Virus record (IMG/VR): IMGVR_UViG_3300034071_000719
Coordinates: 1 to 64,000 of that record
DNA from: a virus
DNA length: 64,000 nucleotides
Reading direction: 5' to 3' (one strand)
Below the pieces are notes generated by a model. The model was not told the origin of the DNA, searched no databases, and was given only the letters and a program-made list of their open reading frames with translations. Positions 1 through 64,000 of this stretch are shown here, piece by piece (the stretch's first letter is position 1; the number at the start of each line of letters is the position of its first letter). The translations under genes and the position numbers were made by a program.

Positions 1-331
1 TGATGCATAATCCGTAGTTAGCCAAACTATGTCATCATATGGGTTGTATCTTTTTCACAGTGCCCAAATCATTCGGTTTTTACACCTAATTTTTATATTG
101 TTGATTCGCTTTTTATAGCACAATACCGAGTCGCCATTCAGTGTGTAGTCTAGTCTACACGTTCCAAGTGCGGCCATTACGCGAGCACCATCTCCTCTGA
201 ATACAGAACTTAATCTGCAATAGGGCTGTTAAAACATTTACTACTTTATTACGGAGTTGGAATTTGTTTCTATGAGAGTGACTTGGTGTCTAGGAGCTAT
301 GTGTTTATTGTAATACGTTTAATGTTGTTGG
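1..331. other. Non-coding stretch at left edge, promoter plus possible structured RNA
   Basis: About 330 bases downstream of the leftmost minus-strand gene have no ORF above 60 codons. The minus strand carries a sigma-70-like promoter (307-335) reading into the region. Bases 136-202 can fold as a three-way junction and look richer in G+C than the surroundings. A minus-strand reading frame of 40 codons lies at 55-177 (ATG to TGA), and after the TGA the same frame stays open for 18 codons to the window edge with gene-like residues (NPYDDIVWLTTDYAS). It could be a decayed gene, a gene starting nearer the edge, or chance. No tRNA-like T-arm was found. Confidence 0.45.
136..202 (-). ncRNA. Possible three-way-junction RNA element
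   Basis: Three nested stems are visible: an outer stem pairing 136-141 with 197-202 (6 bp, ATTCAG/CTGAAT), a hairpin 143-148/155-160 (6 bp, GTGTAG/CTACAC, 6-base loop) and a hairpin 168-171/185-188 (4 bp, GTGC/GCAC). Together they form a compact junction roughly 100 bases downstream of a sigma-70-like promoter on the minus strand. No known RNA family is recognised. The stems are short, so chance folding is a real alternative. The strand is assigned only from the promoter. Confidence 0.2.
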
Positions 332-335
332 TCAA
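307..335 (-). promoter_or_regulatory. Sigma-70-type promoter (TTGACC-N17-TACAAT)
   Basis: On the minus strand the -35 box TTGACC is at 330-335 and the -10 box TACAAT at 307-312, with exactly 17 bases between. The -35 overlaps the last codons of the SegE-like gene. It reads toward the left edge, into the apparently gene-free stretch. The same -35 sequence and spacing recur before thyA, suggesting a shared early-promoter type used by the host polymerase. Confidence 0.55.
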
Positions 336-772
336 CTAGTTTTATTAATTTTTACATCTTTAACGGAGTTTTTACCTAGTTTAAGTTGTATAATACCATT
401 ATAGTTATCTTCCCTTAACAGTACTTCTTCCTTAAATTGATAATGCGCTTCCATATAGTTAGTTTCTCCGCGACTGCTACACAAATGTATAATTTCGCGT
501 TTAAACTGTTCTTTGCCTAGTTCTAATATGTCTGCTACTAAACGACTTGATGAACCCCAATAGTCTTTCCAATCAGTTTCGATTGTTTCTAGACGTTTGT
601 TCTTCTTGCCTTTTAGTGGTGGTCTTTTTTTGATAGTTTTAAAATATTTGCGGCCCACATAATCGTGTCCGTTTGTGATATTAGTTATTCTATAAATGAA
701 GCCGTAATATTCACCGATATCCCCTGAATCAAAAGTTGTACCATTGTAGATCCAGGGATTATCGTATGTCAT
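332..772 (-). CDS. SegE-like GIY-YIG endonuclease family protein
   Basis: A 146-residue protein with the GIY-YIG fold signature near its N terminus: YGFIYRIT followed by YVGRKYF (about residues 23-45), then a basic stretch and the DWKDYWGSS segment (about 67-75) typical of SegE-like phage proteins. Family members are DNA-cleaving homing-type enzymes or their domesticated relatives. A Glu near residue 109-119 could be the metal-binding residue, but this is not certain. It is the last gene of the minus-strand block, 7 bases after the H1-like gene, with no clear ribosome site of its own, so translation is probably coupled. Its activity is inferred from the motif only. Confidence 0.7.
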   Translation of the reverse strand: MTYDNPWIYNGTTFDSGDIGEYYGFIYRITNITNGHDYVGRKYFKTIKKRPPLKGKKNKRLETIETDWKDYWGSSSRLVADILELGKEQFKREIIHLCSSRGETNYMEAHYQFKEEVLLREDNYNGIIQLKLGKNSVKDVKINKTS

Positions 773-779
773 ACGTTAT

Positions 780-965
780 TTATTTTGCAGCCGCTGCGTT
801 TTTCTTTTCCTGAATTTCCGCACGACGAGCTTTAGTTAACTTACCTAAATCACCTAATGCACCGCGAGCACGTGCCGCCGCAGCCTTAACACCTTTAACT
901 TCAAATTTTTCTGATTCTGAAACGTATAATTCTACTGCTGCTAAAATTTCTTCATGAATTGACAT
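780..965 (-). CDS. Small histone H1/Hc1-like basic protein
   Basis: A 61-residue protein with an acidic N-terminal helix followed by an Ala/Arg/Lys-rich half (KAAAARARGALGDLGKL, then KARRAEIQEKK). The arrangement resembles the N-terminal region of chlamydial Hc1-type histone H1-like proteins, also found as small ORFs in T4-like aquatic phages. A DNA-binding or nucleoid-condensing role is inferred from composition and family resemblance. It has a strong ribosome site (AAGGAG) and its own late-promoter-like motif 27 bases before the ATG, so it is probably made late, separately from gp46. Confidence 0.65.
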   Translation of the reverse strand: MSIHEEILAAVELYVSESEKFEVKGVKAAAARARGALGDLGKLTKARRAEIQEKKNAAAAK

Positions 966-981
966 GTTTTACTTCTCCTTG

Positions 982-999
982 TTGTTATGTGTATTTAAC
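982..999 (-). promoter_or_regulatory. Putative late promoter for the H1-like gene
   Basis: Minus-strand sequence GTTAAATACACATAACAA reading from 999 down to 982. It matches the motif before baseplate genes on the other strand (TAAATACACTATAACA) and ends its TAAATA core 27 bases before the ATG, with an AAGGAG ribosome site in between. Confidence 0.6.
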
Positions 1000-1026
1000 C
1001 ACCGTACAGTGGGTGGAAATTTTTTT
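999..1026 (+). terminator. Hairpin with T-run, plus orientation
   Basis: Stem CCACC (999-1003) / GGTGG (1012-1016) with an 8-base loop, then AAATTTTTTT. The U-run is on the plus strand, although all genes here read minus. It may stop antisense transcription; on the minus strand the same hairpin sits just before the late promoter of the H1-like gene and lacks a U-run. Confidence 0.4.
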
Positions 1027-1031
1027 ATTGC

Positions 1032-1823
1032 CTACAATTGTGTTAATAAGAATTCTGCAAATTTTTTATTGCTTATATATCCAGGGTGTAAATTATCATT
1101 ACCTAAATCTAAATAAAATTTAGTACGAAATCCGTTATATAAATTAAGCCAGTTAGTTAATCCGTTAGCAGTTTTATATTCGGAATGCATCCTATCGTAA
1201 ATTATAAATATTTCAATGTCGCTACGCAAGTCCGTTTGTATTAATTTCTTAGTTAGCTCAGTTAAATCCTCGGGCAGCCGGCTAACATCGGCATTATAAG
1301 TAAAATAATTGTCGTCCCAAAAACAAATACCGTTTACAAAATAAAGAGTAACATTTAACTGATTGGCTAGTTTGGTTAATATTCTACAATAATTTAATAA
1401 TTCTAAAAATTCGTAATGTAAATTAGTTAAGTCAAAAAATCTATTTTTTATATTTTCTATATAATCTTTAGAGTAAGTAACATCTACTAAGTTTACTCCG
1501 TGCTCTACTAAGGTACACCCTCCTAAAAACAGACTTGTAGGATAGGTCTCTAATCCTGGGTTAACGGTTATTCGGGATGGTTCGGTCCAACAGACAAATG
1601 CAGTAGTTGGTCTGTGTGTAATTAAATCTTCTACAGTTTTACAAAAAATTTGTTTATTATTGTACCCACTTACTCCGGAATTTATTAAATTTAACGATTT
1701 TAATTTTGGATGAGTTGAGTGTAATATGTTAACCCACAATCCAGGGTCGGCATATTCTGACAATAACCCTACTCCTTGGGTAAATGAACATCCTGTAAAT
1801 AAACAATTAGACAAGTTCGACAT
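1032..1823 (-). CDS. SGNH/GDSL-type hydrolase-like protein
   Basis: A 263-residue protein with the block I motif GCSFTQG (Ser13 as nucleophile, Cys in place of the usual Asp of GDS) and a C-terminal block V-like DNLHPGY (Asp243, His246). SGNH enzymes are esterases, acetylhydrolases or lipases; in phages they commonly accompany glycan-modifying genes. No signal peptide or membrane segment is evident, so it should act in the cytoplasm or on virions. The start overlaps the end of gp46 by 17 bases, indicating coupling. The substrate is unknown. Three more SGNH-like genes lie at 53754, 54537 and 63251. Confidence 0.7.
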   Translation of the reverse strand: MSNLSNCLFTGCSFTQGVGLLSEYADPGLWVNILHSTHPKLKSLNLINSGVSGYNNKQIFCKTVEDLITHRPTTAFVCWTEPSRITVNPGLETYPTSLFLGGCTLVEHGVNLVDVTYSKDYIENIKNRFFDLTNLHYEFLELLNYCRILTKLANQLNVTLYFVNGICFWDDNYFTYNADVSRLPEDLTELTKKLIQTDLRSDIEIFIIYDRMHSEYKTANGLTNWLNLYNGFRTKFYLDLGNDNLHPGYISNKKFAEFLLTQL

Positions 1824-3576
1824 CTGTACTATATGATGTAAACCCGTTCTCTTTGGTTACAGTCATAATATTGTTAACTCGTCCCGCAAGTTCGTCTTTA
1901 TGTGACACGAGCCAAATACTTTTCTCATGTTCACGCGACATCTTTTTAAGTATGCTTAGTGAACTTTCAACTCCACTACTGTCCATACCACTATCAATAA
2001 GCTCATCAATAAACAATAAGTTAATTGGATTGTATAAACTCTCCCACACATCACGGAACGCCCAGCTTAAACTTAGTATCAAGCGATTACGTTCGCCACG
2101 TGATAAGTTATCAAAGTCTAACTCACGCCCTAACTCTGTAATTTCGACACTTAAATCATTTAAGAACGTTACTGTGTGGGGCAAGCCGATACGATCTAAG
2201 TATTGACTTAATCGTGCGTTTAAATGCGACAAGTTCTGATCAATAATACGCTTACGAATAAAACTATCTTTGTTAGTTAATAGTTTTAACAAGAAGTCTT
2301 GATGTTCCTTTAACTTAACAAGCTCATTCATTGTAGTATAATCAGTATCCGCCATTGCAGTATGCGTCATTTCTTCAATCTGTTCAGCATACGGGTCGAC
2401 TTCTGCAGACTTAGTTGCTAACTGCGTTTCTAAACTAGTAATCGAACCCTTGTGATGAAATGCATCTGCTTCTTTATCGTAAAAGACTTTTGGTTGCGCA
2501 CCCAATACACCCAACTCAGTAAGTGCAAACTCTAACTCCATGATAGTAACACCATGCAAGTCAACTTCTATTGCGGCAACATCTAAATCAACTTTCTTAG
2601 CAGTTAGTACAGCTTCGTGCTTATCATCGTGAAACGCTTGCCCGCACGTATGACATTGATGACTTTCCAACGTAGCTATTTCTGCGGTTAACTTGTCTGC
2701 ACGTTTACGTTCACGTTCTTGATCTGCACGTGCGCGAGTTAATGCTGTAGTTAAATCAGCAATATCTTTACGCTTTTGATTGTATGCAGTAAGCCCTTTA
2801 TGTGCCGCAAGCTCTTGCTCTATATCAATTTTAAGCAGTTCTGTTAAGGCATTTTGTAGTTTTACTGTGTCATCTGTGTGCTTAGTAGTCCACATAGTTT
2901 GTCGACGTTTTAAGCTCTCAATTTGCTCTTTAATACGCTCGTTTGCGTCTGCAATCGCCTTAATTCTGTATTCTTCTTGCTGAATTGCTTCCTTAGTAGC
3001 ACGACCCAGCTCTTTAAGTTTTTCTGCTTTTTCACTTAGTACAGTAATACCAAGCAACTGTTCAATAATCTCACGCTGGTCATTTGATTTAAGACTTAAG
3101 AACGGCTCGGTGTAAGTGTTAAGCGCAACAATGTGCTTAAACATATCGTGCTTCATGCTTAACAAACGTTCAATCTCGGCTTGCGTTTCTCTACTATCAC
3201 CTTGACTCTCGTCTGTAATTTCTTTTTCTTCATCGCCCACGTAAAACTTCATTATGTTGGGCTTACGACCACGTTCAATCTTATAATCTTGCCCATTATG
3301 TTCAAACTCAACAGTAACTAACATGTTCTTACCATTAGTTTTATTAATTAAGTTATCACGTTTAATATTAGTTAACGCTTGCCCAAACAAACTGTAGCTT
3401 AGTGCATTGATGATAGTTGTTTTACCTGTGCCGTTACGTGCGCCACTATCATCTCCGCCCAAGTCAACATTAACACCAAGCACTAACGTGAGGTCATTGC
3501 GATCAAAATCCACTGCTTGCGTTGCATTACCAACACTCATGAAGTTTTTAACTGTAAGATTTTTTATTTTAAACAT
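1807..3576 (-). CDS. 46: gp46, recombination endonuclease subunit (SbcC/Rad50-like)
   Basis: A 589-residue SMC-type ATPase. Walker A GARNGTGKTT is at residues 45-54, a coiled-coil arm follows, the zinc-hook motif CHTCG lies near 306-310, the ABC signature LSRGERNR near 490, and Walker B LLFIDE near 516. In T4, gp46 with gp47 resects double-strand ends for recombination-dependent replication and host DNA degradation. The gene lies downstream of gp55 and gp47 in the same relative order as in T4 relatives, but a sulfotransferase-like gene separates it from gp47. Start and stop overlap the neighbouring genes, consistent with one transcript. Confidence 0.95.
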   Translation of the reverse strand: MFKIKNLTVKNFMSVGNATQAVDFDRNDLTLVLGVNVDLGGDDSGARNGTGKTTIINALSYSLFGQALTNIKRDNLINKTNGKNMLVTVEFEHNGQDYKIERGRKPNIMKFYVGDEEKEITDESQGDSRETQAEIERLLSMKHDMFKHIVALNTYTEPFLSLKSNDQREIIEQLLGITVLSEKAEKLKELGRATKEAIQQEEYRIKAIADANERIKEQIESLKRRQTMWTTKHTDDTVKLQNALTELLKIDIEQELAAHKGLTAYNQKRKDIADLTTALTRARADQERERKRADKLTAEIATLESHQCHTCGQAFHDDKHEAVLTAKKVDLDVAAIEVDLHGVTIMELEFALTELGVLGAQPKVFYDKEADAFHHKGSITSLETQLATKSAEVDPYAEQIEEMTHTAMADTDYTTMNELVKLKEHQDFLLKLLTNKDSFIRKRIIDQNLSHLNARLSQYLDRIGLPHTVTFLNDLSVEITELGRELDFDNLSRGERNRLILSLSWAFRDVWESLYNPINLLFIDELIDSGMDSSGVESSLSILKKMSREHEKSIWLVSHKDELAGRVNNIMTVTKENGFTSYSTDVELV

Positions 3577-4442
3577 AGCTTCTCAATCATATTATTAATT
3601 TCTTTTGTTGACTTAAACCAATCTTTATAGTCGTATACTGGTATTATAACATTAAATTCTTTCTCAATGCAATAATTAATATAGCCTTGTTCATGCAGAT
3701 CGGTAATATTAGTAATATCAAATGGCTCTTTATCTTTTATTGCTTGCATAATGATATTGGTATTTGTATATATCGCAAAATAAGATGAATTTGCTACTAA
3801 CCAATCTCTAAGAGATTGATCGAGTGCCTCATGATTGATTACGGTCATGTTCAATGTATTGATTAATGTTTCTATAGTACTAATTGGATTAGTTATTAGA
3901 TCTTCTAATTCTACATTTATTGTATTGTCGTCTTTATTCCATGCAAACGGCCAGTTGTGATAAAATAACGTAAAATTTTCTCTAATTGCATATGATTCAT
4001 TAGCATCGGTCCAGTTTGCAGCTATATGATTGCTATTAGCGTCGACTATATTTTCTTCGGAGGCCTTTATCATACAAGTTTGATAGATAATCGGCCGTAC
4101 AGCATTACTAATTACTAATCGAACTATTGTTGCATTTGGAAAATTTTTATTAATCTTTGTATAATTGTCGTTATTAATTCCGTTATCACATAATACTAAT
4201 ATTTTTTTGTTATTGTGTTCTACTGCAATAGTTGGTATATATACTAACGGATCTTTATAATATATTTCTGTATATTTTGTACTCTGATGACTGCGGCCAG
4301 TAGAGTCAAACTTAAACGTCGAATTATCTACTTTAACTGTTTCGTTTGCAAATTCAGTTAATATATGATATATAAAGTTTCCAAATCCGCCCGACGGATA
4401 ACTTATTAATATAATATCGCTACTAGCAGTATCAAAAATCAT
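3564..4442 (-). CDS. Sulfotransferase-like protein between gp47 and gp46
   Basis: A 292-residue protein beginning ILISYPSGGFGNFI (about residues 11-24), which resembles the N-terminal PAPS phosphate-binding loop of sulfotransferases (YPxSG...). The later segment VELEDLITNPISTIETLI (about 175-192) resembles the conserved C-terminal region of the family, where an acidic residue precedes a Leu-rich helix. The assignment rests on these two segments and is tentative. It overlaps gp47 by 4 bases and gp46 by 13 bases, so it is translated with the recombination genes. An APS-kinase-like gene at 56535 could in principle supply PAPS. Confidence 0.45.
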   Translation of the reverse strand: MIFDTASSDIILISYPSGGFGNFIYHILTEFANETVKVDNSTFKFDSTGRSHQSTKYTEIYYKDPLVYIPTIAVEHNNKKILVLCDNGINNDNYTKINKNFPNATIVRLVISNAVRPIIYQTCMIKASEENIVDANSNHIAANWTDANESYAIRENFTLFYHNWPFAWNKDDNTINVELEDLITNPISTIETLINTLNMTVINHEALDQSLRDWLVANSSYFAIYTNTNIIMQAIKDKEPFDITNITDLHEQGYINYCIEKEFNVIIPVYDYKDWFKSTKEINNMIEKLCLK

Positions 4443-5452
4443 AGATTTCTATAGATATCTAATAACAATGCTGGATTATAATGCTCACTGTTAATAGCTG
4501 TTAGTTGGCTTGTTACGATTGTATCGATACTTTCAAATTGAATATTGCCGAGCATAATATCTGTGCCGATATCAGTATGCTTAACTGGGATTAGTGTAAG
4601 TTCACGTAGGTTATACGTGCCTACAAATGTTTCTTTAATAAACGTTGCTTCTTCATACGAAATATCCACGTCAATGTTTACTCGACAATGCATGCCCTTT
4701 TGCAATAACGTATCTGGATTTTGCAGTATACCGCTTAACGTGTATACACGATACTTGGGTTGATCGGGCCATGCATGAAACGTTGGCTCTTCTCCCCAGT
4801 TAAGTATCATCATACCACGTTCGTCATCACCGGCATCTGCATAATTATGCGGAAACGCATTGCCAATGTATGTAATGTTCTTACCAGTTTGACGTTTATG
4901 AAAGTGTCCACTGTACACATGATCAATATGCCCAAAGTCTTCACGTCTAATCTCACCATGCTCGGGCATTTGCACCATTGCATTCATGTAATAGCCTGGC
5001 AACTCAAAATGCCCAAACATATACTTTGCATTGATCTTTTGTATCTTCTTATGATCATCCCCAACTAACCACGGCACAATGCTTACATCACCCTCTTGAT
5101 AGAAATCATTGATGATTTCAATGTTAGGAATATGTCGTGCCCACTCAGCTGATTGTATATCACGCTTGTCGCGATAATATAAATCATGATTACCCGGAAT
5201 AAAGATAACACGATCAAACGCTTTGCCCAACAACTCTAACGCTGTTAGGCTATAGTTTAACGTGATGATATTAATTGCCGCTCGATTATTATGATAGTCT
5301 CCAAGAAAAAAGCAAACATCACACCCTTCTTCTTTAGCTTTGCTAATAAACCATTTAATGTACGCAAGGCAATCTTCATTATGTTGCGTACTATTTGACT
5401 TTAGTCCTAGATGTAAATCTGTAAATACCGCAGCTTTTTTGAATAAATTCAT
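4439..5452 (-). CDS. 47: gp47, recombination endonuclease subunit (SbcD/Mre11-like)
   Basis: A 337-residue metallophosphoesterase. All expected metal-binding motifs are visible: FTDLHLG (Asp12, His14), FLGDYHNN, IPGNHDLYY, MFGHFE and SGHFHKR. It pairs with gp46 to form the nuclease that processes DNA ends during recombination-dependent replication. The length matches T4 gp47 (about 340 residues). It overlaps both neighbours by 4 bases (ATGA), showing translational coupling to the upstream GIY-YIG gene and the downstream sulfotransferase-like gene. Confidence 0.95.
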   Translation of the reverse strand: MNLFKKAAVFTDLHLGLKSNSTQHNEDCLAYIKWFISKAKEEGCDVCFFLGDYHNNRAAINIITLNYSLTALELLGKAFDRVIFIPGNHDLYYRDKRDIQSAEWARHIPNIEIINDFYQEGDVSIVPWLVGDDHKKIQKINAKYMFGHFELPGYYMNAMVQMPEHGEIRREDFGHIDHVYSGHFHKRQTGKNITYIGNAFPHNYADAGDDERGMMILNWGEEPTFHAWPDQPKYRVYTLSGILQNPDTLLQKGMHCRVNIDVDISYEEATFIKETFVGTYNLRELTLIPVKHTDIGTDIMLGNIQFESIDTIVTSQLTAINSEHYNPALLLDIYRNL

Positions 5453-6111
5453 TTTTTCCTACAATCGATTAGTGGTTCATTTAATTTTACTAGAATGTAC
5501 CCTTTGAAGTCAAGTTTTTTGGCACATATTTTTAATCCATACTTAATGTTAAGTTTTAAATCTCGCTCAGCGGCACTGAGCGAATTATATATTCGTATTT
5601 CCCCCGACGGCAACGTAACTTGTAGTTTAATTCCATATTTTGCATATTGTTCTTTTTCTTTATCAGTAAACCCAGTGGTTGCTATTCTATCAAGTCTGGT
5701 TTGTATTTTTTGCTTATATGATTGTATTTCTTCTATACTCAATCCGTGAATAGCATGTTTCTTCTTTAATGTTTCCGCTCGTTTAATGATATGAGATTCA
5801 TCTAAATATCCAAAGCCGCCTGCTGCATCATTATTGAGATTATAATATGTTGGATCATCTTTAATGTTTACTACTGTATCAAGCCATTTTTTTTCTGTTT
5901 CTAATACTAATTTTTTATTGTTCTCGGAAACATATTCTAATACTCTCATAGTAAAGTGTTGTGGGTTATTTTTATATGCTACCATAAAATCTTTGCCGGA
6001 TCCTTTGTAATAATCATCAACTGCTCCGTAATGCGACCCAATATATTTCATATTATTAGTGGAATTTATCCATTCATATACATAACCATAGTAATCTTTT
6101 TTGTATTTCAT
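5449..6111 (-). CDS. GIY-YIG homing-endonuclease-like protein
   Basis: The N terminus carries YYGYVYEWIN and MKYIGSHYG, the two halves of the GIY-YIG motif, followed by a DDYYKGSG segment. The C-terminal third (LPSGEIRIYNSLSAAERDL) resembles a NUMOD-type DNA-binding repeat that reads modified bases or sequence. It sits between gp55 and gp47, genes that are close in T4 relatives, as expected for a free-standing homing endonuclease. The ATG at 6111 is preferred over a TTG at 6120 because GGGG lies 10 bases upstream of the ATG. From the ATG it is 220 residues. Confidence 0.8.
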   Translation of the reverse strand: MKYKKDYYGYVYEWINSTNNMKYIGSHYGAVDDYYKGSGKDFMVAYKNNPQHFTMRVLEYVSENNKKLVLETEKKWLDTVVNIKDDPTYYNLNNDAAGGFGYLDESHIIKRAETLKKKHAIHGLSIEEIQSYKQKIQTRLDRIATTGFTDKEKEQYAKYGIKLQVTLPSGEIRIYNSLSAAERDLKLNIKYGLKICAKKLDFKGYILVKLNEPLIDCRKK

Positions 6112-6160
6112 ATCTGCCAATCCCCTGTAAATGTATTTAGTTATAGGCGACTGGCAGATA
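6111..6160. repeat. 9-bp inverted repeat around promoter and start of the GIY-YIG gene
   Basis: TATCTGCCA at 6111-6119 and TGGCAGATA at 6152-6160 are perfect inverted copies, 32 bases apart. Between them lie the late-promoter motif and the GGGG ribosome site; one arm touches the ATG. It could be an operator or an RNA stem that hides the start region. Confidence 0.35.
6124..6141 (-). promoter_or_regulatory. Putative late promoter for the GIY-YIG/gp47/gp46 genes
   Basis: Minus-strand ACTAAATACATTTACAGG, reading from 6141 to 6124, matches the TAAATACAnnTATAACA-type motif. The core ends 23 bases before the ATG at 6111, the same geometry as at the other sites. Confidence 0.5.
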
Positions 6161-6174
6161 AAATAATTTGCGGT

Positions 6175-7068
6175 TTATTCGTCTGCGCCGTGTCCGCCAC
6201 CACCCCAACTACCACCGCCCTGATTCTGACGAGTGTAGCTTGGTGCGTAGTTGTTCATCTCTAAGATGTCGTCACGAATGTTTTGATTACGCTTTTCGAT
6301 GTTTAATACACGAGTAAAGCTGTTTGTAATTGCGGCTGTATAATAGGCAAATGGATTGTCTGATTTACTTTCATCAAACTGTAGCCCAATTTGACTTAAT
6401 TGAAGTAATGCTTGCGAACGCATCTCGTCATTATATGTATAACCACGCCAGTTACTACGTGTAGCATAGCGTTCACATAGTTTAACAAACATATGAGCTA
6501 ACTTAGCAGTCATCTGTCCGTGATCTCTACTGAAGTTACCAGTTTCTAAATCGCCCTTCCAGTGACTCTTACCAACAATAACTGGTGTTAAGTCTTCTGT
6601 AACAGAATAATGAAAGAATGGAGGAAAATTTAGTTTAACGTACTTAGTAGCACCTTTAACTTTAACAGCGGGTTCATCGTATTCAGTTTCGAATAAGTCT
6701 TCGTCGTATGCTTCTTGTGCTTTAGCATCGGATTTTTTCTGTTTAACTTCATCGATTGGTATATGTTCCCACGTCATAACACGGAACACAATGTCTGTTA
6801 CTGGAATATTTTCTACTGGGATTGCAAATTCATCTAATTTGCGTTTGTTGCCAAGTAACAGTTCGGCTTCTTGTGCTTCTTTTGCTAACCTAGTTGCACG
6901 TGTTGCCCTTGCTTCTGCTACGGATTTTTTGGTAATTGCACTAACATTTGATACAATAGCATCATAGATCATGACTTCTTTGTTAATGAAACTACAATAT
7001 GCTAATTTACTTTTTGCTATTTCTTTTAATATGTCTTTGTTGTTGAGATAATTAATTTTACGAGCCAC
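6175..7068 (-). CDS. 55: gp55, sigma factor for late transcription
   Basis: A 297-residue protein. The segment from about residue 175 to 270 (LAHMFVKLCERYATRSNWRG, then DEMRSQALLQL, NPFAYYTAAITNSFTRVL and IEKRNQNIRDD) matches the sigma region 2-like core of T4 gp55, which recognises the TATAAATA late promoter with host RNA polymerase. It is longer than T4 gp55 (185 residues) because of an N-terminal and central extension. The C terminus is Gly-rich (GGGSWGGGGHGADE), without an obvious sliding-clamp-binding motif like that of T4 gp55. The start is GTG, with AAGGAA upstream. It is the first gene of the minus-strand block. Confidence 0.85.
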   Translation of the reverse strand: MARKINYLNNKDILKEIAKSKLAYCSFINKEVMIYDAIVSNVSAITKKSVAEARATRATRLAKEAQEAELLLGNKRKLDEFAIPVENIPVTDIVFRVMTWEHIPIDEVKQKKSDAKAQEAYDEDLFETEYDEPAVKVKGATKYVKLNFPPFFHYSVTEDLTPVIVGKSHWKGDLETGNFSRDHGQMTAKLAHMFVKLCERYATRSNWRGYTYNDEMRSQALLQLSQIGLQFDESKSDNPFAYYTAAITNSFTRVLNIEKRNQNIRDDILEMNNYAPSYTRQNQGGGSWGGGGHGADE

Positions 7069-7193
7069 AGTTTTTGGTTCCTTTTAATTAGTATAACATA
7101 ATAGTATTGCACTATACAACCTATTTATGCGGTTAATCTTTAACTGCTACTATTTCTCCGGCAATAAATACACTATAACATAGAGGTTTTATT
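7069..7193. promoter_or_regulatory. Divergent promoter region between gp55 and the baseplate operon
   Basis: This 125-base gap separates the minus-strand recombination/sigma block from the plus-strand baseplate block. On the plus strand AATAAATACACTATAACA (7163-7180) lies 24 bases (core to ATG) before the first baseplate gene, followed by AGAGG. On the minus strand CATAAATA (7122-7129) is a possible late promoter for gp55, and TTGTAT-N18-TATACT a weaker possible early promoter, so gp55 may be expressed at more than one stage. Confidence 0.5.
7163..7180 (+). promoter_or_regulatory. Putative late promoter for baseplate operon
   Basis: AATAAATACACTATAACA. It differs by one base from the site before gp6 (14278-14295), and the core is a 7/8 match to the T4 late promoter TATAAATA. 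The ATG at 7194 follows 24 bases after the core, with AGAGG as ribosome site. Confidence 0.65.
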
Positions 7194-8345
7194 ATGGCAG
7201 TAGTATCACCAGATTTTAATGCAACAACTAGCTGGAGTGGTGGCGGGTATGACCCTAACGCACCAGTTGACACCAATGGCGGCTATGATCCAACAACAGG
7301 ATATGCCGGCAATAGCAATACCATTGGCGGCCAAGGCGCAGTTACTAATAATGTAGGAACTATGCCAGATTACAATGCGGTGCAAGCAGGCGGCTACGAC
7401 CCTAATCAATCTGCAGATAGTTATTATACTGCTGGTGGATACGATCCAACCGCACCATCACCCGCGGCCTCCGATAGTGTTGCAATTCGATTAGCTAGCA
7501 CCGGCGGCCTTTCTGCAGGAGGTGGTGTAGGTGGCCCTCGCCAAGCAACATCAACTGGGTTTCAAAGTGCTGCAGGAGGAGATGTATCTGCATCTGGAGA
7601 TTGGCGAGTACGCATCGCATTATCAAATTCGAGTAAGATATTTTACAAAGATACAACTAATTCATTGATGAAACCATTGAGTGAAACAAATGGCGTAATA
7701 TTTCCGTATACACCAACAGTTAATATCACTCATCAAGCCATGTATAATGCAACTCAACTTACACATAGTAACTATGCAATGCAATTCTATCAAGGAAGTG
7801 AAGTGAGTGATATTACTATAACTGGCGAATTTACAGTGCAAGATGCCAATGAAGGTAGATACTTATTGGCGGCAATATACTTTTTCCGTGCCGCAACTAA
7901 GATGTTTTTTGGGCAAGATTCGGCTACAGGGGCTGGCGCAGGTAATCCACCACCACTTGTATATTTAAATGGGTATGGTGAACATTATTTCCCTCAAGTT
8001 CCTTGTGTGATATCTTCGTTTAATCATATATTACCAAATGAAGTAGATTACCTCGAAATACCAATAAATGAAACAACTCAATCTACTATTACAACAAATC
8101 ACGGTAGTGTTCAGGGTATGGTATCTGGAGTTGATTATCCTAGTATGTTAAGTAGCAGTGGAGTTACAGGGCAAACTACTCAATCAACCTCTACAGTATC
8201 AACAACAACTACTAAAACTACACGCTTACCAACAACTAGTACAATAAGTATTACACTTCGTCCAGTGTACAGTCGTAAGAGTTTACACGAAAAATTCAAT
8301 CTTGGCGATTTTGCAGCTGGCAAATTAGTTGGAGGATTTATCTAA
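7194..8345 (+). CDS. Baseplate/tail-tube-proximal structural protein (gp48/gp54-like role possible)
   Basis: A 383-residue protein. The first 90 residues are low-complexity with four GGYDP repeats (17-21, 29-33, 66-70, 81-85). The central part (about 155-310) is a conserved phage domain with FPYTPTVNITHQ, ITGEFTVQDANEGRYLLAAI and FFRAATKMFFGQ. The C terminus ends SRKSLHEKFNLGDFAAGKLVGGFI, typical of proteins at the baseplate/tail-tube junction. Position immediately before gp53 supports a baseplate role, possibly tube cap or initiator. The exact T4 counterpart is uncertain. First gene of the operon, directly after a late-promoter motif. Confidence 0.65.
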   Translation: MAVVSPDFNATTSWSGGGYDPNAPVDTNGGYDPTTGYAGNSNTIGGQGAVTNNVGTMPDYNAVQAGGYDPNQSADSYYTAGGYDPTAPSPAASDSVAIRLASTGGLSAGGGVGGPRQATSTGFQSAAGGDVSASGDWRVRIALSNSSKIFYKDTTNSLMKPLSETNGVIFPYTPTVNITHQAMYNATQLTHSNYAMQFYQGSEVSDITITGEFTVQDANEGRYLLAAIYFFRAATKMFFGQDSATGAGAGNPPPLVYLNGYGEHYFPQVPCVISSFNHILPNEVDYLEIPINETTQSTITTNHGSVQGMVSGVDYPSMLSSSGVTGQTTQSTSTVSTTTTKTTRLPTTSTISITLRPVYSRKSLHEKFNLGDFAAGKLVGGFI

Positions 8346-8650
8346 TGTCAACAGTACAATATAGCAAAACTAGTCCGTACTTCGGTACAACTATGTTTGG
8401 TAATTTTTTAGACATTGCCGTAGATAGACAACTACCTAAAGATCCCAGTGATGTATTATACAGTATCGATGCAGTATATTCAACTCGCCCTGATTTACTT
8501 GCAAATGACTTATATAGTGATAGTAGTTTATGGTGGGTGTTTGCAGTGCGCAACCCGAACGTAATCCAAGATCCAATATTTGATTTTACTACAGGTACTG
8601 TTATCTACATTCCTAAAAAAACAACTATTATTAACGCATTAGGGTTATAA
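8345..8650 (+). CDS. 53: gp53, baseplate wedge subunit
   Basis: A 101-residue protein with the gp53 signature: TRPDLLANDLYSDSSLWWVFAVRNPN, then DPIFDFTTGTVIYIP. In T4, gp53 helps join wedges into the hexagonal baseplate. T4 gp53 is about twice as long; this short form keeps the conserved core. Its ATG overlaps the stop of the preceding gene (TAATG), so the two are probably coupled. Confidence 0.85.
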   Translation: MSTVQYSKTSPYFGTTMFGNFLDIAVDRQLPKDPSDVLYSIDAVYSTRPDLLANDLYSDSSLWWVFAVRNPNVIQDPIFDFTTGTVIYIPKKTTIINALGL

Positions 8651-8653
8651 TAA

Positions 8654-11600
8654 ATGACAATGGTGTACTCTGAAATAAAACAAGAATTAATTAGCCTAAT
8701 GCAACTTAGTGACTCGGTGTGGGAACGTGCTCATGCTATTGCTGAAACAACAGTAAATTGGGTAATAAATAGTGAAACTGTTACAACTGCTGAGGTTGCA
8801 GCAGTTGAAGCTGATTTAGCCGCATCCAAAGAAGAATCTCGTGTGTGCGGATGGCCCGAACGGATGGAAGCTCTTAAAACAGAAATTGATGCGCTCGAAG
8901 ATGGTGAACCTAAGAAAAATGCTTTATCAGCTTGGCAAGGCCAAGCAACTGCCTCATCTCGAGTTAAAGCACAGCGAACACAAGTAACTAATAATATTGC
9001 ATCAATGAAATCAATGGGCCGAATTGTTGATGCCCCAACGCAAGTAGCAGTTGCTCCACAACCGCAACCTGCTGAGATTGTTCCAGCAACTGCCGGTATT
9101 CCATTAACTACAGTTCAACGAGCATCTATAAACAATGCATCCGGACCGGTAGTTGTAACATCGCAATCTAGCAATGCAAACGAAGCTGTAGCAGGTGATC
9201 AAGGAGTTGGGTCAACTACAACGTCGACTACAGGAGCTCGCCCAAATCCGTTACATGCCTACCCGAGTTACACATATGGTATAAGTTTACATTTATTGAC
9301 TATCGAAGATTATAATACAATTGTTGAGAAAGGTGAGTATACACCATCACATGTATTAGTAGCAAGCGCCGGCAGATGGAATTCACAAAAAACTGGAGCA
9401 AATGCCTTTGGACGTGACCCAAATTTTGGAGAAGACTTCTATTTCTCAAACTTTCATTTAACAACAGTAATTGGATTAGGCGAGCGCAATAGAGCAACTA
9501 ATGCCATTGATATGACTTTTACATTAGTGGAACCATATGGCTTAACATTCTTAGATAGATTAATGGATGCATCTGAAATAATAAACTCCTCTAATTATTT
9601 AGATAATCCTTATCTAATTCAAATAGATTTCTTTGGTACCGATGATGATGGAAATGCGCAGACTCCGATTCCAAATATAACTAAACGCATGCCAATTAAA
9701 ATTCTAACATGTACTGCAAAATTAACACATCAAGGTACAGAATATCAAATAACTGCACAACCGTACAGTCATCAAGCATTCAATGAATCAAATGTTAATA
9801 CCAAAGTTAACTTAGAACTTACCGCAGGAACAGTCAATGGGTATTTTAAAGGGTCAGATGCCAGTACACGTGCATTAGCAACACAAATAGCATCAGAACG
9901 AGAGGTGTCGGCACAAAGTGGTCTAGGACCAAATGCTCCGTTGATATTTACACAAGCGGCAAGTAGAGGTGGCGGCAGTTTAACCGGAATAGGAGAGCAG
10001 TATGTATATAAAGCTAAATCTTATGCCGATGCACTAAATGCATATGAATTACAATTAGAATTAGATCATGTAGTATTATTATCTAATAGCTATAGCTTTA
10101 ATATTCATCCTACTATTGCAGATCAGCCTATGTATGAAAATGATAAAACAGCATCACCGGAAAATGCTCCAATGGCAGATGTTAGTAATACTAAAGCAGT
10201 TCACCAAGGTAATATGGGAGCAGTAACAGCTGCGTTAGATTTGCGTCAGAGAACATTCCCTATACAACAGGGCGATTCTATTGAAAGTGTAGTGGCATTG
10301 ATTATACGAAATAGTCAATATATAATAAGTCAACTGTCTGACAAAAGTACAACAGATAGTGAAACATATACAAAAGAATTATTAGCTAAACAAGATCAAA
10401 TAGTAAAATGGTTTAAAATTATTCCTAAGATTAAATTAAAAGGATTCGACCCATTTACTAATACATTTGCTAAAGATATTTCGTATGAGGTATTACCATA
10501 CGAAATATATAATGTCAGAATTGAAGAAGCTCCGCAAGGAAAAGCAAAACATAATAATGCAGTAAAGAATTATAATTACATATATACCGGCAAAAATGAT
10601 GATATATTAAATGTAGATCTTAAGTTTGATGCAATGTATTTTACATCTAAAACCGCATACCCATCACGAGAAATGAATACTGTCGGAGTAGCCGGGAAAT
10701 ATGAGGATGACGGAGTGTCTTGCTTAGTAGCACCAGTTTTAACAAAACAAAATACAATCACGCCAACTCAAATTAAGTATCGACATGCAGATCAACGATA
10801 TGCGGCCGCAGGCGGTGCAAAAACAGCTAAAGAAATAACAGCGGCAGATCTTGCCGCATCTCTTATGTCAATGGCAGATGCTGATATGCTAGTAGTGGAC
10901 TTAACTATTGTAGGTGATCCGGAATTTATTAAACAGGATGATATGTTTTATCCGAATACATACGATTCAACAGGACAAGTCGAATTAGAAACACGGGTCA
11001 TAACTCCCAATGGGAGTGTTGTAATGGATGCAAAAGAAATATTCTGTAATCTAACTTTTAATACACCCACTGACATAAATGATGAAACAGGATTAATGAC
11101 CTTTGATCCTAAATATAGAGCAAGTGGTTTTTCGGGCTTGTATAAAATATTAACAGTTGATAATGATTTTAGCAATGGTAAATTTACTCAGGTGTTACAT
11201 TTAGTTAGATACCCTAACCAAGACACAGCAGCGGGCGCAGACACTACTAGTAATGATCAGCGTAGTGAAACTGCTGGATGGAACGGAACTAGAGGAATAT
11301 CATTGCCTGCTCAGGTTAGTACACCTATTGCTAAAGTAACAGCCGCAGAAGATTTGCTTAATAAAGCTAAAACAGAAGCGGCCACTGTAACTCCGTCTGG
11401 GATTGACCCAAAACTAGCGGCTATAAAAGCAGATGGATCTACAACAGCAATTACTGATGCAACTGCTCCTGCGGCAATTGCTCAAACAACTGCAAAAACA
11501 ATAGGCGAAGTAGCCGCAGCAAATTTAGAAATTAACAGAAATATTAGTTCGCTCGATGCTCTTATTACAACTAATCAAAATTCGCTGTTAGGAGCAAGGG

Positions 11601-11746
11601 GAGCTCTTGATATATTAAAAATTAAATCAGCAGATGCCGCTGCTATTGCAGCCGCCCAAGGCAGAGTTAATGAACTACAAAATTCAATAAAATTATTACA
11701 AACAGCAAGAACTGAATTAGCAAGTAAATTGCAAGCTACTCCTTAG
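8654..11746 (+). CDS. Large baseplate hub-like structural protein
   Basis: A 1030-residue protein between gp53 and gp5. Residues 1-130 and the last 100 residues are Ala/Gln/Lys-rich with likely coiled coils. The core (about 205-410) holds a conserved phage domain with FGEDFYFSNFHLTTVIGLG, VEPYGLTFLDRLM, NPYLIQIDFFG.DDDG and GTEYQITAQPYSHQAF, typical of hub proteins that accept gp5. A middle section (about 600-900) contains further beta-rich segments. A gp27-like hub role is inferred from position and domain style, not from clear T4 gp27 similarity. Either ATG at 8654 or 8660 could be the start; the later one is preceded by the same AAATGACA context seen at 17719. Confidence 0.6.
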   Translation: MTMVYSEIKQELISLMQLSDSVWERAHAIAETTVNWVINSETVTTAEVAAVEADLAASKEESRVCGWPERMEALKTEIDALEDGEPKKNALSAWQGQATASSRVKAQRTQVTNNIASMKSMGRIVDAPTQVAVAPQPQPAEIVPATAGIPLTTVQRASINNASGPVVVTSQSSNANEAVAGDQGVGSTTTSTTGARPNPLHAYPSYTYGISLHLLTIEDYNTIVEKGEYTPSHVLVASAGRWNSQKTGANAFGRDPNFGEDFYFSNFHLTTVIGLGERNRATNAIDMTFTLVEPYGLTFLDRLMDASEIINSSNYLDNPYLIQIDFFGTDDDGNAQTPIPNITKRMPIKILTCTAKLTHQGTEYQITAQPYSHQAFNESNVNTKVNLELTAGTVNGYFKGSDASTRALATQIASEREVSAQSGLGPNAPLIFTQAASRGGGSLTGIGEQYVYKAKSYADALNAYELQLELDHVVLLSNSYSFNIHPTIADQPMYENDKTASPENAPMADVSNTKAVHQGNMGAVTAALDLRQRTFPIQQGDSIESVVALIIRNSQYIISQLSDKSTTDSETYTKELLAKQDQIVKWFKIIPKIKLKGFDPFTNTFAKDISYEVLPYEIYNVRIEEAPQGKAKHNNAVKNYNYIYTGKNDDILNVDLKFDAMYFTSKTAYPSREMNTVGVAGKYEDDGVSCLVAPVLTKQNTITPTQIKYRHADQRYAAAGGAKTAKEITAADLAASLMSMADADMLVVDLTIVGDPEFIKQDDMFYPNTYDSTGQVELETRVITPNGSVVMDAKEIFCNLTFNTPTDINDETGLMTFDPKYRASGFSGLYKILTVDNDFSNGKFTQVLHLVRYPNQDTAAGADTTSNDQRSETAGWNGTRGISLPAQVSTPIAKVTAAEDLLNKAKTEAATVTPSGIDPKLAAIKADGSTTAITDATAPAAIAQTTAKTIGEVAAANLEINRNISSLDALITTNQNSLLGARGALDILKIKSADAAAIAAAQGRVNELQNSIKLLQTARTELASKLQATP

Positions 11747-11757
11747 GAAAGTAATCA

Positions 11758-13869
11758 ATGGCAATAGATCGTAGAATTGGTACCAAAGTTGATAAATCAC
11801 TGCGCAGAGAAGATGCGCAGGCTATTCGAGTGGATCCATTTCCATACATCGGCATTGTAAAAAATAATTTAGATCCGACTAGGTGTGGTAGATTACAAGT
11901 ATGGATTCCGGAAACCGGTGGCGACCCCGATAGTCCACAAAATTGGCGTACAGTAAGCTACGCAAGCCCGTTTATGGGTACTACAAACTTAAAGACATCT
12001 ACTGCAACACGTAGTCCAAAAAACTCATTTGATCAAACTCCGCATACATATGGTATGTGGATGGTTCCCCCGGATATCGGCGTTGAAGTAATTGTATTGT
12101 TTATAGCAGGAGACCCTCTAAAAGGATATTGGTTAGCTTGTGTTAACTCAGCAATAAACAGACACATGTTACCCGGTTTAGCTAGTTCTACCCACATCGA
12201 TTCCTCGTCTGCAAGTGCAGATGTTAAGAAAGCTATTACTCCGGGATTTCAATATCCTGTGTCGGAATTTAATATTAACGACCCAAACGTAGATCGTACT
12301 AGATTTGCAACACAGTCTAAACCGATACACGAAGAACAATTTCGTCGACTAGTAGTACAAGGGCTAGATAGAGATAATACTCGCGGCACTATTACAAGTA
12401 GTAGCCAACGCGAAAGTCCGAGTAATGTATTTGGTATTAGTACCCCGGGCCGTCCGTATAAAAATGACCCAGCCGACGATCCAAATTTTGCAGCTAAAGT
12501 TGCTGCTGGCACGTTGACAGAGGATGATTATGCAGTAACTACTCGCAGAGGTGGCCACACATTTGTTATGGATGATGGTAGTGTTGCAGGAGTTGACCAA
12601 TTAATTAGATTACGTACTGCAAATGGCCATCAAATAATCATGCACGATAGCGATAATACAATGTATATTGCAAATGCAGAAGGCAAAGTGTGGCTTGAAT
12701 TGGGACCGGAGGGCAGACTTGACATTTTTGCAGCAGGTGGATTTAATCTCAGAACACAGGGTTCTATCGAGATGCATGCTGATAAAAATATTACTATAAA
12801 CGCTGGCGGCAAGTTTAGTGTACGTGCCGAAAATGCAATGCAATTTGATGCGGCAAAATTCAATGTACTTACGGGCGGCGGCGGGATAAATTTACAAACC
12901 ACCGGAAAATTTGACGTTAAAACTGGCGGAAATTTTAACGTAGATACAGCCGGCCAAATATCATTGAAGGCTGGTTCCAAAATAATCGAAGATGCAGGCA
13001 GTTTATCAATGTTAACAGATAAAGGAGTTGATGTCACTGCACTTAAAATGATTCCGCTAAATTCACATCCTGACACATTAGCAGATCCTGACACTGGGTT
13101 ATATAAAAATATCGCTGGCAAAATTAGTTCTATTGTATCAATTGCACCAGGACACGAACCATTTTATATGCGCAACCAATCGCCCCCTGGTGAGCCAGAA
13201 ACTGCTAAAATTATGCCGCGACAATCCTATTCTGGAAATAACGATGCAACTAAAGATGGCGGCAGTGGAGTTACTAATCAAGTAACCGATGCCGATATTA
13301 GAAACGTAAAACTAGCAACAGACACAATTGGTACATTAACTAAAGAAGAGACCACAGCATTATTGGCACAACTTGCTAAAAGTGAGAGCGGTGGATTTGA
13401 TCCTAAGAAATTTCCAGACCAATATCATGTAATAAATGGGCTAGGGTTTGCTGGAAAATATCAATTTGGTACAGGAGCACTACAAGATATTGGGTATATT
13501 AAAAAAGGCTATTCGCCAAATGATAACTCGGTTTTAACTAACCCCAATGCCTGGACAGGTAAAGGTGGCATTCACAATATCCAAGAATATTATAAAGCAC
13601 AAGATACACAAGAAACGATGGCGTTGGAATATCAACAACTAAGCTACACTAGATTAGTATCTAATGGTGTACTTACTAAAGATGATACACCGGGCGAAGT
13701 TGGTGGAATAATGCAAGTTGCCTGGTTTGGTGTAGGTAATGCTCAAAAGTGGAGAGCAAAGGAAATTCCCGATAATTACCAAGGCAATCCGTACCGCGAG
13801 TACTATAATAGAGGCAAGTATGCAGTTACCCAAATGGCGCCCAAAGTTGCAGAGATACAAGCAGGATAA
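11758..13869 (+). CDS. 5: gp5, baseplate hub and cell-puncturing protein with C-terminal lysozyme
   Basis: A 703-residue protein. Residues 25-150 form the OB-fold domain (PYIGIVKNNLDPTRCGRLQVW, MWMVPPDIGVEVIVLF). Residues 255-440 are VgrG/gp5-type beta-helix repeats (GHTFVMDD, HQIIMHDS, GKVWLELGPEG, then many G-G-x-F/I repeats). Residues 525-695 form a lysozyme or lytic transglycosylase-like domain with Glu543 in AKSESGGFDP and GFAGKYQFGTGAL. In T4 gp5 the lysozyme lies between the OB-fold and the helix; here it follows the helix. The protein should form the membrane-piercing spike and locally cut peptidoglycan. Confidence 0.85.
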   Translation: MAIDRRIGTKVDKSLRREDAQAIRVDPFPYIGIVKNNLDPTRCGRLQVWIPETGGDPDSPQNWRTVSYASPFMGTTNLKTSTATRSPKNSFDQTPHTYGMWMVPPDIGVEVIVLFIAGDPLKGYWLACVNSAINRHMLPGLASSTHIDSSSASADVKKAITPGFQYPVSEFNINDPNVDRTRFATQSKPIHEEQFRRLVVQGLDRDNTRGTITSSSQRESPSNVFGISTPGRPYKNDPADDPNFAAKVAAGTLTEDDYAVTTRRGGHTFVMDDGSVAGVDQLIRLRTANGHQIIMHDSDNTMYIANAEGKVWLELGPEGRLDIFAAGGFNLRTQGSIEMHADKNITINAGGKFSVRAENAMQFDAAKFNVLTGGGGINLQTTGKFDVKTGGNFNVDTAGQISLKAGSKIIEDAGSLSMLTDKGVDVTALKMIPLNSHPDTLADPDTGLYKNIAGKISSIVSIAPGHEPFYMRNQSPPGEPETAKIMPRQSYSGNNDATKDGGSGVTNQVTDADIRNVKLATDTIGTLTKEETTALLAQLAKSESGGFDPKKFPDQYHVINGLGFAGKYQFGTGALQDIGYIKKGYSPNDNSVLTNPNAWTGKGGIHNIQEYYKAQDTQETMALEYQQLSYTRLVSNGVLTKDDTPGEVGGIMQVAWFGVGNAQKWRAKEIPDNYQGNPYREYYNRGKYAVTQMAPKVAEIQAG

Positions 13870-13877
13870 ATATTAAT

Positions 13878-14255
13878 ATGGCTAACATGTATAGAGGATT
13901 CAGTACCATTGGAAGATCGAGAAAGTTTCGATTGACAGACGCCGCACTGGTGAAACAAGATTTAATTAATCACTTTAACATACGTAAAGGTGAGAAGTTA
14001 ATGAATCCAAATTTTGGCACTATTATCTGGAATGTGTTATATGACCCATTGACAGAAGACCTTAAAGCCATTATAATAGCTGATGTAAATCAAATTGTTA
14101 GCTACGACCCACGAATTAGTGTTGATAGCGTAGTAATAACCGAGTACGAACAAGGGCTACAATTAGCCTTAACTGTGCGTTATTTGCAAACAAATCAAAC
14201 TAGCGCAATGAATCTACAATTCAATAATCAAACTAAATCACTTACTGCCGTTTAA
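13878..14255 (+). CDS. 25: gp25, baseplate wedge subunit
   Basis: A 125-residue protein matching the gp25-like baseplate family: GRSRKFRLTDAALVKQDLINHFNIRKGEKLMNPNFGTIIWNVLYDPLT, with the C-terminal beta strands following. gp25 is a sheath-initiating wedge component conserved from T4 to type VI secretion (TssE). It lies directly between gp5 and gp6 as in many T4-like phages. The ATG is 9 bases after the gp5 stop with no clear ribosome site, so it is probably translated by coupling. Confidence 0.9.
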   Translation: MANMYRGFSTIGRSRKFRLTDAALVKQDLINHFNIRKGEKLMNPNFGTIIWNVLYDPLTEDLKAIIIADVNQIVSYDPRISVDSVVITEYEQGLQLALTVRYLQTNQTSAMNLQFNNQTKSLTAV

Positions 14256-14277
14256 TTAAATACGTACTTTTTCCTTA

Positions 14278-14295
14278 AATAAATACATTATAACA
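14278..14295 (+). promoter_or_regulatory. Putative late promoter for gp6
   Basis: AATAAATACATTATAACA, 17 of 18 bases identical to the site at 7163-7180. The core ends 21 bases before the gp6 ATG, and a GGGA ribosome site lies between. Confidence 0.65.
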
Positions 14296-14305
14296 GGGAA
14301 TTAGT

Positions 14306-17300
14306 ATGGCTATTACCACAAGACAAACCAGTTTATTAGTTGCTGAAGATTGGACTAAGATCTATCAAACCTTCCGTAATGCGGACTTTCAAAGCTACGA
14401 TTACGAAACACTTCGTAAGTCAATGATTGATTATTTGCGTTTATACTATCCAGAAGACTTTAACGACTTTACAGAAAGTTCTGAGTTCATTGCACTTATT
14501 GATCTGATTGCTTTTATGGGACAAAGTCTTGCATTCCGTACAGACTTAAATGCTCGTGAAAACTTCATTGATACAGCACAACGTCGCGACAGTGTATTTA
14601 AACTTGCACGTCTTATTAGTTACGTTCCTAAACGCAATATCGCATCATCGGGTTATTTAAAGATTGATGGCATTAGCACAACTGAATCAGTATACGATAG
14701 TAACGGATTAAATCTTGCTGGGTTAGTTATTAGCTGGGCAGATAGTGGTAATGACAATTGGTTAGAGCAATTTACAACGATACTTAACGCAAGTCTGACT
14801 TCTAGTCAAGTAGTAGGAAAACCAGGAAACAGCCAACTTATTAACGGAATCACAACAAGTGAATATCAAATAAATTTAGTTTCTAATATTATTGCAACTT
14901 ATAGATATCGTGCTGCAATCGAAGGTGCGCAAACAACATTTGAAGTAGTTAGTCCAACAAGCAGTGGCCAAACATATATCTACGAAGCTAGCCCTCGTCC
15001 ATCTCAGGCATTTAACATATTATACAGAAATGATAACTTAGGTAATGCATCTGCTAATACTGGATTCTTCTTATACTTTAAACAAGGTGAATTACAAAGT
15101 ATCGACTTTAATTTTGCAGAAAGTATTCCTAATAGAGTGCATAGTATAAACACTAACAATATTAATAATACCGATGTATGGTTATATAGTTTAGATACAA
15201 ACGGACAACCAAGCGTAGCATGGGCACCAGTGCCGGCTGTTGGTGTGTCTAATGTTATATATAATAAACAGGCAAATAAAAACATATATCAAGTAAACAC
15301 TCGTGCAGGTGATCAAATTGATTTAATATTTGGCGATGGTTCGTTTGCTAATATTCCACAAGGTAATTATAGATTATATTACAGAACTAGTAACGGGGCA
15401 AATTATAAAATCACGCCAGACGAAATGCAACATATTGTTATCCCTGTTAATTACACTAGCCGTTCTGGTAGAATAGAAACAATCAATATTACTGCAAGTT
15501 TACAATACACTGTAGCAAATGCAAGTCCTCGTGAAACCATCGAGGAAATTAGACAAAAAGCACCACAACAATATTACACACGTGATCGTATGGTTACAGG
15601 TGAGGATTACAATATTCTTCCTTATACATTGTTTAGTAATGTGCTTAAAGTTAAAGCAGTTAATCGTACATCGTCTGGGGTAAGTCGTTACTTAGATGTT
15701 ATCGATACAACTGGAAAATATTCTAGTACTAATATTTTTGCAAGTGACGGATACCTCTATAGAGATGAAACTCAAAATACATTCTCATTTGAATTTGTAA
15801 CTCGTAACGATATCTATAGAACTATATACAATAATATCACTCCGCTAGTAACATCACAGGAAATGTTACAATATTTTTATGCATTTTATTTTAAATCTCC
15901 GTTATTATTGCCCGATGTCAGATGGGTTCATGCAACGACTGCGGCAAACAGTTCAACTGGATATTTTGTTGATAGCTTAGGTAAAATACTTCAAGTCGGT
16001 GATACAGTTAGTAATAACAATTCATACATTAAACCAGGCGCCATTATTAAATTTTCTGCTGGTAGTGGTCAATACTTTGATGCAAGAAATATTATCCAAG
16101 TCGGAACGCCGATTAAATCGGGTGATAAATTATATTTGTATGTTGCTGTGGACACAGTATTAGCTGATGGAACAAATGCCGGCCAAGGTAAATTGGCCAA
16201 TGGAACAGGCCCTATTACAGTCGGTGGCAATGTGCCAACTGATGCAATTGCGGATTCAGTTTATGCTACATTTAATAATAAATTTTCAACTACACTAGTG
16301 GAATCAATTGTAGCATACACACAAGCATACGAAGATTTTGGTATTCGTTATGATATTGATCTGAATGTATGGGTATTAATTGAACCACAAAATTTAAATA
16401 TTGGTGAATTTGATTTACAATATGCTGGAAATACTAGCGGCACACAACTTGATTCGAGTTGGATGATCTATTTTAAAACAGTTGGGCAAACATACACAGT
16501 AACCTACCGCGGATTAAATTACATATTCGAAAGTGTTAATGAAACAAATTTCTACTTTGATAATACTGTAAAAATTTATGATCCAAAAACAGGAATTACA
16601 TTACATGATCAAATTAAAGTATTAAAAATAAATTCTAACCCCAATGATTCGTATCCACAAGCGTTAGATTATACTTGGTATATTCATAAAAATATTGTTG
16701 ACGTCGACGGGTATTCGAACCCTAATAGAATTTCAATAACATTCCCAGATTCAAACAATGATGGCATACCAGATAACCCAGAGTTATTTGATCTTATAGT
16801 TTCGCCGTATACATATCCCGAATCTAAATATGTATATTTTAAAGCAACTGATGGGTACGATAATTTTACTAATCAAATTCCGGTAAGTAGTGAGTTAATT
16901 ATATCAACGTATGCAACTAAGTTATTGATAGAAGAAGATAAGACGCTGTATCAAGCAGATCAGTTATTCTACGTACCATTAACTAACCAATATTTTCAAT
17001 TGGCTATTAGTAGTGCTAATGTGTATACATTGAATGAGGTTACTGGATATACTTCTAAAATTGGTAGACAAGATTTATATTTCCAATATAGACATAATAG
17101 TCCGAACTATCGTCGAATTGACCCAAGTCCAAATAACATCATTGATTTATATATGTTAACTAAACAATACGCGGCTGATTATATGTCATGGATTAGAGAT
17201 TCGTCGGGCGCAACCATTGAACCTACTCGTCCGACATCGGCAGTGTTAGGTGCAGATTTTGCAAGTTTAGAAAAATACAAAAGTGTTAGTGATACAATTA

Positions 17301-17698
17301 TCTATAATCCTGCTAAGTTTAAACCAATATTTGGATCAAAAGCACCAGTATCATTGCAAGCAACATTTAAGGTTGTAAAAAATTCAGCTGTTATTGTTAG
17401 TGATAATGATATTAAGACTAGTGTAATTACTGCTATTAATAATTACTTTGATGTTACGAACTGGGACTTTGGTGAAACGTTTTACTTTAGTGAATTAAGT
17501 GCATATTTACATAGTGTACTTGCTCCAAATATTGCAAGTATAACTATTGTGCCGTCAGACGAAACAAGCCCGTTTGGTAGTTTGTTACAAATCAATGCAG
17601 AATACAATGAAATCATTACAAGTGCAGCAACAGTAGATAATATACAGGTAATTAGTGCAATTACTGCGGCACAAATCAACCAAACTGTTCTGGCTTAA
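14306..17698 (+). CDS. 6: gp6, baseplate wedge subunit
   Basis: A 1130-residue protein. The N terminus (DWTKIYQTFRNADFQSYDYETLRKSMIDYL, then ESSEFIALIDLIAFMGQSLAFRTDLNARENF) is diagnostic of gp6/gpJ-type wedge proteins. The domain around 395-440 (ETIEEIRQKAPQQYYTRDRMVTGEDYN) is the conserved gpJ-like core. gp6 forms the inner ring linking wedges in T4. It is much longer than T4 gp6 (660 residues); the extra length lies mostly in the middle and C-terminal half, which ends with a conserved VVKNSAVIVSDNDIKTSV region. Confidence 0.9.
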   Translation: MAITTRQTSLLVAEDWTKIYQTFRNADFQSYDYETLRKSMIDYLRLYYPEDFNDFTESSEFIALIDLIAFMGQSLAFRTDLNARENFIDTAQRRDSVFKLARLISYVPKRNIASSGYLKIDGISTTESVYDSNGLNLAGLVISWADSGNDNWLEQFTTILNASLTSSQVVGKPGNSQLINGITTSEYQINLVSNIIATYRYRAAIEGAQTTFEVVSPTSSGQTYIYEASPRPSQAFNILYRNDNLGNASANTGFFLYFKQGELQSIDFNFAESIPNRVHSINTNNINNTDVWLYSLDTNGQPSVAWAPVPAVGVSNVIYNKQANKNIYQVNTRAGDQIDLIFGDGSFANIPQGNYRLYYRTSNGANYKITPDEMQHIVIPVNYTSRSGRIETINITASLQYTVANASPRETIEEIRQKAPQQYYTRDRMVTGEDYNILPYTLFSNVLKVKAVNRTSSGVSRYLDVIDTTGKYSSTNIFASDGYLYRDETQNTFSFEFVTRNDIYRTIYNNITPLVTSQEMLQYFYAFYFKSPLLLPDVRWVHATTAANSSTGYFVDSLGKILQVGDTVSNNNSYIKPGAIIKFSAGSGQYFDARNIIQVGTPIKSGDKLYLYVAVDTVLADGTNAGQGKLANGTGPITVGGNVPTDAIADSVYATFNNKFSTTLVESIVAYTQAYEDFGIRYDIDLNVWVLIEPQNLNIGEFDLQYAGNTSGTQLDSSWMIYFKTVGQTYTVTYRGLNYIFESVNETNFYFDNTVKIYDPKTGITLHDQIKVLKINSNPNDSYPQALDYTWYIHKNIVDVDGYSNPNRISITFPDSNNDGIPDNPELFDLIVSPYTYPESKYVYFKATDGYDNFTNQIPVSSELIISTYATKLLIEEDKTLYQADQLFYVPLTNQYFQLAISSANVYTLNEVTGYTSKIGRQDLYFQYRHNSPNYRRIDPSPNNIIDLYMLTKQYAADYMSWIRDSSGATIEPTRPTSAVLGADFASLEKYKSVSDTIIYNPAKFKPIFGSKAPVSLQATFKVVKNSAVIVSDNDIKTSVITAINNYFDVTNWDFGETFYFSELSAYLHSVLAPNIASITIVPSDETSPFGSLLQINAEYNEIITSAATVDNIQVISAITAAQINQTVLA

Positions 17699-17711
17699 AT
17701 ACTATATAACA
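17694..17711 (+). promoter_or_regulatory. Putative late promoter for the gp7-like gene
   Basis: CTTAAATACTATATAACA overlaps the gp6 stop codon and matches the TAAATAC...TATAACA motif. The core is 18-24 bases before the two candidate ATGs of the giant gene. Confidence 0.55.
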
Positions 17712-17718
17712 CTGAGAA

Positions 17719-20700
17719 ATGACAATGGCATCTAGAAAAACCCTTAAATTTTTACCAACAATATTCCAAACAGATACGAATAGTAAATTCTTGTCGGCGA
17801 CATTAGATCAATTAATTGCCGAACCCGAATTAAAAACTATACATGGATATATAGGTAGAAAATTTGCGCCAACATATAAAAATAAAGATAGTTACTTAGT
17901 TGAAAGTTTAACTGAACGCCAAAATTATCAACTTGAACCAAGTATAGTTGCTCGTGATGACCAACAAAATATTACATTCTTTGCTAGTTATATTGACTTA
18001 TTAAATAAAATAGATTACTATGGTGGCATAACAACTGATCACAGTCGATTATTTGCTTCGGAATATTACTCATTTAATCCGCAAATTTCGTACGATAAGT
18101 TTATTAACTTTACACAATATTTCTGGTTACCAAACGGTCCTGATTCAGTTGATGTATATACCGGTAGTGTACCACTAACTGATACTATCACAGTACACAG
18201 AGATAGTACTACAAATAAATATCGATTTGAGTCCACAGGGCGCAATAACGGTACCTTAATATTAGCCCGCGGCGGAGTGTATACCTTTGAAGTTAATCAA
18301 CCCGGGCATCCATTTTGGATTCAGACTGAATTAGGAATCGACGGCCTTGTAAATTCAACACCCGGAATTAGTTCACGTGAAGTATTAGGGGTAACCAATA
18401 ACGGAGCCGATGTTGGTACGATTACGTTCTTAGTGCCACAATCGACTGCACAAGATAATTTTAATTCGATGAATTTAATCTACAATGTAGATTATGCTAT
18501 ACCGTTGGCATATTCAAAAATTCAACATCAATTATTATCTAATTTTATACAAGCATTTCCACAATATGCTCCTATTGCAGCAAATATTGATGGTAAAACT
18601 TTAATCTTTATTGATCAAGATCAATTAACTAATTATGGCGAAAACGCTTGGATCACACCCGGCTTATTTGACAACCATGGTATAGAAGTAGACGAGTTTG
18701 ATGCAGGATATGTAGTAACTAACAATCAACGTTACGGTGTATGGAAAATAATGTTGATTGAAAATGGCGGTGACACAATTATTAGATTAGTGCCAGTGAT
18801 AGATGTACCGCTGAATAATAAGGTATATATTCAATCTGGGATTACTAATGTTAACCGAGAATACTTTAAGGATTATGATGAATTTTTCCATCAAGTCCCT
18901 GTAATTTCAAGTGTACAAAATACAATATATTATCAAGATGGGTCATCATCTGACCTATACGGCCAATTCTCTTTAATTAATCCTGCAAGTTGGATCATTG
19001 ATGTAGATCAAGAAATTATTGGAAAGTCTGAATACATTAGTCCTAACGGAATTGAATTCACAACAGGATTAAAAATTAAATTCGGCACAGATGTCTACCC
19101 AGCAACATATCAAAACAATAGTTATTATGTAGAGGGAGTAGGTGATGCAATTCGACTAGTTGACATTACTGCATTGATTACTCCGGAACCATTCAATGAT
19201 GAATTAGCAATAAATTATCCTGGGCAAGTATTTCCTGACTATATTACGATTAATCGTGCTAGCAAAGATTTAAATGCATGGTCACGTAGTAATAGATGGT
19301 TCCATAGAGATGTAATTGAAAAGACTGCAGAATATAATTCAACAACACCAGCGTATGATCAATTGCAACGTGCGCAACGTCCTATTGTACAATTTAACGC
19401 CGATTATCAATTATTTAATAACGGACGTATTGGTAAAAAAGCAATTGATATATTGGATACATTAACCACAGATGCATTTAGTGATGTTGAAGGAACCTAT
19501 CAAACTATATTTCGTGGCGCAACTATTATAAATGGAACTCGTGTTATATTTGCTAACGACAATGATCCGTTAGTCCGTAATAACATTTATGAAATTAATT
19601 TAGTATATATAACGGTAGATGAATTTCAACGACCAGTAGGCGATCCACAAATTACATTGACTCTAGCCGCAGATGGTATAGCAGAACAATATGATTCGAC
19701 TGTAATCACAACAGGGCAGTATAAAGGAACATCTTGGTGGTTTAACGGCATTAACTGGGTTGAAAGCCAAACAAAAACAAGCAATCAGCAAGACCCATTG
19801 TTTGATATATTTGATTCGGCTGATACTAGTTTATCAGAATATCCAGCAAGTACCTTTGCTGGTACTAAGCTATTTGGCTATAAACGAAATTCAACAGGGC
19901 GCACTGACCCAGTATTGCAATTTCCACTTAGTTATAGAAACTTCGGAACACAAGGCGATATCGAATTTTCTAATTACTATAATATAGATACGTTTAGTTA
20001 TACAGCAAACCCAATTACTCAAATTTCTATCGGGTCATTGCATAAAATTGCAGACCGTTATAATTCTGTATCGTCTACTATTTGGTCAACAGTTATTGAA
20101 GAAAGTAAACAATACCAATTAATATCATATATCTATTTGGGCTCGACCACAATATTTGCAATTGATGTTACACCTGCGGTTGAATCTACTATTCCGTATC
20201 TGCGTGTATTTCAAAATAATGTATTGTTAACCCCTACTCAATGGGTATTTAATTCTGTAACAAAAACTATTAGTTTAGTGGCTACCCCTGCAATCGACGA
20301 TAAAATCGATATCTTAGTATACAGTAAAGAAGTAAGTAAACTTGGGCACTATCAGATTCCGTTAAATTTAGATTTAAATGCACAAAATATTGATTTAGAA
20401 TCATTGACCTTAGGCCAGATACGTAATCATGTGGTTGCGTTAAGTCACAATAGCAAAGAATTAGTTGGTAATATTCTTGGCCCTAATAATTTACGAGATA
20501 TTGAGCTTGCAACGCAAGGCGGCAACATCTTGCAACATAGCGCACCTGTTCCACATGCTGCATTATTTTTATTAAACGAAGATACTAATTTTGTTAACGC
20601 AGTTCGTTATGCACAACAAGAATATGCTAGATTTAAAAATAAATTTCTTGAATATAGCACAACATTAAATGGCATTCAACCAACTGATCCGTCTGCTAGT

Positions 20701-23700
20701 GTTGATTTAATTTTAACAACCATTAACGCAATTAAAAGTCAGTTATTTCCATGGTATTATAGTGATATGGTACCGTATGGTACTTTAAAAAATATTTTAA
20801 ATGATGTAGGATATACAGTATTTGATCCATTGGTTAGAACTTATGAAATTACATCGGTATTCAATAGTGCTATATTAAGTAACCAAGCGATATTAGTATA
20901 TCTAAATGGCGAACAATTAATCTTAAATAGAGATTATTCTTTTAATACAGAACGTCCGGCAGTAACTTTTGCAGATACTCTATTATTAAATGTAGATGAT
21001 TTAATTACTATTGTAGAATATCAAAACACTGATGGATGTTACATCCCTGAAACTCCTACTAAGTTAGGATTATATCCTAAATTTATTCCTGAGATCTTTT
21101 TAGATGATACATACCGTACGCCTATTAATGTTATTAGAGGACACGACGGTAGCTTAACACCGGCATTTAATGACTACCGTGATGACTTCCTACTAGAATT
21201 AGAAAAACGTATCTATAATAATATTAAGGTGCCCGACACAGGCCGCAATCAAGATATCCACGAAATAGTTACAGGTAAATTTAGAAACAGCGACTTTGTA
21301 TTAGCTGAAGCCACTCAATTATTGTCGGGTAGTTTTCTTAACTGGGTCGGGAATAACAAATTAGATTATAGCACAAATGATACGTTTAATTCAAATGATC
21401 CGTTTACATGGAACTACAGTAGATTCATTGATAGAATTAACGGTGAAGCATTGCCGGGCAGTTGGAAAGCATGCTTCCAATATTTTTATGATACAATTCG
21501 ACCACACCAAACACCATGGGAAATGTTGGGCTTTACATCAATTCCTGATTGGTGGGAAGACGAATATGGAACAGCACCCTATACCGGCGGTAATACATTA
21601 CTATGGAGCGATTTAGAAGCAGGCTTAATTAAGGGCGGCCCAACTGCTGGAGTAGATTCTAACTATATTCGTCCTGGACTTTCAAAAATCATTCCAGTAG
21701 ACGAAAATGGTATATTAAAAAGCCCGGCGGCAATATTAACTGCCGAGTTTGATTCAAAATATGCCGCTACAAGTTGGGCGGCAGGTAGTCAAGGCCCGGT
21801 AGAAGCCGCATGGAGAACTAGTAGCGAGTTTCCGTTTGCTGCACAGGTAGCATTGGCATTAGCAAAACCAGGCAAATATTTTGGAGTCTTTTTAGATGTT
21901 AACAGCTATCAATATAATTACAATATAGGTCAGTATCTAACAACAGCTAACAATCACTTAACACAAACATCAACATCATTTAACGGTGATACTACATCTG
22001 GCACAGTATTCAGAGGCGCCGGATATTTAAACTGGGTTGCGGATTATTTAATTAATCTTGGTATTAATCCGGCTACTAAAATTACTCTATTGATGAAAAA
22101 TTACAAAGTTAATCTTGCATATAAAATGGCTGGGTTTAGTGATCAAAAATATTTACAAGTATTAGCAGAGCAAAGCTCACCGACTAGTACAAATGATAGT
22201 ATTATTATTCCGGATGAAAATTACGAAGTATATTTGTATAAATCAACTCCGGTTGATAAACTTACATATAGTGCAGTTATCATTGAAAAAACAAGTAATG
22301 GGTTCAGTGTACGTGGGTATGATTTAAGTAACCCGTATTTCACTATCATTCCTAGCATAGTTAATTCTAATGCATCTAAGATTACTGTAGTAGCACAATC
22401 GGCTGCAGTGTTTAATGATTATCAACCAGTTAAATTAACAGTTCCATACGGTTATGATTTTAGTAGCATGCAACAAGTAGTTGATTTCTTAATAAGTTAC
22501 GAACGCTATTTGCAAGCACAAGGGTTTACATTCAATGACAACGACGGGCAGTTAAATGAAGTACGTAATTGGAAACTTTCGTCTAAAGAATTCCTATTCT
22601 GGGCACAACAAGGTTGGCCAAATGGAAGTATTTTAGTCTTATCACCGGTGTCAAATTTAATAACTTCGTTAAGTTCAGGCGCAATCACCGACGGAATCTC
22701 TGATAGTCAGTACGGAACAAAAATATTAGATCAAAATTTTAAATTAATTAAAAATAATAATTATAATGTTTTACGTACACCAACAAGTTTAAAAGTAGAA
22801 TTAACTAACGGCCAAGTAATAGGACTTATGACGTTAGATTTAGTACAATACGAACATGTATTAGTTTTTGATAATACAACAGTGTTCAATGATATTATCT
22901 ATAAACCCGAGCTTGGTAACAGACAATTTAGATTAAAATTAATCGGACAAAAAACAGATAACTGGGACGGAAGTTTAACCTCCCCAGGATTTGTATATAA
23001 TTCTAATACTGTACAATCTTGGATACAAGGAAAAGATTATCTTAAAGGTGTATTAGTTCAATATAAAAATCAATATTATGTTGCACTTCAAAATATTATT
23101 GCATCCGAATTATTTGATTTCTCTGCATGGAAAAGTGTTGACGCTGACCAAATTAAAACAGGATTATTACCTAACTTTGCGAGCAATGCAGTTAAAGCAC
23201 AATCATATTATGATGCATACGGATATTTTAATGATTCTAACAATGTTAAATATAGCCACGGATTAATTGGATTTAAACCACGCCAATTTTTAGATGACAT
23301 GGGCTTAAACGAAACAACCCAAGTTGAATTCTATAAAGGTTACATTACACAAAAAGGTACGGCAAATGCAATTGATGCATTAACTAATGCACAATTTAAT
23401 AATTTAAATAGTGCAATTGATTACTACGAAGAATGGGCAGTGCGAGTTGGCGAATATGGCGCAATTGATACTAATCCATACGTAGAAATTGCATTAGATG
23501 AAAAGGCATTCAGTGTTAATCCTGCACTTGCAGAATTTGTGCCAACAACAGACGAAGCACGAGCTAATGGAGTTACTGTATTTGCAAACGGCGATCTTTA
23601 CAAATCAACTAATCAATTTGATGGTACAATAGCCTCTATTAGAAATGATCAAAGTGATTATGATAATGATATTCCGACTGCGGGTTACGTAAACATTGAT

Positions 23701-26700
23701 GATATTGATGCTACTATATTTGACCTTGCTAACTATGCAGATTTAAATAGTCTAACATATACTATGGGTAGTGGTTATACTATATGGACCGCAAAAGATT
23801 TTAAATCAGATTGGAATGTTTTTAGAATATCAGAAACAGATACTACTATTGTAGAAGTAGAAAATGCATTAGATGGCTATATAACATTTAGAACAGATGT
23901 TTATCATGGATTAGCAGCTGATAATGTAGTAATGATTCGTAATTTTGATGCAGCATTTGATGGCTTCTATGAAGTATATAGAATTGTAGATTTAAGTAGC
24001 TTTATGGTTCGTTACACAGGCGATACAACAACATTAACTAACTTTACTGGCTCTGGTATTTTGTTTACCTTAGATAGTTTACGCTTTAATTACATGGAAA
24101 CTGCTCGTGAATACTTCCCACCACATGGCTGGAAAGTTGGCGAGAAGATTTGGATTGATACTGATGCAGCAACTACAACAGGACAAGGTCAACCGTACAA
24201 TACTGGCGACAACTTATGGAAAGTATACGAGAAGACACGCCCATGGGAAATGGGCCAACGCCTAGTAAAAAATATCGGTGAATATTCTGCAGATATAGGA
24301 TATGGCCAAGCATTAAAAATGATTGATAATGCCGCGCAAACTATTTTTGTTGGTACTACTTTATATGCAACTACTGGTGCAGTAAATGTATTTGATAAAA
24401 ATACATCAAATGTATATGTTGAAACAACTACTATAGTACCAGATGGTGCAAATACATTTACATTCGGTTCGCACATTGATACAGCAGTTGATACTACAGT
24501 ATTTGATGGTATCGATTCGAGAGAAACATTAGCAGTTGCGGCACCAACAAGTTCTGGATTAGCAGGAGCAGCAAATGTTGGACTATTATACATCTATAAA
24601 GAAACTGCTGGCACTGAAAATTGGGTAAGAGGACAAGTCATCGCAGGCAATGTTAGTGCCGTTGGTGGGAAATTTGGTACAGGCTTTGCGTTTGATGAAT
24701 TAGGCCACTGGCTATATGTTGGTGCACCATACGAATCGACTCCTAAAGTTTATGTTTACGGTTTACAACGCTTTGTGACTGTGGCTACCGGAAATGTTAC
24801 TACATCTGGTTCTGTGTCAACGGTAACAGTACCGTTTACACGTGATGCAACAGTTGGGTCAACTGATGCTAATTCATTATTAGTTACAAGTGCAACACGT
24901 ACATATATTCCACGAATTGACTATACAGTAAGTGGGCAAACAATAACATTTATATCCGGTAACGTAAATGCTACATTAACAATTTCACAAGGACCATACT
25001 ACACTTTAATTGAAACTATTACTCCACCGCCCGGCACAGGTGATAACAGTGAATTTGGCTATTGTATTGATGCTAGCTTAAATGGTGCACAACTTGGAGT
25101 TGGATGCCCGGGTGATACAGTTAACGTAGCAGTATTCAGCGATGGTATAACAACCGTTGAACGTTCAATTCCTGTAGGAACTAATACTGCATCAATTACG
25201 TTAGATGGAAATGTATTACCACGTACATCATACGTTGAGAATGTTGGTGCTGGATCGGTATTTGTGTACGATCGTGTTATTGAATCATTTAATAGTACTA
25301 ACGATACAATATATACTACAGAAGAAACTATCGCTCCGGTATATAAAGTAACAGTTGATGGCATTGAAATATTTGATTATACAAAAACAGCCGCAAAAGA
25401 AATAACATTATATGTTCCAGTAGGCATTGGTAAAGTTATTAACATCGAAACTAATAAATTTACTCTATTAGAAAAACTAATTGGAATTGATTCGCTTGAT
25501 GGTACGCTAGGTGCAATTCAATCAGGCGCACGTTTTGGTTCGGCATTAACAATTTGTTCAAACAATTGCGCATTCTATATTGGCGCTCCGTATTACGACA
25601 GTGGTACAATTTATAACACTGGTGCTGTATGGAAATTCCATAATAGAGGAACACTATACGGTACTAACACAGGTTATACACATAACCCAACGTTCACACC
25701 GGGTGATACAATTCGATTAGACAACTTCCAAATTACTGTAACTGGTACTAGCTTAGATAGTTTGGTTGAAGATATTAACAATGCTAATCTATTAGGTATT
25801 ACCGCAGTTAATGAAAATGGATATTTAAGATTAAACAGTGATAAAACTGTAGCTAAAAATCGTTTACGTATCTTATCAGCAAGTGGCACCGTGTATGAAG
25901 ATGCAGGCATGGCTATATTTGCATTCATGCAGATTATTGTTAACCCTTATAAAAATGCCAATGAATATTTTGGTACTAAAGTTATATTGGCTCGCAATGC
26001 ATATATGCTAGTGATCAGTAGCGATCGCGGTACAACAAGAAAATATACTACATTTGATAACGATACTACTATACTCGATGGTGAAACTACTGGCATATAT
26101 GATAGTATAAAAGCTAGTGGAAGTGTATACACATATGAACTATACGATGACCCACGCAATGCAGTAGAGAATCCAGGACGCTACGCATTCTGTCAACAAA
26201 TTGATCCAACAGATTTAAATCCAGGTGACGGATTTGGTGCTGCGATTGATGTTATTGGCGGACATATCGTAGTAAGTGCACCAAATGATGATGCAACAAT
26301 AACCAATGGTGGTAGCATTTATCTGTTTAGTAATCCAACTGGGCAACGTGGGTGGAATTTATTACGTTACGAACAGCCAACAGTTGATATTGATTCTGTT
26401 AACAGACTTTATGTGTATAACAAACGAACTAATACTATTTTAGCTAATTTAGAATTCATTGATCCAGCTGCTGGTAAGATTTTAGGGCTAGCAGAACAAG
26501 AACTTTCATATAAAACATCATATGATCCTGCAATTTATAATAAAGGCACAAGTAGCGAAAGCAGTTCAAATACATATTGGGAAGCTACACAAGTCGGTAG
26601 AGTATGGTGGAATTTAGACCAAGTACGTTACATAGATTACGAGCAAGGATCACTAGCATATCGCAGTATTAACTGGGGTAGATTATTTCCAGGATCAATT

Positions 26701-29700
26701 GTTGAAGTATTAGAGTGGGTAGAATCGGACGTATTACCGAGCAAATATGTTTCTGCAGGTAATAATGGTACACCAAAACATGCTGACGATAGTGCGTATG
26801 TGGAAACTATATTTGTTGATCCACTTACTAATATAATTAGTACAAAATATTATTATTGGGTTAAAGATAAAACATCACTTGATGTTATTAATTCTTCAAG
26901 ATCATTGCCGATTAAAGTTATTCGAGACTTAATAGAAAATCCAAAAAATAACGGAACAGCATATACAGCTATCATTTCACCTTCTGCGGTGATACTATAT
27001 AATATTGCCGAGTATCTATCCGATGTAGATACAATATTGCATTTAGATTATGAATTAATACGAAATTCAAGCATAGTACATAGTGAATATGAATTAATAC
27101 AAAAAGGTAATAATGTAGGTATAATTCCTGTTCGAATTATAGATAAATTAATAGATAGTTTAGTAGGATATGATATAGCTAATGCGCAAGTTCCGGATAT
27201 GGGATTAAGCATTGCTGACCGATATGGTATTTCTATTAGACCTCGACAATCGATGTTTGTTGATAGACTTACTGCGGTTACTGTACTAATTGATTATGTT
27301 AATAATGTATTTACAACTGCCCAATATACTACATATAATGTGGAACATCTTCTATTAGAAGAATCGCAACCAAGCAAAAAGTTAAATGAATACGATATAT
27401 TAGTTACAACAGAAGAAGAATTACTATATGTTGATACAACCGAATTATCATCGGGTTACTTAGTATTAGTTGCGACTAATACAATGTACGAAGGTAGATG
27501 GACACTGCATCAATTAACTAGTACTAATACATGGGAAATAATTCGAAGCCAATCATACAAAACTAGTTTGTATTGGGATTACGCAGATTGGTATGCCACT
27601 GGTTACACTTCTGCTATTAAACCAGCTTATTCAGTTGCAACATTGCTTGATGCATTAAAACTGCCGTATACAGCTAATGATATTATTAAAATAACCAATA
27701 CCGGAGCAGGACAATGGGAATTAATACTTGTCAATGACGCACTTGAATTTGTTACAATTGGTAAACAACACGGAACCATACAACTTAATAAATCTAAATT
27801 AATTGATGTAACATTAGATCAACACGTTGAACTTCGAAATATTATTGTTGGATTGCAAGATGATATATTTGTTGGTACGCTTGCTGGAGAGTTTAATAAA
27901 TTATTCTTTCAATTGATAAATTATTTATTTACTGAACAAACTTATGTTGATTGGATATTTAAAACTAGTTTTATTAGCATTGTTCACAAATTACGTGGGT
28001 TAACTCAACCATCTAATTATATCAAGGACAATCAAACTTATTACCAGGATTATATAAACGAAGTTAAACCGTATTCAACTAAGATACGAGAATATTTACT
28101 TAATTACAATAGTGTTGATGAGTTTCCGGGTAGCGTGTCTGACTTTGATCTACCTGCATATTATGATCATACGCTGAAGGTATTCCGTAGTCCAAGTGGC
28201 GAGCAACTTGCTACAGATTCGTCGATGTGGCAAACAGCACCATATAATCAATGGTATGCTAATAGAACCTATGAAATCGAATCAATAGAAATTGGAAATA
28301 AAGGAGTCGGTTATGTAACTGCGCCTGTAGTTGAGATATACGGAAATGGCACCGGTGCAACTGCACACTCATTGATTAATTTTGATACAGGTGAAGTTAC
28401 TGCCGTGATAGTTGATAACCCGGGAACAGGATATAGCCAACAAGTTGTTATTCGACTAAATGGCAATGGATCAGGGGCAACGGCATACGCAAGATTACAC
28501 AATAATCAAGTGCGTAGTATTAATACTACTATGAAATTTGATAGAATTAGTTATTCTAGTGTAGTTAAAGAATGGACACCTAATACAGTATTTTTAGCGG
28601 GCGACATTGTTAGCTATAATGCAGTTGGTTACATTGTAAATGCAAACATGACTACCCCGGCTAAATTTATTGCCTCTGATTATACTGTTCATCCATCTGC
28701 AAGTTTTACTAATGCAAATGATAGAATAATGGCAAACTATGCTCCGGGTAATGACCTTCCACTGAAAAATTTATCACAGTTAATTTATGGCATCGATTAT
28801 CCAGGCGTACAAGTAACTGGACTGCCGTTTGATCAGGCTCCTGGCTTAGATTTAGGACCGTTTGATATCAACCTATTTGATCAGGTGCAATATGATATTG
28901 ATGGTCTACCAATGACAAGTGACACAGCAGTTGATTCGCTGATTCAGAGTAACTACACTGATTTAGCTCTTGGTACACGCCCAGAAGATATTAATGTTAT
29001 TGGTGGTGCGTATGTTGATACATATTCGAGTCATGCTCCAGAAGAAATGGTTCCGGGTATTGTATTTGATACATTAAATCTACAAGTATATACTAAGATT
29101 CTTGGTAATACTGTGGTACTTGGATATCGCATATTACACGATATGCTACACAATTCGACATATCTACGAATTGCAGAACATTATTCAACGGTGTTAACTG
29201 CCCCTTTAAATATTAGTGATAGTTTAATTTATGTCGAAGATGCAAGCACCTTACCTATACCGGACCCAGATGCTGGTATCCCTGGGGTAATATTTATTCA
29301 GACAGAACGAATTACGTATTATACAATTGATTTAATTAATCATACATTAGGACAATTACGTAGAGGAACAGCAGGAACCGCACCAAGATTAACTTATCAA
29401 TCTGGGGTTGCAGTAGTTGATGCAAGTAATAGACAATTAATGCCAAATATTGGTTCTAGTAATGTAACTCATGCAGTAGATCATGCATACACTATTACAT
29501 CAACTCCGCCATATGAGTTAACATTTACTGATGCAATTATACCAACGTTTGGTGATTATATTACACAAGCAAGCACTGGTGCTAATGTTACGGTAACTGC
29601 AATATCAACCTTAACTGCCGAAACCATACAAGTAAGTGCTATTTTACCAGTTTTACAAGTTGGTGACATTGTAACTCAAAGTTTGTCAGGAACAATTGCT

Positions 29701-30486
29701 CGAGTAACAAAAACAGATACGACTAGTAACTACATAACATTAGTATATACTGCCGGTCAATTTACTGTAGGATCAGGTAATATTAGTTTGAATGGAATAG
29801 ATGCCAATGCATATCCTACATCTGCAAGTATTAGGGCTGTGCCTCGTGCTACTGTTATTAAAAATAACAATATACCGTTTAGTTATGCATCTGCAAATGT
29901 TGGATTGAATAGTAATATCACAGTATCAAGTGGTAGTTACATAACTCAAAGCTCAACTGGTGCAAATGCAATAGTTCAACAATCAGTTACTGACAGTAAG
30001 TATGTTAACTTAGTATATGTAGATACAACAATATTTGAATTAGGCGCTGGCAATATTGCAATTAATGGCGGTACTGTTACAAGTATACATCCTACTACAT
30101 CGGTATATATTGCGAATATAAGTAATCAAATAAGTATCAATGGCACAATTAGTTCTGACATTGCTCCGCTTGCTATGAATTTATTAGCTGCAAGTGATTC
30201 GACTAACGAATATGTTACTGGATCAGTTGATGCCAATGGAAATATTACAGTTAAAGCAAATGTAACTTTAAAAACAGATAATGCATGGTATACACCTATA
30301 CCTGGAGTTGCACCATCAGATGGGCTGGGCTTCCAGTTTACTGATACTGCTCAGGTATTATTCTTAAAATTATGGCCAAGTGGCTATCCAGCGAGTTTTG
30401 CAATAGGTGATGAGGCGTTGGTAAATATAGTAACAGAATCGGGTATAGAAATATACGGCGAGTTTGGTGATATTGATGGAAATTAA
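17719..30486 (+). CDS. Giant gp7-like baseplate wedge protein with FG-GAP repeats (4255 aa)
   Basis: The N terminus (KFLPTIFQTDTNSKFLSATLDQL, then GYIGRKFAPTYKNKDSYLVES and RQNYQLEPS) is typical of the very large structural protein that follows gp6 in T4-like aquatic phages and occupies the gp7 position. Several integrin-type FG-GAP beta-propeller repeats are seen: about residues 2266, 2317 (FGTGFAFDELGHWLYVGAPYE), 2441, 2603 (FGSALTICSNNCAFYIGAPYY) and 2836 (FGAAIDVIGGHIVVSAPNDD). Near 3526-3595 are two G-x-GY...GxGATA repeats. T4 gp7 has 1032 residues. The ATG at 17725 has better spacing to GAG than 17719. The receptor or scaffold role of the repeats is inferred. Confidence 0.7.
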   Translation: MTMASRKTLKFLPTIFQTDTNSKFLSATLDQLIAEPELKTIHGYIGRKFAPTYKNKDSYLVESLTERQNYQLEPSIVARDDQQNITFFASYIDLLNKIDYYGGITTDHSRLFASEYYSFNPQISYDKFINFTQYFWLPNGPDSVDVYTGSVPLTDTITVHRDSTTNKYRFESTGRNNGTLILARGGVYTFEVNQPGHPFWIQTELGIDGLVNSTPGISSREVLGVTNNGADVGTITFLVPQSTAQDNFNSMNLIYNVDYAIPLAYSKIQHQLLSNFIQAFPQYAPIAANIDGKTLIFIDQDQLTNYGENAWITPGLFDNHGIEVDEFDAGYVVTNNQRYGVWKIMLIENGGDTIIRLVPVIDVPLNNKVYIQSGITNVNREYFKDYDEFFHQVPVISSVQNTIYYQDGSSSDLYGQFSLINPASWIIDVDQEIIGKSEYISPNGIEFTTGLKIKFGTDVYPATYQNNSYYVEGVGDAIRLVDITALITPEPFNDELAINYPGQVFPDYITINRASKDLNAWSRSNRWFHRDVIEKTAEYNSTTPAYDQLQRAQRPIVQFNADYQLFNNGRIGKKAIDILDTLTTDAFSDVEGTYQTIFRGATIINGTRVIFANDNDPLVRNNIYEINLVYITVDEFQRPVGDPQITLTLAADGIAEQYDSTVITTGQYKGTSWWFNGINWVESQTKTSNQQDPLFDIFDSADTSLSEYPASTFAGTKLFGYKRNSTGRTDPVLQFPLSYRNFGTQGDIEFSNYYNIDTFSYTANPITQISIGSLHKIADRYNSVSSTIWSTVIEESKQYQLISYIYLGSTTIFAIDVTPAVESTIPYLRVFQNNVLLTPTQWVFNSVTKTISLVATPAIDDKIDILVYSKEVSKLGHYQIPLNLDLNAQNIDLESLTLGQIRNHVVALSHNSKELVGNILGPNNLRDIELATQGGNILQHSAPVPHAALFLLNEDTNFVNAVRYAQQEYARFKNKFLEYSTTLNGIQPTDPSASVDLILTTINAIKSQLFPWYYSDMVPYGTLKNILNDVGYTVFDPLVRTYEITSVFNSAILSNQAILVYLNGEQLILNRDYSFNTERPAVTFADTLLLNVDDLITIVEYQNTDGCYIPETPTKLGLYPKFIPEIFLDDTYRTPINVIRGHDGSLTPAFNDYRDDFLLELEKRIYNNIKVPDTGRNQDIHEIVTGKFRNSDFVLAEATQLLSGSFLNWVGNNKLDYSTNDTFNSNDPFTWNYSRFIDRINGEALPGSWKACFQYFYDTIRPHQTPWEMLGFTSIPDWWEDEYGTAPYTGGNTLLWSDLEAGLIKGGPTAGVDSNYIRPGLSKIIPVDENGILKSPAAILTAEFDSKYAATSWAAGSQGPVEAAWRTSSEFPFAAQVALALAKPGKYFGVFLDVNSYQYNYNIGQYLTTANNHLTQTSTSFNGDTTSGTVFRGAGYLNWVADYLINLGINPATKITLLMKNYKVNLAYKMAGFSDQKYLQVLAEQSSPTSTNDSIIIPDENYEVYLYKSTPVDKLTYSAVIIEKTSNGFSVRGYDLSNPYFTIIPSIVNSNASKITVVAQSAAVFNDYQPVKLTVPYGYDFSSMQQVVDFLISYERYLQAQGFTFNDNDGQLNEVRNWKLSSKEFLFWAQQGWPNGSILVLSPVSNLITSLSSGAITDGISDSQYGTKILDQNFKLIKNNNYNVLRTPTSLKVELTNGQVIGLMTLDLVQYEHVLVFDNTTVFNDIIYKPELGNRQFRLKLIGQKTDNWDGSLTSPGFVYNSNTVQSWIQGKDYLKGVLVQYKNQYYVALQNIIASELFDFSAWKSVDADQIKTGLLPNFASNAVKAQSYYDAYGYFNDSNNVKYSHGLIGFKPRQFLDDMGLNETTQVEFYKGYITQKGTANAIDALTNAQFNNLNSAIDYYEEWAVRVGEYGAIDTNPYVEIALDEKAFSVNPALAEFVPTTDEARANGVTVFANGDLYKSTNQFDGTIASIRNDQSDYDNDIPTAGYVNIDDIDATIFDLANYADLNSLTYTMGSGYTIWTAKDFKSDWNVFRISETDTTIVEVENALDGYITFRTDVYHGLAADNVVMIRNFDAAFDGFYEVYRIVDLSSFMVRYTGDTTTLTNFTGSGILFTLDSLRFNYMETAREYFPPHGWKVGEKIWIDTDAATTTGQGQPYNTGDNLWKVYEKTRPWEMGQRLVKNIGEYSADIGYGQALKMIDNAAQTIFVGTTLYATTGAVNVFDKNTSNVYVETTTIVPDGANTFTFGSHIDTAVDTTVFDGIDSRETLAVAAPTSSGLAGAANVGLLYIYKETAGTENWVRGQVIAGNVSAVGGKFGTGFAFDELGHWLYVGAPYESTPKVYVYGLQRFVTVATGNVTTSGSVSTVTVPFTRDATVGSTDANSLLVTSATRTYIPRIDYTVSGQTITFISGNVNATLTISQGPYYTLIETITPPPGTGDNSEFGYCIDASLNGAQLGVGCPGDTVNVAVFSDGITTVERSIPVGTNTASITLDGNVLPRTSYVENVGAGSVFVYDRVIESFNSTNDTIYTTEETIAPVYKVTVDGIEIFDYTKTAAKEITLYVPVGIGKVINIETNKFTLLEKLIGIDSLDGTLGAIQSGARFGSALTICSNNCAFYIGAPYYDSGTIYNTGAVWKFHNRGTLYGTNTGYTHNPTFTPGDTIRLDNFQITVTGTSLDSLVEDINNANLLGITAVNENGYLRLNSDKTVAKNRLRILSASGTVYEDAGMAIFAFMQIIVNPYKNANEYFGTKVILARNAYMLVISSDRGTTRKYTTFDNDTTILDGETTGIYDSIKASGSVYTYELYDDPRNAVENPGRYAFCQQIDPTDLNPGDGFGAAIDVIGGHIVVSAPNDDATITNGGSIYLFSNPTGQRGWNLLRYEQPTVDIDSVNRLYVYNKRTNTILANLEFIDPAAGKILGLAEQELSYKTSYDPAIYNKGTSSESSSNTYWEATQVGRVWWNLDQVRYIDYEQGSLAYRSINWGRLFPGSIVEVLEWVESDVLPSKYVSAGNNGTPKHADDSAYVETIFVDPLTNIISTKYYYWVKDKTSLDVINSSRSLPIKVIRDLIENPKNNGTAYTAIISPSAVILYNIAEYLSDVDTILHLDYELIRNSSIVHSEYELIQKGNNVGIIPVRIIDKLIDSLVGYDIANAQVPDMGLSIADRYGISIRPRQSMFVDRLTAVTVLIDYVNNVFTTAQYTTYNVEHLLLEESQPSKKLNEYDILVTTEEELLYVDTTELSSGYLVLVATNTMYEGRWTLHQLTSTNTWEIIRSQSYKTSLYWDYADWYATGYTSAIKPAYSVATLLDALKLPYTANDIIKITNTGAGQWELILVNDALEFVTIGKQHGTIQLNKSKLIDVTLDQHVELRNIIVGLQDDIFVGTLAGEFNKLFFQLINYLFTEQTYVDWIFKTSFISIVHKLRGLTQPSNYIKDNQTYYQDYINEVKPYSTKIREYLLNYNSVDEFPGSVSDFDLPAYYDHTLKVFRSPSGEQLATDSSMWQTAPYNQWYANRTYEIESIEIGNKGVGYVTAPVVEIYGNGTGATAHSLINFDTGEVTAVIVDNPGTGYSQQVVIRLNGNGSGATAYARLHNNQVRSINTTMKFDRISYSSVVKEWTPNTVFLAGDIVSYNAVGYIVNANMTTPAKFIASDYTVHPSASFTNANDRIMANYAPGNDLPLKNLSQLIYGIDYPGVQVTGLPFDQAPGLDLGPFDINLFDQVQYDIDGLPMTSDTAVDSLIQSNYTDLALGTRPEDINVIGGAYVDTYSSHAPEEMVPGIVFDTLNLQVYTKILGNTVVLGYRILHDMLHNSTYLRIAEHYSTVLTAPLNISDSLIYVEDASTLPIPDPDAGIPGVIFIQTERITYYTIDLINHTLGQLRRGTAGTAPRLTYQSGVAVVDASNRQLMPNIGSSNVTHAVDHAYTITSTPPYELTFTDAIIPTFGDYITQASTGANVTVTAISTLTAETIQVSAILPVLQVGDIVTQSLSGTIARVTKTDTTSNYITLVYTAGQFTVGSGNISLNGIDANAYPTSASIRAVPRATVIKNNNIPFSYASANVGLNSNITVSSGSYITQSSTGANAIVQQSVTDSKYVNLVYVDTTIFELGAGNIAINGGTVTSIHPTTSVYIANISNQISINGTISSDIAPLAMNLLAASDSTNEYVTGSVDANGNITVKANVTLKTDNAWYTPIPGVAPSDGLGFQFTDTAQVLFLKLWPSGYPASFAIGDEALVNIVTESGIEIYGEFGDIDGN

Positions 30487-30530
30487 TACCACCACGAAAC
30501 AAAAAATGATTAACGTGTCCGGAGACATAA

Positions 30531-32942
30531 ATGACAATTAAAATAAGCCAGTTAACGGCGCTGACTAGCATGACAAATACTACGCTAATGGCAGTGGTAG
30601 ATACTGATGGACCGTATATTACTAAAAGAATAGATGGATCGGTATTACGAGATTTTTTTGCTAATGTAGCAACTACAGGAAACACTGCACAATTAACAGT
30701 TAATTCAAGTTTAGTTCCGATTACTGATTCAATGTATAATTTAGGAGCTGCTGGATCGGCATTTGGTGAGTTGTATACAAGTGGCACGTTTTATACAGAT
30801 GGTGCAATTAGAAATAATGCCGGAATTGTGTCAGTATCAACATCAACTGGTGCGCTTACTGTAGTTGGTGGGGTTGGTGTAACTGGCAATATTAATGCAG
30901 GTAATGTTACTGCTACTAATTTAACTGGACATATTGCAACTCCGGTCCAAGATCAAATTACATCACTTGGCACACTAACTGGATTAACATCTAGTGGTGC
31001 CGTATCTATTACAGCAACAACTGGTTCAGATTCATCAACAACTGGCGCTTTAATAGTAGCAGGCGGACTCGGCGTTAGCGGTAACGTACACATACCGAGC
31101 ACATATCAACTACACGTTGGATCAGATGTAGTTGCAGCATCATTTCCGCAATCAGTAGCACAGTTCAATAGTAGCGTTAATAACTATCAACAAGTTGTGA
31201 TGCAAAATATAAGCAGTGGCGCGACTGCTTCGTCAGATTATATTGCAGTAGCCGACACAGGCGATGATGCTAGCAAATACATCGATATGGGTATTAACTC
31301 AAGTGGGTATTCTAATCTAGATTACAGTATCGCTGGCGCACTTGATGGATATATGTATGTTAACGGTGGCAATTTAGCAATAGGTACACAAACTGTAGGA
31401 AAAAGTATTGTATTCCACACAGGTGGCACACAATTATCTAATCTTCGAGCTCGATTATCGTCAACTGGATTAACAGTTAATGCAACAACAGCAACAAGCT
31501 CAATAACAACTGGCGCACTAGTAGTAAACGGTGGAATTGGAGTTGCAGGCGATATGCGAGTAGGTGGAAACATTTATGCTGCTAACTTAATTACTACTAG
31601 TACTTCGACGTTATCTGTATCGGCTCCATTGGTATATATGGAAGCATCTACACCATACCCATATTCATATGATATAGGTATCTTTAGTGCATTCACTGGT
31701 GGCCCAGCCAACGTATATGCACATACCGGATTTGTACGTAACGACACCGACGGTGTATGGAATTTGTTTAGTAATGTTGCTGAACCAGCAGGCGGTCAAG
31801 TAAGTTTAACTAATGCAATTTATGATCCAATTAAGACTGGTGCTCACACAATCAATAGCGATGCAGTCACTAAACTAGTCAATGGCGGCACCAGTGGGGT
31901 TGGCAATATTGGATCGAGCAGCGGTATTTTTAATACAGTATTTGCTACTAAATTACAAGGTACATTAACTACTCCAGCACAAACAGCAATCACATCAGTT
32001 GGCACATTAGTAGGTGGAACATGGAATGCCGCTACTATTAGTGTAGCATACGGTGGAACAGGTACAACAACTAACACAGGGACAGGTTCAGTAGTATTAA
32101 GTAATTCGCCTACATTAGTGACACCAGCATTGGGTACACCAACAAGTGGTAATTTATCTAATTGTACGTTCCCAACATTAAATCAAAACACCAGCGGAAC
32201 AGCTGCAGGATTGTCTGCTACATTGGCAGTTGCATCTGGCGGCACAGGTACAACAACAAGCACCGGTACTGGTTCAGTAGTACTAAGTACCGGCCCAACT
32301 ATAGCTACTCCTACATTTACTGCACCGGCATTAGGAACTCCAACATCGGGTAACTTTGGGTCTGGTACATTTGTTTGGCCAACATTTAATCAAAGTACAA
32401 GTGGTAGTGCCGCGAGTTTATCGGGTGTTCCGTCGCTTACGCTAGCATCTGTGACTACACCAAGTATTACCCATTCGGGCGGAAATGGCGTGGGAGATAT
32501 TGGTGCTGCAGGTTCTACATTTGCTACAGTTTACGCAACAACATTCAGTGGTGTTTCAACTACTGCAAAATATGCCGATATAGCAGAAAATTATCAAGCA
32601 GATGCGGAATACGCACCGGGCACTGTTTTAGCATTTGGCGGACTGTTTGAAGTTACGCTAGCCACCGATAATACAGCTCGAGTCGCCGGTATAGTATCTA
32701 CTAACCCAGCACATTTGATGAATACAAATTTAATAGGGCACAATGTTGTTGCCCTTGCATTGACTGGTCGTGTACCGTGTCGAGTTACTGGTAGTATTAA
32801 GAAAGGCGACTTAATGGTTGCAGCGTCTGATGGATTTGCTAGAGCAACAACATCTCCGCAGTTCGGCGCAGTAATAGGCAAAGCGTTAGAAGACTTTGAA
32901 GGTACAGACGGAATAATTGAAGTTGTTGTTGGAAGGCTATAA
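30531..32942 (+). CDS. Tail fibre-like protein with repeat region and shared C-terminal domain
   Basis: An 803-residue, Gly/Thr/Ser-rich protein. The first part has three copies of a TGAL.V.GG.GV.G motif (about residues 104, 170 and 325). A tandem repeat of roughly 61 residues begins near 507 (YGGTGTTT...NTSGTAAG). The last 125 residues (KYADIAENYQADAEYAPGTVLAFGG through GIIEVVVGRL) are a conserved phage domain resembling the Peptidase_G2/intramolecular chaperone type that trims or matures fibre trimers. The same domain ends the protein at 35147. A GGAG ribosome site precedes the ATG. Receptor binding is inferred. Confidence 0.7.
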   Translation: MTIKISQLTALTSMTNTTLMAVVDTDGPYITKRIDGSVLRDFFANVATTGNTAQLTVNSSLVPITDSMYNLGAAGSAFGELYTSGTFYTDGAIRNNAGIVSVSTSTGALTVVGGVGVTGNINAGNVTATNLTGHIATPVQDQITSLGTLTGLTSSGAVSITATTGSDSSTTGALIVAGGLGVSGNVHIPSTYQLHVGSDVVAASFPQSVAQFNSSVNNYQQVVMQNISSGATASSDYIAVADTGDDASKYIDMGINSSGYSNLDYSIAGALDGYMYVNGGNLAIGTQTVGKSIVFHTGGTQLSNLRARLSSTGLTVNATTATSSITTGALVVNGGIGVAGDMRVGGNIYAANLITTSTSTLSVSAPLVYMEASTPYPYSYDIGIFSAFTGGPANVYAHTGFVRNDTDGVWNLFSNVAEPAGGQVSLTNAIYDPIKTGAHTINSDAVTKLVNGGTSGVGNIGSSSGIFNTVFATKLQGTLTTPAQTAITSVGTLVGGTWNAATISVAYGGTGTTTNTGTGSVVLSNSPTLVTPALGTPTSGNLSNCTFPTLNQNTSGTAAGLSATLAVASGGTGTTTSTGTGSVVLSTGPTIATPTFTAPALGTPTSGNFGSGTFVWPTFNQSTSGSAASLSGVPSLTLASVTTPSITHSGGNGVGDIGAAGSTFATVYATTFSGVSTTAKYADIAENYQADAEYAPGTVLAFGGLFEVTLATDNTARVAGIVSTNPAHLMNTNLIGHNVVALALTGRVPCRVTGSIKKGDLMVAASDGFARATTSPQFGAVIGKALEDFEGTDGIIEVVVGRL
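32048..32420 (+). repeat. Tandem degenerate repeat in tail fibre gene (about 61-codon unit)
   Basis: Two consecutive units start with GGTGTTT, continue with GTGSVVLS, then PALGTPTSGN and end with FNQSTSGSAA-like residues. The second carries a short insertion (TFTAPALG). Such units are common in phage fibres and can expand or contract by recombination. Confidence 0.6.
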
Positions 32943-32943
32943 A

Positions 32944-33120
32944 ATGTATTCGGCTGCGAGAATAAATAATAATATGGATGATAAAATGCAACAATCAGTA
33001 GATAATAGTAAGCCTCAAATTGAAAAACGCCCTGATGAGCGTGGCGGAATCGATGTGCAAAGTCACATTAAAATATTCGATCCCGAAACTAATGAAATAT
33101 TTGTACAGGAGCGAGCATAA
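32944..33120 (+). CDS. Small virion-associated protein, related to the next gene
   Basis: A 58-residue protein starting at the ATG that follows the preceding stop by one base; a second in-frame ATG at 32974 is also possible. The end, HIKIFDPETNEIFVQ, closely matches the start of the next protein (FLKIFDPVTNEVFVD). It may be a partial duplication of that gene's 5' end or a small partner. The role is unknown; the location among fibre genes suggests a virion or assembly function. Its stop overlaps the next start (TAATG). Confidence 0.6.
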   Translation: MYSAARINNNMDDKMQQSVDNSKPQIEKRPDERGGIDVQSHIKIFDPETNEIFVQERA

Positions 33121-33731
33121 TGTTATCAACTGCAAATCTTAGTATTAGAGGATTTTTAAAGATATTTGATCCTGTTACAAATGAAGTATTTGTTGATAAA
33201 GACAATGCTATTCATTATGAAAATATGAGTGAAGCTCTTGCAACAAGTTTAAGTAACAAAGGATTAAGTTTTATCACAGAAATGCATTTTGGTAACGGCG
33301 GCACTACAGTTGACCCTACTGGTGTTATTACATACTTGCCAACAAATACAAATGTTCAAAATGCCGACTTGTATAGTCCGCAATATTATAAAATTGTTGA
33401 TAATACAAATGCTGCAAACGGTGACCCATTAAGAAATAATATTGTTGTTTCTCATGTGGCAACTAAAATCTATACTGACATTATTGTAAGCTGTCTATTA
33501 GACTACGGTGAGCCAAACGGGCAAGCAGTGTTTGATAACAGTCAAGATTTAAATGGACAATTCGTTTTTGACGAATTGGGTTTAAAAGGATTTAGTTCAT
33601 CAGGCGAAGGACTTGGCAAACTATTAACACATGTGATTTTTAGTCCAGTGCAAAAATCGCTAAACAGATTAATTCAAATTGATTATACAGTGCGTATTCA
33701 AACTTTAACTAATTTAAGCACTACAGCATAA
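33120..33731 (+). CDS. Conserved virion structural protein
   Basis: A 203-residue protein with a recognisable phage family pattern: KIFDPVTNEVFVDKDNAIHYENMSEALATSL, then MHFGNGGTTVDPTGVITYLP and a C-terminal beta-rich half. Such proteins sit with fibre genes in many T4-like aquatic phages and are thought to be tail or fibre connectors. No enzyme motif is seen. It starts by TAATG overlap with the previous small gene. Confidence 0.6.
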   Translation: MLSTANLSIRGFLKIFDPVTNEVFVDKDNAIHYENMSEALATSLSNKGLSFITEMHFGNGGTTVDPTGVITYLPTNTNVQNADLYSPQYYKIVDNTNAANGDPLRNNIVVSHVATKIYTDIIVSCLLDYGEPNGQAVFDNSQDLNGQFVFDELGLKGFSSSGEGLGKLLTHVIFSPVQKSLNRLIQIDYTVRIQTLTNLSTTA

Positions 33732-33744
33732 CTAGGATAATAAA

Positions 33745-35106
33745 ATGTCGTATACAATAACAACAACAAACGGAACAACACTTGGTACTATTTTAGATGG
33801 TACAGTGGACACGGCACATACTAGTTTAACATTAGTTGGGCGTAACTACAGTAACTACGGTCAGATAATGACTGATAACTTAGTGGCATTAATTGAAAAT
33901 TTTGCATATGGCATAGCACCAAGCAACCCACTTCCTGGACAATTGTGGTGGGATACTACAAATAATTTATTAAAAGTATTTGCAGGCAGTGCCTTTAAAG
34001 TTGTCGGTAGTGCAGTTGCAACATCTATCCCTCCAACAACAACATTAGCTGGCGATTTATGGTGGGATACAACAAATGAACAGTTTTATGTATACAATGG
34101 TACCTCTCCTTATGCAAGTAGTGGATGGATTTTAGTAGGCCCGAGCTGGGACAAAATTAACGGTAAATCCGGTGCGTTACGAGAAACAATTACAGATATT
34201 TCTGCATCCGTGCATGCTGTTATTGTGATATATTTAGACGGAACACGAACTGCAATTATTAGTCAAGATGGAGAATTTACTCCTGCAACTTCAGTCGACG
34301 GATTTACTACTATTAAAACAGGTTACAATATACATAGTGGTGAAACATTCTGGGGAACAGCAAATAATGCTAGTTATTTAGGCGGTGTTGTTGCAACTAA
34401 TTATTTACGTACAGATATTAATAATAGTAGTACAGGGAATTTACGTATTGTAAATGATAGCGGAGTAACAATCGGTGCTGGACTAGATTTAACCTTAGCA
34501 GTTACCGGAATTCATGCATCTATCACAAATAATTCTACAAATGGTGATATTAGTTTAATAACAAATGGAACACCGTACCTAACCATTACTGGAACAACTG
34601 GTGTGATTGAAGTTGCGGCAGATCCAACTACAACATTAGGAGTTGCAACAAAAAATTATGTCGATGACAGCTTTGCTAATTCTCCATATCTAGGAGGAGT
34701 GCCAACAGCTCCAACAGCCATTGTTGGCACAGTGTCGGACCAAATTGCTACAACCGGGTTTGTAGTTAATAATTCCGGATTCCTAAAGAATAAAATTTAT
34801 CAAGGTAATAGCCAGTTAGAAATAGTTGATGCTGGAACAGCATCAGCAGACTTGGCACTTGACGGTATCAGTGTATTGAATGCGTCGGCAACCGGTGTGA
34901 ATTTAACCCGTACTCCTACAGCACCAACACAACCACAAACATATACAAGCACAGGTAATCTTGCAATTGCAACTACTAGTTACGTACATACAGCAGGACA
35001 ATGGTGGGGCGGTAGTGCTAAGTTTGTTAGCTTAGATGCACCAAATCCGGGCGTTAATGACATTGGGTCAAACGATGGCGATATCTGGTTTCAGTACACA
35101 ACATAA
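33745..35106 (+). CDS. Tail fibre/virion protein, paralogue of the next gene
   Basis: A 453-residue protein. Residues 1-130 contain two copies of a short GDLWWDTTN...GWxLVG-type motif (PGQLWWDTTNNLLKVF, then AGDLWWDTTNEQFYVYNG), a pattern often found at the head of phage fibre proteins. The C-terminal part carries beta-rich segments with GVATKNYVDDSF, typical of phage fibre shafts. The N-terminal 130 residues are clearly homologous to those of the following gene, but it lacks that protein's C-terminal domain. Confidence 0.65.
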   Translation: MSYTITTTNGTTLGTILDGTVDTAHTSLTLVGRNYSNYGQIMTDNLVALIENFAYGIAPSNPLPGQLWWDTTNNLLKVFAGSAFKVVGSAVATSIPPTTTLAGDLWWDTTNEQFYVYNGTSPYASSGWILVGPSWDKINGKSGALRETITDISASVHAVIVIYLDGTRTAIISQDGEFTPATSVDGFTTIKTGYNIHSGETFWGTANNASYLGGVVATNYLRTDINNSSTGNLRIVNDSGVTIGAGLDLTLAVTGIHASITNNSTNGDISLITNGTPYLTITGTTGVIEVAADPTTTLGVATKNYVDDSFANSPYLGGVPTAPTAIVGTVSDQIATTGFVVNNSGFLKNKIYQGNSQLEIVDAGTASADLALDGISVLNASATGVNLTRTPTAPTQPQTYTSTGNLAIATTSYVHTAGQWWGGSAKFVSLDAPNPGVNDIGSNDGDIWFQYTT

Positions 35107-35116
35107 TGTAGTTTTA

Positions 35117-35134
35117 GATAAATAATTATAATAA
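35117..35134 (+). promoter_or_regulatory. Putative late promoter for second fibre paralogue
   Basis: GATAAATAATTATAATAA: core GATAAATA is a 7/8 match to TATAAATA. The core ends 23 bases before the ATG at 35147, with AGG as ribosome site, the same geometry as the other sites. Confidence 0.55.
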
Positions 35135-35146
35135 TAGGTAAACATA

Positions 35147-36769
35147 ATGGCATATAACGTTATAACAACAGCGGGTTCTACGATTGCATCAGTTATTGAT
35201 GGAACAGTTAACACCTCTGCAACCAGTTTAACTTTGATTGGTAAAAACTATGCTGGGTACGGCATTTTCTTGAATGAAAATTATGTTAAATTATTAGAAA
35301 ATTTTGCGTATGATAGCGCACCCGCTGCACCATTAACTGGCCAAATTTGGTATGATAGTAGTGCAACACTTTTAAAATTTTATACAGGTGACGTATGGAA
35401 ACCAATCCATACGTCAATGGCATCAAGTACTTCTCCTAACGGAGCAATTGCAGGTGACTTATGGTGGAACACAGCTTCTGCCCAACTTTTTGTATTCAGT
35501 GGCAGTACATGGGTATTAATTGGCCCGCTAACTTCTACAGGTACGGGTACATCGGGCCCTGCAGTTGAAACTATATTAGATAACATCAGTGGCAGTCATG
35601 TTATTGTTAGATTTTATGTATCTAATGCTACAGTAATGATTATTACTAAAGATCCGGTATTTACTCCACAAACTGCTATTGCTGGTTTTGCAACTCTTAA
35701 ACCAGGAATGAATTTATCAACAACCATCACCGATGCACAATTAACAGGCAATGCATCAAATGCATTGGCATTATCGGGACTTACATCATCGCAATTTTTA
35801 CGTAGCGATCAGAATACAACAACAAGCTCAACTTTTGGTGTACTTAATAATACTGGATTAACAATCGGTGGTAGCAACAATTTTAATATTGGTGTTGTTG
35901 GCGGCGCAGTTAAATTATATAACCAAGTTAATAACAGTGATATTAATTTACATGTTAACATGGGCGGTTCGGATTTTCGAGCACTTAATGTTAGTGGTAC
36001 TACTCGTGCTGTTACTGTAGATACTAACTTAGCTGTTTCTGGTTATCAAGCTGTTACTGGTAATTTAAATGTTACTGGGTGGACTAATTTAACTAGTGCC
36101 AGAATATCTACTACAATTATTCCAAGTACAACTAATACAATCGATATTGGTACAAGTAGTTTAAAATTTAATAATGTATATGCTGACAATTTTGTTGGTA
36201 ATGTAACAACAACAGCACCGGCATCATTGCCGAGTATTGTAAAATCAGGCGCAGATACTGTTGGTAACATTGGGTCTGCTGCTAATAGATTTGGTACTGT
36301 ATTTGCAGTTAATTTTATTGGAACTGAATTTGCAGGTCATTTTACTGGAAACGTTACTGGTACAGCAATGACAGCTAACTATGCCGATTTGGCCGAACGC
36401 TTCGAGGCAGATATTCCACTTATGCCAGGTACAGTTGTTGAACTAGGCGGCCTTAAAGAAATTACAATGGCAGTTCAGGAATTAAGTGAAGCAGTATTTG
36501 GCGTGATAAGTACATTGCCTGGATTCTTATTAAATGGATCTGCAGGTAGTAACGCAACACATCCGCCTGTAGCAGTTAATGGGCGTGTGCCAGTAAGAGT
36601 AATTGGATTAGTTACAAAAGGTGATCGATTAGTAAGTGCAGGGAATGGATTAGCTCGTGCCGCTTTACGCAGTGAGATAACCGCATTTAATGTACTTGGC
36701 CGTGCGTTAGGAAACAAAACTACCGAAGGCGAAGGCACGGTAGAAGCAATAGTTAAATTAAATAATTAA
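35147..36769 (+). CDS. Tail fibre-like protein built from shared N- and C-terminal modules
   Basis: A 540-residue protein. The N terminus (TTAGSTIASVIDGTVNTSATSLTLIGKNY, then TGQIWYDSSATLLKFY and AGDLWWNTASAQLFVF) is homologous to the preceding protein. The final 125 residues (NYADLAERFEADIPLMPGTVVELGG to VEAIVKLNN) match the C-terminal domain of the 803-residue fibre protein at 30531. The middle includes NTIDIGTSSLKFNNVYADNF and a TVGNIGSAANRFGTVFAVNF segment common in fibres. It is thus a mosaic of two neighbours. The role is probably host recognition or fibre attachment. Confidence 0.7.
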   Translation: MAYNVITTAGSTIASVIDGTVNTSATSLTLIGKNYAGYGIFLNENYVKLLENFAYDSAPAAPLTGQIWYDSSATLLKFYTGDVWKPIHTSMASSTSPNGAIAGDLWWNTASAQLFVFSGSTWVLIGPLTSTGTGTSGPAVETILDNISGSHVIVRFYVSNATVMIITKDPVFTPQTAIAGFATLKPGMNLSTTITDAQLTGNASNALALSGLTSSQFLRSDQNTTTSSTFGVLNNTGLTIGGSNNFNIGVVGGAVKLYNQVNNSDINLHVNMGGSDFRALNVSGTTRAVTVDTNLAVSGYQAVTGNLNVTGWTNLTSARISTTIIPSTTNTIDIGTSSLKFNNVYADNFVGNVTTTAPASLPSIVKSGADTVGNIGSAANRFGTVFAVNFIGTEFAGHFTGNVTGTAMTANYADLAERFEADIPLMPGTVVELGGLKEITMAVQELSEAVFGVISTLPGFLLNGSAGSNATHPPVAVNGRVPVRVIGLVTKGDRLVSAGNGLARAALRSEITAFNVLGRALGNKTTEGEGTVEAIVKLNN

Positions 36770-36781
36770 GGAAAAACAGAA

Positions 36782-37720
36782 ATGGCATACGCAGCAGGCG
36801 ATCTAATATTACACGATCATTATAATACCTTTGCAACAGGTAACGCAGACGGTTCAGCAAACAACGCAGTGGCAAACATTAATACTGTATGGGGTACAGG
36901 TACAGGTGCAATTGGTTATGGACAAACAGCTACTACAATAACAGGTGTAACAGCTGGTGCAGTTATTACTGCGACACAATGGTCTACATTAATTGGTAGA
37001 TTAAATAGTATTCTAACACACCAAGCTGGTGCTGGATCAGGTATTACATTACCAACAGCAGGTGCAACAGTTGCATATATTGCCTCATTGCAAACTGGTG
37101 TTACTAATGCATTTAATAATAAAGCAAACTATGCAACACAAGGTGCTACAACTACTGGTGCAAACTTTGATGCAACTGTATCTAGTACAACTGGTTTAAG
37201 TAGTTATACTGTGGACCGTGTAGTAACATTTGCTAGCGCCAATGCCGCACGTTATTTTTTTAATGCGGGCGGACAATTAAATTTAAGATTAAGTACAGTT
37301 AACTCAGCAGATAGCGGATCAGAAAACAGTTTTGCTAGACTAGTAACTGGTTTAGGCGGAGTTGCTTTTAAAAATACAGCAAATGGCGGACGCACAGGTA
37401 CTGGTCTTACATTAAACACAAACAATACAGCACTTGGTTATAGAACTAACGTACTTAACACACCGGCTACTATAGTGCAAGTTACTGATACCACAGCAAG
37501 TTACACAGCAAGCACTGGGTATTTACAAGTGTATACAAGCAGTAGTGACACTACTAACGGCTCAAACGGATTAAACGTAGTTTTCCGTACTGTTTATTCT
37601 ATTACTGATAAAACATGGAATGATACATTAAGTCTTACTTACAGAATGGCAGTTGATATTGTATATCCAGAAACTTCAAACTTACCAGCAAGTCCGTGGG
37701 GCACGCCAACTGTTTCATAA
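36782..37720 (+). CDS. Conserved virion structural protein
   Basis: A 312-residue protein starting AAGDLILHDHYNTFATG, with GTGTGAIGYGQ near residue 40 and a C-terminal beta-rich half (GLNVVFRTVYSITDKTWNDTLSLTYRMAVDIVYPETSNL). It resembles proteins found at the end of fibre modules in T4-like aquatic phages. No enzymatic motif, signal peptide or membrane segment is seen. It is the last gene before the terminator-promoter junction at 37721-37799, so it probably closes the structural operon. Confidence 0.6.
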   Translation: MAYAAGDLILHDHYNTFATGNADGSANNAVANINTVWGTGTGAIGYGQTATTITGVTAGAVITATQWSTLIGRLNSILTHQAGAGSGITLPTAGATVAYIASLQTGVTNAFNNKANYATQGATTTGANFDATVSSTTGLSSYTVDRVVTFASANAARYFFNAGGQLNLRLSTVNSADSGSENSFARLVTGLGGVAFKNTANGGRTGTGLTLNTNNTALGYRTNVLNTPATIVQVTDTTASYTASTGYLQVYTSSSDTTNGSNGLNVVFRTVYSITDKTWNDTLSLTYRMAVDIVYPETSNLPASPWGTPTVS

Positions 37721-37723
37721 TAG

Positions 37724-37752
37724 TTGACAAACTGATATAAATGTAGTAAACT
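37724..37752 (+). promoter_or_regulatory. Sigma-70-type promoter (TTGACA-N17-TAAACT)
   Basis: A consensus -35 TTGACA (37724-37729), 17-base spacing and TAAACT (37747-37752). A late-promoter-like TATAAATG (37736-37743) lies within the spacer. The promoter is placed to drive the enzyme island starting at 37800. The expected start near 37759 falls in the left arm of the terminator hairpin. Confidence 0.5.
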
Positions 37753-37783
37753 ATAGGTAAGTTATTTACACTTACCTATTTTT
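37753..37783 (+). terminator. Rho-independent terminator after the fibre operon
   Basis: A perfect 9-bp stem, ATAGGTAAG (37753-37761) / CTTACCTAT (37771-37779), with a 9-base loop and a T-run through 37783. It follows the last virion gene by 32 bases and would stop transcripts from upstream. Confidence 0.65.
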
Positions 37784-37799
37784 ATGGCTAATTACTATT

Positions 37800-38117
37800 A
37801 TGACAACAGAAATCAATCAACTAGTTGCCCGAATTAAGCAAGCAACAGATTATCAAACAAACAAACGCATACTTAGAGAAAAAATACAAAGTGATTTGCA
37901 TTTTACACTTAGTGGTGGGCTATTCAAGGCCACTCCTGAACTAATAGCATTTCTAAACTTATATGACTTGTACGAAATGGTTATAGAAGATACCTATCAA
38001 AATCCAATTAAAGTTAATAGAATAGCAATGTTAGAGTTAGCTAAACAGCATTATCAAATGGCTATGAACGCATGGCATATACAACACGAAGAACTTAAAC
38101 GTGCAAGAAAAGTCTAA
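37800..38117 (+). CDS. Conserved small phage protein of unknown function
   Basis: A 105-residue, mostly helical protein. The segment LFKATPELIAFLNLYDLYEMVIEDTYQNPIKVNR is a recognisable pattern in T4-like aquatic phages near structural genes, followed by a long helix (LELAKQHYQMAMNAWHIQHEEL). The function is unknown; a role in tail or fibre assembly is only suggested by location. No ribosome site is obvious before the ATG. The stop overlaps the next start by 17 bases. Confidence 0.65.
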   Translation: MTTEINQLVARIKQATDYQTNKRILREKIQSDLHFTLSGGLFKATPELIAFLNLYDLYEMVIEDTYQNPIKVNRIAMLELAKQHYQMAMNAWHIQHEELKRARKV

Positions 38118-38862
38118 AGGTGTAATACTATTTGCAGTTAACACAGACACCGTCGATTACGTTAAAATCGCGGAGCAGGCCGCACGACTAATAAAACACA
38201 CATTAAATCTACCAACTACTATTATAACAGATACTGGTGTTGAATCAATTGGTAATATTCGTACTGGTCATGCAAGTGGAACACAATGGAAAAATGGTGG
38301 TAGATATCGTGCATATGAACTTAGCCCGTATGATGAAACTATATTGCTTGATAGTGATTATTTACAGTTAGATACTAGTCTAATAGATATACTCGATACA
38401 ACAGTTGATTACAAGCTAATGCATCACAATCAAAGCCCTACAATGTCAATGTCGGGCAACATGGGTCAACTAAGTTTAGATTATGTATGGGCAACTGCTA
38501 TAACATTTAAACGTACCAATAAAACAAAAGCATTGTTTGAATTAGTGGGCAGAATTGAACGCAACTATGCCTACTATCGCAAACTATATCACATTAGAGA
38601 ACGCAACTTCCGCAATGATTACGCATTTGCAATTGCAAACAATATTATTAGCGGTTACACTACTGACCTTGCACAAAGTATCCCTTTTACTATGTTAACC
38701 ATTGATAAACTAGTCAAAAACATTGAAATAACAGGCGAAAAGATGATTATACGTGAAGAAAATATAGCGCATGTCATTGCCAAGCAAAACGTACACATAA
38801 TGGATAAAGATTACTTATTAAGTGCAGACTTTGACAAATTGGTGGATACAATATGCGCATAA
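38101..38862 (+). CDS. Glycosyltransferase-like protein (GT-A fold)
   Basis: A 253-residue protein starting at GTG. VILFAVNTDTVDYVKIAEQAARLI begins a Rossmann-like fold, and ETILLDSDYL (Asp84-Ser-Asp86) is the metal-binding DxD motif of GT-A glycosyltransferases such as family 8. A similar layout occurs in the next protein, so they are probably paralogues. Substrate cannot be predicted. It is likely to transfer sugars to phage DNA, virion proteins or host glycans; the island of sugar enzymes that follows favours surface glycans. Confidence 0.6.
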   Translation: MQEKSKGVILFAVNTDTVDYVKIAEQAARLIKHTLNLPTTIITDTGVESIGNIRTGHASGTQWKNGGRYRAYELSPYDETILLDSDYLQLDTSLIDILDTTVDYKLMHHNQSPTMSMSGNMGQLSLDYVWATAITFKRTNKTKALFELVGRIERNYAYYRKLYHIRERNFRNDYAFAIANNIISGYTTDLAQSIPFTMLTIDKLVKNIEITGEKMIIREENIAHVIAKQNVHIMDKDYLLSADFDKLVDTICA

Positions 38863-39707
38863 CACCACATCAAGCACAGCAAGGCTTTATGACCATTGCA
38901 CAAAACACAGCAGACGTTGATTATTTACGTCTCGCTTACGTACAAGCAATGAGCATTAAACTAACAATGCCCGGTAGCTTGTATGCAGTAGCAGTTGATA
39001 AAAATACATTAGAGCAAGTAACAGAACAACATCGTAAAGTGTTTGATTATGTAATTACAATTGAAAATGACTTAGCGCAAGACGAAACTTGGAAGTTAAG
39101 TAACGAGTGGCAAGCATTTTATCTCACACCATTCAAAGAAACAATTAAACTTGAAAGCGATATTGTGTTTACAAGAAGCATTGCACACTGGTGGACTGCT
39201 TTTAGATTAAAAAATGTTGTACTAAGCACAGGCTGTAGAGATTATAAGCAAGAGTTAAGTAACTCACGTGAATATAGAAAGTTGTTTGATGATAACGAAT
39301 TACCCGATACCTACAATGGACTAATGTATTTTAGGTACACAAGAGAAGCAACACAGTTCTTTACACTAGCAGAACAAATATTTAAAAACTGGGCGTATCT
39401 ACGTGATAATGTATTACTTAACTGTCGCGACGATAACCCAACTACTGATGTTGTTTATGCGTTAACTGCAAAGTTAATTGGCGTAGAAGATTGTACATTG
39501 TCGATGGACTTTATTAACTTTGTGCATATGAAACCTGCTATTAACAAGTGGACAAGTACGCCGTGGCCCGAATTAGTAATGTGCGAAACAGATTTGCCAA
39601 TGGTACGTATAGCAAATACAAATCAATATCATCCGATTCACTATCACGAAAAGAGTTGGGTAACTGATGCATTAGTTAAGGAGTACGAAGATGAATTCAG
39701 AAGATGA
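38853..39707 (+). CDS. Glycosyltransferase-like protein, paralogue of the previous gene
   Basis: A 284-residue protein with the same plan as the preceding one: FMTIAQNTADVDYLRLAYVQAMSIK, then TPFKETIKLESDIVF, where ESD (Glu101-Ser-Asp103) takes the place of the DxD motif. The first acidic residue is changed from Asp to Glu. It may still bind the metal-nucleotide or may have lost activity. Start overlaps the previous stop by 10 bases and the end overlaps the next gene by 17 bases. Confidence 0.5.
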   Translation: MRITPHQAQQGFMTIAQNTADVDYLRLAYVQAMSIKLTMPGSLYAVAVDKNTLEQVTEQHRKVFDYVITIENDLAQDETWKLSNEWQAFYLTPFKETIKLESDIVFTRSIAHWWTAFRLKNVVLSTGCRDYKQELSNSREYRKLFDDNELPDTYNGLMYFRYTREATQFFTLAEQIFKNWAYLRDNVLLNCRDDNPTTDVVYALTAKLIGVEDCTLSMDFINFVHMKPAINKWTSTPWPELVMCETDLPMVRIANTNQYHPIHYHEKSWVTDALVKEYEDEFRR

Positions 39708-40041
39708 ATTAGCTAAAGCATTTGCAATGATACAACCTATCATAGAAGAAGTTAAAGAATACAGAATACACTATGAAGAAGATGGGCACATTACAATGTG
39801 TACAATGATAAATCACCCAGATGATACAACATATATCGTTGTTAGCAAAGATGAATACGACAACTACTTCCGCTATACAATTGTAGATGGTAAGCTGAAA
39901 AAGATTGACAACAACCCCGGTATTCGTGTACAATTAGTAAGTAGCTCCGAGGGTTATGCTGTAGTAAAGAAACATGCTGGATTAATATTAGAACCAACCG
40001 ATACTTACAATGAGATTGAATACTATGACACAAATCGTTGA
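39691..40041 (+). CDS. Hypothetical protein
   Basis: A 116-residue acidic protein with an N-terminal helix (ELAKAFAMIQPIIEEVKEYR) followed by beta strands (HITMCTMINHPDDTTYIVVSKDEY, then GKLKKIDNNPGIRVQLV). No known motif, signal peptide or membrane segment is recognised. It overlaps both neighbours in a tightly packed operon, which supports it being real. Function unknown. Confidence 0.55.
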   Translation: MNSEDELAKAFAMIQPIIEEVKEYRIHYEEDGHITMCTMINHPDDTTYIVVSKDEYDNYFRYTIVDGKLKKIDNNPGIRVQLVSSSEGYAVVKKHAGLILEPTDTYNEIEYYDTNR

Positions 40042-40921
40042 TATTGCAGATTTAGACTGCATCTACCTAAGTTATGATGAGCCAAAAAAAGAAGAGTTTT
40101 GGATTAAGATTCAAAATATGGTTCCGTGGGCTAAACGTGTAGATAGTGTTAAAGGCAGTGATGCCGCACATAAAGCAGCCGCATCTGCAAGTGATACTGA
40201 ACGCTTTGTATTAATCGATGGCGACAACTTACCCGACCCAGAGTTCTTTAACTTACAACTTACATTAGATGATACTAATAAAGATGTAGTCTTTCGTTGG
40301 AAGGCACGTAACATCATTAATGGCTTACAGTACGGTAACGGTGGTATGAGTTGCTGGACTAAAGAATTCATCAATAATATGCGCACACACGAAGCAAGCA
40401 ACGGTGATGATGATACTGCCGTTGAGTTTTGCTTTGACCCACGCTATTGGGCAATGAATGATTGCTACAGCACAACATACCCAAATCAAAGTCCATATCA
40501 AGCGTGGAGAGCTGGCTTTAGAGAAGGCGTTAAGATGTGTTTAGATCGCGGCACTAAGCCAAATCTATTAGATTTTGAGAAGCGTGTACATGATCGGAAC
40601 TACGATCATTTAAGCATATGGCATAATGTAGGCATGGACGTAGAGAATGGTGACTGGGCAATGTACGGTGCTAAACTTGGCACATATATGACTATGATTA
40701 CAGATTGGGATTATAGAGAAGTACAAGACTTTGATGCATTGGATAAAATTTGGCATCAAAACAAAGTACTAAACTTAGTAGAAGAATGCAATGAAATGTC
40801 ACATACATTAAATGTAAAATTAGGATTACCCGCACCACATTTAACAGCAGACCAAAGTAAATTCTTTAAATATCATTACAAGAGTATGTTTAAGAATAAA
40901 GGAGTAATGTATCGTGAATGA
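40025..40921 (+). CDS. Glycosyltransferase-like protein related to the 872-residue protein
   Basis: About 298 residues from the ATG at 40025 (an ATG at 40010 is also in frame; GAG lies 8 bases before 40025). It contains AHKAAASASDTERFVLIDGDN (a DGD motif), NGLQYGNGGMSCWTKEFI and PYQAWRAGFREGVKM. The same pattern recurs in the C-terminal domain of the protein at 57434 (AYKAAAELSETPWFFAVFAKLE, NGLEYGHMGV, TWRTAFRECIKL), so they share a domain. A nucleotide-sugar transferase fold is likely but not proven. Confidence 0.5.
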   Translation: MTQIVDIADLDCIYLSYDEPKKEEFWIKIQNMVPWAKRVDSVKGSDAAHKAAASASDTERFVLIDGDNLPDPEFFNLQLTLDDTNKDVVFRWKARNIINGLQYGNGGMSCWTKEFINNMRTHEASNGDDDTAVEFCFDPRYWAMNDCYSTTYPNQSPYQAWRAGFREGVKMCLDRGTKPNLLDFEKRVHDRNYDHLSIWHNVGMDVENGDWAMYGAKLGTYMTMITDWDYREVQDFDALDKIWHQNKVLNLVEECNEMSHTLNVKLGLPAPHLTADQSKFFKYHYKSMFKNKGVMYRE

Positions 40922-41537
40922 TTTAACTATTTCGCCGTGGCATGTTCTAAATATAGATATTAGTAATGCTATACGAGAAGATTTTGATTTTAATAATTTA
41001 ATCAATGAATCAACTATCCGTGATTTATGGCCATATAATCGAGAAACAATAAGTGAGCTATTCTCTGCTGAATGGTTAGCTTATATGAATGAGATTGGAT
41101 TACCACCGGATTCTGCTACTATCTTTTATAGATCTCCATTCTTTGAAGAATCAATGGCGCACGTTGATTTATTCCAAAATCCAATTCGTCCAGCAGTATT
41201 TGCATTAAATTGGGTAGTAAGTGAAGGGGACGACAGCGAAATGATTTGGTTCGATACTCCTGACACCCCAGGTGAATATATTATGTACGATGCAACTGAA
41301 GTTGGATCTCGTAATATGTCTTGGCCGATGTCATCGTTTGATGGTAAACACATGTACCGTAGAACATTAGGTAAACAGTTAACTTTAGTAGCAACAGGTA
41401 GGCCACATAATATTATTGTTAATAAGATTCCTCGTTGGTGCATAAGTGTACGTTTTTCTACTAGAACATTTAATATTCAGTCATGGGAAGAAGCAATTGC
41501 GCACTTTAGCAAATTTATAGTTAAGGCACCAGAATAA
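40914..41537 (+). CDS. 2OG-Fe(II) oxygenase-like protein
   Basis: A 207-residue protein with GTG start (AAGGAG about 10 bases upstream). AHVDLF (His83, Asp85), a distal His165 (GRPHNIIVN) and Arg174/Arg180 (PRWCISVRF) are laid out as in the double-stranded beta-helix of 2-oxoglutarate/iron oxygenases that phages carry in number. FALNWVVSEGDDSEMIWFDTP fits the strands between. The substrate is unknown; nearby sugar genes suggest a glycan or protein side-chain. Assignment is from motif spacing only. Confidence 0.45.
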   Translation: MNDLTISPWHVLNIDISNAIREDFDFNNLINESTIRDLWPYNRETISELFSAEWLAYMNEIGLPPDSATIFYRSPFFEESMAHVDLFQNPIRPAVFALNWVVSEGDDSEMIWFDTPDTPGEYIMYDATEVGSRNMSWPMSSFDGKHMYRRTLGKQLTLVATGRPHNIIVNKIPRWCISVRFSTRTFNIQSWEEAIAHFSKFIVKAPE

Positions 41538-42206
41538 ATGTTAATAACTTACGGAAGTAATAAACCGTTATGTCTGATTGGTGTTCCAAAATCAGTAATG
41601 ACACAAGAAGGATTATTTTATCTTGAGAACGGATATAATGATCCAGATCACACAGCAGGACCAATTACAGTAATCACTCCAGAAGAATTTTTGGCATTAA
41701 ATGATAAAACTGTATATCAATATTGTGTAGTGTTTACACTTGATACAGTTGCTAGAACAAATATAATTAATATTTTAGAAGAGCAACAACTAGATTGCTT
41801 TAGTTATGTACATCATACATCGGTGATACGCAACGATATTGCAATAACTGAAGTTATTGGACACGGTAGTTTTCTGTGCTCATTTAATACAGTTATGATG
41901 GGCGCAACCATCGGAAAACATTGCATATTAGAAACATATTGCCTTATATCACATTATAGTACATTAGCGGATAATGTTATTATACATTCGGGCACATTGA
42001 TTGCTGGTAAAACTAAAATCGGTAGCGGGTGTATATTTAATTTTAAAGCAGCCTCACTTAATGCATTAACAATATGTGATGGTGTTGAAGTGGGTGCATT
42101 AAGTACAGTCACTAAAGACATAGCTGTATCGGGACGATACATGGGTTCGATTGCACGATATGTGGGACCTCTAATTATATTTCAAGACCCGGGAACAACA
42201 GGATAG
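41538..42206 (+). CDS. NeuD/PglD-type left-handed beta-helix acyltransferase
   Basis: A 222-residue protein. Residues 1-90 form an alpha/beta domain (LCLIGVPKSV...), and from about 95 to 200 hexapeptide repeats are visible (IAITEVIGHGSFL, VMMGATIGKHCIL, NVIIHSGTLIAG, KIGSGCIFN, VEVGALSTVTKDI). The plan matches NeuD/PglD-like O- or N-acetyltransferases that acetylate sugars using acetyl-CoA. The neighbouring DegT-like gene is the natural partner in making acetamido-sugars. Confidence 0.75.
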   Translation: MLITYGSNKPLCLIGVPKSVMTQEGLFYLENGYNDPDHTAGPITVITPEEFLALNDKTVYQYCVVFTLDTVARTNIINILEEQQLDCFSYVHHTSVIRNDIAITEVIGHGSFLCSFNTVMMGATIGKHCILETYCLISHYSTLADNVIIHSGTLIAGKTKIGSGCIFNFKAASLNALTICDGVEVGALSTVTKDIAVSGRYMGSIARYVGPLIIFQDPGTTG

Positions 42207-42208
42207 TT

Positions 42209-42901
42209 ATGTATAAATCATGGCCATTGGCCCCAACATATGAATGGCGACGCCGAGAATTAGATCAATTAACTGCACAAGGTTATGTGTGGAATTCTCC
42301 ATCAGATGTAATTGATCTATTTGAAAAGAAAGTAGCTACTTTTGCGGGCAGTAAATATGCAGTAGCAATTGATTGTTGTTCACATGGTATATTTCTTGCA
42401 TTAAAATATCTCAAAGCATTTGGCCCAATAGATGTCCCAGCACGTACATATATATCAGTACCGGCGCAAGTTATCCATGCTGGGTGCAGTGTTAATTTTA
42501 CACAAGAAGAATGGACTGGTGTATATCAATTAACTCCGTATCCTATTTTTGATGGAGCAGTGCGTTGGCAAAAGGATATGTACAAGGGTGGGTTCCATAT
42601 ACTATCATTTCAGATTAAAAAGCGTATACCAATCGGCAAAGGCGGCATGATTCTAACTGATGATATAGATGCATACAATTGGCTTAAACGAGCTAGTCAT
42701 GATGGTAGAACATTTGGCGTTAATTTTGATCAAGATACAGTTGAAATGATAGGCTGGCACTATAATATGACTCCCGAAGATGCTGCAAGAGGTATTATGC
42801 TAATGGACCAAACAGCTGATTTCAATGAAGATTCGGGCAATTATAAATCGTACACCGATTTGTCACTATTGTCAATTTTTACAAAAACAACGGAGAAGTA
42901 A
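42209..42901 (+). CDS. Short DegT/DnrJ-type aminotransferase-like protein
   Basis: A 230-residue protein with SKYAVAIDCCSHGIFLAL (cofactor phosphate loop) and SFQIKKRIPIGKGGM, where Lys138 aligns with the PLP-binding lysine of DegT/EryC1 aminotransferases. DGAVRW stands where the family has DAAQ/H, so the Asp is kept but the Gln/His is not. The family is usually 360-400 residues; the C-terminal small domain is missing. It may be a minimal or degenerate form. A full-length homologue is encoded at 60033-61124. Stop and next start overlap. Confidence 0.6.
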   Translation: MYKSWPLAPTYEWRRRELDQLTAQGYVWNSPSDVIDLFEKKVATFAGSKYAVAIDCCSHGIFLALKYLKAFGPIDVPARTYISVPAQVIHAGCSVNFTQEEWTGVYQLTPYPIFDGAVRWQKDMYKGGFHILSFQIKKRIPIGKGGMILTDDIDAYNWLKRASHDGRTFGVNFDQDTVEMIGWHYNMTPEDAARGIMLMDQTADFNEDSGNYKSYTDLSLLSIFTKTTEK

Positions 42902-43935
42902 TGAAAGTAGATATGCAAAAACATTGGGGCAGTAAAGAACTTTATTACGTGCCCGAGTTGATTTCTAAAATAATTCATAGTATGCAAACAGATGGAACGG
43001 TATATCTATTCACTAATGAAGGAAAAAATGGTGCCAACAATGGTTTGTATAAATTATTAGATGACTTGTGCTTGTACTGGAAATGGGACAAGTCGGCTAT
43101 TACAATAGAAACATCAAACTTTATGCCTACTTCATGGTTAACAACAGAATTATTGCCAAACTATGGTAGTAGCCACCCTGACTATAATATAAAACGCACT
43201 TCGCTTAATATGATGGCGGCATATATGGATATTACTAGTAAAATATATTCATGGAATAAAGAAAAATATTACGGAATGTTTATTGCTCGTGCATCATCCG
43301 ACAGGATTTACGCTGCACATGCTCATACAAAATTTAAATTTAAGGAAATGGGGCTAACAAGTTTTAGAGAAAATTTATTCGAATATATGAGTTATCCTGA
43401 TCTAGTAGATTACTTTATGCATTCAAATCAGACATACAAAGAAATGCTAGAAGTTGTGCCACACAGTGATATAGAAGAGTTAATCCCGTCTCCGAATTCG
43501 CCATTAATTACTCCGCCGTATAATACCAGTGATTGGGGTAAGGTATACGAAAAAATAGCCATTGATATTGTATGCGAAACTAGTACTGAACCAAATTGTG
43601 GTGATGTGTCAGAGAAAGTATATCGCCCATTGTATTATAAACGACCGTTTTTATTAATTGGCTCACCGGGGCAATTTGCTATTCTGCATGAGTTAGGATT
43701 TAAAACATTTGATGGGATAATCGACGAATCCTACGATAAATTAACCGGAGTTGCTCGTGTCAATAAAGTATTTGAAATATTAGAACAATTAATTTTAGAC
43801 AACAGAATGGATACGCTGTTAGATGAATGTAAAGAAATACTTGAACATAACCATAAACAAATGATTCGATTATCTATTGAACATAGAGTAAAGCATAGAG
43901 ACGAGCTAAAAAAATTGATGGATAACGATGAGTAG
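42901..43935 (+). CDS. Putative glycosyltransferase (GT10-like C-terminal region)
   Basis: A 344-residue protein. Around residues 236-262, VSEKVYRPLYYKRPFLLIGSPGQFAILHELGFKTF resembles the donor-binding C-terminal part of fucosyltransferase-like GT-B enzymes, in which an EK pair and a P-x-x-x-G loop are conserved. The N-terminal half shows no recognisable motif. Location after the aminotransferase- and acetyltransferase-like genes fits a sugar-transfer role. Alternative: a phage protein of unknown function. Confidence 0.45.
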   Translation: MKVDMQKHWGSKELYYVPELISKIIHSMQTDGTVYLFTNEGKNGANNGLYKLLDDLCLYWKWDKSAITIETSNFMPTSWLTTELLPNYGSSHPDYNIKRTSLNMMAAYMDITSKIYSWNKEKYYGMFIARASSDRIYAAHAHTKFKFKEMGLTSFRENLFEYMSYPDLVDYFMHSNQTYKEMLEVVPHSDIEELIPSPNSPLITPPYNTSDWGKVYEKIAIDIVCETSTEPNCGDVSEKVYRPLYYKRPFLLIGSPGQFAILHELGFKTFDGIIDESYDKLTGVARVNKVFEILEQLILDNRMDTLLDECKEILEHNHKQMIRLSIEHRVKHRDELKKLMDNDE

Positions 43936-45313
43936 TAATTTTATGTCGGCTGCAGAGGAAATGAAGGACAAGTTAGGTCCTGCACTCTGCTTGGCTAAAT
44001 GGCAACAAGTAAGTCTACATTTGCCAACTGGACTAACAAACAGTTGCTATCATCCGCCCTTACACGAAATTGATAGTGCGCCACTACTATTTAATCCGGG
44101 TGCGCTACACAATACTGACTACAAGAAACAGCAACGTAAACTTATGCTAGAGCAAACACGCCCGGCAGAATGTAGTTATTGTTGGAGTGCAGAAGATAAC
44201 AACCAACTAAGCGACAGACACTATCGCTCCGGTGAACCATGGGCGGCTGAACACTATGAAGAAATAGTAAACGCACCATGGGACCAAGACGTTGTACCGA
44301 GTTATGTTGAAGTAAACTTCAGTCATGGCTGTAACTTAGCATGTTCATATTGCTCCCCACAATACTCAACAGAGTGGGGTAAGGATACAGACAGATGGGG
44401 TGCGTATCCAACAAGCGTACCACACAATGCGCCTGAACACTTTCAAGGTCGCCGCAAGCCAATCCCAGTACGCGAAGCTAATCCGTATGTTGAAGCATTT
44501 TGGCGTTGGTGGCCCGAGCTGTATCCTAAGCTAAAACACTTTAGAATGACTGGTGGTGAACCGCTTATGGATAAGAATACGCACCGTGTATTTGATTACA
44601 TACTTGCACTACCAAAAAGTGATTTACACGTTGATGTAACTAGTAACTTCAGTGTTGAGCCACAAGTATTTGAAAAGTATTTAGACAAAGTTAAACAACT
44701 ATGCACGGGCGAACGTATAGAACACTTTATGCAGTATGTTAGTCTAGATACTGGACTTCCTGCACATGCAGAATATATACGCGATGGGCTATATTGGGAT
44801 AGAGTCATGCGATATTCTAACGCTTTCCTAACAGAAGTGCCATACCGCAATAGCCTAACGTTTATTATCACAATGAACAATTTAAACATACTTGGACTAA
44901 AACTTTTATTGACTCAGATATTAGAGATGCGTAACAAATACAGCACAACTTATCAACGTGTGTGGTTCGATACGCCACTATTACGTAGCCCAACCTATCA
45001 AAGTTTACAAATACTCCCAGCAAGTTATGTTCGCATATTAGAAGATGTTGTTACGTTTATGCGAACAAATCAAGCAGACGAAACAGCTGATAACTTCGAA
45101 GGCTTTAAAGATTATGAAATACAACGTATGGAACGTAATGTTGAATGGATGAAACAAGGTTGCGAACTCTCGAAGGAATATGTTACAATACAAAGAGCAG
45201 ACTTCTATAGATTTTTTAATGAATATGATAAACGCAGAGGTTTAAACTTTTTGGAAACATTCCCACAGATGACAGAATTTTGGCAGGAGTGCAAATACCA
45301 TGCCGAAACGTAA
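43928..45313 (+). CDS. Radical SAM protein 1 of 7, N-terminal twitch type
   Basis: A 461-residue radical SAM enzyme. The [4Fe-4S]-SAM motif C-x3-C-x2-C is CNLACSYC (Cys135, 139, 142), and TGGEPLM follows near residue 203. The N-terminal half-SPASM (twitch) domain has CLAKW, NSCYHP and CSYC, which probably hold an auxiliary cluster. It is the closest match to protein 3 (PYVEAF...WW, TGGEPLM, HAEYIRDGL, YD.RR), so the two are likely duplicates. Start overlaps the preceding stop by 8 bases. The chemistry and substrate are unknown. Confidence 0.85.
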   Translation: MSSNFMSAAEEMKDKLGPALCLAKWQQVSLHLPTGLTNSCYHPPLHEIDSAPLLFNPGALHNTDYKKQQRKLMLEQTRPAECSYCWSAEDNNQLSDRHYRSGEPWAAEHYEEIVNAPWDQDVVPSYVEVNFSHGCNLACSYCSPQYSTEWGKDTDRWGAYPTSVPHNAPEHFQGRRKPIPVREANPYVEAFWRWWPELYPKLKHFRMTGGEPLMDKNTHRVFDYILALPKSDLHVDVTSNFSVEPQVFEKYLDKVKQLCTGERIEHFMQYVSLDTGLPAHAEYIRDGLYWDRVMRYSNAFLTEVPYRNSLTFIITMNNLNILGLKLLLTQILEMRNKYSTTYQRVWFDTPLLRSPTYQSLQILPASYVRILEDVVTFMRTNQADETADNFEGFKDYEIQRMERNVEWMKQGCELSKEYVTIQRADFYRFFNEYDKRRGLNFLETFPQMTEFWQECKYHAET

Positions 45314-46460
45314 TAATGCATTTTGCATTAAACCGTGGACGCAAGCATGTATCAGAACAAATGGTGATATTACTTTATGCTGTCAGAGTTTAGAAAAATC
45401 AAACTTTAATTTAAAAACATCAACAATAGATGCTTGGTGGAATAGTGAATTTGTGTCTACAACCCGAACTCAAATGTTAAACAAAACTATTCCACCGGCA
45501 TGCATGAGTTGTGCAGCAGAAGAACAACAAGGTAGTATTAGTTTACGGCAAAAATCTAATAAAGAATATAAAATTTTTGAGCAATACGCAGAGCAAACAC
45601 TATCACATTTTCGTTATCCTATGCTATCGCCTATCGAAATGGAAATACAACTTACTAATTTATGTAATTTAAAATGTTTAATGTGTGCCGAAGAGGCAAG
45701 TAGTGCTTTATTAAGCGAGAATATGCGCTTAAGAATAAACATATCCAAGCCCGATGATTACACTTTAAGTGATAGTGACTTTAATAAGATACAGGCATGG
45801 ATTGCAACCAAACCTAAATCGATTAATTTTCGCGGTGGCGAGCCACTCGTGGTGCCAGAAATTAAAAGGTTATTACAGTGGGGAGTAGAGCAGGAATTGT
45901 TGGCAGACACAGTAATACATATATCTACAAATGCAACTAAATTAGATAATGAATGGATGTCTATACTAACATCAATTAAGCAATTACGAATCATGGTCAG
46001 TATAGATGCAATCGGACAGTTAAATGATTATATTCGATTCGGTAGTAAATGGGATATAATTAACACCAATGTTGCTAAATTATCACGTATACCAGGAATA
46101 AATTTAGTAGTACATGCCACTATACAAAATTTAAATATCCTATCTATAGGAAATTTGATTACTTGGTGTGAATTAAATAGTTACTTTTTTGATTTTACTA
46201 TTCTGTCAGAGCCGACTATATTCAAACTTACTAATTTACCATCTAATTTGTTGTCTGACGCAATGCATAATCTTAGGGAATTGTCTGATACGGCAGGTAA
46301 TGGAGCACACCTGGCTGACATTGTTGAGCATGCGATTCAATCGTCGGATTCCCAATGGGATAATTTTAAAAATGAAATTAATATGAGAGATCAAGCAAGG
46401 AATACATCTATTCTAGATATTATTCCACAATTCAGAGAGTATTGGCATGCCAAAAATTAA
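45300..46460 (+). CDS. Radical SAM protein 2 of 7, N-terminal twitch type
   Basis: A 386-residue radical SAM protein. Twitch cysteines are CIKPW, TLCC and CMSC; the radical SAM motif is CNLKCLMC (Cys122, 126, 129) with RGGEPLV downstream, and NDYIRFGSKWD in the second half. The C terminus (DIIPQFREYW) shares the short FPxxxxW-like tail seen in the others. It starts 14 bases before the previous stop, and the next gene starts in the same arrangement (MPKRNN, MPKINN), suggesting a duplicated junction. Confidence 0.85.
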   Translation: MPKRNNAFCIKPWTQACIRTNGDITLCCQSLEKSNFNLKTSTIDAWWNSEFVSTTRTQMLNKTIPPACMSCAAEEQQGSISLRQKSNKEYKIFEQYAEQTLSHFRYPMLSPIEMEIQLTNLCNLKCLMCAEEASSALLSENMRLRINISKPDDYTLSDSDFNKIQAWIATKPKSINFRGGEPLVVPEIKRLLQWGVEQELLADTVIHISTNATKLDNEWMSILTSIKQLRIMVSIDAIGQLNDYIRFGSKWDIINTNVAKLSRIPGINLVVHATIQNLNILSIGNLITWCELNSYFFDFTILSEPTIFKLTNLPSNLLSDAMHNLRELSDTAGNGAHLADIVEHAIQSSDSQWDNFKNEINMRDQARNTSILDIIPQFREYWHAKN

Positions 46461-47781
46461 CAACGAAACAGATTTAGAATATAAGCGTAGAGTGATCGAC
46501 ATTAAGTCGGATAGCTTTTGCGCGGCCAAATGGTACAATGCTACTATATGGTTAGGGTCAGGGCAGACTACAAGTTGCCATCATCCGCTACCACATCAAA
46601 TCGATATAGAAGCAATTAAAACAAATCCAAGTGCAATACACAACACTCCACAAAAGAAAGAACAGCGTAGACAAATGCAAGTAGGCGAACGACCCGCGGG
46701 CTGTGACTACTGCTGGAAGATAGAAGACATGAGCACAGATGCAGTTAGTGACCGTGTATATAAGACTGTAATTTATAATGACAAGGACTTAGATGATGCA
46801 TACAATTTACCTGCAAGCGAAGATGTTAACTTACAAACTTTGGAAATTGCCTTTGACAGAACTTGTCAGTTTGCTTGTTCTTACTGCAATCCTGCTTTTA
46901 GCACTAGTTGGGTTAGGGATATACATCAAAACGGCGCATACACCAATTTGGTTTCAGATGGCAGAAATCACTTTACTCATGAGCATAATAGTAGTCAATT
47001 GTTTAAACTCAATGAAGTTAATCCATATGTCGAAGCGTTCTTCAAATGGTGGGAAACAGACTTACACAAAACATTAAAAGAGCTACGCATTACAGGTGGC
47101 GAACCACTAATGTCGGATAACACATGGCGCTTAATCGATTGGTTTAAAGCACACAAAGGCGAAAGTAAAACACGTCTTGCTATTAACAGTAATCTCGGCT
47201 TTAAGCGTGAGATACTTGAACGCTTACTTGATAGCACACAAGGACTTGAGCTTGACATTTACACTAGCAACGAGTCAATGGGTAACCATGCAGAATATAT
47301 ACGTGATGGGCTAGATTGGAAACAATGGAGTGAGAATTTAATATTTCTACTAGAGTCTAAAAAAGTACGTGGCATACATGTCATGGGTACAATCAATGCA
47401 TTGTGCTTATCTAGTCTGAGTGAATTCTTATGGAATATGATGAAACTTAAAGAGAAATATGGTCGGGAAGCATTATCGTTTACATTAAACATTTTACGCT
47501 TTCCTAGCTTCCAAAGTCCGCTTATACTTCCGATCGAACTTCGTACAAAATATAGTAACGAGCTTGCAGAATTTTTGTTTAATAATAAAGAGAATGCGGT
47601 ATTACACGAACATGAACGTGAACACATTAAACGTTTGATTGATTACTTAAAGCAAGATACACAAGTTGACAGTAATTTACAAAACGATTTTAAACAGTTT
47701 TATCAGCAATACGACCAACGTCGTGACAAAGACTTTAAATACACGTTTACACAATTAACTAACTGGTACGAAACACTATGA
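46447..47781 (+). CDS. Radical SAM protein 3 of 7, N-terminal twitch type
   Basis: A 444-residue protein with twitch cysteines CAAKW, TSCHHP and CDYC, radical SAM motif CQFACSYC (Cys140, 144, 147), TGGEPLM and HAEYIRDGLDW. It groups with protein 1 by the SC[YH]HP variant of the twitch domain and by long shared segments. It overlaps the previous gene by 14 bases and the next by 4, so all are one translational unit. Confidence 0.85.
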   Translation: MPKINNETDLEYKRRVIDIKSDSFCAAKWYNATIWLGSGQTTSCHHPLPHQIDIEAIKTNPSAIHNTPQKKEQRRQMQVGERPAGCDYCWKIEDMSTDAVSDRVYKTVIYNDKDLDDAYNLPASEDVNLQTLEIAFDRTCQFACSYCNPAFSTSWVRDIHQNGAYTNLVSDGRNHFTHEHNSSQLFKLNEVNPYVEAFFKWWETDLHKTLKELRITGGEPLMSDNTWRLIDWFKAHKGESKTRLAINSNLGFKREILERLLDSTQGLELDIYTSNESMGNHAEYIRDGLDWKQWSENLIFLLESKKVRGIHVMGTINALCLSSLSEFLWNMMKLKEKYGREALSFTLNILRFPSFQSPLILPIELRTKYSNELAEFLFNNKENAVLHEHEREHIKRLIDYLKQDTQVDSNLQNDFKQFYQQYDQRRDKDFKYTFTQLTNWYETL

Positions 47782-49112
47782 AAATAAAAAAGACCAAGGG
47801 CAATTTTAAAAACTATGATTATAATAGTACCATGCCCTTATACTGTGACCCTGCAGACTTAACAGCAAAACATAAAGAACTCTTAACAGAAAGTAAAGTA
47901 TTCTGTATACTGCCGTGGATTCATATGCATGCGTTTCCAGACGGAAGAGCATACCCTTGCTGTTTAGGCGAAATGTGGCAACCGATTGGTGACTTGCGCA
48001 AAAATACAATGGAAGAAGTATGGAATGATGCGCCTATGCGTAAGATGCGTACAAACATGTTAAATGATAAACCGTGTAAAGAATGTACTAAGTGTTACGA
48101 ACTAGAAGATAATAGTTTCTTTAGTATGCGCAATAGCTTTAGTAAGGACTTCGGTCATTTAATCGAACTAAGCGATGCTACCAACGATGATGGTAGCTTA
48201 GATGATTTTACATTACGTTATTATGATGTACGTTTTAGTAATTTATGTAATTTTCGTTGCCGTAGCTGTGGTCCTATCTTTAGTAGTAATTGGTACAATG
48301 ACCATGTTAAACTGTATGGTAAAAAGCCCGAGGTACTAGGTAAAGAAATGGCAATGGTTGAATATGCCGGCCGCCACAAGTATGATATGTGGGAGCAAAT
48401 GCAAGAACATATCCCTAACTTAGAACAAATATACTTTGCTGGTGGCGAACCACTTATCATGGAAGAGCATTACATGATTCTTAAAGAATTGGTAGCTCAA
48501 AAATTATTCCATGTTCGTTTAATATATAATACTAACTTTAGCGAAATGGTATACAAAGGGCAAGATGTATTTGAACTTTGGAAATTGTTTGATAGCGTAA
48601 GCATCGGCGCAAGTTTAGATGATAATTATGCACGTGGCGAATACATGCGCAAAGGACAAGAGTGGGAACAAACAGAAGCCAATCGCCGTCGAATGTTAGA
48701 AGTCTGTCCAAATGTAGACTTTTATGTAAGTAGCACTGTTAGCTTATATAATGTATTACATGTAACAGAATTTCATAGAGATTGGGTTGAAAAAGGACTA
48801 GTGCGCCCGCAAGATTGGAATATTAATCTATGCCAAAGTCCAGACAGAATTCGTGCAGATGTATTACCTGATGTATATAAACAACAAGCAATTAAGAAAA
48901 TTGAAGAGCACATAAAATGGCTTGAACCGCAAGATTCTATTAGTAGAGCAACTGGCGGATACAAAGGGATTATTAATTTCTTAAATCAACACGATAACAG
49001 TCACTTTTTACCTGAATTCTTTAAGTCTAATGATGAAGTTGATGTAGTTAGAGAAGAGAAGTTCGAAGAAGTATTTCCAGAATATGCAGAGTTGAGATCA
49101 TATGTCAAATAA
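47778..49112 (+). CDS. Radical SAM protein 4 of 7, N-terminal twitch type
   Basis: A 444-residue protein with CILPW, YPCC and PCKECTKC as the putative auxiliary-cluster ligands, radical SAM motif CNFRCRSC (Cys157, 161, 164), AGGEPLI and RGEYMRKGQEW. The C terminus ends EVFPEYAELRSYV. It belongs to the C..PW/CC subgroup with proteins 2, 5, 6 and 7. Overlaps: 4 bases with the previous gene and 11 with the next. Confidence 0.85.
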   Translation: MKIKKTKGNFKNYDYNSTMPLYCDPADLTAKHKELLTESKVFCILPWIHMHAFPDGRAYPCCLGEMWQPIGDLRKNTMEEVWNDAPMRKMRTNMLNDKPCKECTKCYELEDNSFFSMRNSFSKDFGHLIELSDATNDDGSLDDFTLRYYDVRFSNLCNFRCRSCGPIFSSNWYNDHVKLYGKKPEVLGKEMAMVEYAGRHKYDMWEQMQEHIPNLEQIYFAGGEPLIMEEHYMILKELVAQKLFHVRLIYNTNFSEMVYKGQDVFELWKLFDSVSIGASLDDNYARGEYMRKGQEWEQTEANRRRMLEVCPNVDFYVSSTVSLYNVLHVTEFHRDWVEKGLVRPQDWNINLCQSPDRIRADVLPDVYKQQAIKKIEEHIKWLEPQDSISRATGGYKGIINFLNQHDNSHFLPEFFKSNDEVDVVREEKFEEVFPEYAELRSYVK

Positions 49113-50313
49113 TGAATTACCTAAAACTATATGTATGGTACCTTGGATTAGTGTCGAAACTAGCCCAATAAGTACTACCCGTCCTTGCTGTTTAGCATTA
49201 GACGAAATTACTCGCACCGACGGTACTAAGTACAGTCTTAAAGATAGTACATTAGAAGAAGTTTATCATAGTCCATATATGCAAAATTTACGTCAAGAGT
49301 TTTTAGATGGCAAGAAACCAGAAACATGTAAAAGATGCTGGGATGAAGAAGATGCTGGCCGCGCAAGTAAACGAATAAACAGTAGAATTCGTCTTAAAGA
49401 GTACTACGATCAAATTGATTGGACTAATACCAATCCTAATCAGCTGTGGTTCATTGACTTAAAACTAGGTAATATTTGCAATCTAAAATGTCGTATATGT
49501 GGTAGTTGGTCTAGTAGTAAATGGGCACAAGAAGAAATCGCATACATGCCGGAACTTAAAAATAAAAAAGAACATCTTGCATATAAATTTTTAACAGATG
49601 GAGCATGGCCACGGGAAAGTGTTGATTTTTGGGAGAACTTAAAATCATTATTACCAAACATTAAGTACTTTGAATTTACAGGTGGTGAGCCATTTTTAAT
49701 CAAAGAACACTTTGAGCTTTTGCAGTATGCAGTCGAACATGGCTATAGTAAAAATATTGAAATACATTATAATACAAATGGAACAGTGTTTCCAGAGAAT
49801 GGTGCTGAACTATGGAATCAATTTAAACGTGTAGAAGTTGCATTTAGTATAGACAACGTTGGCGCTCAATTTGAGTACGAACGGTATGGCGCAATCTGGG
49901 ATGAAGTACAAACAAACATAGCTAAGTTCAATGCAATGCGCAATGATATAATTACTACGCAAATATGTTTAACTATCAATATACAAAACGTATACTATCT
50001 GCCAGAATTATGTGAATGGATTAATACACAAACATTTGACCATACATATTTTAATATGTTGCATGATCCAAATCACATGAACATTAACAATATGACTCCT
50101 GCAGCAAACAAGTTAGTTATCCAACGTCTGTCGGGATATGCTTTTTCACCTAGACATAAAGCTGAAATAATTCGTATTATTAAATTTATCGAAAACGGCA
50201 AAGGCGGTAGCGGACAAGATTTTATGCGGAAAATGCAAACAACAGATGCATATCGCAATGAAAGTTTCTTGACCACACACAAAGAAATTGCACTTGCAAT
50301 GGGCTATAAATGA
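49102..50313 (+). CDS. Radical SAM protein 5 of 7, N-terminal twitch type
   Basis: A 403-residue protein. Twitch residues are CMVPW, RPCC and CKRC; the radical SAM motif is CNLKCRIC (Cys126, 130, 133) with TGGEPFL, and FEYERYGAIWD follows. It is complete, with all cluster cysteines present. The next gene starts within its stop codon region (ATGA overlap). Confidence 0.85.
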   Translation: MSNNELPKTICMVPWISVETSPISTTRPCCLALDEITRTDGTKYSLKDSTLEEVYHSPYMQNLRQEFLDGKKPETCKRCWDEEDAGRASKRINSRIRLKEYYDQIDWTNTNPNQLWFIDLKLGNICNLKCRICGSWSSSKWAQEEIAYMPELKNKKEHLAYKFLTDGAWPRESVDFWENLKSLLPNIKYFEFTGGEPFLIKEHFELLQYAVEHGYSKNIEIHYNTNGTVFPENGAELWNQFKRVEVAFSIDNVGAQFEYERYGAIWDEVQTNIAKFNAMRNDIITTQICLTINIQNVYYLPELCEWINTQTFDHTYFNMLHDPNHMNINNMTPAANKLVIQRLSGYAFSPRHKAEIIRIIKFIENGKGGSGQDFMRKMQTTDAYRNESFLTTHKEIALAMGYK

Positions 50314-51347
50314 TAACACGGTGTAATGCGCCGTGGGTAGCACGGTTTATTAATCCAACTGGGCGAGTAACACCGTGTTGTTACATAGTACCGACTAATA
50401 TAGAAAAACTCAAAGAATCATTTGATAACGGTATAAAAAGCCCAGCATGTGGTTATTGTTGGTTGGCAGAAAAAAATAATGTACATAGTCCTCGGTTAGA
50501 TTATAATAACTTGCTGGGCAACACAGTAACTCACTTAACTATTAATTTAGGTAATTACTGCAATGCTGAATGTATAATGTGCAACGGTAATACTAGTAGT
50601 AGCCGCAATTCATGGGCGCGATTACATAGCCCAAAAGAATTTAAAATTAATGTAATACCCGAAGCCAATATTGATAATTTTGATTTTTTGGAATATCCGG
50701 ATTTAACAACATTAACTCTATTAGGTGGCGAACCAGCAATACATCCGAGCACTATTAAAATTTTAAATCAATTAATAGAACAGGATTTAGCAAAGAATGT
50801 AAACATTAGTTTAAATACTAATGCCAGTAAACTTGATGATATATTGATAGACAGACTCCGTTGTTTTAAAAGTATATCGGTTACATTAAGTATCGACGGA
50901 ACCGGCAAGTATTTTGAATATCAGCGCCGCCCCCTAAGATGGGATCAAGTTAAAGTAATTGCTGAGCAATGGATGGAGATTAGTGAAAGCATAGTTATTA
51001 ATTATGTAGTAACTGCGATTAGTGTGTGGTCATTTAATGATTTTATTTCGTGGTTTGTAGAGTTGCCTGATTCAATTCATAACAAACAGCCACAAATTTC
51101 AATGAATCAGGTCTGGGTGATGAATCATGCATACCTAACGTTGGCTGTATTAACAGACGATCAAAAACAACAATGGTTAGTAGAAGCAATTGATCATCCG
51201 GCTAAGCAAGATATAATAAACATTTTAAATAGTGTAACTTATAACGCAGCTCAATGTACAATCTTCAAAGAAAAAATGAAATTAGAAGATATAACTGCTA
51301 AATTAAAGTTTGCTGAGATATTTCCGGACTGGCTACTAAATGACTAA
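50310..51347 (+). CDS. Radical SAM protein 6 of 7, N-terminal twitch type, shortest
   Basis: A 345-residue protein, the smallest of the series. Twitch cysteines CNAPW, TPCC and CGYC; radical SAM motif CNAECIMC (Cys84, 88, 91); LGGEPAI; and FEYQRRPLRWD. The linker between the twitch domain and the SAM motif is much shorter than in the others. The C terminus (FAEIFPDWLLND) keeps the conserved tail. Confidence 0.85.
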   Translation: MITRCNAPWVARFINPTGRVTPCCYIVPTNIEKLKESFDNGIKSPACGYCWLAEKNNVHSPRLDYNNLLGNTVTHLTINLGNYCNAECIMCNGNTSSSRNSWARLHSPKEFKINVIPEANIDNFDFLEYPDLTTLTLLGGEPAIHPSTIKILNQLIEQDLAKNVNISLNTNASKLDDILIDRLRCFKSISVTLSIDGTGKYFEYQRRPLRWDQVKVIAEQWMEISESIVINYVVTAISVWSFNDFISWFVELPDSIHNKQPQISMNQVWVMNHAYLTLAVLTDDQKQQWLVEAIDHPAKQDIINILNSVTYNAAQCTIFKEKMKLEDITAKLKFAEIFPDWLLND

Positions 51348-52626
51348 ACCACAAACACTTTGTTTAGCACCGTGGGTACACACATATCTTTCACCACAAA
51401 CTGAAAGACGTATGTGTTGTGCTAGTCGCGAGCCGGCGCAGAACTTTGAACAGTATATCGACGTCTCGGCGGGTACAGGGCGTTATATACCAATAACTCT
51501 GGATGAACACTGGAATAGCGAGCACATGCGGTCGGTCCGTCGTCGCATGATTGCTGGGGAAACCCTCCCAGAGTGTGAGGTATGTAATGATAAACTGTTG
51601 AATACATCAGTTTACCGTAGTTATTTTGATCAGATGTTTGGTGATAAATATTTACAAGTAACAGAAACAACAGATTCAACGGGTTACACAACAATGCGCC
51701 CTGTAAGTTGGGATTATAGATTTAGTAATCTGTGCAACTTTAAATGTCGTATGTGTGGTGATATGTTAAGCAGTGCTTGGGAAACTGAGCAACGTCAACA
51801 TAATATGATTAACTGGCATAACCCCAAGAACAATTGGATGAAGCCAGAAGTAAAGCAAGAAATTACAGCATTTCAAGATAGTCAAATAGAACAAGAGTTT
51901 GCTCGAGCAGTCGAAGATCATCAAGTTGAGGAAGTATATTGGGTAGGCGGTGAGCCACTAATGTATGAACAACACTGGCGTTATATGAAACGCATTATTG
52001 ATTTAGGAGATGGCAAACATGCTTACGCACGGTACAATACAAATCTTAGCCGCGTCAACTATCGTGGCGTCAATCTCTACACTGACATTTTATCTGGGCT
52101 ACGCGATTGGCAAATCTGTGCCAGTCTCGACGGAACTGGAGCAATTGGAGAATATATTAGAACAGGACTTGATTATAATCAATGGCTTGAAAATTTCCGT
52201 GAAGGAGTTAGAATTGCAAGTCACAGACGCCAAATGCGAATTGACTTCACTCTCACACTGCCCGGCATGTTTGAAGTCACAAACATTACCCAGCTTGCTT
52301 CGGAAGAAAACGTAGACATACTGGCTAAAGTTGTTTTCGGCTTTAGCCCAGACATTATCCTTAGTCCCCTTGCACTACCACGCGACTTACTACATCCATG
52401 GTTAGACGAACTAATCCCGCAAACTTCTGGAGCCATGCAAGATATACTTGTACAGCTAAAATCACGACCAACGTTCGACGAGCAATGGCCTGATACATAT
52501 AAGAAAGAGCTTGACAAAGGTAAGCAACGTGTGTTACAATTAGAAAGTATACGTAACGATACATATACGTTAGCAGACATATTAAAAGAGAGACCCGAAG
52601 TATATGAATGGTACCAATCAATCTAA
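51340..52626 (+). CDS. Radical SAM protein 7 of 7, N-terminal twitch type
   Basis: A 428-residue protein with CLAPW, RMCC and CEVC twitch cysteines, radical SAM motif CNFKCRMC (Cys132, 136, 139), VGGEPLM and GEYIRTGLDYNQW. It ends DILKERPEVYEWY. It overlaps the previous stop by 8 bases and the next start by 23. An alternative plus-strand frame of about 98 codons inside it (52019-52315) has a good ribosome site but is probably fortuitous. Confidence 0.85.
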   Translation: MTKPQTLCLAPWVHTYLSPQTERRMCCASREPAQNFEQYIDVSAGTGRYIPITLDEHWNSEHMRSVRRRMIAGETLPECEVCNDKLLNTSVYRSYFDQMFGDKYLQVTETTDSTGYTTMRPVSWDYRFSNLCNFKCRMCGDMLSSAWETEQRQHNMINWHNPKNNWMKPEVKQEITAFQDSQIEQEFARAVEDHQVEEVYWVGGEPLMYEQHWRYMKRIIDLGDGKHAYARYNTNLSRVNYRGVNLYTDILSGLRDWQICASLDGTGAIGEYIRTGLDYNQWLENFREGVRIASHRRQMRIDFTLTLPGMFEVTNITQLASEENVDILAKVVFGFSPDIILSPLALPRDLLHPWLDELIPQTSGAMQDILVQLKSRPTFDEQWPDTYKKELDKGKQRVLQLESIRNDTYTLADILKERPEVYEWYQSI

Positions 52627-53776
52627 AGTAACTGTAACACTACGCAACCCGCTAGATTTTGCAGATCAACTTGAATACTATATTATTCCTAATGATACAC
52701 AGTTGGCAGCCGATTGGATTATTGCCCTCAAAGAAATTCTATCAGCTAATAATCAATTAGAGAAGAATTATTGTTTTATGGGATTTCCGGAGTCTGCTAG
52801 AACACTAGAATATCTATGCGAACAAACAAATATTGCAGTTGAAATAATTAATAAATTTGATTTTACTCTTTACGGATTGGATAATTATATCATTGAAGAA
52901 TGGTTTAATCTTGATACAGTTCGATTTCCTGCTTCCTACCCTATCGAAGGTTCATTTGATAAACCCGGTACCGTCACTAATTCTAAACGTGTAGAGATTG
53001 GATTATATCCAAAACACAGTATATTGAATAGATTACATACACATTTCGAGAGATTACAAGGAACAGTTGATAATCTTAGCGAGTATTACAAAGTAGCAGA
53101 TTACAATACAAAATATGCTATTAGACAATTAAATATATTGTGTCACGAAATGGAATCGTTGATACTGAGTCAGCGAAAAAAAGCAAGCACACCGGAATGG
53201 ATTAGACCTAGCCAAATTACGACTTTCTTAGGAATAAATAGATTTCCGTTGGATAAATCACATATTACTGGATTTGCTAGCAACGGGTACGACCGTAGAT
53301 TTGGTCATGTATACATGCACTGGGCACAAATAGGCAAGACATTAATGGAAGTATTTCACGATGAAGCGGCACCCGATCTGACCTCAACTATATGTGAGAC
53401 CATTAATAGTTTAAAATATTATAGCGGTGAGTTTGATATTGAATGGGCAAAGGATGTTACCAAAGCAGATAATTATCCGTGGGTAACTAAACAAGCTGCT
53501 GAATTTACTGCATGGCTAATTCAGCAAGGCCTCGATATTACTGATCCTTCATTGAGCCTAGGTTATCTTCCTATAGGTCAGGTCGATCTTATTGCTAGTT
53601 TTGGAACCAGCGATATGGTTACTGTATGGGATATGTTAAGTACGCACCTAGACATATACAAAATAGAAGTCGACGGAGTAAGTAACACTTTTGATTATTG
53701 TTGGTCAGACGATGACTATAAACAAAAACAAATAGATATGATGAAACCGGGATATGATTTTAGTAGCCGCAGGTGA
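52604..53776 (+). CDS. Protein of unknown function linked to the radical SAM run
   Basis: A 390-residue protein with no recognised motif. It begins with a beta-strand region (KVTVTLRNPLDFADQLEYYIIPND), has NYCFMGFPESARTLEYLCEQ and, in the middle, a helical segment (LHTHFERLQGTVDNLSEYY). His- and Asp-containing stretches (THFERLQ, FGHVYMHWAQIG) could bind metal, but this is speculation. It begins inside the last radical SAM gene and ends inside the next SGNH gene, so it is probably part of the same pathway, possibly a partner or substrate-handling protein. Confidence 0.5.
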   Translation: MNGTNQSKVTVTLRNPLDFADQLEYYIIPNDTQLAADWIIALKEILSANNQLEKNYCFMGFPESARTLEYLCEQTNIAVEIINKFDFTLYGLDNYIIEEWFNLDTVRFPASYPIEGSFDKPGTVTNSKRVEIGLYPKHSILNRLHTHFERLQGTVDNLSEYYKVADYNTKYAIRQLNILCHEMESLILSQRKKASTPEWIRPSQITTFLGINRFPLDKSHITGFASNGYDRRFGHVYMHWAQIGKTLMEVFHDEAAPDLTSTICETINSLKYYSGEFDIEWAKDVTKADNYPWVTKQAAEFTAWLIQQGLDITDPSLSLGYLPIGQVDLIASFGTSDMVTVWDMLSTHLDIYKIEVDGVSNTFDYCWSDDDYKQKQIDMMKPGYDFSSRR

Positions 53777-54464
53777 TAGTTTTGTATGGGGAATAGAACT
53801 AGCTAATTGCGTTCACTATAACATTGGTGGGCACAGCCTAAATTCCTTTCCGGCTTTGTTAGCTCAACAATCTAATATGAGATATATATGTGCAGCAATG
53901 CCGGGTAATGCTAATAATGCAATTGGTAGAATGGCAATTGACGCATTGAGCAAAATAGATGACGATAAGTTTTTATTAGTTGAATGGACTTATCCACAAC
54001 GCTGTGAATTTAGAATTAACGACAAGTGGGTTAGCATAAACAGCTGGCATACTGACGCTAAAGAATTTAGTGAAAGTTATTTTAAACATGCCGGCGATAG
54101 CGAATACTACGAAATTTACTCTATTCTTAAAGAAATAGTATTTCTGCAACAATATTGCATGATAAACAAGATACCATATATGTTTATGACTGCTAACAAT
54201 CATTTCTATAAACATGAAAATTATTTTAGATACAGTGATACTAATTTGACGAACTTATTTAATCAAATTAATTGGGATAATTGGTTTTGGTTTGATGCTC
54301 CTGCACCAGCAACTGATCAGCACACACCAAGAGGATTCTACCAATGGGCAGTTGAAAATAAGTATAAAGTAGGCCGAAATGGCCACCCCCTTGAAGAAGC
54401 ACATAAAGATGCTGCAATATTAATTAGGAAGAAATTCAATGAATTGGCTGCTAAACATAATTAA
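53754..54464 (+). CDS. SGNH hydrolase-like protein
   Basis: A 236-residue protein with block I GDSFVWG (Ser9) and a C-terminal NGHPLEEAH that supplies the catalytic His. The CAAMPGNANNAIG segment fits block III (GxNxx). SGNH enzymes are esterases or acyl hydrolases; in this island the substrate may be an acylated glycan. The ATG is within the preceding reading frame. Confidence 0.7.
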   Translation: MILVAAGDSFVWGIELANCVHYNIGGHSLNSFPALLAQQSNMRYICAAMPGNANNAIGRMAIDALSKIDDDKFLLVEWTYPQRCEFRINDKWVSINSWHTDAKEFSESYFKHAGDSEYYEIYSILKEIVFLQQYCMINKIPYMFMTANNHFYKHENYFRYSDTNLTNLFNQINWDNWFWFDAPAPATDQHTPRGFYQWAVENKYKVGRNGHPLEEAHKDAAILIRKKFNELAAKHN

Positions 54465-54540
54465 TCGTGTTAAATTAGAAATACGTTATCGTAAGAAACT
54501 TAAAGAATTGCGTAAGCGCGATCCATTTATCTATAAATGA
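54439..54540 (+). CDS. 33-residue conserved basic protein
   Basis: A short gene overlapping both SGNH genes: ATG at 54439 with AGGAAG upstream, TGA at 54538-54540 overlapping the next ATG. The product is a basic helix ending KELRKRDPFIYK, a tail pattern I recall from small proteins of T4-like aquatic phages. Net charge is strongly positive. It may bind nucleic acid or membrane. It is the only small basic peptide beside the radical SAM run, so it could be a modified peptide, but nothing in the sequence shows this. Confidence 0.6.
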   Translation: MNWLLNIINRVKLEIRYRKKLKELRKRDPFIYK

Positions 54541-55082
54541 TTTTAGTAAACGGCGATAGTTTTACTGCTGGTGAAGAAAGTGATATTGCCTGGCCGGAGT
54601 TAATTGCTGATACTGTAAATATTGCTGTACCTGGTGCTAGCAATGATTATATACTTAGATCAACAGTTGATTATGTAGATAATAATAAAGTTGATTATGT
54701 AATAATAGCGTGGACTAGCCCCAATCGAATTGAATTACCAAACAAACACCTAACATCTGCTAGTTATAAGAAGTATGGACCAGTGGTTAATAGTGTATTT
54801 GCTGAATGGGATACAGAGTGGGCATATAAGAAATTTATTGCGCAAACTAAATTATTAGATTGTTACTTAACAATGCCGCATTTGTTTGTAAGTACATTTG
54901 ACATACAAACAGTGGCACAAGGTAGTGGGTTAGATTGTTGGCTAGGCTGGCCACACGAAGGATTAGTAGAGTGGATGGGCAACTGTCTAAAAGGTTCTGG
55001 TGGACACCCACTGGAATTAGGACATCAACGAATAGCGGAAAAAATCAATGAACATATTAGGCATCTCGGCTGGGTTTCATGA
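54537..55082 (+). CDS. SGNH hydrolase-like protein, short
   Basis: A 181-residue SGNH protein: block I NGDSFTAG (Ser8), GASNDYI as block III-like and GGHPLELGHQRIA as the His-containing block V. It is shorter than the neighbouring copy but keeps the main motifs. It begins in the stop of the 33-codon gene and ends inside the carbamoyltransferase gene. Confidence 0.75.
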   Translation: MILVNGDSFTAGEESDIAWPELIADTVNIAVPGASNDYILRSTVDYVDNNKVDYVIIAWTSPNRIELPNKHLTSASYKKYGPVVNSVFAEWDTEWAYKKFIAQTKLLDCYLTMPHLFVSTFDIQTVAQGSGLDCWLGWPHEGLVEWMGNCLKGSGGHPLELGHQRIAEKINEHIRHLGWVS

Positions 55083-56538
55083 CGCAGCAATTACATTAAT
55101 CAAAGGCGATGATATTGTCTTTGCAGGTCACGCTGAACGTTATAGCAAAATTAAACACGACCCAAACTTAAACGTTGAAATGCTCAGAGATTGTATATTC
55201 AATTATGGCGAACCTGATTTAATTGCATATTATGAAAGACCGTGGGTTAAAAAGACACGACAACTTTATGCTGGACAATACAGTGAACTAACTAAAGGAT
55301 GGAGTGTACGCAACATGATACACAAAGTCGCTCCGTGGTTAAGTTCTACTCCAATCAAAACATACAATCATCACCTATCACATGCGGCCGCTGGCTTTCA
55401 AACTAGCCCGTTTGATGATGCAACAGTTGTTGTAATTGATGCAATTGGCGAGTGGGATACTATTAGCATATGGTCTGCAAAATATGTCAATGGTAAGGCA
55501 CAATATACAAGAGTGTGGCGCCAATTATACCCACACAGCATCGGCTTAATGTACAGTGCATTTACTAAAGAAGTTGGCCTACGTCCGCTAGATGAAGAAT
55601 ACATTTTAATGGGCATGGCGGGCTGGGCAAAACAAGACACAACACGTTTAAGTGACCAACTTTCAAATTGGTTAGTTGACCACGAGTTTGAGCTAACATT
55701 AAAACATAACTTACATATCGGTCTACCCGACAATGATATAAAAGCAAAATGGAATGACTTTGAGATTGCTAATGCGGCTCAGACATTAACAGAACAATTG
55801 ATACACAATATAATGTATAAAGCAAAAACACTAGCACCTAGTAGTAACTTGGTATACTCGGGCGGTGTTGCGCTTAACTGTAGTGCTAATAGAGATTTAG
55901 GAGAATATTTTGATAACATTTGGATTATGCCCAATCCTGGCGATGCTGGTAGTAGCCTCGGTGCTGCAGCGTTGGCGCACGGTAGCAAACTTAACTGGGT
56001 GGATGCTTTTCTCGGGCATAACATTACTGGCCCTTATCCCTGTACTGATATTGTATCTGCATTAATGACAAACAAGATTGTTGGCGTTGCCAATGGTCGT
56101 GCAGAATTTGGACCAAGAGCGTTGGGCAACAGAAGTTTACTAGCTGACCCACGCGGCCCTGATATTAAAGATGCTGTAAACTTAATTAAACGTCGTCAAC
56201 AGTTTAGACCATTTGCTCCTATAATACTAGAGGAGTTTGTTGATGAGTATTTTGAAATGCCCAATGGATTTAAAACAAGTCCGTACATGCAAACGACTGC
56301 AAAGTGCTTGCGTCCTAACGAATTTCCTGCTATAATACATATAGATGGTACAAGTAGAGTACAGACTGTTCCACGTGATAACAGTGGTATACGTGAACTA
56401 TTGTGTTTATGGTATACATGGACAGGTTGTCCGATGTTGCTTAATACAAGTTTAAATGTACGCGGTGAACCAATGGTAAATGATCGTGCCGATGCAGATC
56501 GCTTTGAAGAACTGTATGGAGTAAAGGTACTAAGTTGA
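55048..56538 (+). CDS. NodU/CmcH-type carbamoyltransferase
   Basis: A 496-residue protein. NILGISAGFHDAAITLI (residues 2-18) is the ASKHA-type start; HHLSHAAAGF (His108, 109, 112) holds the metal-binding histidines; VYSGGVALNCSAN and NPGDAGSSLGAA bind the nucleotide; and RAEFGPRALGNRSLLADPR is the C-terminal YrdC-like/carbamoyl-AMP region. The enzyme uses carbamoyl phosphate and ATP to O-carbamoylate sugars or small molecules. It is shorter than typical bacterial members (560-610). Carbamoylation of a phage or host glycan is the likely use. Confidence 0.9.
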   Translation: MNILGISAGFHDAAITLIKGDDIVFAGHAERYSKIKHDPNLNVEMLRDCIFNYGEPDLIAYYERPWVKKTRQLYAGQYSELTKGWSVRNMIHKVAPWLSSTPIKTYNHHLSHAAAGFQTSPFDDATVVVIDAIGEWDTISIWSAKYVNGKAQYTRVWRQLYPHSIGLMYSAFTKEVGLRPLDEEYILMGMAGWAKQDTTRLSDQLSNWLVDHEFELTLKHNLHIGLPDNDIKAKWNDFEIANAAQTLTEQLIHNIMYKAKTLAPSSNLVYSGGVALNCSANRDLGEYFDNIWIMPNPGDAGSSLGAAALAHGSKLNWVDAFLGHNITGPYPCTDIVSALMTNKIVGVANGRAEFGPRALGNRSLLADPRGPDIKDAVNLIKRRQQFRPFAPIILEEFVDEYFEMPNGFKTSPYMQTTAKCLRPNEFPAIIHIDGTSRVQTVPRDNSGIRELLCLWYTWTGCPMLLNTSLNVRGEPMVNDRADADRFEELYGVKVLS

Positions 56539-56951
56539 AAATATTAATTATGGGATTGCCTGGGTCAGGTAAAACGACCCTCGCTAGCGCACTATTAAAA
56601 TTAATAGATTGTGTATGGTATAATGCCGATGCAGTTAGAAAAAATTACAATGATTGGGATTTTTCTGAAGAAGGCAGACTACGTCAAGCAACACGTATGA
56701 AAACGTTAGCTGATGATAGCAAAGGTCATGTTATATGCGACTTTGTTGCGCCTACTAAAGAGATACGTGATATATTTGATGCCGACTATGTTATATGGGT
56801 CGACACAATTAAAAAAGGTAGATTTAAAGATACAAATAAAGTATTCGAACCACCAACACAATACGACATGCGAGTAATAGAACAAGATGCTGAACGTTGG
56901 GCAACTATTATTGCACATGCCATTTCTATAAAGGAATTAAATGAAAGATAA
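56535..56951 (+). CDS. P-loop kinase, APS-kinase-like
   Basis: A 138-residue protein with Walker A GLPGSGKTT (residues 7-15). WYNADAVRKNYNDWDFSEEGRLRQATRM resembles the DxDxxR...FSxxDR stretch of adenylylsulfate kinases, and FVAPTKEIRDIF then ADYVIWVDT resembles FISPxxxxR and the VDTP strand. APS kinase makes PAPS; the protein is shorter than bacterial CysC (about 200), and the phospho-acceptor Ser is replaced by Ala (FVAP). It may act on another small substrate. It precedes dCMP deaminase with 11-base overlap. Confidence 0.55.
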   Translation: MKILIMGLPGSGKTTLASALLKLIDCVWYNADAVRKNYNDWDFSEEGRLRQATRMKTLADDSKGHVICDFVAPTKEIRDIFDADYVIWVDTIKKGRFKDTNKVFEPPTQYDMRVIEQDAERWATIIAHAISIKELNER

Positions 56952-57441
56952 AATGAAATTAGCACACATGCGCACTGCATTTAATTATGCGGCATGTTCG
57001 AGTGCTGTACGCTTACAAGTTGGGTCAATCATTGTTAAAGATGATGCAATTATCTCTATAGGATACAACGGTCAGCCAAGTGGTTGGGATAACGTGTGTG
57101 AAGAACGAGAATACATGGCAAGTGATGCTGGTGGTTGGCTTGACCCAGATGAAATAGAATCACAGTGGCCATTTGTTGCCGAAGATCAACTTAGATACAG
57201 ATTGAAAACAAAATCAACTGTACTCCACGCAGAGTCAAATGCTATCTCAAAACTTGCTAAACTAAATGGTGGAGCACAAGGTTCAGCAATCTTTATTACA
57301 CATTGCCCTTGCTTAGATTGTGCAAAAACAATTTATCAAGCTGGTATTACAGAAGTGTATTATGCACAATCATACCGCGATACAATAGGCGCTGACTTTT
57401 TAATTAAATGTGGATTAACAGTAGAACAAGTACATGTTTGA
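56941..57441 (+). CDS. dCMP deaminase-family enzyme
   Basis: A 166-residue zinc-dependent deaminase: HAE (His96, Glu98) and HCPCLDCAK (Cys124, Cys127) coordinate the zinc, and the GYNGQPSGWDN region is typical of dCMP deaminases. It converts dCMP to dUMP, feeding ThyA, which is encoded about 5 kb away at 62384-63232. T4 carries the same pair (cd and td). ATP/dCTP regulation cannot be judged from the sequence. Confidence 0.9.
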   Translation: MKDKMKLAHMRTAFNYAACSSAVRLQVGSIIVKDDAIISIGYNGQPSGWDNVCEEREYMASDAGGWLDPDEIESQWPFVAEDQLRYRLKTKSTVLHAESNAISKLAKLNGGAQGSAIFITHCPCLDCAKTIYQAGITEVYYAQSYRDTIGADFLIKCGLTVEQVHV

Positions 57442-60052
57442 TGTGTTTTATAAAGGCGCAAAGCCTAACCTATTTCCTTTTGAACTGCCCGCCGATACAT
57501 TAGAAGAAGCCGCAAGTTTAAGTCGTACTAAGTTCTTTTGGTTCATCGATGGGCAGAATGATTACAATGGATTTGATTTTAATTTCCGTGCAGTACCATG
57601 GGAAGAGCATCAAATACACACTTGGCCAAACCAATGGCAAGTAGATGGCGGCACATACTTTGCTAACAAGTATACTATCCAAGATAAAACACATAACTTT
57701 CATACAGAAACATATACACATCGTTTGCCTAATTTAGATTTCTGGCACATACCCGCTAATATAGATTCTAAAAGTATTAATACAAGATGGGCACCTGACC
57801 CGTTAGATCCGCCTTACATATATCAGTTTCCTGTTAAGTGGGGATGGGATAAAATTGGTGGCCCAGAGTATCGTGTACCTGGTGCAACCGAAATTAAGTT
57901 TGTAGATGATTTCTCTGCTCGTACACTTAGCGATATGTCATTGTGGAATGTACCTGCTAACATTGATAAAGAATCATTTGATTTTAGTTGGGCACCTCAC
58001 CCGGCAGAAGAGCCATACATATATAAATTTCCAACAGTATGGAATGCAGTTGGCGGACCAGAATATCGTGTACCCGGTGCTACAAAAGAAAAGTATATTG
58101 ATGTTGTAGTAGCACGTACATTGCCAGATCGTACACTGTGGACTATACCAGAAGAAGTTAATGCAGATACTGTAGACTTTGGCTGGGTTCCTCATCCGCA
58201 AGACCCTCCTTACATATATCACTTTGGCACAGAATTTCAATCAAGCATTGGCTTAACATATACAATGCCGGACGCAACCGAAGTTAAATTTGCTGGACCT
58301 ATTCCGGAATTAGGACAGCACGATAATCCAGTATTACAAGTGTTAGACATATTCTTTATTGATAAGAGTAATGCCAGTTCTACTGCACGTTACGAAAAGT
58401 TAATTGAACAGTATCCACATGCACAAAAGATACGTTATGTTAATTCGATGATTGATACAATTAAACGTTGTATCGTACGTACAAAGACAAGTAAGTTTTG
58501 GGTTATTAGTAGTGAAAATATCTACGATGACTTTAACTTTGCGTGGCATGCGCAACCGTGGCAAAGTTATATGACACATGTATTTGGTTCACAACATCAG
58601 AAGTGGAGTGACACATACTTAATTAATAAATGGGAATTTGAACGTACAACTACTTGGGCAAACAGCTTAGAGGAATTTCCAAACCTTAACTTCGTACAAG
58701 ATCAAAGTATTGTAATTCCAGATAACTTACATGATATTTACTTTGTAGATCACGGTAACGAAAATGATCAACTTGAACAATTACAAAAGAAACATACCGA
58801 CATTAAAATAACACGCTATGTTGACAACTATCTCGATACCTTTAAACGTATTATGTCAACTGCAACAACAGAACATGTGTGGATAATTAGTAGCCTATGT
58901 GATTACACACGCTTTGACTTTAGTTGGCAACCCGAGCCGTGGCAGAAAGAAATGATACATGTGTTTCCAAGTAACAATCAGGAACGCGGTGACACATTCT
59001 ATATACATGTAGAAAGTTTTAAACTGCAAATGGTTGAGCTTGCATTATTAGATTGGTTTAATGTTATTAACTACTGTAAAGAACAACGTGTACCACGTCT
59101 ACCTATTCCTGTAGTTGAATACAGTGGCGACAACTTAATTGAAGTAATTAAGTCGCATGAATTTAACCATCCGTTTACATGGTTTTATAACTACAAGCTG
59201 GGTGTAGTGTATAACCCGAGCATTTGGTATGCAAAAGACCGTCAAATCGTTGGTTTTTCAGCCGGAAATAGCTATGTTTTGGTGCCTAGAGACGCCAAAT
59301 CTGTTATCAATACACAGGCATACGATTATCCGTATATTACTAAAATGCCTATGTTTAATGAACATGCACTAGATATTATCTATATTAGTAACGGTGAACC
59401 CGAAGCCGAAAAATGGTACAAACATTTAATTAGTACAGTAGATCAAACACGTAGATCAGTTAGACGTGTACAAAATGTTAATGGGCGAGCCAACGCATAC
59501 AAAGCGGCCGCTGAATTAAGTGAAACTCCATGGTTCTTTGCTGTGTTTGCTAAGTTAGAAGTTGTTGAAGACTTTGATTGGGAGTGGCAACCCGACTACT
59601 TGCAAGGTCCTAAGCACTACATATTCCATGCCAAAAATCCAGTCAACGGATTAGAGTATGGACACATGGGTGTAATTGCGTATAACAAGCGTTTAGTGCT
59701 TGAAACAAACGATAGTGGACTTGACTTTACACTAAGCAAAGCACACGCTGTAGTACCTGTATTAAGTGCTATAGCGCATTATAACACTACACCAGAGCTA
59801 ACATGGCGTACTGCATTTAGAGAGTGTATTAAACTACGTGATGATGTACGTAAAGTTGCCGGAGTTGAGAGTGATTACAGACTTGATGAGTGGTTACATA
59901 AAGCAGAAGGTGCTAATGCAGAATGGAGCATTAAGGGCGCAGAAGATGCAATTATGTACTACGATGAAGTCGATGGTGATATGGATAAACTAATGCTGAC
60001 GTTTGAATGGGATTGGCTAAAACAGTATTACGCTACCAAGTACACTCTTTAA
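57434..60052 (+). CDS. Large repeat protein with four GT-like domains and three short repeats
   Basis: An 872-residue protein with two kinds of internal repeat. Type A (about residues 1-95, 304-410, 432-530, 645-800) has an alpha/beta domain ending in FDF.W...PWQ...HVFPS-like segments; the last copy carries AYKAAAELSE and NGLEYGHMG, shared with the protein at 40025. Type B is three tandem units of about 64 residues (96-290) with WAPHP..PYIYKFPT and GGPEYRVPGAT. The function is unknown; the type A domains look like nucleotide-sugar-transferase relatives. The stop overlaps the convergent DegT gene. Confidence 0.5.
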   Translation: MFDVFYKGAKPNLFPFELPADTLEEAASLSRTKFFWFIDGQNDYNGFDFNFRAVPWEEHQIHTWPNQWQVDGGTYFANKYTIQDKTHNFHTETYTHRLPNLDFWHIPANIDSKSINTRWAPDPLDPPYIYQFPVKWGWDKIGGPEYRVPGATEIKFVDDFSARTLSDMSLWNVPANIDKESFDFSWAPHPAEEPYIYKFPTVWNAVGGPEYRVPGATKEKYIDVVVARTLPDRTLWTIPEEVNADTVDFGWVPHPQDPPYIYHFGTEFQSSIGLTYTMPDATEVKFAGPIPELGQHDNPVLQVLDIFFIDKSNASSTARYEKLIEQYPHAQKIRYVNSMIDTIKRCIVRTKTSKFWVISSENIYDDFNFAWHAQPWQSYMTHVFGSQHQKWSDTYLINKWEFERTTTWANSLEEFPNLNFVQDQSIVIPDNLHDIYFVDHGNENDQLEQLQKKHTDIKITRYVDNYLDTFKRIMSTATTEHVWIISSLCDYTRFDFSWQPEPWQKEMIHVFPSNNQERGDTFYIHVESFKLQMVELALLDWFNVINYCKEQRVPRLPIPVVEYSGDNLIEVIKSHEFNHPFTWFYNYKLGVVYNPSIWYAKDRQIVGFSAGNSYVLVPRDAKSVINTQAYDYPYITKMPMFNEHALDIIYISNGEPEAEKWYKHLISTVDQTRRSVRRVQNVNGRANAYKAAAELSETPWFFAVFAKLEVVEDFDWEWQPDYLQGPKHYIFHAKNPVNGLEYGHMGVIAYNKRLVLETNDSGLDFTLSKAHAVVPVLSAIAHYNTTPELTWRTAFRECIKLRDDVRKVAGVESDYRLDEWLHKAEGANAEWSIKGAEDAIMYYDEVDGDMDKLMLTFEWDWLKQYYATKYTL
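57722..58300 (+). repeat. Three tandem coding repeats (about 192-195 bases each)
   Basis: Units begin near 57722, 57917 and 58110, encoding W..PANID, W.PHP..PPYIY.F and GGPEYRVPGATE-like residues. The third is most divergent (IGLTYTMPDATE). The units are in frame, so copy-number change would alter length without breaking the gene. Confidence 0.7.
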
Positions 60053-61124
60053 TAGCATCAACAACTGCTTCAACTTCTGCATCAGTCATCTCAGGATAGA
60101 TTGGTAAACTCAAACACGTTTTACTAAACTGTTCTGCTCCAACTAATACTTCGTGTCCGCCAATTACGCCCATCATGTGCAATGGTGCAGTATAATGTAT
60201 CTTAGTTTCTATGCCCATTGCATGTAAATCTGAGAATAAGCGTGAACGTTCTGGATAGTGTATAACAAACTTATGCCAAGCATGTTCGACATTATGATGT
60301 ATAGGAATCATCTGCACTGGCCCATCTAATTCTTCTGTGTAGTATTCTGCAATGTTCTTACGACGCTGTTGCCACGCATCAAAATGCCGTAACTTAACTA
60401 ACATCTGAGCACAATCAACCTCACTCATTTTGCTGTTAGTACCAACAGTGTAATGTTCCGATACCTTACCGTTATCACGCATATTAAGACATAGTTCAGC
60501 AAACTCGGCATCATCAGTTAGTATCATTCCACCACTGCCATAGTTAGGAAAATTCTTAGTCGGGTCAAAACTTAAACAACTAATGTCGCCTAACTTGCCA
60601 CTCGGAACGCCACGATAATAAGCACCAAACGATTGTGCCGCATCTTCGATTACAGGTATGCGATGACTATTAAAGAACGTAACATACGTTTGTAACTTAT
60701 CGTAGTCAATAATATTACCAAACAAGTTAACGTACATAACAGCCGCAATTTCATCTGGCTCTACCGGTATACTATCGAGATTAATTAACCCTGTTATAGG
60801 GTCAACATCACAAAACACAGGCTCAAATCCAGCTTCGAATACAACATTAACTGTAGCGGCAAAACTTTGACTAGGGATTAGCACTTTATTTTTATGGAAT
60901 AAAGAATAGAAGTCAATAGCTCGTAAAGCAAAGACAAGTGCCTGGGTACAACTATTAACAGCGACAGCATACTTACGTTCTGTTAAGTTAGCAATAGTCT
61001 GTTCAAACGTTTTAGTGTATTGCCCATCTAATACTTGCCCACCGGAATACACCACGTCGGTTACATCAAGTATCTCCTCACGGATTGTTTTATATTGTCG
61101 ATCTACACCAAAGAATGGAATCAT
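60033..61124 (-). CDS. DegT/DnrJ/EryC1 aminotransferase
   Basis: A 363-residue full-length member: SGGQVLDGQYTKTFE near the N terminus, VIEDAAQSFGAYY (Asp161, Gln164), CLSFDPTKNFPNYGSGG with Lys190 as PLP lysine. It transfers an amino group to a keto-sugar nucleotide to make an amino-sugar. It follows an epimerase/dehydratase in the same operon (4-base overlap), the usual pairing in nucleotide amino-sugar synthesis. Its 3' end overlaps the 3' end of the 872-residue gene on the opposite strand by 20 bases. Confidence 0.9.
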   Translation of the reverse strand: MIPFFGVDRQYKTIREEILDVTDVVYSGGQVLDGQYTKTFEQTIANLTERKYAVAVNSCTQALVFALRAIDFYSLFHKNKVLIPSQSFAATVNVVFEAGFEPVFCDVDPITGLINLDSIPVEPDEIAAVMYVNLFGNIIDYDKLQTYVTFFNSHRIPVIEDAAQSFGAYYRGVPSGKLGDISCLSFDPTKNFPNYGSGGMILTDDAEFAELCLNMRDNGKVSEHYTVGTNSKMSEVDCAQMLVKLRHFDAWQQRRKNIAEYYTEELDGPVQMIPIHHNVEHAWHKFVIHYPERSRLFSDLHAMGIETKIHYTAPLHMMGVIGGHEVLVGAEQFSKTCLSLPIYPEMTDAEVEAVVDAIKECTW

Positions 61125-62107
61125 AGCGGAAGTTGGTCACGCCAGTAAGGAGAGAATTTAAACCACTCATGATAACGAGCAAATCCTTCTTCTACGTTAA
61201 CTGTTGGATTGTACCCAAAGTCCGCAACTGCACTAGTAATGCTTAATCTACCACGTGTTGGAAATGCTAAATCACGTTCTGCAACTTCGATACTACCTTT
61301 ACCTGCAATGCTTACAGCAAGTTTAGCGGCATCAAGCAATGTATATTCTGCTTCTGATGAACGTGTAATATTGTAAATTCTATTGTTGGCATTATCGCTT
61401 AATGCGGCTTGAGCAATGCCCATTGCAGTATCTTCAACGTATGTAAAGTCTAGCACCTCATTGGCACCTTTAACTTTTAATACTTCACCACGCATTGCCG
61501 CAAGCATAAACTTACTAACAACTCTATCTTCGATATCCCACGGACCGTATACAGCACTTGGGCGAATGATAGTATGCGCAAAGCAGCCACGGCGAGTATA
61601 ATCAGCTACAAGTTTCTCGCCCATATACTTCATAATGCCGTATTGCCCAATTGGATTACAATCAACATACTCGTCGACACCATCGAACAAGCCATCTTTA
61701 AAGTCACCATATATCATTGAACTGCTAATGTACACAAACTTCTTAATGTTATAACGTGCGCTTGCTTCAAGTAAATTGATTAGGCCCGTGGTCATTACTT
61801 CTGACCCAAGTATTGGATTTTGGCTTACTACATTTTGTCGTGGAAAGCTAGCGAGATGTATTACTAACTCTGGACGTACTGCGCTAAAAATACTGTCGAT
61901 ATGATTAACGCTACATATATCAGTATGTATGACACGTGAGTTAAAACGTTCTTTACGTGAAGATTTAAGATAATTCAATTCCTTTTTTGGTATAAAGCCA
62001 TAGTCTGTTGTAGTGTCAACGACGATGCACTCATGCCCTTGCTGTTCTAATATGCGAGTTACATTATGTCCGATAAACCCTGCACCGCCTGTGATTATTA
62101 TTTTCAT
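61121..62107 (-). CDS. NAD-dependent sugar-nucleotide epimerase/dehydratase
   Basis: A 328-residue extended SDR protein: GGAGFIG (residues 7-13), YISSSMIYG (Ser near 129) and YGIMK (Tyr156, Lys160) provide the NAD site and the catalytic residues. FLD..RTNYG-like regions are replaced with PSAVYGPWD, consistent with a UDP-hexose epimerase or dehydratase-type enzyme. It overlaps DegT downstream and a small unknown gene upstream by 4 bases. It probably makes a keto-sugar for the DegT enzyme. Confidence 0.9.
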   Translation of the reverse strand: MKIIITGGAGFIGHNVTRILEQQGHECIVVDTTTDYGFIPKKELNYLKSSRKERFNSRVIHTDICSVNHIDSIFSAVRPELVIHLASFPRQNVVSQNPILGSEVMTTGLINLLEASARYNIKKFVYISSSMIYGDFKDGLFDGVDEYVDCNPIGQYGIMKYMGEKLVADYTRRGCFAHTIIRPSAVYGPWDIEDRVVSKFMLAAMRGEVLKVKGANEVLDFTYVEDTAMGIAQAALSDNANNRIYNITRSSEAEYTLLDAAKLAVSIAGKGSIEVAERDLAFPTRGRLSITSAVADFGYNPTVNVEEGFARYHEWFKFSPYWRDQLPL

Positions 62108-62439
62108 TTCCAGTCCGTTTGATGCACAAAAAATCGTAGACTATAATCTACATATTGGCGTTCAGTAATATCGCCGTATATAATACACATCTTACCCCAT
62201 GCATAGTATATTTCATCTTCCATAAATGCAAGTTTAATGTCATTATCATCAACCCATTGTGCTTGTGGAGTCAGTTTAAATTCTTCTGCAACCTTCCAAA
62301 ATATCTCATTATTGTGCATGTCGGCAGCTTCATTCATATCCACCATTTTTGTAAAAAACCTAACACGATGAGTATTAACTTCTTTAGATTGCCATCGGTG
62401 CTTTAATGCTTGCGAGTGATTCATAGCCATTGAGTGCAA
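62104..62439 (-). CDS. Small protein of unknown function between ThyA and the epimerase
   Basis: Up to 111 residues from 62439; the ATGs at 62430 and 62424 are also in frame and reduce the long overlap with thyA. The sequence is rich in aromatic and acidic residues (IFWKVAEEFKLTPQAQWVDDNDIKLAFMEDEIYYAW). No known motif is found. It overlaps both neighbours, so it is expected to be translated, with unknown role. Confidence 0.6.
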   Translation of the reverse strand: MHSMAMNHSQALKHRWQSKEVNTHRVRFFTKMVDMNEAADMHNNEIFWKVAEEFKLTPQAQWVDDNDIKLAFMEDEIYYAWGKMCIIYGDITERQYVDYSLRFFVHQTDWK

Positions 62440-63232
62440 AGTCCTTTATAGTAAAGTGATTTATGTCAGTGACATCTGGGTTAATCCAAAGTTGTGGTGC
62501 AGGTAATGGTTCACGTTGCAGTTGTTCGTTTACCTGATCGACATGATTCAAATATATGTGGGCATCACCAAGAACGTGAACGAATTCGCCTACTCCAAGT
62601 CCGCACACTTGGGCAATCATGTGTGTTAGAAGTGAATAGGACGCTATGTTGAAGGGAATTCCCAAAAACATATCGCATGATCGCTGGTATAATTGACACG
62701 ACAACTTATTGTCAGCACTGACATAAAACTGGGCAAAACAGTGACACGGTGGTAGAGCCATAGAGCTTAATTCTCCAGGGTTCCACGCTGTTAGTATATG
62801 TCGTCGTCCGTGTGGGTCTGTTTTAATATTGTGGATAAGTTCTGCTAGTTGATCTACTTCCTTTCCATCTGGTGTTTTCCAATGTCGCCACTGTACACCA
62901 TACACTCGACCTAAGTCGCCTTCGAATGTAGATTTAAGTAGCCAATACGGAGATGTTGCATTGTCTGTCCAGATTGTACGTTTACTCTCGTCACGTGTGC
63001 CATGCAGTATTTCTGCAAGCCTACGTTCATCACCACTACCTTCAATAAACCAAAGTAGTTCAGATACAACAGCCTTCCATGCTAGTTTCTTTGTAGTAAT
63101 AGCAGGAAAGGACTGTGCAAGATTATAACGTTGTTGCATACCGAACACACCAATTGTACCTGTTGATGTGCGGTCTGGTCTTACTGTACCATTGTCTAGT
63201 ACAAATTTGAGTGATTCGAGATAGGTTTTCAT
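62384..63232 (-). CDS. thyA: Thymidylate synthase
   Basis: A 282-residue ThyA with all hallmarks: DRTSTGT (Arg21 region), TTKKLAWKAVVSELLWF, LGRVYGVQWRHW, the catalytic LPPCHC (Cys163), QLYQRSCDMFLGIPFN and GDAHIYLNH. It methylates dUMP to dTMP with methylene-THF. T4's counterpart is td. The ATG matches the usual ThyA start and lies at the expected transcription start of the promoter 63239-63267; no ribosome site is visible, so the mRNA may be leaderless. Confidence 0.95.
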   Translation of the reverse strand: MKTYLESLKFVLDNGTVRPDRTSTGTIGVFGMQQRYNLAQSFPAITTKKLAWKAVVSELLWFIEGSGDERRLAEILHGTRDESKRTIWTDNATSPYWLLKSTFEGDLGRVYGVQWRHWKTPDGKEVDQLAELIHNIKTDPHGRRHILTAWNPGELSSMALPPCHCFAQFYVSADNKLSCQLYQRSCDMFLGIPFNIASYSLLTHMIAQVCGLGVGEFVHVLGDAHIYLNHVDQVNEQLQREPLPAPQLWINPDVTDINHFTIKDFALNGYESLASIKAPMAI

Positions 63233-63238
63233 AATACT

Positions 63239-63267
63239 ATTATAACATAATTATATTAAACGGTCAA
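63239..63267 (-). promoter_or_regulatory. Sigma-70-type promoter for thyA (TTGACC-N17-TATAAT)
   Basis: On the minus strand -35 TTGACC (63262-63267) and -10 TATAAT (63239-63244) are 17 bases apart, close to perfect consensus. The -35 lies in the end of the SGNH-like gene. Transcription should begin at about 63231-63233, at the thyA ATG. Confidence 0.7.
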
Positions 63268-63997
63268 TTAAATAATCAAAAATTATTTTATGTCCGTGTC
63301 TATTAGGGTGTCCCCCATCTGGCCAAAATAACTCCTTCTCCTCTATTAGCGAATCTTGTAGTTTTTTAAAAACTACCAACTTATCTAAACTATCTATATC
63401 AAATAGTCTGTTAATCTTTTTATGCCAGGCCGAGTGCCAAATAATCGGGTGGATATAGTGTGGTAATAAGAATTCTGGAACACTGTTAATAACTGGATGT
63501 AAATTATTAAATTCACCCAATAATTCTACAGCTAATTTACTACACCCCCCGAGGCAATTTATTTTTTTACCCAATGAATTTAATTCATAATATGATTGCT
63601 TTAGTAATTCTTGTTGGCGATATAACAAGCTATCAATGGTGCGGAACTCGTACTCAAAATTTGTATATGGAGCTAAATTTCTAAGGGGATCTGTTTGAAA
63701 CCAAATAATATGATCGTAGTCCGTTAAGGTCAGTTGGCTTAATTGACAAATAGCATGATTAATTGATTCCCCTGCGCGAGAAATATTTGTTACAATATGA
63801 CCTGCATCTTCAAAATATTGCTGTAGACCGGTGTGTAACACTGTATAGTATCCTATATCGTCACCAAAAGTTGTTAAATCAAATCCGGCAGTTGTTAATT
63901 CTAGTTGAACCCATGCAGGCAAGGTGGTATGAAATCCGAACGGCGGGCACTCGGGCCAATCAACTCCTTTGAGTGTATTGTAGTAAGTGACCCACAC
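63251..63997 (-). CDS. SGNH-like hydrolase, probably cut by the window edge
   Basis: At least 248 residues. Motifs: MWVTYYNTLKGVDWPECP near the N terminus, SRAGESINHAICQ (block III-like Asn) and DGGHPNRHGHKI (His and Asp near the C terminus). The block I GDS is not obvious. The only start inside the window is GTG at 63997, 3 bases from the edge, and the frame stays open to the edge, so the true start may lie outside. Family assignment is moderate. Confidence 0.55.
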   Translation of the reverse strand: MWVTYYNTLKGVDWPECPPFGFHTTLPAWVQLELTTAGFDLTTFGDDIGYYTVLHTGLQQYFEDAGHIVTNISRAGESINHAICQLSQLTLTDYDHIIWFQTDPLRNLAPYTNFEYEFRTIDSLLYRQQELLKQSYYELNSLGKKINCLGGCSKLAVELLGEFNNLHPVINSVPEFLLPHYIHPIIWHSAWHKKINRLFDIDSLDKLVVFKKLQDSLIEEKELFWPDGGHPNRHGHKIIFDYLIDRLI

Positions 63998-64000
63998 ATC

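Follow-up and report, generated by a model that had tools for sequence, protein, structure and literature searches.

The DNA analyzed here, hereafter the window, covers the initial 64 kb of a 79,576-bp virus record (GC ~37%) that represents a genome fragment. It carries copies of a TAAATA motif ahead of several genes, some of them followed by TATAACA, which raises the question of whether these are late promoters of the type read by phage T4 gp55, and whether the TATAACA tail is an element in its own right. The gp55 gene of the window has SbcCD subunit genes and homing-endonuclease-like genes as neighbours, and a plus-strand tail and baseplate cluster encodes a virion protein, baseplate wedge and hub subunits, gp25, gp6, a 4255-aa protein and tail-fibre-like proteins. 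The nearest named phages are the jumbo phages Phosso (46% gp55 identity), PA5oct, 121Q/PBECO4, CBB, GAP32 and Atu_ph07, with no near-identical phage found among named phages; the gene order gp55-SbcD-SbcC is common to PA5oct and the studied record. Phosso, the isolate with the closest gp55, is a Sinorhizobium phage. The six motif strings quoted in the original prediction were all found where it had placed them, with TAAATA cores at 7165, 14280, 17696 and 35119 on the plus strand and at 992–997 and 6134–6139 on the minus strand. The candidate promoters are:

7163–7180, plus strand: leadered late promoter AATAAATACACTATAACA, before the virion-protein gene at 7194; the TATA tail is kept before the orthologs in related loci L006, L007, L010 and L012.
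14278–14295, plus strand: leadered late promoter AATAAATACATTATAACA, before the gp6 baseplate gene at 14306.
17694–17711, plus strand: leadered late promoter CTTAAATACTATATAACA, upstream of the 4255-aa gene at 17719 and overlapping gp6 at its end; most orthologs are not preceded by it.
35117–35134, plus strand: leadered late promoter GATAAATAATTATAATAA, before the tail-fibre-like gene at 35147.
982–999, minus strand: leadered late promoter GTTAAATACACATAACAA, before a histone H1-like (Hc1, PF07432) ORF at 780–965; a similar site is present in G001.
6124–6141, minus strand: late promoter ACTAAATACATTTACAGG, before the homing-endonuclease-like gene at 5449–6120; without a TATA tail.

The core ends 17–26 nt upstream of an ATG at these sites, as had been proposed to within a base, although this is true of the site at 6139 only if an in-frame ATG, rather than the TTG at 6120, starts the gene. 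The "fixed geometry" attributed to the motif applies to a subset. The complete tail is exact at three sites, where TAAATACNNTATAACA occurs in its only three copies in the whole record, each at a gene start and before baseplate or tail genes; the reversed control of this string has no copy in the record. At the other three sites the layout deviates: the tail at 35119 is TATAATA and lies one base closer to the core, that at 992 is ATAACA, and 6139 has none. Three further sites past the window (65861, 74631 and 77287, all on the minus strand) are likewise without the tail. Nearly all metagenomic gp6 orthologs, down to ~40% protein identity, retain the TAAATA upstream.

Gene starts were picked by script throughout. 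TAAATA lies 8–36 nt before an ORF start in 12 of 87 cases in the 79.6-kb record, compared to 1.4 expected (binomial P ~2e-8); no other A4T2 hexamer matches this share, the next by count being AATTAA (11/213). In a 1.2-Mb set made up of the window and 80 related loci, TAAATA ranks first among the 15 A4T2 hexamers for enrichment at promoters, and 159 of 277 copies of ATAAATA and 44 of 47 copies of TAAATA-N3-TATA stand upstream of genes; near-identical loci were collapsed only in part in the counts from relatives, which also partly overlap, as L014, L022, L039 and L061 are pieces of G004, G006, G009 and G013. Hits are thus far from being as frequent inside genes as before them: the sites are concentrated before late (structural) genes and rare inside genes, where TAAATA is strongly avoided. 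Phosso has no match to the strict patterns TAAATANNNTATA or ATAAATANNNNNATG, despite having the closest gp55 among isolates. An AT-rich genome might produce such copies by chance, and at ~37% GC the long motif with three mismatches allowed shows no excess (28 compared to 31.8 expected from shuffled sequence), so that its significance rests on its position. Nevertheless, the enrichment relative to same-composition hexamers and to distance-matched controls, together with the avoidance inside genes, makes a chance origin scarcely credible, and it was ruled out on these three tests.

The avoidance was measured as the ratio of observed to expected copies in gene bodies under a maximal-order Markov model. 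In the relatives the TAAATA ratio is 0.38 in the sense and 0.45 in the antisense direction, TAAATA and its complement being the two lowest-ranked hexamers, and the antisense ratio in CBB, GAP32 and 121Q is 0.15–0.21. In the studied record itself the ratio of 0.55 is the lowest among 2,961 hexamers scored. T4 and RB49 are depleted as well, chiefly antisense. No depletion was found in 50 kb each of the AT-rich control phages phiKZ, phage K and T5 (ratios 0.98, 0.90 and 1.18), none of which is known to use gp55. With A at −12 the ratio is down to 0.06–0.20 in the window's lineage and in CBB, GAP32 and 121Q, versus roughly 0.07–0.8 for other bases at this position. Counter-selection of stray promoters has a precedent in bacterial sigma70 boxes (PMC1939733), and a limited search of the open-access literature found no earlier report of avoidance of gp55 promoters. 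The avoidance appears to be a new, transcript-free readout of gp55 specificity (e.g., the weight of A at −12) that is usable on uncultured phages.

The predicted reader of the motif is encoded in the window, and its gene has a putative promoter of a different kind:

6175–7068, minus strand: gp55-type late sigma factor of 297 aa, predicted promoter reader (phrog_12791, E 3.6e-78; phrog_234, E 2.1e-23).
7090–7119, minus strand: sigma70-like promoter of the gp55 gene, TTGTAT-18-TATACT with TG before the −10 box; weak, and read by eye.

The sigma70-like promoter of the gp55 gene contrasts in shape with the late promoters. A profile of 45 gp55 relatives had T4 gp55 as its sole PDB match (7d7c/7d7d; 7d7c_F), the alignment taking in the N-terminal NNK motif and the sigma2 core, and an AlphaFold model of the window's gp55 (pLDDT 85) also had T4 gp55 as its best PDB match, with a weak E-value of 0.15 and a probability of 0.98. 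In T4, A−12, A−9 and A−8 are held in pockets by Y97, N13/H95 and T99, respectively, and the DNA is unwound from −12 to +2 (PMC7892883). Residues were paired by hand from the HMMER alignment; by this pairing Y242, N10 and T244 are invariant in the lineage and the counterpart of H95 is F240. The gp55 sigma domain was present in 13 of 13 records tested. Unlike T4 gp55, the lineage protein has its sigma2 core separated from the N-terminal helix by a long insertion, for which no credible structural homologue was found in the PDB, and most members have a Gly-rich acidic end that lacks the T4 clamp-binding sequence. Among the searched records, the T4-type clamp gp45 (PF09116, PF02916) gave matches in T4 only and none in the relatives, the studied record being a fragment; coupling of late transcription to replication cannot be assumed here because a T4-type gp45 was not found in the relatives. 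The authors describing CBB found neither gp45 nor gp33 (PMC5259590), and gp33 has been claimed for group 2 jumbo phages (PMC7824862).

T4 late promoters consist of TATAAATA at −13 to −6, read by gp55 with gp33 and the clamp gp45 (PMC2988020, PMC7892883). The sites described here share with them the TAAATA core, the preference for A at −12 (present at 7165, 14280 and 35119, absent at 17696, 992 and 6139, and found at 77% of sites in the relatives), the lack of a −35 element, an A/T-rich melted segment downstream, the location before late genes and the pocket residues of gp55 sigma2. Unlike in T4, the T at −13 that completes TATAAATA is not kept: it is present at 48 of 262 sites versus 43 of 98 sites in T4-like phages, and at 12% of sites in the metagenomic set versus 67% in T4. 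This base is known to vary among the T4-like phages (PMC1524935). For the late promoter of Aeh1, CTAAATA, a diverged gp55 was held responsible for the lineage-specific departure from TAAATA (PMC1524935). Such variation is common to the studied lineage, with the difference that Aeh1 varies at −12 (a C, seen again here) and the studied lineage in its start region and in the spacing to the ATG. Also close in kind are CBB and GAP32, whose ATAAATA motif (PMC5259590) also stands before structural genes with A/T-rich DNA downstream, in phages with a gp55-like sigma factor and no gp45 or gp33 found.

The enrichment at promoters, the avoidance in genes and the invariant residues of the A−12 and A−8 pockets argue for T4-type late promoters, and together with the phrog matches and the T4-only PDB match they bear out the original proposal of such promoters with their gp55 encoded alongside. 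The promoter class itself is already known, T4-type late promoters having been noted before for CBB. We consider it very probable that the motif serves a jumbo-phage lineage as the late promoter of a gp55 system of the T4 type, with the tail as the melted and starting segment and with both leadered and leaderless arrangements. In such a system, host RNA polymerase carrying the phage gp55 would read (A)TAAATA, at −12 to −6 in T4 numbering, as an element resembling a −10 box, without a −35 element, melt the AT-rich DNA to about +2 and, late in infection, start RNA ~5–7 nt past TAAATA. TATA or TATAACA would form the melted and initiating segment, presumably preferred for its ease of opening and for the T-A steps it provides at the start. 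Leadered promoters, at least 15 nt before the ATG, would leave room for a Shine-Dalgarno site, and at leaderless promoters, with TAAATA ~5 nt before the ATG, the message would begin at the A of the start codon.

The tail was evaluated by comparing TATA offsets after TAAATA at 119 sites with distance-matched control genes, a measurement that goes beyond the published account of CBB and GAP32. TATA occurs at offset 3 in 24 of the 119 sites versus 3.1 expected, at offset 4 in 10 (~4 expected) and at offset 5 in 9 (4–6 expected), with no excess at other offsets; these make 43 sites (36%) in total. The position of this TATA tracks TAAATA more closely than it tracks the ATG. The bases that follow TATA are variable (AC, TT, AA, GG, TA), and TATAAC at offset 3 occurs at only 6 of 119 sites. 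In T4 numbering, an offset-3 TATA occupies −2 to +2, the downstream end of the melted bubble, and an "AT base pair preponderance" in this region is known for T4 (PMC2988020), as is a "concentration of A and T downstream" of the motif in CBB, the same motif being noted also in GAP32 (PMC5259590). The original prediction had taken TATAACA to be a separate, required half foreign to T4. Its frequency and its position in a segment that T4 also melts do not support this, and T4 has its own version of the tail one base further downstream. The preferred sequence is TA at −1/+1 in T4, RB49, KVP40, S-PM2, Aeh1 and PA5oct, and A at −1 and +2 in CBB, GAP32, G004 and the window's relatives; A at −1 is found at 38 of 98 sites in T4-like phages versus 174 of 262 (Fisher P 4e-6, uncorrected for kinship). 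KVP40 and 121Q are intermediate in the phase of the start region. This ~1-base shift between the T4-like phages and the branch of CBB and the window appears to be new, and it points to a phage factor rather than the host polymerase because T4 and CBB both infect Enterobacteria.

A different gp55 had been suggested as the cause of the tail. The lineage-dependent phase is in loose agreement with this idea, a strict requirement is not supported, and TATAAC at offset 3 scales only weakly with gp55 identity to the studied phage: it occurs at 3 of 14 sites at ≥90% identity, 0 of 14 at 70–90%, 1 of 62 at 60–70% and 2 of 29 at 45–60%. TATAACA itself therefore seems largely specific to the studied phage and its nearest relatives. 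A second sequence-specific element contacted by gp55 or a partner would account for the exact TATAACA found three times at one spacing and for the clade's preference for TATA at offset 3. It would also fit the composition of TAAATA copies inside genes, which are followed by TATA at offsets 3–5 in 3 cases compared to 12.5 expected in the metagenomic set, and in 9 compared to 20.5 when pooled with G004, CBB, GAP32 and 121Q, a comparison chosen post hoc in both cases. This shortage does suggest that the tail probably helps. Nonetheless, a second element is unlikely given that only 36% of sites have TATA at offsets 3–5, that the letters following it vary, that three sites in the record itself lack the tail, and that the tail falls in the melted and start region, where T4-like phages have a similar A/T signal shifted by one base. 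Even less probable is an overlapping dual promoter in which the tail serves as the −10 box of host sigma70. TATAAC does resemble TATAAT, but TATAAT is present at only 2 of the 24 sites with TATA at offset 3, and no TTGACA was found at the matching distance: the best match is no better than elsewhere (2.27 versus 2.34 at other sites), and five of six positions are reached at 0 of 41 sites. The putative sigma70-like promoter of the gp55 gene, moreover, is of another shape. The sigma70 reading was rejected on the TATAAT count and the lack of a −35 box. A T-rich stretch was observed near −24 to −19 in the relatives. The tail is best read as an easily melted start region, which would make it a preference rather than a second recognised box.

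Three sites with TAAATA 4–5 nt before an ATG had been omitted from the original site list (cores at 777–782 on the minus strand and at 13867 and 32963 on the plus strand):

13866–13880, plus strand: predicted leaderless late promoter ATAAATA-N5-ATG at the start of gp25 (13878–14255); same layout in 40 of 56 distinct gp25 orthologs.
32962–32976, plus strand: predicted leaderless late promoter ATAAATA-N5-ATG at a 48-aa ORF (32974–33120) running into the 203-aa gene at 33120; equal spacing in L120 and L174.
770–783, minus strand: predicted leaderless late promoter ATAAATA-N4-ATG of a SegE-like GIY-YIG endonuclease gene (332–772; PF19835); kept in L005, L012, L018 and L045.

The spacing between TAAATA and ATG is bimodal in the clade, being either 3–7 nt or at least 15 nt with almost nothing between. 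The window's relatives have 13 sites at 4 nt, 37 at 5 nt, 1 at 8–14 nt and ~180–190 at 15–35 nt, and G004 has 20 at 4–7 nt and none at 9–13 nt; the gap holds under a simple first-ATG rule. The short class is an addition relative to T4 and to CBB and GAP32: CBB, PA5oct and T4 have at most two sites each at 3–7 nt, GAP32 and four other T4-like phages have none, and 121Q has none, or five under a simpler start rule. It spans 95 genes in 34 protein families, including gp25, gp55 itself in L055 and L056 and, judging by sequence appearance, terminase and tail proteins. At a spacing of 5 nt the A of the ATG coincides with the +1 of T4, so that leaderless late mRNAs are predicted. The base before the ATG is T in 84% of short-spacing genes versus 41% of leadered late genes (P 2e-12) and 32% of other genes. 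Shine-Dalgarno cores are present at 1 of 20 short-spacing sites in G004 versus 36 of 51 leadered sites, and at 14 of 55 short-spacing metagenomic sites (−18 to −4). Among the 56 distinct gp25 orthologs, none of the 40 with TAAATA 3–7 nt before the ATG has such a core at −13 to −4, compared to 10 of the 16 others. The zero is partly forced because the promoter itself fills that zone; what is informative is the other half of the comparison, the Shine-Dalgarno core found in most orthologs that lack the promoter.

The TAA within TAAATA could instead be the stop codon of the upstream gene, with translation re-initiating at the ATG and no promoter involved, and it is indeed the in-frame stop of the previous gene at 35 of the 55 metagenomic sites, mostly at gp25. 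This explanation is doubtful on several counts. ATA follows TAA 55 times versus 18 for the next triplet, only 6 of the 20 G004 sites contain such a stop, the short class prefers A at −12 (30/48) and T at −1 (43/48), it is nearly absent from CBB and T4, and the orthologs that lack TAAATA mostly have a Shine-Dalgarno core instead. The simplest reading of the short class, predicted from the T4 spacing and the T at −1, is that it would yield leaderless late mRNAs. Leaderless mRNAs have been called common among phages (PMC5312081), and those predicted here resemble them in having a 5'-terminal AUG and no Shine-Dalgarno site, differing in that they form a systematic class built into the gp55 late promoter. 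No paper describing such a class was found in a limited search of the open-access literature. It is likely that this uncultured jumbo lineage expresses part of its late genes as leaderless mRNAs from gp55 promoters without a T4-type clamp, with a given gene keeping either the promoter or a Shine-Dalgarno site and with stray cores purged from genes. If so, late translation in a large phage would be organised in a new way, by a systematic class of leaderless messages, which would also expose start codons that annotation reliant on Shine-Dalgarno sites may overlook. In the 354-kb relative G004, the short class makes up about a quarter of the predicted late promoters.

The leadered late promoters, in which TAAATA lies at least 15 nt before the ATG, are preceded by a T-rich stretch at about −23 to −19 (T4 numbering) in the window and in the related metagenomic loci L005–L084. 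T makes up 0.56–0.81 per position of this stretch, as computed on a set that still contained duplicates, versus 0.33–0.42 for control genes, and the de-duplicated profile likewise shows the stretch. It is weaker or shifted in the 354-kb relative G004 and in the jumbo phages CBB and 121Q. The predicted reader of these promoters is the phage sigma factor gp55, which is encoded in the window:

6175-7068, minus strand: gp55 gene

In the window's lineage, gp55 lacks a T4-like clamp-binding end and carries an insertion of ~150 residues, the structure of which is predicted with high confidence and has no credible match in the PDB. The T-rich stretch may mark a contact upstream of the core, or a bend in the DNA, taking the place of the T4-type clamp system, whose clamp gp45 was not found in the relatives. 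In two related loci the leaderless-type arrangement TAAATA-N5-ATG is found at the start of the gp55 gene itself:

L055:2708-2719
L056:2217-2228

Judging from these sites, this suggests that gp55 activates its own gene in both loci.

Three further genes of the window were compared with their orthologs or inspected for promoters:

332-772: SegE-like gene
780-965, minus strand: histone H1-like protein (Hc1, PF07432), 61 aa, with its own predicted late promoter
17719-30486, plus strand: single ORF of 4255 aa

The predicted promoter of the 4255-aa ORF overlaps the 3' end of the baseplate gene gp6, and TAAATA is absent at the corresponding place in most of its orthologs. In about 20 loci (e.g., L014, L024 and L034), many of the SegE-like orthologs have no TAAATA but do share ATAA[CT]TA shortly upstream of the start codon, which may reflect the preceding gene's stop codon or some different signal.

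37800-57441, plus strand: run of over 20 genes in close succession

TAAATA is located near the start of only a few genes in this run, which is therefore probably not a late-promoter region. Most of the genes checked have no PHROG function; one encodes a radical SAM protein and one has a weak aminotransferase match.

Serial and paired predicted promoters were observed in relatives.

NC_025447 (phage 121Q) 120641-131286, minus strand: series of late-promoter-like motifs

Here TAAATATAGTATA occurs ten times in succession at a spacing of roughly 0.8–1.3 kb, with one copy reading TAAATATGATATA instead, as if each gene of the tandem series had a separate late promoter. In L106 (G004, about 309.6–310.4 kb), two back-to-back leaderless-type late promoters serve divergent genes with start codons a few tens of bases apart, while L119 and L122 (G001/G002) have back-to-back leadered promoters as a near-palindromic pair; similar divergent pairs exist in T4.

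Follow-up and report, generated by a model that had tools for sequence, protein, structure and literature searches.

A conserved set of five radical SAM classes beside tail-fibre genes of uncultivated aquatic phages suggests a multistep decoration, most likely of tail fibres

Introduction

What does a phage do with seven radical SAM genes encoded side by side next to its tail genes? This question is raised by the window analysed here, a 64,000-nucleotide stretch of the IMG/VR virus record IMGVR_UViG_3300034071_000719. Its first-pass annotation described seven overlapping radical SAM genes with complete motifs, regarded seven in a row as unusual and as a sign of repeated duplication, and noted flanking glycosyltransferases, SGNH hydrolases and a carbamoyltransferase. 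In the available parts of the published accounts, phage radical SAM genes have so far been counted among auxiliary metabolic genes or Fe-S genes (PMC5332604, PMC2853527, PMC7029224). The present analysis showed that the cassette T-t-g-g-k-G-[radical SAM 1-3-4-5-7]-U-(SGNH-like)-carbamoyltransferase (letters as in Table 1) is conserved in phages, and that five N-terminal-twitch classes within it are old, nearly always single-copy, mostly in one order, and tied to T and to glycosyltransferase-like genes. The phages that carry the set are uncultivated aquatic tailed phages. The position of the conserved five-gene set beside tail-fibre and glycosyltransferase-like genes suggests a multistep decoration, for which the tail fibres are the likeliest target.

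Results

The run at 43928-52626 consists of seven ORFs of 461, 386, 444, 444, 403, 345 and 428 aa (P1 to P7), with an overlap of a few bp at each junction. All seven proteins matched the NCBIfam model NF033640 (N_Twi_rSAM) above its curated cut-off of 170 bits (whole-protein score), P6 barely so, placing them in one subfamily and not in unrelated enzyme families. The Pfam model Radical_SAM (PF04055; gathering cut-off 29.5 bits) was matched above cut-off by P1, P2, P5 and P6, while P3, P4 and P7 scored 24.5-28 bits. Alignment of P1 to P7, whose pairwise identity is 18-34%, showed that CxxxCxxC and GGEP are invariant, confirming the genes and motifs described at first pass. All seven also have the C and W of the N-terminal C..[PK]W, the second C and the CxxC; SCxHP occurs in P1 and P3, and CC stands at the same place in the other five. 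These are the cysteines of a predicted N-terminal twitch/SPASM-type auxiliary cluster domain. The N-terminal part of P4 matched the SPASM model TIGR04085 below its cut-off (E 0.0017).

Table 1 Features of the window, with supporting matches and occurrence in related phage loci
Feature	Position	Strand	Evidence and occurrence
Tail-fibre-like protein (T block)	33745..35106	+	PHROG tail fiber phrog_2631, E 2.5e-10
Tail-fibre-like protein (T block)	35147..36769	+	PHROG tail fiber phrog_19602, E 2.2e-10
T, last protein of tail block, proposed acceptor	36782..37720	+	No family match; virion protein by position only
t, conserved small protein (105 aa)	37800..38117	+	85/174 loci
g1, putative glycosyltransferase	38101..38862	+	Family g in 123/174 loci; no profile match
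g2, putative glycosyltransferase, family of g1	38853..39707	+	Pfam Mannosyl_trans3 E 0.063, below cut-off
k, conserved small protein (116 aa)	39691..40041	+	111/174 loci
G, putative GT-A (GT2-like) glycosyltransferase	40010..40921	+	162/174 loci; window G without profile match
Hexapeptide acyltransferase, NeuD-like	41538..42206	+	Pfam Hexapep 39.7 bits, above cut-off; TIGR03570 E 7e-27, below cut-off
Short DegT/DnrJ/EryC1 aminotransferase	42209..42901	+	Pfam 55.1 bits, above cut-off, partial length
F, GT-like by eye only	42901..43935	+	117/174 loci; no profile match
P1, radical SAM class 1 (core)	43928..45313	+	NF033640 283.6 bits; class in 148/164 loci
P2, radical SAM, accessory	45300..46460	+	NF033640 285.5 bits; clade in 16/164 loci
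P3, radical SAM class 3 (core)	46447..47781	+	NF033640 291.3 bits; class in 155/164 loci
P4, radical SAM class 4 (core)	47778..49112	+	NF033640 387.9 bits; class in 147/164 loci, plus 11 uncounted 4-5 fusions
P5, radical SAM class 5 (core)	49102..50313	+	NF033640 352.3 bits; class in 151/164 loci, plus 11 uncounted 4-5 fusions
P6, radical SAM, accessory	50310..51347	+	NF033640 174.2 bits (cut-off 170); clade in 15/164 loci
P7, radical SAM class 7 (core)	51340..52626	+	NF033640 289.5 bits; class in 155/164 loci
U, frequent partner; cyclophilin-like barrel with helical insertion in predicted fold (lead only)	52604..53776	+	156/174 loci (U also one of six survey seeds)
S1, SGNH-like by eye	53754..54464	+	Family S in 108/174 loci; no Pfam match
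S2, SGNH-like	54537..55082	+	Lipase_GDSL_2 E 0.042, below cut-off
C, carbamoyltransferase	55048..56538	+	Pfam Carbam_trans N and C above cut-off; 137/174 loci
Second G-family protein (872 aa), repeated units by eye	57434..60052	+	Clusters with 40010-40921
DegT/DnrJ/EryC1 aminotransferase	60033..61124	-	Pfam 290 bits; 73/174 loci
NAD-dependent sugar epimerase/dehydratase	61121..62107	-	Pfam Epimerase 141 bits; 63/174 loci

The survey of related phages covered 174 dereplicated loci collected with six seed families. Runs of four to five radical SAM genes were the commonest, and a run of seven occurred in 3/174 groups, so seven in a row is the top of the normal range; the survey thus ruled out the window run as an isolated oddity. 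Isolated copies, with a longest run of one, were rare (2/174 groups, in a sample biased by the use of U as a seed family). Both CxxxCxxC and GGE were kept in 1474/1508 profile hits, and 46/1508 hits were dropped for scoring <100 bits or for lacking one or both motifs. The tree was built from 832 proteins of 300-620 aa, a length filter that removed fused 4-5 proteins. Tree classes were the largest clades with exactly one window protein, which gives one class per window gene by construction; per-locus copy number and order are not products of this definition. The motif counts in the core classes (772/772, and 770/772 for GGEP) follow almost by construction and carry no weight as evidence, the sequences having been chosen for CxxxCxxC and GGE.

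The classes of P1, P3, P4, P5 and P7 were each found in 147-155 of 164 loci, as one copy in 143-155 loci per class, and all five occurred together in 127/164. Their prevailing order is 1-3-4-5-7, present exactly and without another member in 73/164 loci; these counts are limited by locus ends, at about 21 kb or at contig ends. Support for class 5 in the phage-only tree was weak (0.465). P2 and P6 are rare additions to the five-class set. A tblastn search of 50,697 phage records with P3, U and G gave no relative at E 1e-5.

Class 4 and class 5 form a single fused polypeptide in 11 dereplicated loci; an assembly artefact is unlikely given this number, the two complete units and the consistent length. 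In one locus (L140), a class-4 protein carries a C-terminal domain that is SGNH-like by eye. The model of the 4-5 fusion (pLDDT 87.9, pTM 0.59) does not fix the mutual placement of its halves. Foldseek with this model, together with sequence profiles, showed a core fold shared with SkfB, BlsE, CteB, viperin, SuiB, anSME and MoaA (TM-score by target 0.27-0.52 among the matches listed, each a partial alignment); in the window proteins the extra cysteine domain is N-terminal.

The linkage to the tail block was also seen from the tail side. With T as the seed in place of radical SAM proteins, N_Twi genes were present in 53/54 loci with at least 6 kb after the T block (26/80 shorter loci were left out), and in 40/41 when 13 of the 54 were dropped as near-duplicates. 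Both g and G were present in 54/54 T-seeded loci, and a T-block gene lay no more than three genes upstream of g in 81/82 loci.

Linkage of the run to glycosyltransferase-like genes, U, SGNH-like genes and the carbamoyltransferase proved to be conserved in related phages; among bacterial loci, single unlinked N_Twi genes are common. The flanking calls made at first pass were confirmed in part. The carbamoyltransferase call is clear. The SGNH calls depend on a GDS motif noticed on visual inspection, with a sub-threshold match or none, and for the glycosyltransferase calls, g, G and F of the window had no profile match above a cut-off. Tentative assignments of F to GT10 fucosyltransferases and of g to GT8 had no profile support. 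In other loci, radical SAM genes flank members of the F family. An amidinotransferase assignment for a family in 31/174 loci (L240:14068-15084) was dropped, since the family gave only a sub-threshold PylC-like Pfam match. Inspection of t and k by eye recognised no precursor-like core peptide, in a survey of ORFs from 50-60 aa upwards.

A simple Kyte-Doolittle scan of 30 window ORFs from 35147 onward found no hydrophobic segment, and no sign of a membrane exporter there. Within the radical SAM spans, 37/1071 ORFs had such a segment, and class 3 or class 7 radical SAM proteins themselves account for most of these. Among 20 proteins in and around the cassette, Pfam identified none as a flippase, ligase or lipid-carrier transferase. 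Phage O-antigen modification cassettes of the gtr type encode a membrane flippase and a membrane glucosyltransferase.

The AF2 model of U (pLDDT 87.5, pTM 0.85) had no Foldseek match in the PDB at E 0.001 or better, and nine at that level in a viral structure library, all to uncharacterised phage proteins. In a second comparison, restricted to 334 chains from Foldseek's own list, cyclophilins made up the majority of the 50 matches listed (Z 8.3-9.4 over 129-147 residues, on a scale on which models lacking relatives often reach Z 7-8). The predicted resemblance to cyclophilins is thus a lead only.

Among bacteria, one Bacteriovoracaceae contig carries a member of each of the five classes, implying that the set is old and has moved as a unit. 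No homologue of G, g, U or C was found in the approximately 21 kb examined around this cluster (L306/L329); therefore, the radical SAM enzymes may work without them. In 116 genomes of a Bacteriovoracales-type order (that of genome G001), N_Twi genes above cut-off occurred in 58. T and g were each found in a single genome, the same one, whose own T had been among the query sequences. N_Twi genes in this order are therefore nearly always without T or g, implying that the radical SAM chemistry needs no T, and the solitary T-g-g block is read as phage-derived. G was found in nine of the 116 genomes; all nine have N_Twi genes above cut-off, within about 5 kb of G in at least seven. One bacterial G-family protein (L335) exceeded the Pfam GT2 cut-off (30.0 vs 23.3 bits). 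Read by eye, N_Twi genes adjoin putative polysaccharide ABC exporter genes on one Bdellovibrionales chromosome, and a Paenibacillus N_Twi gene (L307) lies amid acyl-carrier and ketosynthase genes.

The trees and the chromosomal set together ruled out recent tandem duplication for five of the seven genes, which belong to old, nearly single-copy classes that already form a set in a bacterium. Repeated duplication in this phage, as proposed at first pass, was thus not supported; P2 and P6 alone look like later additions.

Discussion

The reading that we prefer, at a probability of about 0.4, is that a soluble pathway builds a radical-SAM-tailored glycan and places it on tail-fibre proteins. Soluble GT-A-type enzymes (g, g and G) would assemble a short glycan, on which the radical SAM enzymes of the five classes (4 and 5 as a pair) would perform successive radical steps, such as epimerisation, dehydration or the formation of C-C/C-N bonds. 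The carbamoyltransferase, the SGNH-like proteins and the accessory aminotransferase and acyltransferase may decorate this glycan, and the finished product would go onto T, with U as a putative protein-binding partner; the variable P2, P6, F and sugar enzymes could provide strain-specific decoration. The Pfam matches of the carbamoyltransferase and sugar enzymes count in favour of a glycan, and the action of solved relatives on peptides and on nucleotide-type substrates counts against it. The tail-protein linkage leans towards the virion rather than the host as target. We tentatively propose that a five-enzyme radical SAM relay, including the 4-5 double enzyme, rebuilds the tail-fibre protein, in its backbone or in an attached glycan, as a unit common to this large phage group and Bacteriovoracaceae. 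If so, we know of no earlier case of a virus particle that carries a post-translational modification made by radical SAM enzymes.

SPASM-type maturases modify peptides, and the radical SAM enzymes might act directly on the polypeptide of T (or t or k), introducing cross-links or epimerised or otherwise altered residues before the glycosyltransferases act on the same protein. The nearest solved structures include the peptide or protein maturases SkfB, CteB, SuiB and anSME, many sub-threshold profile matches of the run proteins are to peptide maturases, T is a regular neighbour, the frequent partner U is a cyclophilin-like lead, and the bacterial five-class cluster lacks glycosyltransferases of the cassette families. 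However, BlsE, viperin and MoaA, with nucleotide-type substrates, match about equally well, t and k show no core peptide by eye, and the cassette contains several sugar enzymes, so that we regard direct action on the polypeptide as rather unlikely.

Two other readings place the product away from the virion. Antibiotic pathways include carbamoyltransferases, aminotransferases and radical SAM enzymes, and the cassette could make a diffusible or nucleotide-like inhibitor, a cofactor or an anti-competitor compound. BlsE and DesII among the structural matches and the Paenibacillus neighbourhood point that way, but almost all phage loci surveyed have the cassette directly after the tail block, and the window ORFs scanned gave no sign of a membrane exporter, making such a compound improbable. 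Alteration of the host O-chain or capsule during infection, excluding competing phages, is unlikely: tail-protein linkage is tight, the 30 window ORFs lack hydrophobic segments, and no flippase, ligase or lipid-carrier transferase was named in the 20 proteins scanned. In its favour are the sugar epimerase, aminotransferases and NeuD-like acyltransferase nearby, the putative exporter genes beside N_Twi genes on one Bdellovibrionales chromosome, and a published proposal of host remodelling for glycosyltransferases of the pelagimyophage host-recognition cluster, where radical SAM cassettes were also gained, according to the part of that account available (PMC7029224).

Resolving these genes into a defined set of five enzyme classes linked to tail proteins makes a pathway open to testing out of what had been a curious entry in gene lists. 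If fibres are decorated, it would bear on host recognition in phages without relatives among 50,697 phage records (searched with P3, U and G) and would add five uncharacterised enzyme classes.

Several radical SAM genes per phage have precedents in the available portions of earlier accounts (PMC5332604, PMC2853527). A T4-like environmental viral genome likewise has many, namely 12, treated there as Fe-S metabolism without subfamily or linkage analysis as far as that portion goes (PMC5332604). The Campylobacter phages CP220 and CPt10 are described with 11-12 radical SAM proteins, five of the genes forming an interchangeable module, in the text available (PMC2853527). Although 9 and 10 matches in CP220 and CPt10 were above the Pfam Radical_SAM cut-off, their highest NF033640 scores were 31 and 35 bits, short of the cut-off of that model; the subfamily differs, and the window set is not of the same kind as the CP220 module. 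Pelagimyophages have radical SAM cassettes in their host recognition cluster, which like that of the window belong to T4-like aquatic phages and lie in a variable region by tail-fibre genes with glycosyltransferases; the accessible part of that account reports freshwater SAR11 phage genomes without radical SAM proteins and describes no classes, order, tail-protein linkage or fusions (PMC7029224). None of these three accounts, in the parts available, describes the five classes as an ordered set, their fusions, the link to tail proteins or the set on a bacterial chromosome (PMC2853527, PMC5332604, PMC7029224). The nearest described family is NF033640 itself, whose cut-off score and motifs all seven window proteins share; that model provides a name without a function, whereas the phage loci show five ordered classes and their fusions.

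Results

A run of N-terminal-twitch radical SAM genes and its frequency in related phages

The window belongs to a 79,576-base IMG/VR virus record with T4-type features (baseplate wedge proteins, late sigma factor), in which an SMC-type ATPase and a phosphoesterase are read as a gp46/47-like pair. Seven overlapping ORFs (P1-P7; proteins of 345-461 aa) lie 3' of the tail-fibre block. The first-pass annotation had described them as a run of seven radical SAM genes, and this was confirmed: all seven exceed the curated cut-off of NF033640 (N_Twi_rSAM, N-terminal-twitch radical SAM), P6 only just (174.2 versus 170 bits), and the motifs described were found in the alignment as claimed. The general Pfam radical SAM model placed 4/7 above its cut-off, and pairwise identity is 18-34%. 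An eighth radical SAM protein, of a different type with a B12-binding domain, is encoded beyond the window.

Scans of IMG/VR confirmed 26 loci with P4, 39 with P5, 1 with P2 and 74 with the neighbouring protein U (390 aa); P7 gave 134, of which 80 were kept, and P3 at least 599, again with 80 kept. In all, 300 sequences (299 loci and the window) formed 174 groups when loci with any identical protein in common were merged. The longest contiguous N_Twi run was 0 in 10 groups, 1 in 2, 2 in 18, 3 in 29, 4 in 65, 5 in 31, 6 in 16 and 7 in 3 (window included); these lengths are lower bounds because the loci span at most ~21 kb, and the sample is biased towards N_Twi genes because five of the six seeds are such genes. 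The run, earlier called unusual, is usual within its own phage group, where runs of four are commonest. Twenty whole records, hand-picked for large size and long runs, held 7-16 NF033640 matches each (E 0.001 or better, some under the cut-off); ten of them measure 316-374 kb, indicating that jumbo phages are among the relatives.

Five conserved classes

Clustering at 62% reduced 832 proteins (300-620 aa) to 132 representatives, from which a tree was built; classes were defined as the largest clades with exactly one window protein. Classes 1, 3, 4, 5 and 7, named after the window proteins, occurred in 148, 155, 147, 151 and 155 of 164 loci, as single copies in 147, 149, 143, 144 and 155, with FastTree support of 0.935, 0.999, 0.999, 0.465 and 1.0; the weak class 5 clade reached 0.865 once bacterial members were added. 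The P2 and P6 clades are rare (16 and 15 loci). All five classes were present in 127/164 loci, the commonest pattern being exactly 1-3-4-5-7 with no further member (73/164), and the order 1-3-4-7-5 was seen in 4. The N-terminal domain carries C..KW (305/309) and SCxHP (302/309) in classes 1 and 3, and C..PW (445/463) and CC (461/463) in classes 4, 5 and 7.

Eleven loci encode classes 4 and 5 as a single protein of 837-857 aa with two complete motif sets, its halves matching P4 at 61-63% and P5 at 58-68%; we infer that the two classes act as a pair. The predicted model of the fusion (pLDDT 87.9 per residue, pTM 0.59) leaves the mutual arrangement of the halves unfixed, and in the PDB it is best matched by enzymes of the SPASM/twitch and viperin types. 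Among other additions, the class-4 protein of locus L140 has a C-terminal domain, SGNH-like by eye; three class-1 proteins bear an N-terminal extension of ~185 aa; and a related domain of ~120 aa stands N-terminal to class 4 (L111, L221, L280), class 5 (L137, L195, L219) or both (L299).

Coordinates of the features discussed
Feature	Sequence	Positions
G family, first copy	window	40010-40921
F, conserved family	window	42901-43935
P1-P7	window	43928-52626
U	window	52604-53776
G family, second copy	window	57434-60052
Eighth radical SAM protein	record	74618-76627 (L001:14619-16628)
Class 1, N-terminal extension	L215	6326-8263
Class 1, N-terminal extension	L224	6932-8872
Class 1, N-terminal extension	L143	3045-4979
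Paenibacillus gene cluster	L307	6308-20272

The cassette is linked to tail-fibre-like genes

The usual gene order is T-t-g-g-k-G-1-3-4-5-7-U-(S S)-C, where T is a putative tail protein, t and k are conserved small proteins, g and G putative glycosyltransferase families, S SGNH-like and C a carbamoyltransferase. In 174 representative loci, G was found in 162, U in 156, C in 137, g in 123, F in 117, k in 111, S in 108 and t in 85. The second G-family protein of the window (872 aa, repeated units by eye) closes the cassette, and many relatives likewise have a second G-family gene there.

In a test seeded on T instead of radical SAM, 80 of 254 loci were kept, 54 of which extend at least 6 kb past the last T-block gene. 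N_Twi genes were present in 53 of these (40/41 after dereplication), g and G in all 54 and t in 47; the sequence of the only exception, L352, stops 6.4 kb past the T block. In 81/82 loci, g has a T-block gene no more than three genes upstream.

A bacterial G-family protein passed the Pfam GT2 cut-off (30.0 versus 23.3 bits) and another piece matched below it (E 0.0014), so G is taken as GT2-like; G, g and F of the window gave no profile match above any cut-off. A simple hydropathy scan found no hydrophobic segment in the 30 window ORFs from 35147 onward; across the radical SAM spans, 37/1071 ORFs had at least one, mostly class 3 (20/161) and class 7 (12/155) proteins.

The AlphaFold model of U is confident (pLDDT 87.5, pTM 0.85). 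Foldseek against the PDB gave no match at E 0.001 or better, and in a second look with VIA cyclophilins made up most of the 50 matches listed (Z 8.3-9.4, 129-147 residues); since Z 7-8 is commonplace for models without a match, a cyclophilin-like barrel is kept as a lead only.

Cellular relatives

Twenty loci were recovered from GTDB genomes in a single scan, using the class-4 alignment as query. In four (L301-L304), tail genes occur together with g, g, G and the set, ordered 1-3-4-7-5 so far as the contig reaches; these are interpreted as marine phage contigs binned with bacteria. In L306 (Bacteriovoracaceae, 83.9-kb contig), eight N_Twi genes adjoin obg, rpmA and lgt (named by eye), and each phage class has an L306 member that joins it before any other phage class (support 0.992, 1.0, 0.973, 0.865 and 1.0 for classes 1, 3, 4, 5 and 7); homologues of G, g, U and C were not found within the stretch examined. 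The set is therefore older than the phage/bacterium split and moved as a unit, in one direction or the other. The other bacterial loci mostly hold a lone N_Twi gene without the cassette; one Paenibacillus N_Twi gene lies within an acyl-carrier/ketosynthase gene cluster (by eye).

Among 116 genomes of the L306 order, 58 have N_Twi above cut-off and 9 have G; N_Twi is present in every one of these nine, and in at least seven a G gene lies within ~5 kb of an N_Twi gene. T and g occur in one genome only, G051, where T-t-g-g-x-G and further radical SAM genes (contig C21; L344/L350) lie near pheT (by eye) on a bacterial chromosome. This block is read as phage-derived, and may hint at the phage hosts. 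The rarity of T and g in this order counts against T as a general N_Twi substrate. The distribution points to an older chemical core of radical SAM plus G, to which T-t-g-g would be the phage contribution.

Discussion

The reading we favour, at a probability of roughly 0.4, is that the cassette encodes a soluble pathway which decorates tail-fibre proteins in several steps, via a glycan tailored by radical SAM enzymes. Direct modification of protein by the radical SAM enzymes is unlikely. It is about as unlikely that the cassette alters the host surface instead, and quite improbable that it makes a small molecule.

By tblastn (E 1e-5), P3, U and G were unmatched in 50,697 phage records, and the nearest kin of the window record possibly lie outside that set; P4 and P7 had only distant matches (~22-25% identity) in Vibrio phages, P4 also in one marine viral fragment. 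Vibrio phage K566 (L300) has a small divergent N_Twi group, two genes above the NF033640 cut-off and three below (133-155 bits). The portions available to us of the literature on the N_Twi subfamily, phage-encoded radical SAM and radical SAM in jumbo phages contained no description of the ordered five-class set. A T4-like environmental genome has 12 radical SAM proteins (PMC5332604). Pelagimyophage host-recognition clusters gain radical SAM cassettes and contain glycosyltransferases, which are interpreted there as modifying the O-chain (PMC7029224). CP220/CPt10 encode 11-12 radical SAM proteins, including a five-gene module (PMC2853527); these differ from the window set in not being N_Twi.
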